Origin: a virus
DNA: 24,843 nucleotides
Direction: 5' to 3' (one strand)
IMG/VR virus record: IMGVR_UViG_3300049491_000467
Span: 1-24,843 of that record
Shown here: positions 1-24,843 of the stretch, one piece after another
Layout of the letters: each line of letters opens with the position of its first letter
How positions within the stretch are numbered: position 1 is the stretch's first letter
Made by a program: the position numbers and the translations under genes
Notes under the pieces: generated by a model
What the model was told of the DNA's origin: nothing
What the model saw: only the letters and a program-made list of their open reading frames with translations
Databases searched by the model: none

Positions 1-93
1 GATATTCAGCTTAGGGCAATATAGTGGAATAAGGGCATTTAATTGTTTTGGCATTTGATTAGGGCTTGCCTGGATTAATTGTGGTCGGCCCGG

Positions 94-221
94 TTTAATT
101 AGGGCTGTCCTGGTTTAATTAGGGCCGTCATTGTCTAGGGGGATTTAATTAGGGTCTGCTTTGCCTTCATTTATTCGTGATGTGCCCTAGGGGAGGGTTT
201 AATTAGAGTCTGCTTTGCCTG
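94..221. repeat. TTTAATTAGGG direct repeats
   Basis: The motif TTTAATTAGGG starts at 94, 114 and 144, and a variant TTTAATTAGAG starts at 198. The last two copies also share the following bases, GTCTGCTTTGCCT. Diverged copies (ATTAGGG, ATTAATTG) precede the array from position 57. Spacing is irregular (20, 30 and 54 bp), so this is a dispersed direct-repeat cluster rather than a strict tandem array. Confidence 0.7.
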
Positions 222-298
222 CCACTCCCTTGCAGGAGGGTGCAGCTTACACACAACCAACAATAAAGAAAATGCTAAAACAATAATTAAAGAAAATG

Positions 299-508
299 CA
301 CAGGCCAACATGATTAATGATTAGGGTTAACAGACAGGCTTAATTAATATATAACAAACATAATTAATTGGTATGGTTAACGCGTATGGTTAACAGATCA
401 GGGTATGATTAACCTTATTAATTAACCCTACCATGGGCTGATGTAGCTTAGGCATTGGTTAACCTTAATCATTAACCTTGCTATGCAGCACAGGCCAACA
501 TGATTAAT
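299..508. repeat. 21-bp direct repeat pair
   Basis: The same 21 bases (starting GCACAGGCCAAC and ending ATGATTAAT) occur at 299-319 and 488-508, separated by TTAACC-type elements. Both copies run into a further TTAACC or GGTTAA motif, which suggests that a larger unit was once duplicated. Confidence 0.75.
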
Positions 509-714
509 AGATATGGTTAATGACCATTAACCTTTCACACCTCATTAGGGTCAAGGCATGTGGTTAATGAACATAGTTAATTGTTTTCGAGTCAGGCAAG
601 AGGTGTTAACCTTAATCATTAACCTTAACAATGACTTAGCATTAAAGAGTTGTTAACCTTAATCATTAACCTTGCCAATTGATTAATGCTAAGTCATTGT
701 TAACCTTGATCATT
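373..714. repeat. Cluster of TTAACC elements
   Basis: A 22-base unit, GTTAACC-TTAATCA-TTAACCTT, is present in full at 605-626 and 652-673, as the core of 458-479, and in degenerate form from 699. Each unit is itself a quasi-palindrome (GGTTAA...TTAACC). In the opposite orientation, ATGGTTAA occurs at 373-380, 386-393 and 513-520. The TTAACC core matches the TTAACCAT element found before downstream transcription units, so the cluster may be a multi-site binding region for the same protein. That link is inference. Confidence 0.7.
625..703. repeat. 21-bp perfect inverted repeat
   Basis: The left arm at 625-645 (TTAACAATGAC followed by TTAGCATTAA) is perfectly complementary to the right arm at 683-703. 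The 37-bp spacer carries a complete 22-base TTAACC unit at 652-673, and other copies flank the structure on each side. On DNA it could extrude as a cruciform or bind a symmetric complex; as RNA it would be a long stem-loop. There is no T-tract, so a simple intrinsic terminator is unlikely. Confidence 0.8.
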
Positions 715-723
715 AGCCCTACT

Positions 724-767
724 CCCCCACTACCAAAACCCCTAAAATTTTAGGCGGGGGGTGGGGG
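724..767. other. Nested G/C-rich inverted repeat
   Basis: CCCCCAC at 724-730 pairs with GTGGGGG at 761-767, and the centre is a 14-bp perfect palindrome, CCTAAAATTTTAGG, at 741-754. The element separates the TTAACC cluster from the AT-rich tandem repeats. It could end transcription or mark an origin boundary; nothing in the sequence decides between these. Confidence 0.6.
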
Positions 768-793
768 TCTCCCCCCATGGCTAGAGCCCACTA

Positions 794-877
794 ATTATTG
801 ATTTAAAAATTTAATTCCAAAATTATTGATTTAAAAATTTAATTCCAAAATTATTGATTTAAAAATTTAATTCCAAA
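794..877. repeat. Three perfect 28-bp AT-rich tandem repeats
   Basis: A 28-bp unit starting ATTATTGATTTAAAAATTT and ending AATTCCAAA is repeated three times without a mismatch at 794-821, 822-849 and 850-877, and a diverged fragment follows. Such iterated, nearly pure A/T units often form the DNA-unwinding part of a replication origin; that role is inferred only from composition and context. Confidence 0.85.
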
Positions 878-991
878 ATAATTATTTTTCAAAAAAAAGC
901 CCAAAAATATTGATTTTTCACAGGAAAAGCTGAAAATTCACGGTATTTACTGCATTTTCATAAAAAAGAGACACAAAACCCTGGAAACTCC

Positions 992-1080
992 CCGGCGCCA
1001 TAGCTTATAAACACCCCGCTCGGGACAATTAAAGGGATTCACCGGTGCCATAGCCTATAAGCACCCCGCTCGGGATGATT
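992..1080. repeat. Duplicated 39-bp element
   Basis: Positions 992-1030 and 1042-1080 are the same 39-base element with five substitutions and a 50-bp period. Each reads CCGG(C/T)GCCATAGC(T/C)TATAA followed by (A/G)CACCCCGCTCGGGA. Both contain TATAA, which could be a -10 box, but no good -35 sits at the right distance. The function is unknown. Confidence 0.7.
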
Positions 1081-1113
1081 TGGCCGATCTGCTGGCCGAT
1101 CTGCTGGCCGATC
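1081..1113. repeat. 12-bp tandem repeat TGGCCGATCTGC
   Basis: TGGCCGATCTGC is repeated at 1081-1092 and 1093-1104, with a partial third copy to 1113. A 27-codon frame starting at ATG 1075 reads through it (WPIC repeats), but it lacks a good ribosome binding site and is not called as a gene. Confidence 0.6.
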
Positions 1114-1154
1114 TTCGCTCAGAATCCGCGGAATCTGCGACCGGAGCCCGGGCA

Positions 1155-1206
1155 TTAACCATAGGGAGCATGATTCCTTGATAAGCACGGCTGGCCGGGG
1201 TAGGGT
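1155..1206 (+). promoter_or_regulatory. TTAACCAT-associated promoter for the 1288 gene
   Basis: TTAACCAT (1155-1162) is followed after 8 bp by TGATTCCTTGATA (1171-1183). The last six bases, TTGATA (1178-1183), can serve as -35, with TAGGGT (1201-1206) as -10 after a 17-bp spacer. The whole arrangement recurs with identical spacing at 1805, which supports a real composite promoter. Confidence 0.6.
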
Positions 1207-1287
1207 GCCGACGTGCGGTGAAAAACGGGCACAATCGCCGCATCATGTGCAGCGAGTTTCGCAAGGATTCAGAATGAGGAGACGCAC

Positions 1288-1800
1288 ATGATCACAACTT
1301 TGCAGCAGCTCACCGGGCTTAGTGTGTCCACGGAAGCTTTGAAAGACAACTGTATCAGAATGGCGGCGGAGCTGGGTGACGACAACGACAGAGTGCTAAG
1401 GGTGGTTGTGGCGGCGGATAGGCAGATGAAGATTTATGTCGATAGCCTGTCGTATGCCAAAGAGAATCTGACGGACCCGAGAAAGATGGCCCTGCTCTTT
1501 GGCCTGGGTACGTCGAGAAGGAACAGGATCGAGCAGACCTTGCAGAAGATGAGCGGGGCACAGGTGCTGGCGGCGGCAAAGCTGGCCGAGGCTAGCGAGG
1601 ACGGGATTCTTGCTGCTGCGGTGATCTTACACAATGACGCACTGAAGTCAGACATCAGCCCCTTCAATTCCTCTGTTCTGGCAGAGGTGGTTTTCAGGGA
1701 CGGGTGCGAGTCTGCTGAGATGTTTATCAGCTACATCGAAAAAGATGCTGCGGAGATATCGGCTTTGCTGACACTTCTTCAGGGCCTCACCAAGGCATAA
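1288..1800 (+). CDS. Hypothetical 170-residue helical protein
   Basis: This is the first gene after the repeat region. The ATG at 1288 follows an AGGAG ribosome binding site about 7 bp upstream (1275-1279), and the promoter-like element at 1155-1206 lies before it. The protein is acidic to neutral, rich in Ala, Leu, Glu and Lys, and looks almost wholly alpha-helical, with no membrane segment, cysteine cluster or recognisable catalytic motif. I do not recognise the family. The gene stands alone: the next promoter-like element begins directly after its stop codon. A small soluble early protein is the most that can be inferred from its place next to the control region. Confidence 0.8.
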   Translation: MITTLQQLTGLSVSTEALKDNCIRMAAELGDDNDRVLRVVVAADRQMKIYVDSLSYAKENLTDPRKMALLFGLGTSRRNRIEQTLQKMSGAQVLAAAKLAEASEDGILAAAVILHNDALKSDISPFNSSVLAEVVFRDGCESAEMFISYIEKDAAEISALLTLLQGLTKA

Positions 1801-1804
1801 GACG

Positions 1805-1856
1805 TTAACCATGAGTGATATGATTCCTTGATATTTTACGCCGGATGATATAGGTT
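1805..1856 (+). promoter_or_regulatory. TTAACCAT-associated promoter for the 1864 operon
   Basis: TTAACCAT (1805-1812), 8 bp, then TGATTCCTTGATA (1821-1833), exactly as at 1155. TTGATA (1828-1833) and TAGGTT (1851-1856) form -35 and -10 boxes with a 17-bp spacer. Transcription would start at about 1863-1864, that is at the A of the following ATG. Confidence 0.65.
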
Positions 1857-1863
1857 CCAGATC

Positions 1864-2076
1864 ATGTCAGAGCAAACGCCCCACACCCTATATACAACCG
1901 AAGACTTTGCGGAAGAGTACAACGGCGAGCCCTATTATGGGAATCCGATGCTGGATCGCAACGGAGAGGTTGTCTTGGCTTTATGCAAGGTGTGCGGACA
2001 GGCCGAGGGCGAGTTGCAGACCTATTGCCCGGGGCCGAACTGGCGGAAACAGGAGAGAGTGGATGAAATATTTTAA
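1864..2076 (+). CDS. Hypothetical 70-residue protein, possible zinc knuckle
   Basis: A short acidic protein with the pattern CKVCG (residues 41-45) and a further Cys about ten residues later (TYCPG). This could be part of a metal site, but a fourth ligand is not evident. There is no ribosome binding site before ATG 1864; the predicted start of transcription coincides with the ATG, so a leaderless message is plausible. Its end overlaps the next gene by 14 bp. Family and function are not recognised. An opposite-strand frame covers the same DNA but has no translation signals. Confidence 0.65.
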   Translation: MSEQTPHTLYTTEDFAEEYNGEPYYGNPMLDRNGEVVLALCKVCGQAEGELQTYCPGPNWRKQERVDEIF

Positions 2077-2461
2077 AGAGCTTGCGACCGGTGAGGAGTT
2101 CCGGTTCTGGCGGGATGGAGTCACTTATGTCAGAACAGCCGGTGACCGGTACTTCTGCCTTGATCGTGAGTCTCTTAGCGTTATCGAAACAGATGCCTGC
2201 CAGCGGGTATTCACGAAGGGCATCCAGACTGTTAGTGTGTGGGAGGGCGCTGCGGATTTTCGTGAGCTGGAGATCGGTGAAGAGTTCAAGTTTGCCGCCG
2301 AAGGATATGATACCGTGTGGACCAAGGTCAGGGTGCCCCAAGGCACCGAGGCCACTCACTGGGCACATGCCGTGAACTCTGATTGGAACTTGACGGCGCC
2401 CATACATCCCGATACCGCCGTCAAGACCGGAACGGCCAAGACAGTCGAGGTTTGGGAATGA
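2063..2461 (+). CDS. Hypothetical protein with two copies of a small phage domain
   Basis: The 132-residue protein starts at ATG 2063, behind AGGAG at 2051-2055; the open frame extends further upstream, but only this start has a ribosome binding site. Two related halves are visible. The first begins FKELATGEEFRFWRDGVTYVRT and the second (from about residue 65) FRELEIGEEFKFAAEGYDTVWTK. Each has the pattern F-x-E-L-x-x-G-E-E-F-x-F, then a Tyr or aromatic/Val-Thr strand, and a short strand at the end. Similar F..L..GE.F.F modules are common in small phage proteins of unknown role. The stop overlaps the next start (ATGA). Confidence 0.8.
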   Translation: MKYFKELATGEEFRFWRDGVTYVRTAGDRYFCLDRESLSVIETDACQRVFTKGIQTVSVWEGAADFRELEIGEEFKFAAEGYDTVWTKVRVPQGTEATHWAHAVNSDWNLTAPIHPDTAVKTGTAKTVEVWE

Positions 2462-2532
2462 AAAAATTCAACAGACCAGCGAGGGGGCCCTTGCAAGGAA
2501 ACGCCCGAGGCACGTTTCTCGCGGATGCGTGA
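2458..2532 (+). CDS. Possible 24-residue peptide linking two genes
   Basis: ATG 2458 overlaps the stop of the previous gene in an ATGA arrangement, and the frame runs MKKFNRPARG... to a TGA at 2530-2532, overlapping the next ATG (2525) by 8 bp. The overlap at both ends is like that of its real neighbours, and the next gene has no clear ribosome binding site, so this may be a translated coupling peptide. It is basic and has no recognisable function. Short length makes chance possible. Confidence 0.4.
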   Translation: MKKFNRPARGPLQGNARGTFLADA

Positions 2533-2737
2533 CTGGATCAGGGGACAGCTCGCGGTTGAGGGCCCGTTCGTCCCCTTCGTTCTGACAGATGGTGTGCGAT
2601 ACAACCTGCGCAACGGATACGTTACGTCGCCTATGAGGGACGGGACCGCCCTCGTCAACGGACGGGAGTATTCCTGGGATGCGGATGGCGAGTGCAAGTT
2701 TGATGCGGGTTATGAGATAGTAGGAGTTTGCGAATGA
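2525..2737 (+). CDS. Hypothetical 70-residue protein
   Basis: A small protein of probable beta structure. Its middle (VPFVLTDGVRYNLRNGYVTSP and WDADGECKFDAGYEIVGV) alternates hydrophobic strands and turns, somewhat like the F..L..GE.F.F modules of the gene before it, but the similarity is too weak to call homology. ATG 2525 is the only in-frame start; no Shine-Dalgarno site is evident, so translation probably depends on ribosomes arriving from upstream. Its stop overlaps the next start (ATGA at 2734). Confidence 0.7.
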   Translation: MRDWIRGQLAVEGPFVPFVLTDGVRYNLRNGYVTSPMRDGTALVNGREYSWDADGECKFDAGYEIVGVCE

Positions 2738-2958
2738 AGTTCAAATGCGGATTGACTCGTGAGGAGATGGATGCGCGTGACCAGAGGGATGCAGCCAGGC
2801 TGGAGGCCCGTAAGAAGTGGCACCCTTTTTATGCTATCCTGCCCCGGGAGGTCTCGCCGGGAGAGTGCGTGGCGTTTGCGTGGATAGAGAGGCGGAGGGT
2901 TGACCGCAACGTGCGTATGCTGGGCGATCCCTTTTGGGAGTGGGAGTACCGGGCATGA
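2734..2958 (+). CDS. Hypothetical protein, IERRRV family copy 1
   Basis: A 74-residue basic protein. The start is ATG 2734, 7-8 bp after AGGAG (2722-2726) and overlapping the preceding TGA. The C-terminal half contains KWHPFYAILPRE, then V-A-F-x-W-IERRRV-x-x-N, then W-E-W-E-Y-R-A. This order is repeated in the following gene, so the two are tandem paralogues. The N-terminal part (REEMDARDQRDAARLEARK) is a charged helix found only in this copy. No known domain is recognised. The stop overlaps the next start (ATGA). Confidence 0.8.
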   Translation: MKFKCGLTREEMDARDQRDAARLEARKKWHPFYAILPREVSPGECVAFAWIERRRVDRNVRMLGDPFWEWEYRA

Positions 2959-3140
2959 AATTATTTTTTCCTAAATCCAAACCTCGGGACATCGAGGAGT
3001 GGCATGCTCTTTACCCGATATGGCCCCGCCGTATTGGGGACCATCTCGTATTTTTTGAGAAAATAGAACGTCGCCGGGTGGTTGTAAACGAAGGTAACTG
3101 GGGTGGTGGGTACGAATATGTTTGGGAGTATCGCTTTTGA
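2955..3140 (+). CDS. Hypothetical protein, IERRRV family copy 2
   Basis: A 61-residue protein starting at ATG 2955 inside the ATGA overlap; an upstream in-frame TTG at 2934 is less likely. It matches its neighbour through EWHALYPIWPRR, then V-F-F-x-K-IERRRV-x-x-N, then Y-V-W-E-Y-R-F, but lacks the N-terminal charged helix. Conserved aromatic residues and the IERRRV block suggest a small folded beta domain. It is the last gene of the 1864 operon; a spacer of about 150 bp with a TTAACCAT element follows. Confidence 0.8.
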   Translation: MKLFFPKSKPRDIEEWHALYPIWPRRIGDHLVFFEKIERRRVVVNEGNWGGGYEYVWEYRF

Positions 3141-3228
3141 CCAAGCTCACCCCGCTGACAAGAAGTTGGAGAGTTATTGATCCGTACACGGAAAATATTT
3201 CAAAAAAAAAGATTTCAAGCCGCCGCCG

Positions 3229-3274
3229 TTAACCATTCGGTCGAGTTTTTCTTGTAGTGCGATTAGTTTTATGA
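3229..3274 (+). promoter_or_regulatory. TTAACCAT element with TTG-type -35
   Basis: TTAACCAT (3229-3236) is followed 23 bp from its first base by TTGTAG (3252-3257), the same phase as at 1155, 1805 and 4149. A matching -10 box is not clear (the region 3265-3274 is TTTTATGA-like), so promoter strength is uncertain. The next gene starts at 3288. Confidence 0.45.
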
Positions 3275-3287
3275 GAAGGAGCGGGGT

Positions 3288-3587
3288 ATGAAAAAGTTCT
3301 CAAAGGCCAATCCGCTTCGGGTCATAGTTTTTCGGGAATCCAAAATGTGGGTGGCTCAGGGGCTTGAGTACGATGTGGGCGCCCAAGGCTTCAGCTTAAA
3401 AGAACTTATTGACAGGCTCAAGTTCACATATGATCTTGAAGAGACATTGGGTTTTGTGGCGATGAGCGTGACGCCCAAGCGCTTTTACGATATGTGGGAT
3501 AATAGCGTCGGTCATCTTCTTCTCAGAAGCTCAACCCATCCAGAGATTTCTTTTGCCATGACCGGGCAGGACGGATATGGGCAGTGA
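3288..3587 (+). CDS. HicB-like small protein
   Basis: A 99-residue protein with a strong AAGGAG ribosome binding site at 3276-3281. The N-terminal half, RVIVFRESKMWVAQGLEYDVGAQG then the helix SLKELIDRLKFTY, fits the beta-beta-alpha pattern of HicB/DUF1902-type partial RNase H folds (established pattern: strand, E-x-x-x-W-x-A-x-x-L-E-x-D, strand, Leu-rich helix). Phages carry many solitary members of this group. No HicA-like toxin is next to it, so a toxin-antitoxin role is not supported. Its TGA overlaps a GTG (GTGA at 3584) that could start the next frame. Confidence 0.7.
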   Translation: MKKFSKANPLRVIVFRESKMWVAQGLEYDVGAQGFSLKELIDRLKFTYDLEETLGFVAMSVTPKRFYDMWDNSVGHLLLRSSTHPEISFAMTGQDGYGQ

Positions 3588-3706
3588 CGGTCAGTCCTTG
3601 GTACCGCGCAGCATACGAAGGGAGGGGCTTGGCTAACTGGGTTGAGCACGTCCCTCTGGGTGACGGGACATCCAGTTTTAAAAAAAAAATAAAAGAAGGA
3701 GACAAC

Positions 3707-4141
3707 ATGAGCGAAGAAATTGCACTTAAAAAAGTCGAGGCTTGGAGGACCAGTTTTGGGGACCTCTACGAGAAAAGAGAGCTCGCCATCAAGGAGGAGC
3801 TCCGGAATATCCTGGAGCCGGTGACCCTTAGTGGGAAGCCTGCTGTCGAGTGGTTGATGGAGAAAAGGGCGAGGGCGGTACCCTTGCTCCAGATGCTGGA
3901 TGAGTCACCCCGGACGGATGACGAGCCGGAGGACACTTATAAGGCAGGGGAGACGCTCTACCCGATGTATAGGTCACCGGGCAGCATATTGCAGTATTTC
4001 AGGAGTCCAGACAGAACATTGATCAGCAGGTTCTTCATGTGGGATGGCACACCACAGGGGAGGGATTACTGGAAAGCTCTTGAGAGTGGCGAAACTCTGA
4101 TGACCGCAGAGGACTATAAGTATCTAGCCAGTCTGCTGTAG
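3707..4141 (+). CDS. Hypothetical 144-residue acidic protein
   Basis: The start chosen is ATG 3707, preceded by AGAAGGAGA (3694-3702), the best ribosome binding site in this part of the window. The frame stays open back to GTG 3584, which overlaps the previous stop; the extra 41 residues (including WYRAAYEGRGLANWVEH) look protein-like, so a longer form cannot be excluded. From 3707 the protein begins with long charged helices (EEIALKKVEAWRTSF..LYEKRELAIKEELRNIL) and ends with YWKALESGETLMTAEDYKYLASLL. No domain is recognised. It ends a two-gene unit before the 4149 promoter. Confidence 0.75.
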   Translation: MSEEIALKKVEAWRTSFGDLYEKRELAIKEELRNILEPVTLSGKPAVEWLMEKRARAVPLLQMLDESPRTDDEPEDTYKAGETLYPMYRSPGSILQYFRSPDRTLISRFFMWDGTPQGRDYWKALESGETLMTAEDYKYLASLL

Positions 4142-4148
4142 TCCCCGA

Positions 4149-4200
4149 TTAACCATCCCGAAAACGTGCTATTGACTTTTTGACCGGCGAGGAATATAGC
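4149..4200 (+). promoter_or_regulatory. Strong TTAACCAT-associated promoter
   Basis: TTGACT (4172-4177) and TATAGC (4195-4200) are separated by 17 bp and form the best sigma70-type promoter in the early block. TTAACCAT (4149-4156) starts 23 bp before the -35. The promoter faces the operon 4246-5960. Confidence 0.7.
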
Positions 4201-4245
4201 CCGCGCGAAGGCACTTCTGCTTAATGCGGATATGGGCAAAAAAGT

Positions 4246-4398
4246 ATGGCCGATGTTCTTATGGTTGTGTGGGGGTTAACAGAGCGCTCTGGGGCCATGG
4301 CCTGCCAGGTGGTCACGGAAAAGCAGTGCGAAGCAGTCAGAGATCAATTGAAAAAAACTAATAAAGTAGAGTGTATTCCCTTGAAAGAACCCGCATGA
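4246..4398 (+). CDS. Hypothetical 50-residue protein
   Basis: ATG 4246 opens a 50-codon frame beginning MADVLMVVWGL and containing MACQVVTEKQCEAVRDQL, then a terminal block with KVECIP. It ends in an ATGA overlap with the next gene. The pattern (hydrophobic strand, Gln-rich strand, Cys in a helix, C-terminal V-x-C-I-P) recalls small phage proteins with a ..C....L......CIP arrangement; the three cysteines may matter. Its ribosome binding site is weak. The overlap with the next gene and the sensible composition make it likely to be real. It is the first gene after the promoter at 4172. Confidence 0.65.
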   Translation: MADVLMVVWGLTERSGAMACQVVTEKQCEAVRDQLKKTNKVECIPLKEPA

Positions 4399-4904
4399 AC
4401 CGATCTGGAATAGTGAACGTGATACCGAGTATGCAAACGATGCGCCGGTGGGAGAAGCGTCGGGAGCAATATCTGATATCTCCGGTTGGCCGCTGGGGTA
4501 GGAAATGGCCCGGCTTGCAGACCCTGGTTTTTCGGATGGCTGTAAATCTCGGCATGGTCAGTAACCATCGGGAAGCTTTCGATTCAGTTGAAGTGGTCCG
4601 GCTCGATATAAACGAGACGGAGGTGAGGAGCAAGGTTCTGGCAGCCGCAGAGCCCTATCTCGATATGGACATGGACCCGAATGACCTGATCTGCATCATG
4701 GGGCCGGAGAACTTTGCGGATACGGCGCGTAAGTGGACTCAGGCTGAGATGGTCATGGCCAGTCACCCATATCGTGTCGAGATGCAGGTCTCAGAAAGGG
4801 GACAGTACCCTAGACAGACAAAGGCCGTTCTTCTTGACATACCAGTTGTGGTCTCTCCGTATGTGAAGGGTCTTGTCGTTTTGCCAAGGAGTCATTTTCA
4901 GTGA
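4395..4904 (+). CDS. Hypothetical 169-residue protein
   Basis: The start is ATG 4395, coupled to the preceding stop (ATGA); a GTG at 4371 in frame is less likely because the upstream gene covers it. The N-terminus is very basic (MRRWEKRREQY..VGRWGRKWPG), and the C-terminal two thirds contain alternating strands and helices (EVVRLDINETEVRSKVL; DLICIMGPENFADTARKW; AVLLDIPVVVSPYVKGLVVLP). The family is not recognised. A nucleic-acid-binding N-terminus is possible from charge alone. The stop overlaps GTG 4901. Confidence 0.75.
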   Translation: MNRSGIVNVIPSMQTMRRWEKRREQYLISPVGRWGRKWPGLQTLVFRMAVNLGMVSNHREAFDSVEVVRLDINETEVRSKVLAAAEPYLDMDMDPNDLICIMGPENFADTARKWTQAEMVMASHPYRVEMQVSERGQYPRQTKAVLLDIPVVVSPYVKGLVVLPRSHFQ

Positions 4905-5251
4905 GGGCGCCTACCGATAAACGGGACAGTCCCTGGATGATGAACCAGATAAACGAGTTGCCAGCCGGTGGGCTTCTTTTGATCAGGTTTTCTTCCGACC
5001 GGGAGGCGGTCTTGCGGGTATTGAAAAAGCGCAACAGGGGGGACGTTCGTGTAGAAACAATAGCGACCGCGCTGAGCGACTGTCTGAGAGGAGTGGCCTT
5101 CACAGGAGTTTGCGTAGACTATTTTTCAAACGTCAGTGCCACGGAGATGAAAGAGTTAAGGGAAAAAGTCCGCACCACGGACCCCTCCCAGGGCATGCTC
5201 GTTTACTATGACGCGAACTTCTATCGCCCAACCAAGTTTACGGAGATATGA
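4901..5251 (+). CDS. Hypothetical 116-residue protein
   Basis: GTG 4901 overlaps the previous stop (GTGA) and lies behind AAGGAG (4887-4892), which supports this unusual start codon. The protein has an alpha/beta pattern: GGLLLIRFSSDREAVLRVLKKRNRG (strand then helix), VETIATALSDCLRGVAFTGVCVDYF, and a C-terminal strand MLVYYDANF. No catalytic motif is evident and I do not recognise the family. It sits in the middle of the overlapping operon that begins at 4246. Confidence 0.75.
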   Translation: MRAPTDKRDSPWMMNQINELPAGGLLLIRFSSDREAVLRVLKKRNRGDVRVETIATALSDCLRGVAFTGVCVDYFSNVSATEMKELREKVRTTDPSQGMLVYYDANFYRPTKFTEI

Positions 5252-5252
5252 A

Positions 5253-5420
5253 ATGGAATCGGATGACCTTAGATGCACCAGCGATGACATGGACTCTCTT
5301 CACGACATCGTACACAAGAGACGTAAGGGGGCGGGGGAGGTCCGAGTCCCTGTGGAGATTCTGAACAAACTTTTATTTGACCACGCGGACGCGCTGACTC
5401 TGCTTAAGAGGCCCCGATGA
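5253..5420 (+). CDS. Hypothetical 55-residue protein
   Basis: Starts at ATG 5253 with GGAG at 5242-5245, 1 bp after the previous stop. The C-terminal part VRVPVEILNKLLFDHADALTLLKRP resembles short phage regulatory-type proteins that carry a V-P-x-E-x-L-x-x-L-x-D-H-x-A helix pair; the function of these is unknown to me. A competing +1 frame from ATG 5248 gives only about 38 residues of poor composition and is not favoured. The stop overlaps the next start (ATGA at 5417). Confidence 0.7.
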   Translation: MESDDLRCTSDDMDSLHDIVHKRRKGAGEVRVPVEILNKLLFDHADALTLLKRPR

Positions 5421-5509
5421 CCCCGCACCTTTCAGCAGAAGGAGTTGCGTACTTGGCGTTGGCTGTTGTTCTTTTTTGGTTTGTTTTTTGTGTGAGGCCC
5501 CCTAGATGA
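5417..5509 (+). CDS. 30-residue single-pass membrane peptide
   Basis: ATG 5417 overlaps the preceding stop, and the TGA at 5507-5509 overlaps the next ATG (5506), so the frame is locked at both ends by ATGA junctions. The product MTPHLSAEGVAYLALAVVLFWF... is one hydrophobic segment (about residues 10-25) closed by RPPR. An N-out/C-in inner-membrane peptide is likely by the positive-inside rule. Comparable tiny membrane proteins occur often in phage early operons, with mostly unknown roles. Confidence 0.7.
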   Translation: MTPHLSAEGVAYLALAVVLFWFVFCVRPPR

Positions 5510-5727
5510 TATACGAAAACCGAGTAGATGGAAAATACTGGAACCGGTGGAAGGATGTGTACAGGTATCATGCCAAGACTCCTGCCGGAGGCCCGAGTCC
5601 TGAAGACGTTCACAGCTCTACAGGATTCCTTAGAGTGACTCTCGACGGGGTTCCATACTGGGGGTTCACCCGGGAGGAGGAGAGAGATGCGTTTGTCCAG
5701 ACCTATGGTGCGGAGATAGTTTTATGA
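5506..5727 (+). CDS. Hypothetical 73-residue protein
   Basis: Starts in the ATGA overlap at 5506 and ends in another at 5724. The protein is aromatic-rich (YWNRWKDVYRYHAKTP; GVPYWGFTREEERDAFVQTYG) and appears soluble, with a beta strand region in the middle (GFLRVTLDGVPYW) and a charged C-terminal helix. No known family is recognised. It is translated between two membrane proteins and could be their soluble partner, but only the operon position suggests that. Confidence 0.7.
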   Translation: MIYENRVDGKYWNRWKDVYRYHAKTPAGGPSPEDVHSSTGFLRVTLDGVPYWGFTREEERDAFVQTYGAEIVL

Positions 5728-5960
5728 TGTTTTTTTGTGCCCTTATCATTTACCTGCTGGGGACAGTGAACATGATGGCTCTGTGTGAGCAGGTTTTCGA
5801 GTCTCGCAGGCCGGTAGTCCTTATGGTCGCCACCCTTATCTGCTGCGCTCTCTGGCCCGTCATAACCCTGTACGCCCTTGTCGTGTGGACTTACGAGCAC
5901 ATTAACCAGTCGGTCATAAAAGCATTGAAGGCTGCTAAGGATGGTGTAAAGAAGCGCTGA
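5724..5960 (+). CDS. Two-pass membrane protein
   Basis: A 78-residue protein with hydrophobic segments at about residues 3-20 (FFCALIIYLLGTVNMMAL) and 31-55 (VVLMVATLICCALWPVITLYALVVW), joined by a short charged loop (EQVFESRRP) and followed by a basic amphipathic tail ending AAKDGVKKR. It should sit in the inner membrane. It is too early in the genome to assign as a holin on position, and no endolysin is next to it. It is the last gene of the operon from 4246. Confidence 0.75.
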   Translation: MMFFCALIIYLLGTVNMMALCEQVFESRRPVVLMVATLICCALWPVITLYALVVWTYEHINQSVIKALKAAKDGVKKR

Positions 5961-6006
5961 ACAAAGCTAGCTAGAGTATGATGAAATATTTCAACAGGAG
6001 ATTTAG

Positions 6007-6330
6007 ATGAAGCGCACTGCAAAAGTATCAACCAAAAGAGCAGGTGGGTATGGGACAAAGAAAAAGCTCAAAGCCTCGGTTAAGGCCCCGGTTAAGAAAG
6101 CTGCCAAGGTCCGAGCTTTAGAGGCGGAGACCGCTGTGTTTTTCTCACAGCCTAACACTACCGCAGCTTTAGCGGGCAGGCCCCCTTTGATGGACTACAG
6201 TTCCTCGGCTATGTTGCGGGAGTCACAAGGCTCTGAAAGCTCTTCAGTATTTAAAGCCTGTGGCTTTTTTGTTGTGGGCATCTTTTTAGGGTATCTCCTT
6301 GTGATGATCCTATCGGCCATCCTCGGCTAG
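6007..6330 (+). CDS. Lys-rich protein with C-terminal membrane anchor
   Basis: ATG 6007 follows AGGAG (5996-6000). The first 40 residues are strongly basic and resemble histone-H1/AlgP-type tails (KKKLKASVKAPVKKAAKV), the middle is a low-complexity Ser/Ala/Pro linker, and residues about 83-106 form one membrane helix (ACGFFVVGIFLGYLLVMILSAIL). A tail-anchored protein with a cationic cytoplasmic domain that could touch DNA or acidic lipids is the obvious reading. I know no named family with this arrangement. Confidence 0.75.
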   Translation: MKRTAKVSTKRAGGYGTKKKLKASVKAPVKKAAKVRALEAETAVFFSQPNTTAALAGRPPLMDYSSSAMLRESQGSESSSVFKACGFFVVGIFLGYLLVMILSAILG

Positions 6331-6352
6331 TCGCAGGGGGAGATATATTTCT

Positions 6353-6715
6353 TTGGCATACATTCTTGACAGAGAGACCCGAGCCTATTGGCGAAGCATA
6401 GGGAACGGAGTGACCTTCGATAGGGAGAAGGCGCACGTATATACGGTGTTTCAAGCTCAGGCACTGGCCAGGATTTTTTGGGAGGAAACGGTCTACACTG
6501 ATCGCACTGACGAGCAGGGGGTGTGGGTGGAGCACTCACACACACCGGACCCCCGGCTGTCCCCCCGACGCACACAGGCCATGAAGGAGAAGAACCATGT
6601 GTGGGTGGCTTACGAGGGGGTTTGGCTGGCCGCGCACGTAAGGGATTTGTTGGCAGTCACCATGGCGGTTAGTCAAACCGAGCCGGTACAAGCAAAAGGA
6701 TTATCTTTGGTATGA
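6353..6715 (+). CDS. Hypothetical 120-residue protein with TTG start
   Basis: The start is probably TTG 6353, with GGGGGAG (6336-6342) upstream; the next in-frame ATG is far inside the protein and would delete the best-looking part. The N-terminal region, AYILDRETRAYWRSIGNGVTFDREKAHVYTVFQAQAL, has a strand-turn-helix pattern typical of a small phage family (Y-W-x-x-x-G-x-x-F-x-x-E-x-A-H-V-Y). The C-terminal half is rich in Val, Trp and Ala. Function unknown. The stop overlaps the next start (ATGA at 6712). Confidence 0.7.
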   Translation: MAYILDRETRAYWRSIGNGVTFDREKAHVYTVFQAQALARIFWEETVYTDRTDEQGVWVEHSHTPDPRLSPRRTQAMKEKNHVWVAYEGVWLAAHVRDLLAVTMAVSQTEPVQAKGLSLV

Positions 6716-7149
6716 TTGTATCTAAGAACGTCGGCAGACAAGCCGCCTCTATGCTGTGTGGAAAACTGCTGGGCACAGGAGTTTATCGCAGGGTATATCT
6801 TAATGAAATGAATCACGATCTGGTCATAAAGATTGAGGATGGAGGGGGTAATTTCTCCAACATAAAAGAGTGGGAGGTTTGGCAGGCTATGGCCGAGCAT
6901 CAGCCGGTGGCTAAGTACCTAGCCGCATGCCAATACATATCAGGCAACGGGACGATATTGATTCAGAGTCGCACCTACCCGATTCAGCCCATGCACTTGC
7001 CTAAGAATATTCCTAGCTTCTTGAACACTGATTTGAAATCAGAAAACTGGGGCTGGTCAAAAACTAAAAAGCCGGTCTGTCATGACTACGGTAATTTCAG
7101 AATTGGAGACGGCACAAAGCTGGTCAGAGCAGATTGGTCAAGAGGATGA
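6712..7149 (+). CDS. Miniature protein-kinase-like protein
   Basis: At 145 residues it is about half a normal kinase domain, yet the landmarks occur in order: a glycine-loop-like GTGVYRRVYL (21-30), an ATP-lysine-like VIKIE (Lys40), a helix-C-like Glu in KEWEVW (53-58), a strand TILIQSR (81-87), a catalytic-loop-like DLKSENWGW (Asp107, Asn112) and a DFG-like HDYGNF (Asp125). The C-lobe helices that normally follow are missing. It may be an active minimal kinase, a phosphotransferase-like protein or a pseudokinase; the sequence does not tell. Translation is coupled to both neighbours. Confidence 0.6.
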   Translation: MIVSKNVGRQAASMLCGKLLGTGVYRRVYLNEMNHDLVIKIEDGGGNFSNIKEWEVWQAMAEHQPVAKYLAACQYISGNGTILIQSRTYPIQPMHLPKNIPSFLNTDLKSENWGWSKTKKPVCHDYGNFRIGDGTKLVRADWSRG

Positions 7150-7346
7150 CTAGGCATAGACGCACGTTGCGCGGAGATTTGTTTAGAATCTTAAAGGCCG
7201 TAGCGACCGGCGCCGCGTTCACAGCGGCACTGGTGTTGTTTGTTCTTTTCACTTTCTTTATCGGTGAGACTTACGGGCAGGGAGGGGCTATCCTCACTTT
7301 TATATTTGTTGTAGCCTCATTTTTCGCCTGGATTTGCCATGATTGA
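7146..7346 (+). CDS. Two-pass membrane protein
   Basis: A 66-residue protein starting at ATG 7146 in an ATGA overlap (an in-frame TTG at 7134 has no better signal). A basic N-terminus (TRHRRTLRGDLFRILK) precedes two hydrophobic segments: about residues 19-38 (VATGAAFTAALVLFVLFTFF) and 46-63 (GGAILTFIFVVASFFAWI). Both ends should face the cytoplasm. It closes the operon that contains the kinase-like gene, so a membrane site of action for that protein is conceivable but unproven. Confidence 0.7.
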   Translation: MTRHRRTLRGDLFRILKAVATGAAFTAALVLFVLFTFFIGETYGQGGAILTFIFVVASFFAWICHD

Positions 7347-7374
7347 GAGTTGGGTGTTGCGAAGGGAGTAAGAA

Positions 7375-7845
7375 ATGATAGTTGCTTTTGACATCGACGG
7401 TGTTCTTGCGGATAGCCGTCATCGGGAACACCATATAATGGGCCGTGACCCTAGGGACTGGTCATCCTACTACGGCCAGCTACCCGAGGACGCGGTTATC
7501 ATACCGATCTATAACATCGCCGTGGACTTGGGGAACTCGGGGCGGCACCAGATGTATCTTTGCACCGGGAGGCCAGAGAGCTTGCGTGTAGAGACCACTC
7601 AATGGATGAAAGATAACGGGTTGTGGAGATATTTCTCGGGCAACCTCATGATGCGGCTATCGGACGACCACCAACCCAATGAGAGAATCAAAAAGGCACA
7701 TGCTCTCGCACTGATAGCGGCGCACGGGCACATAGATTTGGCCTTCGAAGACAACCCCAAGAGTGTTGAGGTTTGGAGAAACTACGCTCGCATGGTCTGT
7801 CATGTGAAATACCCCGCAGCCGCAGAAAGCATAGAGGAGAACTGA
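7375..7845 (+). CDS. HAD-superfamily phosphatase, PNKP 3'-phosphatase-like
   Basis: Motif I is DIDGVLAD (Asp6 nucleophile, Asp8), motif II is CTGRPE (Thr64) and motif IV is FEDNPKSVEVW (Asp126). A lysine for motif III is available in RIKKAH. The small insert after motif I with DWSSYY and the C-terminal EDN resemble the 3'-phosphatase half of T4-type polynucleotide kinase, and similar solitary domains are common in phages. A role in nucleic-acid end repair or nucleotide dephosphorylation is therefore likely; the substrate cannot be read from sequence. The ribosome binding site is GGGAG at 7363-7367. Confidence 0.8.
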   Translation: MIVAFDIDGVLADSRHREHHIMGRDPRDWSSYYGQLPEDAVIIPIYNIAVDLGNSGRHQMYLCTGRPESLRVETTQWMKDNGLWRYFSGNLMMRLSDDHQPNERIKKAHALALIAAHGHIDLAFEDNPKSVEVWRNYARMVCHVKYPAAAESIEEN

Positions 7846-7847
7846 AG

Positions 7848-8267
7848 ATGTCGGCACCTTTTAGGGTTGGAGATAAGGTTAGGATACTTGAGAACGGGTA
7901 CCGTATTCGCCCAGGAGAGATTCATGTTGTTTCAAACGTGGTGTTTGTTCATAATTTGCGCTGCTGGTGCATAAACTTGGAGGGCCAAGGAACGGACAGG
8001 TTTAGTGGATTTCGCGCCCACCGGTTTGAGCTTTATGAGGGCGCCCAAGAGGTCGAGCCCGAGAGGCGGTGGATCGTCATAGAGGACACTGGAGGAGATG
8101 GCAATATGATCAGCAGAGCCTATTTCGTGTTGACTGGCACTCTAGAGGATGCGCGCCGCATGTGCGAGGACCTCTTAAAAGCACAGTCGGGCCTGAAATT
8201 ATCCTTCGGGGTGCTGACGGATACGGCTTGCGTGGATAAAGCGCCGGTAAAGTTCACTAAGCTCTAG
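7848..8267 (+). CDS. Hypothetical protein with SH3-like N-terminal domain
   Basis: 139 residues from ATG 7848, with AGGAG at 7834-7838; a longer in-frame opening upstream overlaps the HAD gene and has no signal. Residues 4-30 (PFRVGDKVRILENGYRIRPGEIHVVSNV) fit a KOW/SH3-like barrel (F-x-x-G-D-x-V, then I-x-x-G-x-x-x-x-V). The C-terminal half (RWIVIED...ISRAYFVLTGTLEDARRMCEDLL) is a strand-strand-helix unit. Function unknown; it shares an operon with the HAD gene, 2 bp apart. Confidence 0.75.
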   Translation: MSAPFRVGDKVRILENGYRIRPGEIHVVSNVVFVHNLRCWCINLEGQGTDRFSGFRAHRFELYEGAQEVEPERRWIVIEDTGGDGNMISRAYFVLTGTLEDARRMCEDLLKAQSGLKLSFGVLTDTACVDKAPVKFTKL

Positions 8268-8285
8268 CCGGTCTTAAAATAACCC

Positions 8286-8313
8286 TTGCGTTAAGCAGCC
8301 TGTGTGCTATAGG
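8286..8313 (+). promoter_or_regulatory. Promoter-like sequence
   Basis: TTGCGT (8286-8291) and TATAGG (8308-8313), preceded by GTGC, are 16 bp apart, ahead of the unit 8335-9592. No TTAACCAT element accompanies it. Confidence 0.5.
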
Positions 8314-8334
8314 GGCCTGAGTTAGAGGAAAAAT

Positions 8335-8679
8335 ATGACTGGAAAAAAGCTAAGCTATCACGACTACGCAGCCATCGTCTGCTCCCCGGATGATTCTGAG
8401 GGTAGCTGGTTTTGGTGTCAGGTGTCTGAGGCCGGAAAGTTCAGCAAGGACGAGGACTTTTATGCCACGGTCCTAAATGGTCAGTGGCAGATCAAGGTCA
8501 TGCCTAAAATAAAAACGGTGATGGTCATGCAGACCGGCCAGATGATTCCGAACACGAGACTGGCGTATTTCGGTCAGGTGCCCGTTGAGTTTAGCGGCAC
8601 CGGCTACGACGTTATTCACACGCACCTAATGAAAACAGAGTACGTTAAGTGGCCGGGCTTTTCCGACCCGGGGTATTAG
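8335..8679 (+). CDS. Hypothetical 114-residue protein
   Basis: ATG 8335 follows a GAGGAAAA ribosome binding site. The protein looks mostly beta-stranded, with several Trp and Phe residues (GSWFWCQVSEAGKF; GQWQIKVMPKIKTVMVMQTGQMI; RLAYFGQVPVEF). No catalytic motif or domain is recognised. It is the first gene after the 8286 promoter and lies 9 bp before the pyrophosphohydrolase gene, so the two are probably co-transcribed. Confidence 0.7.
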   Translation: MTGKKLSYHDYAAIVCSPDDSEGSWFWCQVSEAGKFSKDEDFYATVLNGQWQIKVMPKIKTVMVMQTGQMIPNTRLAYFGQVPVEFSGTGYDVIHTHLMKTEYVKWPGFSDPGY

Positions 8680-8688
8680 GAGATACAC

Positions 8689-9225
8689 ATGCACAAGCCG
8701 AACTGGCCGGTACTAGGGCTGCGTTTTGATGACTACCTCCTGCGTCACTTGGAGTGGGGTTGGGCAACCTTCGGGTCCCCCGCCGAGGGGCGTGGGCCGC
8801 CAGGGCCTCTAGACCATCTAAAAAAAGAGTTGAAAGAGATTCAAGATAATCCGTCAGATGTGACTGAGTGGATTGATGCCATCATACTCTCCATTGATGG
8901 GTTCTATAGAGCGGGCGGGAGTTTTATCAACTTTGATAGTGCTGTCAGTGACGCTTGGGTCATTGCATCGAGTCCACTGGGGGCGGTGAGGGTCATGCAG
9001 GAGCTTTTGGGCGCGTTATCAGAGAATCCAGCCGACTTCGAATTGTGGGAGAGAAGCCTGTTCATCGCCGTGCGCGGGTATGTGGCGGCTAACAACGGGA
9101 GCACAAACGACCTTCTTATGCAGATGTTCGCCAAGCAGCGCAAGAATTTTAACAGGGATTGGCCCGATTGGCGACAGTGCGACCCCGACAAGGCGGTAGA
9201 ACACGTAAAAGGCAAGCACGACTAA
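8689..9225 (+). CDS. DUF550 MazG-like dATP/dGTP pyrophosphohydrolase, internally duplicated
   Basis: Residues 23-77 contain WATFG, GPLDHLKKELKEI and then EWIDAIILSIDGFYRAG, the hallmarks of the DUF550 branch of all-alpha NTP pyrophosphohydrolases. Metal ligands would be Glu47, Glu50, Glu60 and Asp63. The C-terminal part (KQRKNFNRDWPDWR, DPDKAVEH) also matches the family's end. Between them, residues 104-138 (QELLGALSENPADFELWERSLFIAVRGYVAA) repeat the core but lack the acidic ligands. Known members remove pyrophosphate from purine dNTPs; the MazZ enzyme of Z-genome phages is related, but no purZ gene is in the window. It likely adjusts the dNTP pool during infection. Confidence 0.8.
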   Translation: MHKPNWPVLGLRFDDYLLRHLEWGWATFGSPAEGRGPPGPLDHLKKELKEIQDNPSDVTEWIDAIILSIDGFYRAGGSFINFDSAVSDAWVIASSPLGAVRVMQELLGALSENPADFELWERSLFIAVRGYVAANNGSTNDLLMQMFAKQRKNFNRDWPDWRQCDPDKAVEHVKGKHD

Positions 9226-9247
9226 TATGGCGCATAAGGGGTAGTTC

Positions 9248-9592
9248 ATGGCCGGGAAATGGAGCGGGCACTGCGATCTCCGCAAGCTGCCCCACATAAT
9301 GTTCAGGAAGATGGGCCGTGAGGATGCTGACGGGCAGGCCATAAACCAAGCCTTCTCTGGCCAGTCCAAAGTTGCGCACCCCATAGTGGAGGTGGACCCT
9401 CGAACAAAAAATAAGAAGAGGATGGAAATATTCATCCACGAGTCCCTTCACCATGTCTTCCCGGCGCTCCCGGAGCATGAGATATTGTCGGCAGGCAGGT
9501 ACGTTGCTAGGGTTCTTTGGCACATGCAGTACCGGGCCGATGACGACTGGCAGGAGGAGCACTACCCTACCGTGGATTCTACTGGAGAATAA
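9248..9592 (+). CDS. Small HExxH-motif protein
   Basis: A 114-residue protein containing EIFIHESLHHVFP (His64-Glu65-x-x-His68), the zincin HExxH signature at the end of a hydrophobic helix, then the helix HEILSAGRYVARVLWHM. Solitary HExxH proteins of about this size, with the motif in the second half and R-x-x-A-R-V-L-W after it, are frequent in phages; their substrate is not known. A third zinc ligand might be Glu76, His77 or Glu78. The ribosome binding site is a weak AAGGGG upstream of ATG 9248. It ends the accessory block. Confidence 0.7.
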   Translation: MAGKWSGHCDLRKLPHIMFRKMGREDADGQAINQAFSGQSKVAHPIVEVDPRTKNKKRMEIFIHESLHHVFPALPEHEILSAGRYVARVLWHMQYRADDDWQEEHYPTVDSTGE

Positions 9593-9599
9593 CTCGGGG

Positions 9600-9648
9600 T
9601 TGACGCCTCTCATACCGAAGTGATAGACATGCGGAAGTCATTAACCAT
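9600..9648 (+). promoter_or_regulatory. Promoter with downstream TTAACCAT
   Basis: TTGACG (9600-9605) and TAGACA (9624-9629) are 18 bp apart. TTAACCAT (9641-9648) lies just downstream of the expected start of transcription and upstream of the ribosome binding site AGGAGG, a typical operator position. It drives the first block of virion genes from 9663. Confidence 0.5.
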
Positions 9649-9662
9649 ACCAGGAGGCCCGC

Positions 9663-10172
9663 ATGCCTATAGTTTCCACAGATATCAAATATCGCCTGTC
9701 TGGCGGCGCGGCCAACAGCGACGTAAACGCCTCTCTCGGCGGCGCTAAGTCATCTGTCGAGGTTGTCACAGCCACTCTTCACAATCTGTTCGATCAGGTA
9801 TCCGGCGATGAGTCTTTGGCGGGTGATATAGAGTACCGTTGCATCTACGTTCACAACGGCCATGGCTCTCTGTCCCTCCAAAACGCGGTAGTCTGGATCG
9901 ACACAAACACCCCTTCCACAGACACCACGGTTGCCATAGCCTTGGCTGGCGAAGGTTTGAATGGCACCGCCGAAACCGTCGCTAACGAAAACACAGCCCC
10001 GGCAGGCGAGTCCTTCACCTCCCCAGCTACCAAGGGTGCGGGTCTCTCCCTTGGCACAATTCCGGCTGGACAGCACTATGCTATCTGGATTCGTCGCACA
10101 GTTACCGCAGGCGCGGCTGCGTTCAATACCGATTCTGTGATAGTCAAGGTCGAGGGCGATACCGCCGCATAA
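9663..10172 (+). CDS. Putative virion structural protein
   Basis: A 169-residue beta-rich protein poor in Lys and Cys, with a strong AGGAGG site 5-6 bp before the ATG. The sequence LHNLFDQVSGDESLAGDIEYRCIYVHNGHGSL followed by paired strands, NENTAPAGESFTSP and a terminal YAIWIRRTV matches a phage protein type that I know only as virion-associated or hypothetical. The fold suggested is an Ig-like or jelly-roll sandwich. It is followed by AGGAGG and a small gene in the same unit. A decoration or fibre role is possible. Confidence 0.65.
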   Translation: MPIVSTDIKYRLSGGAANSDVNASLGGAKSSVEVVTATLHNLFDQVSGDESLAGDIEYRCIYVHNGHGSLSLQNAVVWIDTNTPSTDTTVAIALAGEGLNGTAETVANENTAPAGESFTSPATKGAGLSLGTIPAGQHYAIWIRRTVTAGAAAFNTDSVIVKVEGDTAA

Positions 10173-10182
10173 GGAGGATAAC

Positions 10183-10338
10183 ATGACATTCGAAGCATAT
10201 GAGACTGTTCTCGCGGCCTACAAAGCAGGCAGCTACGAAGGGGATCAGAAGAAATACGTCGCTGAAAAGCTGAAGGACTACGAACGCAGTCAAGTTGACG
10301 CGGGTCGAGAGGTGCCTGCTGGTGGATTGTGTGTCTGA
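10183..10338 (+). CDS. Hypothetical 51-residue protein
   Basis: ATG 10183 lies 5 bp after AAGGAGG, one of the best ribosome binding sites in the window. The product begins MTFEAYETVLAAYKAG, is highly charged and helical (YEGDQKKYVAEKLKDYERSQ), and ends with a short GLCV tail. Its TGA shares one base with the next ATG (TGATG), so expression of the next, virion-type protein depends on it. It could be a small assembly factor or only a coupling gene; no homologue is recognised. Confidence 0.75.
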   Translation: MTFEAYETVLAAYKAGSYEGDQKKYVAEKLKDYERSQVDAGREVPAGGLCV

Positions 10339-11471
10339 TGCAACTTGCAACTCACTCACAGAAGCTTGAACGCTGGCTCGGCAGAGACGAGATCGACCAG
10401 CTAGTTGAGAGTATGAAGGACTGGTATGGCGGGCCTATTGCGGTGGGTAATGTGCCTGGAAAGGTTTATGTCACTAAGGGCGGTGACTTCCGGGGGCACA
10501 TCGAAGCAGGTTCCGAGGGATCACTCCTCCAGCTAACCTATGACAAGGCGAAGAGGTTTGAGGCCAAGGCCAAGCAGCGCTACAGCCACTGGCTTGCGAG
10601 GCAGCAGAAGGGTCTTCAGCTCAACACGGGCTTTACGAGTTTGTCTGACCTCATCTCAGAGGCCGCCGCAGGAAAGACAAGAGACTACTCTTTTCAAAAG
10701 ATAGGCACCACAGGAGTCGCAGGGTCCACAAACAGCCTATGGGCCGTTGGCGCCCAACCTATCAACGGGTCGGCAGCGGGCGCCGCGCCCGGCGGCACAG
10801 CTCCCACCGATGCGACGACTGGTGGTTTTCCTTTTACTAACCCAGGAAGCCCGGATACACAGCACATAGTCTCAGGGTATGTGGTCGGCTCTGTAGCGGG
10901 CAATCAGTTATTGCTTTATGATCGTATTTTCCACGTCCTTAAAACTATGAACTCCACTGCGACCGAAGCGGTGACGGGGGTACCAACACGTTATCAGGCC
11001 ACATCGGGGGCCGACTACGCGGCGAATAACTTTCTGTTTATCGAATGCACTACTGTGCTGCCCGCCACGGCACACAATTGGACGGTATGCACGTACACAG
11101 ATCAGGATGGTAACGCGGCAGCCACTCTCCCTTCGGTTACCGGCAACGCCTCTAACATTGTCAACAGGCTGGATCAGCCCGGCCAGACGTTCTACTGCCC
11201 GTTAGCGAGCGGTGACACAGGCATCAAGGCTTTGACTCAGATGCAGTGCAGCGCACTTGTTGCGACGGGCGTGATACAGTTTGTGATCGGCCACCCTATC
11301 GCGTGGTTCCCCTGCCCTCTCGCAAACATAATCCTGCCTATGGATGCTATTCAAGGATCGTTCCAGCTTGAAAGAATCTTTGATGACGCTTGCCTGTCAT
11401 TCCTAGAGGTAGTGAAAAGTGCCGTAGGCGCAACCACATACACGGGCTCCTTCAAAACCGTATCGGGCTAG
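10338..11471 (+). CDS. Putative virion structural protein (377 residues)
   Basis: Starts at ATG 10338 in a TGATG overlap. The N-terminal 90 residues are helical and basic (KAKRFEAKAKQRYSHWL). After SLSDLISEAAAGK the protein becomes beta-rich and low in charge, with Ala/Gly/Thr/Pro linkers (GSAAGAAPGGTAPTDATTGG) and conserved-looking stretches such as LLLYDRIFHVLKTMNSTATEAVTGVPTRYQ, TAHNWTVCTYTDQDGN, and CSALVATGVIQFVIGHPIAWFPCPLANI. I associate this type with large phage virion proteins of unassigned position, and the context of neighbouring structural genes agrees. No receptor-binding or enzymatic motif is visible. Confidence 0.65.
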   Translation: MQLATHSQKLERWLGRDEIDQLVESMKDWYGGPIAVGNVPGKVYVTKGGDFRGHIEAGSEGSLLQLTYDKAKRFEAKAKQRYSHWLARQQKGLQLNTGFTSLSDLISEAAAGKTRDYSFQKIGTTGVAGSTNSLWAVGAQPINGSAAGAAPGGTAPTDATTGGFPFTNPGSPDTQHIVSGYVVGSVAGNQLLLYDRIFHVLKTMNSTATEAVTGVPTRYQATSGADYAANNFLFIECTTVLPATAHNWTVCTYTDQDGNAAATLPSVTGNASNIVNRLDQPGQTFYCPLASGDTGIKALTQMQCSALVATGVIQFVIGHPIAWFPCPLANIILPMDAIQGSFQLERIFDDACLSFLEVVKSAVGATTYTGSFKTVSG

Positions 11472-11474
11472 CCC

Positions 11475-12587
11475 ATGGCGGGCTTTCTCAATAAAACCTA
11501 CTTCGGTTCGATAGGTAATAGCCCACCTTTATCGCTCGCTGATACCTGGCGTGAAGCTCCGCTTATTGAGTTAACAGACGCGCCCACGACCCCTGTGAGT
11601 CAAACCGCCGATCTTAGGTGGAATGTGGCCGCTCTCGCCAATCGCACTGCCGATCTTCGGTGGAATGTGGCCGCTCTCGCCAATCGCACTGCCGATCTTC
11701 GGTGGAACGTAGCCGCGCTTGTGAACAGGTCCGCTGATCTTCGGTGGAATGTGGCCGCTCTCGCCAATCGCACTGCCGATCTCAGGTGGAACATCATAGC
11801 CCAAGTTAATCGCTCTGCCGATCTTCGGTGGAATGTGGCCGCTCTCGCCAATCGCACTGCCGATCTTCGGTGGAATGTGGCTGCGCTCGCTAATCGCTCT
11901 GCCGATCTCAGGTGGAACGTAGCCGCGCTTGTGAACAGGTCTGCCGATCTTAGGTGGAACATCATAGCCCAAGTTAATCGCTCTGTCGATCTCAGGTGGA
12001 ATGTAGCCTCTCTCGCCAATCGTTCTGCCGATCTTCGTTGGAACGTGGCGGCACTAGCTAATCGCTCTGCCGATCTTCGGTGGAATGTGGCTGCGCTCGC
12101 CAATCGCACTGCCGATCTTCGGTGGAATGTGGCTGCGCTAGCTAATCGCTCTGCCGATCTCAGGTGGAACGTAGCTGAGTTAGTAGACAACTCACTTGAC
12201 ATAAGGTGGGACATGCTAGCTCAAGTCAATCGTTCCGCTGATCTCAGGTGGGAGGTAGCGGCACTTGTAAACAGGTCTGCCGATCTTCGTTGGGACGACG
12301 CGGCCTTGGCGGGTCAGTCATTAGAGCTACAGTGGGATGTGCTTTCAACGGTTTTGACTGCGGCAAGGATTCTTGATCTTCGGTGGAGCATCATAGCCCA
12401 AGTTAATCGCTCTGCCGATCTTAGGTGGAATGTGGCCGCTCTCGCCAATCGCACTGCCGATCTTCGGTGGCAGGTACTAGAACTTTCAGAGCTGACATAT
12501 AACCTGAACAGTTCACGGGCTATCAAGCAGAAGTCGGATACACGTATTCTTCGTCTTGGCCGAGCGCCTAGGATTTTGATATATTAA
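11475..12587 (+). CDS. Repeat protein of 21 DLRW 14-mers
   Basis: A 370-residue protein: a 43-residue head, 21 consecutive copies of a 14-residue unit with consensus (S/T)ADLRWNVAALANR (residues 44-340; copy 18 carries three extra residues), and a basic 30-residue tail (KQKSDTRILRLGRAPRILIY). The unit alternates hydrophobic residues with invariant Asp-Leu-Arg-Trp, suggesting a regular beta-strand stack or solenoid fibre. DLRW/LRW-type repeats are known to me from phage structural proteins without a defined role. No ribosome binding site is clear before ATG 11475; translation may be coupled to the gene ending at 11471. A fibre or spacer function is inferred. Confidence 0.75.
   Translation: MAGFLNKTYFGSIGNSPPLSLADTWREAPLIELTDAPTTPVSQTADLRWNVAALANRTADLRWNVAALANRTADLRWNVAALVNRSADLRWNVAALANRTADLRWNIIAQVNRSADLRWNVAALANRTADLRWNVAALANRSADLRWNVAALVNRSADLRWNIIAQVNRSVDLRWNVASLANRSADLRWNVAALANRSADLRWNVAALANRTADLRWNVAALANRSADLRWNVAELVDNSLDIRWDMLAQVNRSADLRWEVAALVNRSADLRWDDAALAGQSLELQWDVLSTVLTAARILDLRWSIIAQVNRSADLRWNVAALANRTADLRWQVLELSELTYNLNSSRAIKQKSDTRILRLGRAPRILIY
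11604..12494 (+). repeat. 42-bp in-frame tandem repeat array
   Basis: The DNA encoding the DLRW repeats has a 42-bp period and 21 units. Many are nearly identical in nucleotide sequence (for example the units around 11650, 11830 and 12430), while units 14-18 are much more diverged. Two variants, the standard NVAALANR type and an NIIAQVNR type, alternate in blocks, as expected from segmental duplication or gene conversion of multi-unit cassettes. Slippage or recombination should make the copy number variable. Confidence 0.85.
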
Positions 12588-12603
12588 AATAGGGTCTTGA
12601 GGA

Positions 12604-12648
12604 ACACTCGGGTTGAGTGTATTCTCAGCGAATACTGAGTGTGAGGAG
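12604..12648 (+). promoter_or_regulatory. Overlapping inverted repeats before the 12655 gene
   Basis: ACACTC (12604-12609) can pair with GAGTGT at 12615-12620 or with an identical GAGTGT at 12637-12642, just before the AGGAG site (12644-12648). Between them lie GTATTC/GAATAC (12619-12624/12630-12635) and CTCAG/CTGAG (12624-12628/12635-12639). These are mutually exclusive stems that could act as an operator or as an RNA switch controlling access to the ribosome binding site. Confidence 0.5.
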
Positions 12649-12654
12649 ATTTTG

Positions 12655-13005
12655 ATGACCGCCACCATCGCTGACATTACTAGGTTCCGGGGAGACACGG
12701 CCCCCGATCAATTCATACTCAAGAACAGCGCGGGAGCGGTCGTAGACATCTCTACGGGGTATAGCTTCGTGTTCACATTGAACAGGGAAGAGAATCCCTC
12801 GGATACCGTCAACCAAGTGTACACGCTGGCCGGTGTGGTGACCAATGGCCCCGCCGGTCTGTTTGAGTTTAGGCCAACTTCAGGCAATGTCAACTTGCCC
12901 GCAGCCATGTATTTCTATGACGTTCAGGTTGTTGACCCACTAGGCTACATTAAGACGATTGAAAAAGGCGCCTACGAGTTTACTCAGGACATATCTAAGT
13001 CCTAG
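12655..13005 (+). CDS. BppU-like N-terminal domain protein
   Basis: A 116-residue protein from ATG 12655 behind AGGAG (12644-12648); an in-frame opening from 12613 has no signal. The sequence ITRFRGDTAPDQFILK, followed by DISTGYSFVFTLNRE, GLFEFRPT, MYFYDVQVVDPLGYIKTIEKGAYEFTQDIS, fits the immunoglobulin-like domain seen at the N-terminus of baseplate upper proteins and in stand-alone phage structural proteins (R-G-D-T near the start, Y-x-Y-D-V-Q-x-x-D, terminal T-x-x-x-G-x-x-x-x-x-x-D-I). It probably links a fibre or decoration to the virion. Confidence 0.7.
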   Translation: MTATIADITRFRGDTAPDQFILKNSAGAVVDISTGYSFVFTLNREENPSDTVNQVYTLAGVVTNGPAGLFEFRPTSGNVNLPAAMYFYDVQVVDPLGYIKTIEKGAYEFTQDISKS

Positions 13006-13014
13006 CTACCGGGG

Positions 13015-13051
13015 TTGACTGCTGCTGTCCGCGCATGCTATTCAGAGCATG
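13015..13051 (+). promoter_or_regulatory. Promoter with inverted repeat over the -10
   Basis: TTGACT (13015-13020) and TATTCA (13039-13044) are 18 bp apart. CATGC (13034-13038) and GCATG (13047-13051) form an inverted repeat flanking the -10, an operator-like layout. It starts a leader of about 170 nt before the terminase. Confidence 0.5.
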
Positions 13052-13062
13052 TTGTCATCGTT

Positions 13063-13123
13063 CAACTCCTTCGGGAGCTACTAGGGCGAGCCGAAAGAGC
13101 TCTCGTTTTTTTTCTCGAACGAG
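13063..13123 (+). promoter_or_regulatory. Structured leader with attenuator-like hairpins
   Basis: CTCC-TTCG-GGAG at about 13066-13077 is a UUCG-tetraloop hairpin. It is followed by AGGGCGAGCCGA (13083-13094), in which GAGC (13088-13091) pairs with GCTC (13099-13102) immediately before TCG and a run of eight T (13106-13113). This resembles a weak intrinsic terminator or attenuator between the 13015 and 13142 promoters. The AGGG(C/T)GAGCCGA motif recurs in the leader of the major capsid gene at 18602. Confidence 0.45.
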
Positions 13124-13141
13124 CGTGGATGGCGACTAAGG

Positions 13142-13170
13142 TTGACACCCCCCAGACATATGTGTGATTA
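13142..13170 (+). promoter_or_regulatory. Promoter for the terminase unit
   Basis: TTGACA (13142-13147) and TGATTA (13165-13170) with a 17-bp spacer, followed by an AGAAGGAGA ribosome binding site before ATG 13197. It is the nearer of two promoters before the packaging genes. Confidence 0.55.
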
Positions 13171-13196
13171 TGCCTTCAATTAAGAAGGAGATCACG

Positions 13197-13223
13197 ATGA
13201 CAAATAAAAGGCCAACGCCTTAG
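13197..13223 (+). CDS. 8-codon leader ORF in frame with terminase
   Basis: ATG 13197 has the only strong ribosome binding site (AGAAGGAGA) before the terminase. It encodes MTNKRPTP and stops at TAG 13221-13223, directly abutting and in frame with the terminase ATG 13224. TAG is used as an ordinary stop elsewhere in the window. Terminase would then be made by reinitiation, or by occasional amber read-through as an N-terminally extended form. A simple point mutation of an originally longer gene is the alternative. Confidence 0.6.
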   Translation: MTNKRPTP

Positions 13224-14813
13224 ATGGCCAAAAACCTTGCCCCCCACACACCCAAAGTTTTGGATACCCGGCTGTTGTCTGCTTTCGAGGACGGCAGCAA
13301 AGCCGAGTGGCGTCTTATGTCAGACGCCACAGGCACGGGTGTGTGGAAGCCTTTTCACATAGACAAGGAAGGAGCTATCATAAATGAACCTTCTTGGATG
13401 GCCCTACCGGGCTCCCAAGATTCATTCCTGACATGCCCGGTTTTCGAGGCCCTATTTGAGGGGGGTAGAGGGTTTGGAAAAACCCTAGTCCTGCTCATGG
13501 ATTTTGCAAAAGAAGTAGGCCAAGGTTATGGCAAGGCTTGGCGGGGTATCTTGTTCCGCAGGTCTTATGGAGACTTGGATGACGTTGTTTTAAAAATAGA
13601 GGCATTCTTTCCAAAGATATTTCCTGGCTTCAGGTTTTTGAAGTCTAAATCCGAATACGCGGCGGTATGGCCGACTGGGGAACAGCTACTTCTCAGGCAC
13701 ATGATGGATGAGAACGATTATGAATCATATCACGGTCACCAGTATCCGTGGATTGGTTTTGAAGAGTTGACGCAGTGGGAGAACGATAAAGCTTATCGAC
13801 TCATGTTCTCCTGCTGCCGCCCCACCGCACCAGGAGTTCCTTGCCGAGTTCGGGCAACCACCAACCCATATGGAGTCGGACATAGCTGGGTAAAAAAACG
13901 TTTTCGACTCCCGCACTGGCGCGGCAAGATTATAAATGCTACGGACCCAATATCAAAATTAAAGGATGTCCCCCGGGTGGCCATACACGGCAGTCTTAAA
14001 GAGAATTTTATTCTCTTGCACGATGCACCCAACTACGCGACTCAGATTGCACAGGCCGCTCAGAACCCCGCCCAAGCAAAAGCATGGACGGCGGGATCGT
14101 GGGACGTTAACGCGGGCGGCATGGTGGACGATGTTTGGGATGCTCAGCACCACGTCATCCCGCACTTTCCTGCTAAACAGATTCCTCGGAGTTGGCGGAT
14201 AACCCGGGCATACGATCATGGGCAGTCGCACCCCTTCTCTGTTGGATGGTGGCTTGAATCTAACGGGGAGTCTATTAAGTTTGAGGGGAAAGAGTACGGG
14301 CGTATTCGAGGGGATTTGATATTATATGACGAGTGGTACGGCACCACGGGCGAGGATCAGACCGGGGTTCGTATGGAGGCGTCCAGGATAGGGCAGGGGA
14401 TACTTGATCGTGAAAAGGATTTTGGCCTTGTTGGCCGAGTGCTGCCCGGCCCGGCAGACACAGAGATATACTCAAAGGATCAGCGGGGCACCGGCAGGTC
14501 TCCGGCGGATGACATGGAGGATGTGGGCGTTTACTGGGAGCGGGCCGACAAGTCCCCCGGCTCTCGTAAGAGGGGGTGGCAGATGCTCCGATCCAAGCTG
14601 ACTCAGGCCAAACCTAACCCCGATGGTACGCGCGAAAAGCCGGGTCTTTTTGTTACGGACAGGTGCAAATATTGGCTGATGTATGTCCCCACCATGCCCC
14701 GGGATAAAGCCGACATGGATGATGTGCCCGATAAGTATGAGGACCATTCGGCGGACATGACAAGGTATCGGTTGAACTGGGAGATACCTGGAATGTGGAG
14801 GAGAAGTTTCTAG
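13224..14813 (+). CDS. terL: Terminase large subunit
   Basis: The packaging motor of 529 residues. The ATPase domain shows a Walker A GGRGFGKT (80-87), Walker B YPWIGFEE (174-181, with catalytic Glu) and a motif-III region around RATTNPYG (210-216). The RNase H-like nuclease domain shows YDHG (Asp331), LYDEWYG (Asp369/Glu370) and GPADTEIY (Asp412). Order, spacing and length are normal for TerL. It binds the portal encoded next and cuts concatemeric DNA. Its ATG abuts the stop of an 8-codon leader frame and has no independent Shine-Dalgarno site. Confidence 0.93.
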   Translation: MAKNLAPHTPKVLDTRLLSAFEDGSKAEWRLMSDATGTGVWKPFHIDKEGAIINEPSWMALPGSQDSFLTCPVFEALFEGGRGFGKTLVLLMDFAKEVGQGYGKAWRGILFRRSYGDLDDVVLKIEAFFPKIFPGFRFLKSKSEYAAVWPTGEQLLLRHMMDENDYESYHGHQYPWIGFEELTQWENDKAYRLMFSCCRPTAPGVPCRVRATTNPYGVGHSWVKKRFRLPHWRGKIINATDPISKLKDVPRVAIHGSLKENFILLHDAPNYATQIAQAAQNPAQAKAWTAGSWDVNAGGMVDDVWDAQHHVIPHFPAKQIPRSWRITRAYDHGQSHPFSVGWWLESNGESIKFEGKEYGRIRGDLILYDEWYGTTGEDQTGVRMEASRIGQGILDREKDFGLVGRVLPGPADTEIYSKDQRGTGRSPADDMEDVGVYWERADKSPGSRKRGWQMLRSKLTQAKPNPDGTREKPGLFVTDRCKYWLMYVPTMPRDKADMDDVPDKYEDHSADMTRYRLNWEIPGMWRRSF

Positions 14814-14814
14814 T

Positions 14815-14844
14815 TTGACACTGCTCGGCCACCCGTGCTATTAA
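14815..14844 (+). promoter_or_regulatory. Promoter for the portal gene
   Basis: TTGACA (14815-14820) begins one base after the terminase stop codon, and TATTAA (14839-14844) follows after 18 bp, giving a leader of about 20 nt before GTG 14871. GCTATTAAC at the -10 would also suit an alphaproteobacterial sigma factor. Confidence 0.6.
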
Positions 14845-14870
14845 CGCTTAAATTTCTAAGGAGACAGCCA

Positions 14871-16397
14871 GTGCCAGATACAGACGTAAAGAAGGCCCTA
14901 GACCCCTCCTCAACCAGTATCGCGTATGACTACATGGCGCCTAAGTGGGACATGATAGGCTGTGTGCTTGGGGGGACGGCCACCATGCGAGAGGCGGGTA
15001 CAGCTTATCTCCCGCAGCACCCCCATGAGAGCTTGGATAATTACAAGAGTCGGTTGGGCACTGCTACACTGCTTAATCTCACAGAGATCACGCTTGAATC
15101 TTTGGTGGGCAAACCTTTTTCGGAACTGGTTGTTTTGAACGATGCGCCGCCGGAAATAAGCGAGCTCGCAAAAGACGTTGACTTGCAGGGAAACAACCTG
15201 CACGTATTCTGTCGTCAGTGGTTCAGGGAGGGGGTAGCCAAGTCATTCTGTCATGTGTTGGTTGATCGCCCTAGGCTAGCCCCGGTAATAGGTCGTGAGC
15301 GGACCCTGGCAGATGATTTGGAAGATTCTAATCGACCCTACTGGACGGTAATACCTCCAGAGAACGTCCTGTTCATCCAATATGCTAAAATGGGCGGCGG
15401 TCATGTTCCCGTTCACGTCCGTATCCAAGAGGAGCTTATTGAGCGAGTGGGCTACACTGAGGTCTGCATTCGTCAGATACGGGTTCTGGAGCCAGGAACC
15501 TGGACTATTTTTAGAGAGGTTAAGCAGAAGAATGGTCAAGTAGTTTGGTCTAAGTATGACGCTGATGTGACCGGAATAGACTACATACCATTCGTAACCT
15601 TTTATGCAAACGGCAGCTCCTCGGTGGGTAAGCCGCCTCTAGAGGACTTGGCTTTTCTAAACATTCGTCACTGGCAGTCCACATCTGATCAAACGAATAT
15701 CCTGACAGTGGCCCGGTTCCCCATGCTGGCGGTCTCCGGCGCCCACGACACTCCGGGAAAGGATGTCATGACCATTGGGCCGCGTCAGCTTTTGGCTACT
15801 CGGGCCGAGAATGGAAAATACTATTATGTAGAGCATAATGGTAAAGCCATTCAGGCGGGCGCTGCCGACCTTGAAAAGCTAGAGCAGGACATGGCCTCTT
15901 ACGGCGCGGAGTTTTTGAAAAAAAGGCCCGGCGGCGCCACGGCCACTGCCCGAGCACTGGATTCGGCTGAGGCTACGTCGCCCTTGCAGGACATGACTAT
16001 CCGTTTCATGGATGCTGTTGACACTCTCTTGTGGATGACATCGGACTGGATGGGGGTCAGCACTGATTCGACGGTCACGATAACTACAGACTTCGGTCCC
16101 GAGGATATAAAGGACGTTGATCTCCGCACCTTGGCTGAGATGCGTCGGAACAGAGACATATCCCGCGTCGGATATATCGGCGAGTTGAAAAGGCGGGGAG
16201 CTATTGCCGAGACTTTTGATGAGGAGGAGGACATAAAACTTCTCCAGACAGAGCCCCTTATTCAGTCTCCCTTCGCCACCGGGTTCAATACGGATGGCTC
16301 CGCAGCCGCAAACGTGGGGAACTCTATCAAGAAAAAAGGCGCGGCCTCGCCTGAGAAAGATAAAAAGAAAGTGACCAAGGATGAGCCCGCCGAATAA
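14871..16397 (+). CDS. Portal protein (DUF4055 type)
   Basis: 508 residues starting at GTG 14871, 6 bp after AAGGAGA (14858-14864); an in-frame opening from 14835 lies within the -10 region and is rejected. The sequence follows the DUF4055 portal pattern: early YDYMAPKWDMIGCVLGGTATMREAGTAYLPQHPHES, SRLGTATLLNLTEITLESLVGKPFSE, VLVDRPR, the wing strands PYWTVIPPENVLF, IPFVTFYAN, PPLEDLAFLNIRHWQS with DQTNIL, and a long C-terminal helix with TARALDSAEATSPLQ. It forms the dodecameric gate through which TerL drives DNA. The end is a Lys/Glu-rich disordered tail overlapping the next gene by 17 bp. Confidence 0.88.
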   Translation: MPDTDVKKALDPSSTSIAYDYMAPKWDMIGCVLGGTATMREAGTAYLPQHPHESLDNYKSRLGTATLLNLTEITLESLVGKPFSELVVLNDAPPEISELAKDVDLQGNNLHVFCRQWFREGVAKSFCHVLVDRPRLAPVIGRERTLADDLEDSNRPYWTVIPPENVLFIQYAKMGGGHVPVHVRIQEELIERVGYTEVCIRQIRVLEPGTWTIFREVKQKNGQVVWSKYDADVTGIDYIPFVTFYANGSSSVGKPPLEDLAFLNIRHWQSTSDQTNILTVARFPMLAVSGAHDTPGKDVMTIGPRQLLATRAENGKYYYVEHNGKAIQAGAADLEKLEQDMASYGAEFLKKRPGGATATARALDSAEATSPLQDMTIRFMDAVDTLLWMTSDWMGVSTDSTVTITTDFGPEDIKDVDLRTLAEMRRNRDISRVGYIGELKRRGAIAETFDEEEDIKLLQTEPLIQSPFATGFNTDGSAAANVGNSIKKKGAASPEKDKKKVTKDEPAE

Positions 16398-17103
16398 CTC
16401 GGATGAGTGCGGGCCGGACCCGTGGGAGATTGATGATTGCGGGCCGGACCCGTGGGAGATTGATGATTGCGGGCCCGATCCATGGGAGCCGGACGAGGTT
16501 GTTGAGTCTAGGGAGCTGGCCATATCAGAGGAGGACAGCGATGAGATGTGGTCGGTTAAGTACGCTCCCGGGGCGAAGGAGCCGACTAAAAGAGACTTAG
16601 AGGCTCGGGAAAAGCGCAACCGGTTTTTGGACGTGCTCATGCGAACAGGTAATGCGGTGCTGGCCGCTGCCCGGGTCGGCGTTGGCTGGCGGGCGCTTTA
16701 TCTAGCAAGGAGCAGGCACCCTGATTTTGACTCTAACTGGAACATGGCCACAAAGATATACAACACATTCGTGGCTCAGGAGAAAATGCGTAAGAGGGCG
16801 CTGGACGGGATCAGAAAGCCGATCTACTATCAAGGAAACATCGTCGGATACGAAGTCTACTATGATAGCGGGCTGACGCAGTTCTACATGCGCGGAGCTA
16901 TGCCGGATGTTTATGGGGACAAGCGGGAGTTGAAGATAGAGGGGGGATTGACCTTCGGCGTGGCGCTACTGCCTTCAACCATGAAAAGCTTGGGGGAGTG
17001 GGAGGATAAGGCCAAAAGGCTCTATGATAATGGAGAGATCATAGACATAACACCGACCTCAACGGAATCCCCAGCACCCAAAGAGGGCCTGGGCAGAGGA
17101 TAG
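16381..17103 (+). CDS. Small-terminase-like DNA-binding protein
   Basis: 240 residues. Residues 80-125 (NRFLDVLMRTGNAVLAAARVGVGWRALYLARSRHPDFDSNWNMA) fit the helix-turn-helix of phage small terminases (R-F-L-x-x-L-x-x-x-G-N-x-x-x-A-A, then Y-x-x-R-x-x-x-P-x-F-x-x-x-W). It is followed by RALDG, a Y-Q-G strand pair and FYMRGAMPDVYGDK, which are also usual for the family. The N-terminus is an acidic tail with three CGPDPWEIDD repeats. Start ATG 16381 overlaps the portal. A position after the portal, not before TerL, is unusual, so another DNA-binding role is possible. Confidence 0.7.
   Translation: MSPPNNSDECGPDPWEIDDCGPDPWEIDDCGPDPWEPDEVVESRELAISEEDSDEMWSVKYAPGAKEPTKRDLEAREKRNRFLDVLMRTGNAVLAAARVGVGWRALYLARSRHPDFDSNWNMATKIYNTFVAQEKMRKRALDGIRKPIYYQGNIVGYEVYYDSGLTQFYMRGAMPDVYGDKRELKIEGGLTFGVALLPSTMKSLGEWEDKAKRLYDNGEIIDITPTSTESPAPKEGLGRG
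16408..16488 (+). repeat. 30-bp tandem repeat in the small-terminase-like gene
   Basis: Two perfect 30-bp units at 16408-16437 and 16438-16467 and a third diverged unit from 16468 encode CGPDPWEIDD three times. The perfect identity suggests a recent duplication. Cys, Trp and Asp in each unit could bind metal or form an acidic protein-binding tail. Confidence 0.85.
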
Positions 17104-17113
17104 TTTCGAGCTA

Positions 17114-17142
17114 TTGACTTATGTGTTTTGTGGGAGTAGCTT
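17114..17142 (+). promoter_or_regulatory. Promoter-like sequence
   Basis: TTGACT (17114-17119) and TAGCTT (17137-17142) with a 17-bp spacer, directly after the stop of the small-terminase-like gene and before the secreted-protein gene at 17176. Confidence 0.5.
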
Positions 17143-17175
17143 TCTAGTCTAGGTATCAACATGGAGGACACCATA

Positions 17176-17547
17176 ATGAAGATTCTGCGCACGGCTCTCG
17201 CCGCACTGTTTTTTTCGTCTCCACTCAGCCCGGCCTCAGCGGGAAACCTGCCTATCGGCTCTGTTGAGATGGGGCACTGGTATCACTGCCAAGAGCTTGC
17301 AGACATCAAGTTGCTGACTGCGGAGGCAGAGATCGCCGGGGGTCCAGCCAGCTATGTCATCTGGCGCAAGCTGGCATCTGAGGGTCGTTGTATCCAAGAA
17401 CCTGCCCCGAAGGCCGTAAAGATCGTCAAGTTGGTTGAGCAGGTGCGGACACCCACGGGGGAGACCATCACTATCGTTGAGGCGGAATCTGACGGTAAAC
17501 CCTATTACTTCATCACCAGCTCGGTCCCCCTTCAGCCCGGGGCTTGA
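17176..17547 (+). CDS. Secreted 123-residue protein inside the capsid block
   Basis: From ATG 17176 (GGAGG at 17163-17167) the product has a clear Sec signal peptide: basic start MKILR, hydrophobic core TALAALFFSSPL and an A-x-A cleavage site in SPASA-GNL near residue 22. The start at 17161 would place acidic residues before it and is less likely. The mature part has two Cys (WYHCQEL and GRCIQE), which may form a disulphide in the periplasm, and a C-terminal beta region. It has its own promoter. Superinfection exclusion or another envelope function is plausible, but no family is recognised. Confidence 0.75.
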   Translation: MKILRTALAALFFSSPLSPASAGNLPIGSVEMGHWYHCQELADIKLLTAEAEIAGGPASYVIWRKLASEGRCIQEPAPKAVKIVKLVEQVRTPTGETITIVEAESDGKPYYFITSSVPLQPGA

Positions 17548-17572
17548 CACTAGTTAACCATGTCAGTATGTT
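17544..17572 (+). promoter_or_regulatory. Promoter with TTAACCAT in the spacer
   Basis: TTGACA (17544-17549) and TATGTT (17567-17572) are 17 bp apart, and TTAACCAT (17554-17561) occupies the spacer. Binding there should block the promoter. The -10 also overlaps the left arm of the following inverted repeat. Confidence 0.55.
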
Positions 17573-17607
17573 CACAGGTAAGAGGCACTTGACCTCACCT
17601 GTGAACA
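17569..17607 (+). promoter_or_regulatory. 11-bp perfect inverted repeat before the scaffold gene
   Basis: TGTTCACAGGT (17569-17579) is perfectly complementary to ACCTGTGAACA (17597-17607), with an inner GAGG/CCTC stem (17582-17585/17593-17596) around a 7-nt loop. As DNA it could be a two-site operator over the promoter; as RNA it would be a stable hairpin ending about 8 nt before the AAGGAG of the scaffold gene. No T-run follows, so it is not a standard terminator. Confidence 0.7.
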
Positions 17608-17627
17608 AATGACAAGGAGAACAACCC

Positions 17628-18443
17628 ATGTGGGATTTTATCACCAACGCTTCCGTGGATTCTATTGACGCGGTTCCTGACGAGCACCAGTCCTATTATG
17701 AAGAGGACAAAGCCACAAAGAAATTTGTCTTGAAAGCCGACGTGCGGCCCTTGGCTGAAGGGTACAGCAATGCGAACCGAAACGTCGCCAAACTCACCCT
17801 CACCCGTAAAGAAGATGGTAAGAAAGATCAAACCCGTCGATTGGTTATTGATGGCCTCAAGGCCATTTTGCCAGAGCTTGGAGTAGAGCTTGAGGGCGAT
17901 GACATCACCAAGATTCCGGAGATCATGAAGGAAAAGATCACTGAGCTTGTTGAGAGCGGCAAGAGCGGCAAGGATAATAAAGTCAATATCGAGAATGTGA
18001 AAAAGGCCATGGAGACTCAGATCACCAAGCTGAAGGAGACTCACGCCCAAGAGCTCGGCGCCATGTCCCGGTCAATTGAAGAGTACCTTGTGGATTCAGT
18101 AGCTAACGCGGCATTCGCCAAGGCAGGCACGGTAGATAATGGATCAGACCTTCTGTTGCCAAAGGTCCGTGCCAGTGTGAAAGTTATCCGGACGGATGAT
18201 GGTAAGTACGTCCCTCGGGTGATTGATGAGGACGGCACATACAAGTTCAACTCCAAGGGCACGGAGATGTCAGTCGAAGAACTCGTGGGCGATCTCAAAA
18301 CAAAGTTCCCCAATATGTTTAAGTCGGAGAACAAGGGGGGAGGCGGCAGCACAAAGTCCGGCAGTAATCGGACTCTCGACAGGTCCACAGAGAAGACTTC
18401 TGTGGACAAGATCGCTTCTGGCCTTGGCGGGCTAGGCAAGTAG
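17628..18443 (+). CDS. Capsid scaffolding protein
   Basis: 271 residues, very charged, with a predicted coiled coil in the middle (roughly 115-160: VKKAMETQITKLKETHAQELGAMSRSIEEYL), then the block SVANAAFAKAGTVDNGSDLLLPKVRASVKV, an acidic EDGTY strand and a Gly/Ser-rich C-terminal tail with a final basic helix. This layout and the position just before the major capsid gene are those of phage head scaffolds, whose C-terminal helix usually contacts the capsid protein. No protease motif is seen. It has its own AAGGAG site and ends at a strong terminator. Confidence 0.85.
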   Translation: MWDFITNASVDSIDAVPDEHQSYYEEDKATKKFVLKADVRPLAEGYSNANRNVAKLTLTRKEDGKKDQTRRLVIDGLKAILPELGVELEGDDITKIPEIMKEKITELVESGKSGKDNKVNIENVKKAMETQITKLKETHAQELGAMSRSIEEYLVDSVANAAFAKAGTVDNGSDLLLPKVRASVKVIRTDDGKYVPRVIDEDGTYKFNSKGTEMSVEELVGDLKTKFPNMFKSENKGGGGSTKSGSNRTLDRSTEKTSVDKIASGLGGLGK

Positions 18444-18461
18444 CCAGTCAAGAAAACGATG

Positions 18462-18494
18462 ATCGGCCTTCAGAAATGGGGGCCGATTTTTTTT
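18462..18494 (+). terminator. Intrinsic terminator after the scaffold gene
   Basis: ATCGGCC (18462-18468) pairs with GGCCGAT (18481-18487), with a 12-nt loop, and an eight-base T-run (18487-18494) follows. It separates scaffold transcription from that of the major capsid gene. Confidence 0.85.
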
Positions 18495-18521
18495 GTCAAT
18501 TAGCGGCGGTAAGTTGAGGGG

Positions 18522-18558
18522 TTGACACGTTAACCATTAAAGGAGTATTTAGTTGACA
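18522..18558 (+). promoter_or_regulatory. Tandem promoter region of the major capsid gene
   Basis: A first TTGACA (18522-18527) has TATTTA (18546-18551) 18 bp on, with TTAACCAT (18530-18537) in its spacer. A second TTGACA (18553-18558) starts exactly 23 bp after the start of TTAACCAT, the phase seen at four other sites; its -10 is poor (TTTAAG near 18572). One element could thus silence the first promoter while activating the second. Confidence 0.55.
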
Positions 18559-18601
18559 TTGGTTTTTTTCGTTTAAGGCAACGAAAGGGAGCGGGCCTCT
18601 T

Positions 18602-18656
18602 AGGGTGAGCCGAGGATGGTCAGTGAAAGGCGAATTTATTTCGCGCCTGAATGACC
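18602..18656 (+). promoter_or_regulatory. Structured mRNA leader of the major capsid gene
   Basis: Starts with AGGGTGAGCCGA (18602-18613), which differs at one base from a motif in the terminase leader (13083-13094). It continues into a stem: GGTCA (18618-18622) with TGACC (18652-18656), and inside it AGGCG (18628-18632) with CGCCT (18644-18648); GCGAA/TTCGC is an alternative inner stem. The hairpin ends about 20 nt before the AAGAAGGAG site. Such leaders may stabilise abundant capsid mRNA or control its translation; this is inferred. Confidence 0.5.
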
Positions 18657-18691
18657 GCATTGGAATTTAATTTTAAGAAGGAGAAGTACAC

Positions 18692-19612
18692 ATGCCCTCA
18701 GTAACCCTCGCAGAATCCGCCAAGCTGTCTCTCAATGAGTTGGTGGCCGGTCTCATCGAAAACGTCATCACGGTAAACCGTATGTTCGAAATGCTGCCTT
18801 TCGACGGCATTGACGGCAACGCGCTGGCCTACAACCGCGAAAACGTCCTCGGTGATGTTGATGTAGAGGGCGTTGGTGACACCATCGGCGGTGTTAACGC
18901 GGCTACCTTCACGCAGGTAACAAGCACCCTCACCACGATCATCGGCGATGCAAGCGTAAACGGCTTGATTGCTGCCACCCGTTCAAACGAGGGTAACAAC
19001 CAGGTCGCTGTTCAGATCGCCTCAAAGGCCAAGTCTGCCGGTCGTAAGTACCAGGATATGTTTATCAACGGCACAGGCGCTGCGGATCAGTTCACCGGTC
19101 TCGTGTCCCTCACTCCGGCTGGCCAGAAGGTCAACACGGGTGCCAACGGCGGCGCTCTGAGCTTTGACTTTCTTGACAACTTGCTCGACCTTGTTGTTGA
19201 CAAGGACGGTCAGGTTGACTACCTCACCATGCATGCCCGCACTATCCGCTCCTACAAGGCACTGTTGCGAGCCCTTGGCGGCGCGTCTATCTCGGACGTG
19301 TACAAGTTGCCTTCGGGTGCTGAGGTTCCTGCCTATGGCAGTGTCCCCATCTTCCGTAACGACTGGATTCCTATTAACCAGGTTAAGGGCGCTGGCTCGA
19401 ACCAGACCACTGTTTTTGCAGGCACCCTTGATGATGGCTCACGCAGCCACGGCATCGCGGGTCTTACCGCTGCAAATGCCGCAGGTCTCAGTGTAGTGGC
19501 CGTTGGTGAATCCGAGACAAAGGACGAGAGCATCTACCGCGTCAAGTGGTACTCTGGTCTGGCCCTCTTCTCTGAAAAGGGTATTTCTGCCGCAGAAGGC
19601 ATCACCAACTAA
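18692..19612 (+). CDS. Major capsid protein (HK97 fold)
   Basis: 306 residues with an excellent AAGAAGGAG site. The N-terminal helix (SAKLSLNELVAGLIENVITVN) and LPFDGIDGNALAYNRE strand are followed by FTQVTSTLTTIIGDASVN, VQIASKAKSAGRKYQDMFINGTG (spine-helix region with G-R-x-x-x-D-x-x-I-N-G-T-G), DFLDNLLDLVVDKDGQVDYLTMH, AYGSVPIFRNDWIP and a terminal YRVKWYSGLALFSEKGI. These features and the place behind the scaffold identify an HK97-fold capsid protein of the type that needs no protease domain. It assembles the icosahedral shell. Confidence 0.9.
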   Translation: MPSVTLAESAKLSLNELVAGLIENVITVNRMFEMLPFDGIDGNALAYNRENVLGDVDVEGVGDTIGGVNAATFTQVTSTLTTIIGDASVNGLIAATRSNEGNNQVAVQIASKAKSAGRKYQDMFINGTGAADQFTGLVSLTPAGQKVNTGANGGALSFDFLDNLLDLVVDKDGQVDYLTMHARTIRSYKALLRALGGASISDVYKLPSGAEVPAYGSVPIFRNDWIPINQVKGAGSNQTTVFAGTLDDGSRSHGIAGLTAANAAGLSVVAVGESETKDESIYRVKWYSGLALFSEKGISAAEGITN

Positions 19613-19624
19613 TCCCCACCACAG

Positions 19625-19650
19625 GGGCGGGAGTGATCCCGCCCTTAATT
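19625..19650 (+). terminator. Hairpin after the major capsid gene
   Basis: GGGCGGGA (19625-19632) pairs perfectly with TCCCGCCC (19637-19644) around a GTGA loop and is followed by TTAATTAT. The tail has few T, so partial termination, giving excess capsid mRNA over the downstream genes, or 3'-end protection is more likely than full termination. Confidence 0.7.
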
Positions 19651-19679
19651 ATAATCACGTACAGTATGGAGAAAAATAG

Positions 19680-20279
19680 ATGGCTGGTGCATTTCTGGTG
19701 ACGCTCCCTGTTCTGGGTGGTATGACCCTTCGAGGCGGTAATGACTCTGTTGTTGTTTGGGCAGAGGATGCCGCGCATGCCAAGTCTCTCGCTTCAGCAG
19801 CCATGGCCGGTGATGTGCCTGCCGCTGCTTGGTCAGCCGCAACCGCCACTGCCCTTGTTATTGGGACCGAACTTGAGGGGTGGGTCTTCAATGTAAATTT
19901 GGTGGACAACCTCACCCCCTTCACAGAGATTAACGTATCTGTTACGGGAACCAACGGGCAAGACATTGATGCTATCGGTACAGCCCTCGCCACGGCCCTC
20001 AACGCCACCGTGATCAACGGTGCGGCATATGTAGGCGCCTCTAATGTCCTTACTATCGTAGAAACCACAGACGCCATGGGCGACTGGTTTATCACAATGA
20101 CGGCCACTCCACCCCCAGGCATCACCTCTACCAGCTTGATTGGTTTTGGAGATTCAGCGGCCCCCGTAACTGGCATGTTTGGTGCCATCACAGCTCCGGG
20201 TGCTTCGGGTATCGCACGAACGGTCACTCTGGTGACCACTCTCCCGGCCCTATATGCGGTGCTTAAAGCTAATCCTTGA
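19680..20279 (+). CDS. Capsid-associated protein, paralogue A
   Basis: 199 residues with GGAG before ATG 19680. The N-terminus GAFLVTLPVLGGMTLRGGNDSVVVWAEDAAHAKSLASAAMAGD is a short strand/helix unit. The middle is beta-rich with GQDIDAIGTALATALNATVINGAAYVGASN, and the end has GMFGAITAPGASGIARTV. It is closely similar over its whole length to the next gene. Low charge, abundance of Ala/Gly/Thr and position right after the capsid gene suggest a head decoration or cement protein. This is inference; no named family is recognised. Confidence 0.65.
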   Translation: MAGAFLVTLPVLGGMTLRGGNDSVVVWAEDAAHAKSLASAAMAGDVPAAAWSAATATALVIGTELEGWVFNVNLVDNLTPFTEINVSVTGTNGQDIDAIGTALATALNATVINGAAYVGASNVLTIVETTDAMGDWFITMTATPPPGITSTSLIGFGDSAAPVTGMFGAITAPGASGIARTVTLVTTLPALYAVLKANP

Positions 20280-20305
20280 TACAACTAAAAAAGGGGGGAA
20301 CTTAG

Positions 20306-20929
20306 ATGGCGGGGCTGTACCTAGTTAGAATCCCACTCAAAAGCGGTATGACCTTTAGAAACGGGAACGATTCTGTTATCCTGTGGGCGGATACAAGCAC
20401 CCAAGCCAAATCTCTCGCTTCAGCGGCCATGGCCGGTGACGTTCCAAAAGCAGCGTGGGATGATGCCAATGTTTTCATCATAGCCACAGCCTCGATCATG
20501 GCAGGTACAGATTTAGAGGGATGGACCTACACTATAAATCTGACAGACAACCTGGCCCCCTTCACACTGATAAGCGTCTCTGTAACGGGCACATTCGGAC
20601 AAGACATTGACGCGATAGGTAGCGCTCTGGCGACGGCACTTAATGCCACCGTGATTAACGGTGCGGCATACGTAGGTGCCTCCAACACACTGACGATTGT
20701 TGATGTGGCTGATGGTATGGGTGACTGGCTTATTGACATAAGGACAACCCCTCCAGGCGGAGTGTTCCCGGTATCTACCAGCAACCTTGTGTTCGGCGAT
20801 CCCACAGAACACGTAACGGGCATGTTTGGCGCCATCACAGCGCCGGGCGCCGCAGGTATCGCCCGGACGGTGGTGTTTACAGACATAAAGCCGTCTATTT
20901 TTGGTGTCTTGAAGCTGGAGCCATTCTAG
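20306..20929 (+). CDS. Capsid-associated protein, paralogue B
   Basis: 207 residues with AAAGGGGGG before ATG 20306. It shares the gene-A layout: MAGLYLVRIPLKSGMTFRNGNDSVILWAD, AKSLASAAMAGDVPKAAW, GQDIDAIGSALATALNATVINGAAYVGASNTLTIV, and GMFGAITAPGAAGIARTV are nearly identical between the two. Differences concentrate in residues 50-65 and in the loop before FGD, where B has a few additional residues. The pair may form a hetero-oligomer or occupy different lattice positions on the head. Confidence 0.65.
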   Translation: MAGLYLVRIPLKSGMTFRNGNDSVILWADTSTQAKSLASAAMAGDVPKAAWDDANVFIIATASIMAGTDLEGWTYTINLTDNLAPFTLISVSVTGTFGQDIDAIGSALATALNATVINGAAYVGASNTLTIVDVADGMGDWLIDIRTTPPGGVFPVSTSNLVFGDPTEHVTGMFGAITAPGAAGIARTVVFTDIKPSIFGVLKLEPF

Positions 20930-21014
20930 GGCACGGAGCGGTTGCATATCCACCTATATGGTGATATATCTAACCCATAAGAATTTTCAAAAGCAGCTAA
21001 AAAAGGAGATGACA

Positions 21015-21596
21015 ATGAAGTTTATTTTGACCGGTCACCTTGCGGGAAGGACCATGGAGATCAATACCTTTAAGTACGTAGATGGCGTGTTGGATTGGCC
21101 GGGTCCGGTTGACAAGATGGGTGGTCTGATCGCCTACATGGCTACCTTCAATGCCTACCCGCTTGGCTCGGATGAATACAATGCGGCGATCAAGAGAGAC
21201 AAGGAGAATGCCAATGGGTCAGGTAAGGTTCTATCTGGACAGGAACGGGGTGCAGCGGGCGGACTATCGGCCAACGGCACCAGCCCCAGCGCCAGCGAGG
21301 GGGATGGAGCAGTTAAGTCTTCGGCCAATGGCCAAGGGAGTGGTGCCCTCGGGGGTGGAGCGGAGACCGGACGTGTGGCCCCTCAAAGCGACGATCCAAA
21401 AACCCTCAAGGTATTAGACGCGCTGAAGGCTCTTAGTCCTGACGTGAATGAGAACTGGACGGAGGAGGGTCTGCCCAGCGTTTCCGCTGTCGAGAACGCT
21501 TCAGGTGTTCCCGGAGTACTTCGTAAGGACATCGACTCTGCGCTGCCCGGCTGGAACAGGGTGAAAGCCCTTGCTGCTGTGGCGGCAGACCTCTAA
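21015..21596 (+). CDS. Two-domain protein with Gly/Ser-rich linker
   Basis: 193 residues from ATG 21015, 6 bp after AAGGAG (21003-21008); ATG 21009 touches that site and is rejected. An N-terminal domain (MKFILTGHLAGRTMEINTFKYVDGVLDWPGP...) is joined by a Gly/Ser/Ala-rich linker (about residues 68-130) to a C-terminal module KTLKVLDALKALSPDVNENWTEEGLPSVSAVENASG...RKDIDSALPGWNR. That module resembles a short HeH-like phage domain with the pattern A-L-x-x-L-x-P-x-x-x-x-x-W-T-x-x-G-x-P-x-x-x-x-V, found in head or neck genes. Its exact role is unknown. Confidence 0.7.
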   Translation: MKFILTGHLAGRTMEINTFKYVDGVLDWPGPVDKMGGLIAYMATFNAYPLGSDEYNAAIKRDKENANGSGKVLSGQERGAAGGLSANGTSPSASEGDGAVKSSANGQGSGALGGGAETGRVAPQSDDPKTLKVLDALKALSPDVNENWTEEGLPSVSAVENASGVPGVLRKDIDSALPGWNRVKALAAVAADL

Positions 21597-21639
21597 CAGA
21601 GCCTGTCTCTTACACACTACGTATTTCGCAGAAAGGTAT

Positions 21640-21665
21640 AAAGGCCGGTAGAATCCGGCCTTTTT
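21640..21665 (+). terminator. Intrinsic terminator after the capsid block
   Basis: AAAGGCCGG (21640-21648) pairs with CCGGCCTTT (21655-21663) around a 6-nt loop and runs into TTTTTATT. It marks the end of the capsid transcription unit. Confidence 0.88.
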
Positions 21666-21683
21666 ATTGCGGGAAGACTCGAC

Positions 21684-21712
21684 TAGACATACCCGGCCCC
21701 ATGATGTAGTGT
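21684..21712 (+). promoter_or_regulatory. Candidate promoter of the neck/tail unit
   Basis: TAGACA (21684-21689) and TAGTGT (21707-21712), 17 bp apart, lie between the terminator and ATG 21744. The -35 is imperfect, but the unit after a strong terminator needs a start. Confidence 0.4.
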
Positions 21713-21743
21713 GGCCTCAACGCAGCTTATCGGGAGACGGCAT

Positions 21744-22388
21744 ATGGCTTTTACTGTTGAGGACGGCACCATAGTTTTGGATGCGAATGCCTACATTGAC
21801 GAATCTTTTTTTCGTGGGTGGCATGCCGACCGTGGAAATGCCGCAGCCGCCGTTAGCTCGGGAGACTATGAGCCGGTAAAAGTTAAAGCGGCGATTATCA
21901 AAGCCACGGACTATGTTGATAAGAGATTCGGGAATCTGTTCACCGGGTACAAGAGGTCTGCTAATGATTCTGATCAATCTTTGCAGTGGCCCCGTCTTGA
22001 TGCCTTTGACACAGGTGGCAACTATATCCGATCAGATGAGATTCCTCGGGCGCTTAAACGGGCCGTTGCAGAGTATGCCCTGCTGGCCTTGAAGCTGACA
22101 AACCTTCTTCCTGTACCGGCACCGTCATTCAATTCAGTAAACCCGGACACTGGAGAGACCTCCTTGGCCCAGGGGGGTATGTTGCAAAGAGAGAAAATAA
22201 AGGTAGGGCCCGTCGAGGAAGAGAAGTGGTACAATCAAGAACAGTGGAGACTGGTTTTGAATAACAGAGCCTCCGGCCAGATGTCAGACATGACCTCCAT
22301 GGTCAACCTTCCTGAGTACCCTGTGGCGGATGAATGGTTGAGAACAATCATAAAAACCGGAAACAACATGACACTTTCGAGGGGATAA
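21744..22388 (+). CDS. DnaT-like head-tail connector protein
   Basis: 214 residues from ATG 21744 (GGGAG at 21731-21735). The sequence FTVEDGTIVLDANAYIDESFFRGWHADRGN, KAAIIKATDYVDKRFGNLFTGYKRS, LQWPRLDAF..GGNYIRSDEIPRALKRAVAEYALLAL follows the Pfam family labelled DnaT-like (DnaT_2), which occurs in the neck region of siphoviruses and is best read as a gp6-type head-tail adaptor, despite the ssDNA-binding name. It would form the ring under the portal. The C-terminal 60 residues carry a Gln/Asn-rich helix. The stop shares one base with the next start (TAATG). Confidence 0.8.
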   Translation: MAFTVEDGTIVLDANAYIDESFFRGWHADRGNAAAAVSSGDYEPVKVKAAIIKATDYVDKRFGNLFTGYKRSANDSDQSLQWPRLDAFDTGGNYIRSDEIPRALKRAVAEYALLALKLTNLLPVPAPSFNSVNPDTGETSLAQGGMLQREKIKVGPVEEEKWYNQEQWRLVLNNRASGQMSDMTSMVNLPEYPVADEWLRTIIKTGNNMTLSRG

Positions 22389-22765
22389 TGGTAAACTACG
22401 TCAAGCTGGCTGCCACCACCAAGAGGATCATAGAGTCCACCGGCAGAGACATAGTTCTTATCAGAAAGAGCAGGGTGCCAGGGGACGCGGCCAAGCCTTG
22501 GCGGGGTCCGGCCTCTCTGACTGACCAGACGGTAGGGACGGTTAAGGCTGTCATATACCCCGCCGAAGAGAAGGATGAGAGTGGGGCGCTGATACGCAGG
22601 GGCTATTATGTGGCCATGCTCGCCCATGATTCGCTCAGCCCGGCTGAGAACCTTTCTGATTTAGATTCTATTCAAGACGGGGGCGTTACGTACAAGGTGG
22701 ATAAGGCTAGTATTATCGGCCCGGGTGATGTAAAACTCGCCTATGAGCTTCATCTGAAGAGGTAG
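22388..22765 (+). CDS. Neck protein, probable head-tail stopper
   Basis: 125 residues starting in the TAATG overlap at 22388, with GAGGGG just upstream. VNYVKLAATTKRIIESTGRDIVLIRKS, DAAKPWRGP, GTVKAVIYPAEEKDESGALIRRGYYVAMLAHDSL, and a final GGVTYKVDKASIIGPGDVKLAYELHLKR fit the small beta-barrel stopper/closure proteins of siphophage necks (helix, K-P-W-R-G, G-x-L-x-R-x-x-x-Y, Y-x-V, P-G-x-x-x-x-Y-x-L). It would close the capsid after packaging. Position between connector and tail terminator agrees. Confidence 0.7.
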   Translation: MVNYVKLAATTKRIIESTGRDIVLIRKSRVPGDAAKPWRGPASLTDQTVGTVKAVIYPAEEKDESGALIRRGYYVAMLAHDSLSPAENLSDLDSIQDGGVTYKVDKASIIGPGDVKLAYELHLKR

Positions 22766-22768
22766 GGT

Positions 22769-23200
22769 ATGCCACTAGCCAACATAGCTGCTGCAAGAGA
22801 CGCAATATTCGGGGCTGTCAAAGCCGCCGTAGATGCTTCGGCGTACCCCACTCTGGCAGTTTACTATTCGGACGTAGTAAAGGATGGTGCCAGCTCCGGG
22901 GAGCCCTACATGGTGGTCTACGCCGACCACACCTCTGAGTCTCAAAGAACCATGGGAGGTTTAGGTGATCGTCGGTTCACAGTTTCCGGACTTGTCATGG
23001 CTCAGATATTCACCCCCTTCGGTGATGGCCATGTTTTAGCAGACGCTATTTCGGGGGTTGTCAAGGGGGCCTTCAGGGGTGTAAATACGAATCTACCGGG
23101 TGTCTGGTTTAGGAACTCAAGGGTCATTGACGTAGGTCAGGAAGGCTCTTGGCTCCAAACAAACGTCACGGCTGAGTTTGAGTACGACGAGATAGCTTAA
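22769..23200 (+). CDS. Tail terminator-like protein
   Basis: 143 residues, 3 bp after the previous stop. The pattern is an N-terminal helix ARDAIFGAVKAAVDA, strand TLAVYYSDV, GEPYMVVYADHTSESQRTMGG, a hydrophobic strand-helix FTVSGLVMAQIFTPFGDGHVLADAISGVVKGAF, and closing strands VWFRNSRVIDVG and LQTNVTAEFEYDEI. This is the alpha/beta fold seen in phage tail terminators (DUF4128 or gpU-type), with the P-F-G-D-G linker before the second helix. It should cap the finished tail tube and join it to the neck. Confidence 0.75.
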   Translation: MPLANIAAARDAIFGAVKAAVDASAYPTLAVYYSDVVKDGASSGEPYMVVYADHTSESQRTMGGLGDRRFTVSGLVMAQIFTPFGDGHVLADAISGVVKGAFRGVNTNLPGVWFRNSRVIDVGQEGSWLQTNVTAEFEYDEIA

Positions 23201-23215
23201 CTATAGGAGAACCAT

Positions 23216-24754
23216 ATGACCGCTGTTCAAAAGATTGACTCTAACGCCACGGGCCTCCGCTATTCTCAAGAGTTGAGCATCGGTGTGGTTAACCCGTCCG
23301 CCGTGTGGTATCCCCTTGAGCCGAACTCTTATGATGACTTCGGTGGGCAATACGCTCTTATCGCGCGTAACCCGATCAACGCAGGTCGCCAACGAAAGAA
23401 GGGAGTCATCACTGATCTGGATGCTGCCGGTGGTTTTGAGTCTGATCTTCTTCAGTCTGGACTGCAAGACATTCTGCAAGGGTTCTTTTTTGCCAGCTAC
23501 CGCCGTAAAGGTGAGGAGCCTGTTCTGGTGGTTGACATTGACGGTGCTAACCCCGACGAATACGAAGTGGCCTCAAGCGCAGGCTTTTTGGTAGGCAGCC
23601 TTATCTTTGGATCAGGGTTCACCAACTCCGGCAACAATGGATTGGATGTGGTCACAGTTGTGACCGGCACTACCGTAGAGGTAGCCACGGGGAATTTGGT
23701 GGCCGAGGCATCCCCGCCTGCGAGCGCAAAGATTGTGGTGGTGGGTCACCAAGCAGCGGTGGGTGATATTGACATCACTAATGCGGGAGCTCCAGCGTTG
23801 CCTCTTATGAGCTCCACTACCCTAGACTTCACCACCTTAGGACTCATCCCAGGTGAGTGGATTTATCTGGGAGGGGACACTGTAGGCACCCAGTTCGGCA
23901 CAGCCGCGAATAATGGTTGGGCTCGAATCTATTCTGTGTCGGCTAACTCTGTTGTTTTTGACAAGACCCAGAACACCATGGTTACAGAAGCCAACACAAC
24001 CTCAACCATCCGAATCTTTTTTGGCCGCGTCATTAAGAACGAGGCTGATCCAACACTTCAAATCCGCAGGACCTACCAGCTCGAACGGACTGTTGGTGCT
24101 TCTGACGATGCGTTTCCTACTCAGATTCAGTCCGAGTATGTTGTCGGCTCTGTTGCGAACGAGGCTGAGTTTCAGTTCAGCACGGCGGACAAGGCCATGG
24201 TCTCGCTTAAATTCCTCTCCACCGATCACGAGCAACGGACAGGCGCCGTTGGCGTGAAGGCAGGCACTCGCCCAGGTATTGTCGCGGAAGATGCGTACAA
24301 TACCTCCAGTGATTTCGTCATCTTGAAGATGCACGTTCTGGACCGCACACTCGGGGCCAACCCTTCTGCTCTGTTCGCTTTCTTGTCCGACGTAACTTTC
24401 ACGGTCAATAACAACGTCAGCCCTAATAAGGCAATCTCGGTTCTGGGCGCTTTTGACATGACAGCGGGTCAGTTTGTCATTGAAGGGCAAGCCACTGCTT
24501 ACTTCTCTAACGTGACGGCAGTTTCATCTGTTCGAAACAACAGCGACGTTACGATGCACGGGATCGTGGTTAAGGATAATGCGGGCATGGCCTTTGACAT
24601 CCCCCTCATTGCCCTTGGCGATGGCCGGTTGAACGTAGAGCAGGACGCCCCGATTATGCTGGACCTTGAGATGCCAGCCGCTGCGGACGAGGTGTTTAAC
24701 CACACTTTCCTGATGGTGTTTTATGACTATCTGCCCACGGCGGCGGCTGCATAA
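23216..24754 (+). CDS. Major tail (tube) protein
   Basis: 512 residues, long for a tube protein (about 150-350 are common). The N-terminus has WYPLEPNSYDDFGGQYALIARNPINAGRQRKKGVITDLDAAGGFESDLLQSGLQDILQGFFFAS, a signature I associate with siphophage tail tube proteins (E-P-N-S-Y, R-x-P-I, R-Q-x-x-K-G, G-G-F). The middle contains beta-rich inserted regions (about 110-270) likely to be surface domains, then QIRRTYQLERTVG, FTVNNNVSPNKAISVLGAFDMTAGQFVIEGQATAYF and a closing beta sheet. The ribosome binding site is AGGAG at 23205-23209. It is followed by a hairpin. Confidence 0.82.
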   Translation: MTAVQKIDSNATGLRYSQELSIGVVNPSAVWYPLEPNSYDDFGGQYALIARNPINAGRQRKKGVITDLDAAGGFESDLLQSGLQDILQGFFFASYRRKGEEPVLVVDIDGANPDEYEVASSAGFLVGSLIFGSGFTNSGNNGLDVVTVVTGTTVEVATGNLVAEASPPASAKIVVVGHQAAVGDIDITNAGAPALPLMSSTTLDFTTLGLIPGEWIYLGGDTVGTQFGTAANNGWARIYSVSANSVVFDKTQNTMVTEANTTSTIRIFFGRVIKNEADPTLQIRRTYQLERTVGASDDAFPTQIQSEYVVGSVANEAEFQFSTADKAMVSLKFLSTDHEQRTGAVGVKAGTRPGIVAEDAYNTSSDFVILKMHVLDRTLGANPSALFAFLSDVTFTVNNNVSPNKAISVLGAFDMTAGQFVIEGQATAYFSNVTAVSSVRNNSDVTMHGIVVKDNAGMAFDIPLIALGDGRLNVEQDAPIMLDLEMPAAADEVFNHTFLMVFYDYLPTAAAA

Positions 24755-24794
24755 AATCGCTTGCAGGGCATTAGCCTTTAGAGTATAAGGGCCG

Positions 24795-24823
24795 GGCCGG
24801 GGTCAAGACCCCGGCCTGAAAAA
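24795..24823 (+). terminator. Hairpin after the tail tube gene
   Basis: GGCCGGGG (24795-24802) pairs with CCCCGGCC (24809-24816), with a TCAAGA loop that can extend pairing by TC/GA, followed by TGAAAAAC. The stem is very stable but there is no T-run, so this resembles the hairpin after the capsid gene: a partial terminator or mRNA 3' barrier. Confidence 0.65.
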
Positions 24824-24831
24824 CAGTACAC

Positions 24832-24837
24832 AAGGAG
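24832..24837 (+). promoter_or_regulatory. Ribosome binding site of a gene beyond the window
   Basis: AAGGAG lies 6 bp before the window end, the spacing at which ATG would follow. In siphoviruses a tail assembly chaperone commonly comes next. Confidence 0.6.
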
Positions 24838-24843
24838 AACCGA

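Follow-up and report, generated by a model that had tools for sequence, protein, structure and literature searches.

Candidate CtrA half-sites in the scaffold and capsid promoters of a Mesyanzhinovviridae-like siphophage

In a viral DNA record of 24,843 bases (hereafter the window, meaning the whole stretch that was analysed), the word TTAACCAT recurs at intergenic positions and, from its distribution, is very probably a binding site of a DNA-binding regulator of some kind. With a probability of roughly 60%, we infer that these sites are half-sites of the alphaproteobacterial cell-cycle response regulator CtrA, supplied by the host. Host CtrA is the best candidate because the motif is published, because CtrA is known to act in Brevundimonas phage vB_BsubS-Delta (Delta) and other phages, and because the site is distributed by host within the phage family. 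The use of CtrA by phages is already known; half-sites conserved inside late structural promoters, with a second layout at about -59, are not described in the portion of the CtrA-phage literature covered here.

Copies and position of the word

The window holds ten copies of TTAACCAT, both strands counted, where 0.61 would be expected, a number reached in none of 100 shuffles; half-sites matching the reported CtrA motif are therefore in excess, as in CtrA-regulated LPEG-type phages. All seven plus-strand copies (1155, 1805, 3229, 4149, 9641, 17554, and 18530) are intergenic. They lie outside a TTAA array at 305-720, within 2,487 intergenic bases in which 0.05 copies would be expected on that strand. 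The three minus-strand copies (373, 386, and 513) all fall inside the array.

The initial annotation had drawn attention to the copies at 1155, 1805, 3229, 4149, and 18530, each with a TTG-type word exactly 23 bases after its first base, and had judged chance very unlikely. These five copies are indeed intergenic and on the plus strand, and the offset holds for every one of them (TTGATA, TTGATA, TTGTAG, TTGACT, and TTGACA, respectively). Chance is an equally poor account here: besides the count of ten given above, TTG stands at +23 in five of the seven copies, and five or more did so in 0 of 20,000 random intergenic sets. Because the 1155 copy matches that at 1805 in 23 of 31 bases, it was dropped from a second test; four of the remaining six copies then carried TTG at +23, as happened in 1 of 20,000 random intergenic sets. 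The description of 'five promoters' was, however, a selection, which missed the copies at 9641 and 17554, both without TTG at +23, as well as those in the array.

Promoter layouts

Promoters were called with a weighted scan for sigma-70-like -35/-10 pairs within 60 bp of each TTAACCAT. Two layouts were found: the word lies either 22-23 bp 5' of a -35/-10 pair or between the -35 and the -10. The candidate features are as follows.

1155-1162, plus strand: putative TTAACCAT half-site, upstream class (23 bp before the -35)
1178-1206, plus strand: promoter TTGATA (1178-1183), 17 bp, TAGGGT (1201-1206), best sigma-70-like pair within 60 bp
1805-1812, plus strand: putative TTAACCAT half-site, upstream class
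1828-1856, plus strand: promoter TTGATA (1828-1833), 17 bp, TAGGTT (1851-1856), from the sigma-70 scan
3229-3236, plus strand: putative TTAACCAT half-site, TTGTAG at +23 without a good -10 partner in the sigma-70 scan
4149-4156, plus strand: putative TTAACCAT half-site, upstream class
4172-4200, plus strand: promoter TTGACT (4172-4177), 17 bp, TATAGC (4195-4200), from the sigma-70 scan
9641-9648, plus strand: TTAACCAT directly 5' of the ribosome-binding site of the gene at 9663
17544-17572, plus strand: scaffold-gene promoter TTGACA (17544-17549), 17 bp, TATGTT (17567-17572), from the sigma-70 scan and conserved in the relative G001
17554-17561, plus strand: putative TTAACCAT half-site in the scaffold-promoter spacer
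17628-18443, plus strand: head scaffolding protein gene (phrog_206, 9e-27)
18522-18551, plus strand: major capsid promoter TTGACA (18522-18527), 18 bp, TATTTA (18546-18551), from the sigma-70 scan and alignment
18530-18537, plus strand: putative TTAACCAT half-site in the capsid-promoter spacer, TTAACCA invariant in seven phages including Delta
18692-19612, plus strand: major capsid protein gene (phrog_212, 3e-72)

At the 3229 copy the pair scan within 60 bp gave no convincing promoter, and the 9641 copy stands just 3' of the pair TTGACG (9600-9605), 18 bp, TAGACA (9624-9629). A reading of TTAACC as the -35 with TTGAYA as the -10 (17-bp spacer) was rejected, TTGAYA being a poor -10 and other pairs scoring higher in most of the promoters.

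Conservation among relatives

In related phages, a comparison that the initial annotation had suggested as a check, promoter copies of the word stand at conserved positions. Capsid promoters were aligned for the window, the relatives G001, G002, G003, G007, and G009, and Delta; across these seven the -35 core and TTAACCA are invariant and the other spacer bases vary. The capsid layout is hence conserved in five distinct relatives and in Delta, with the contigs L004, L005, and L006 (G003-G005), near-identical here, counted once. The site is also present in the capsid promoters of L031 and L074. In Delta, TTAACCAT lies in the promoter spacer 151 bp before the capsid gene, compared with 162 bp in the window, and Brevundimonas phage Poludnitsa likewise carries it before its capsid gene.

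The scaffold layout is kept in G001 (TTGACG-17-TATGTT), and G003, G007, and L015 carry the site in inverted orientation, covering the -10 or the start (ATGGTTAA or AGGGTTAA). A capsid-protein tree of 49 rows implies about five changes in the site trait; well-supported branches force at least two of these. Among 12 family phages with gamma- or betaproteobacterial hosts, none has TTAAC or GTTAA within 300 bp 5' of the capsid gene; two Rhodobacter phages of the family also lack the site in this interval.

The TTAA array

305-720, no strand assigned: array of about 28 TTAA sites (TTAACCTT, TTAACCAT, TTAATCAT), many paired 13 bp apart

This array, proposed as a CtrA-binding control region, sits in a gap 5' of rightward genes. 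TTAA occurs 28 times in the 421 bases from 300 to 720, versus 3.1 times per kb elsewhere in the window; concentration of the sites in a single gap region is a further trait of CtrA-regulated LPEG-type phages. The 13-bp spacing is seen in 11 TTAA pairs, against an expectation of 0.06, and an 11-bp spacing in one. The canonical TTAA-N7-TTAA arrangement is found in the array once exactly and five times with up to one mismatch, and an exact TTAA-N7-TTAA partner is found at none of the promoter half-sites.

The relative G003 starts in a similar array (L086, 1-260), also with a spacing of 13. Weak hits to the window array (E 2 to 5) and to the L308 array led to three further arrays, in Erythrobacter phages R22L and L02 and in Caulobacter phage BL64, each of which favours a TTAA spacing of 13 over 11. 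Because these hits were weak, the shared spacing is supportive of the CtrA reading and is not proof of it. A general viral operator spaced at 13 bp was considered and rejected: in IMG/VR, TTAACCAT pairs occur in 50 contigs at spacing 13, 55 at 11, and 56 at 14, part of the last set being heptamer microsatellites. Since 11 and 14 are equally common there, a spacing of 13 is by itself no signature.

Lineage and host

The terminase, portal, capsid, and tail proteins are related to those of Mesyanzhinovviridae-like siphophages, and the style of the array matches alphaproteobacterial phages; the record is taken as a Mesyanzhinovviridae-like siphophage whose host is probably an alphaproteobacterium. 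No contig of the lineage could be linked to a particular host. Assignment through the nearest structural proteins was abandoned, since these belong to Pseudomonas and Bordetella phages and are too remote, at about 50%, to serve for this, and the eight contigs with capsid relatives that were found in bacterial genomes came from mixed MAGs and gave no usable host information. GANTC is not depleted in the window (1.14 of expected), compared with 0.15 in Delta and 0.03 in Rhodobacter phage RcSimone-Hastad.

CtrA as the candidate factor

The initial annotation had suggested that the factor may be an 'unknown phage or host protein'. That it is a regulator's site stands, and the leading candidate is now a known host protein: the word matches the ungapped CtrA motif variant published for Caulobacter crescentus (PMC6180460). 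Half-site promoters of C. crescentus resemble those of the window in having single TTAA-type half-sites at fixed positions, and in Caulobacter they divide by position into classes: half-sites covering the -10 repress and those near the -35 activate (PMC4287350). The sites in the window differ in lying between the -35 and the -10 or at about -59. In phages, CtrA shifts a Delta gap probe in a gel and represses DELTA_120, and it acts as an activator at two CbK promoters and at one promoter of a Mesorhizobium phage (PMC9437464).

If the sites are CtrA half-sites, phosphorylated CtrA would bind both the array and the single copies. In the scaffold and capsid promoters, CtrA would fill the space between the -35 and the -10 (in relatives, the -10 or start) and so exclude host RNA polymerase; the particle genes would be silent while CtrA is active, in a swarmer-like state, and would fire once CtrA is cleared. 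At the left-arm promoters (1155, 1805, and 4149), a site at about -59 could activate, or could be a mere upstream accessory site. Active CtrA would thereby be expected to delay particle production, which agrees with the lytic deferment hypothesis. A doubtful extension is a two-way switch, in which one host cell-cycle regulator would activate the left-arm genes from about -59 and repress scaffold and capsid from the core promoter, gating assembly by the host cell cycle, and which would have arisen at least twice in the family.

By its authors' account, the CtrA sites behind the lytic deferment idea belong to phage genes that have no known function (PMC9437464), whereas the half-sites of the window are at the capsid and scaffold promoters. 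Conserved half-sites there would, if the CtrA reading is true, tie CtrA directly to virion production, and the host cell cycle may serve the phage as a cue for when to make particles. A search limited to the full TTAA-N7-TTAA site would overlook phages of this kind.

Several observations count against CtrA: canonical TTAA-N7-TTAA is nearly absent, no contig of the lineage is linked to a host and its nearest structural proteins are from Pseudomonas and Bordetella phages, GANTC is undepleted, two Rhodobacter phages are without the site, and -59 is not a typical position for CtrA activation. The arrangement TTGACA-N1-3-TTAACCAT is rare, present in 4 of 142 alphaproteobacterial genomes, and was rejected on that count as a common host promoter type. 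Counts of GTTAACCAT in alphaproteobacterial genomes and in those of another class overlapped with the backward control and gave no clear signal.

Alternative explanations

The factor might instead be encoded by the phage, as a repressor or an OmpR-type mimic of CtrA; its gene would lie in the half of the genome that is unsequenced, and the array would be its main operator. Such a regulator would account for the operator-like geometry, with sites usable in either orientation, many of them in one gap and single ones at outlying promoters, as well as for a 13-bp pairing unlike the N7 of CtrA; moreover, Delta, which has the same layout, encodes a stand-alone Trans_reg_C domain protein, DELTA_100. 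However, DELTA_100 is nearest to BasR/PmrA among solved structures, its likeness to CtrA not being established, and the available fragments of the lineage hold no PF00486 (OmpR-type) protein. Among the proteins of the window itself no regulator was recognised, as the initial annotation had also found: a Pfam scan of 20 ORFs found none, the record contains no PF00486, and PHROGs returned only enzymes and structural proteins. Unrelated phages, all with alphaproteobacterial hosts, share the 13-bp pairing, a pattern that a host factor fits better. A phage-encoded regulator is accordingly considered rather unlikely, and host CtrA is preferred.

The interpretation originally put forward, an activator site 23 bp before -35 boxes, is improbable as the main function, though part of it survives. 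The hexamer at +23 is the best -35 at 1155, 1805, and 4149, where a good -10 partner follows and the site is at about -59, and in G001, the closest relative, TTAACCAC at 6224 lies 22 bp before TTGATT-17-TAGGAT with unrelated spacer sequence; sharing of TTG at this offset also exceeded the random sets described above. A fixed distance to a correctly spaced -35/-10 is confined to these four sites and does not extend to 3229, 9641, 17554, or 18530. By the weighted scan, the hexamers at 3229 and 18530 are not the best -35; at 18530, TTGACA lies 3' of the -10 and becomes TTTACA or TGGACA in relatives, without a -10 partner. The scaffold and capsid sites, moreover, are inside the core promoter in the window and relatives alike. 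A single activator layout for every copy is not supported by this evidence, and the reversed words over the -10/+1 in relatives fit repression better.

The array could also be a replication origin or partition site, with the promoter copies as stray initiator-binding sites, an idea suggested by dense direct repeats that adjoin 28-bp tandem repeats rich in AT (793-890), all within a long stretch free of genes, but very improbable given promoter copies at conserved positions across relatives, inside core promoters, and a syntenic Delta gap that binds CtrA (PMC9437464); origin function and promoter regulation could coexist.

Comparison with known systems

Sphingomonas phage vB_StuS_MMDA13 has, in the gap that separates divergent gene blocks, 12-bp direct repeats that end in TTAACCAT and have been assigned to CtrA; this phage differs from the window in having four copies 5' of one gene and in belonging to a different phage genus (PMC7472734 and PMC9437464).

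Delta, one of the low positional entropy phages treated in PMC9437464, shares TTAACCAT in the capsid-promoter spacer with the window, a feature not described for Delta in the covered part of that paper. The capsid proteins are 61% identical and the terminases are also related. The Delta gap, of 1,312 bp with 30 TTAA, lies like the window's array 5' of small genes, terminase, portal, scaffold, and capsid. Its TTAA spacings peak at 6, 7, 11, 13, 17, and 19, whereas those of the window peak at 13, and it contains six exact TTAA-N7-TTAA pairs against the one in the window array.

The stoperators of mycobacteriophage L5 are likewise short and asymmetric and are spread through intergenic DNA, in an orientation that tends to follow transcription; they are bound by the phage repressor and lie mostly outside core promoters. 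The sites in the window are unrelated to stoperators in sequence, and the likeness is that of scattered intergenic sites with a direction bias.

The promoter and leader of the capsid gene

18553-18568, conserved block (T)nACAACGGTTTCTT
approximately 18597-18620, hairpin-like motif in the capsid-gene leader

Throughout the family, capsid-gene leaders contain short motifs that resemble hairpins (23 of the 28 leaders checked). Their loop is of the GUGAN type and their stems vary: GG-GUGAU-CC, GA-GUGAU-UC, and GGC-GUGAU-GCC. Besides the window, they lie upstream of the capsid gene in the compared viral stretches L002, L009-L031, and L390-L399. The motif, for which Rfam returned no family match, may act in the manner of boxB or in the control of translation. 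The conserved block is positioned immediately 3′ of the −10 of the capsid promoter and is kept in five distinct relatives; ACGGTTTCTT is also present where the array of the relative G003 ends (positions 265-274 of its stretch, L086).

Repeats at the left end and in other viral contigs

48-210, second repeat family, TTTAATTAGGGC(T)..., in four to six copies
793-890, 28-bp AT-rich tandem repeats (AATTATTGATTTAAAAATTTAATTCCAA)

The second family lies to the left of the TTAACC array. The 28-bp repeats adjoin the array and are a possible origin of replication. Elsewhere, a 14.8-kb phage stretch (L308, IMGVR_UViG_3300010368_000237) contains 37 copies of TTAACCAT and 182 of TTAA, with 39 pairs spaced at 11 and 37 at 13, and is a candidate for an extreme CtrA-type phage. 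Heptamer microsatellites, (TTAACCA)n or CCATTCACCATTAACC, look like the motif in four other viral contigs (L357, L370, L371, and L376).

Proteins of the window and its relatives

Window positions 11475-12587 encode a 370-residue protein in which a 14-residue unit (ADLRWNVAALANRS/T) is repeated over most of the length. In G003, the Walker A motif of the terminase large subunit (L086, 10241-12808; an ORF of 855 amino acids) is interrupted by an intein-like insert. Brevundimonas phage vB_BsubS-Delta (MN862068), itself under CtrA control, encodes DELTA_100 (77612-78130, minus strand), a protein that is a DNA-binding domain of the OmpR type (Trans_reg_C) standing alone.
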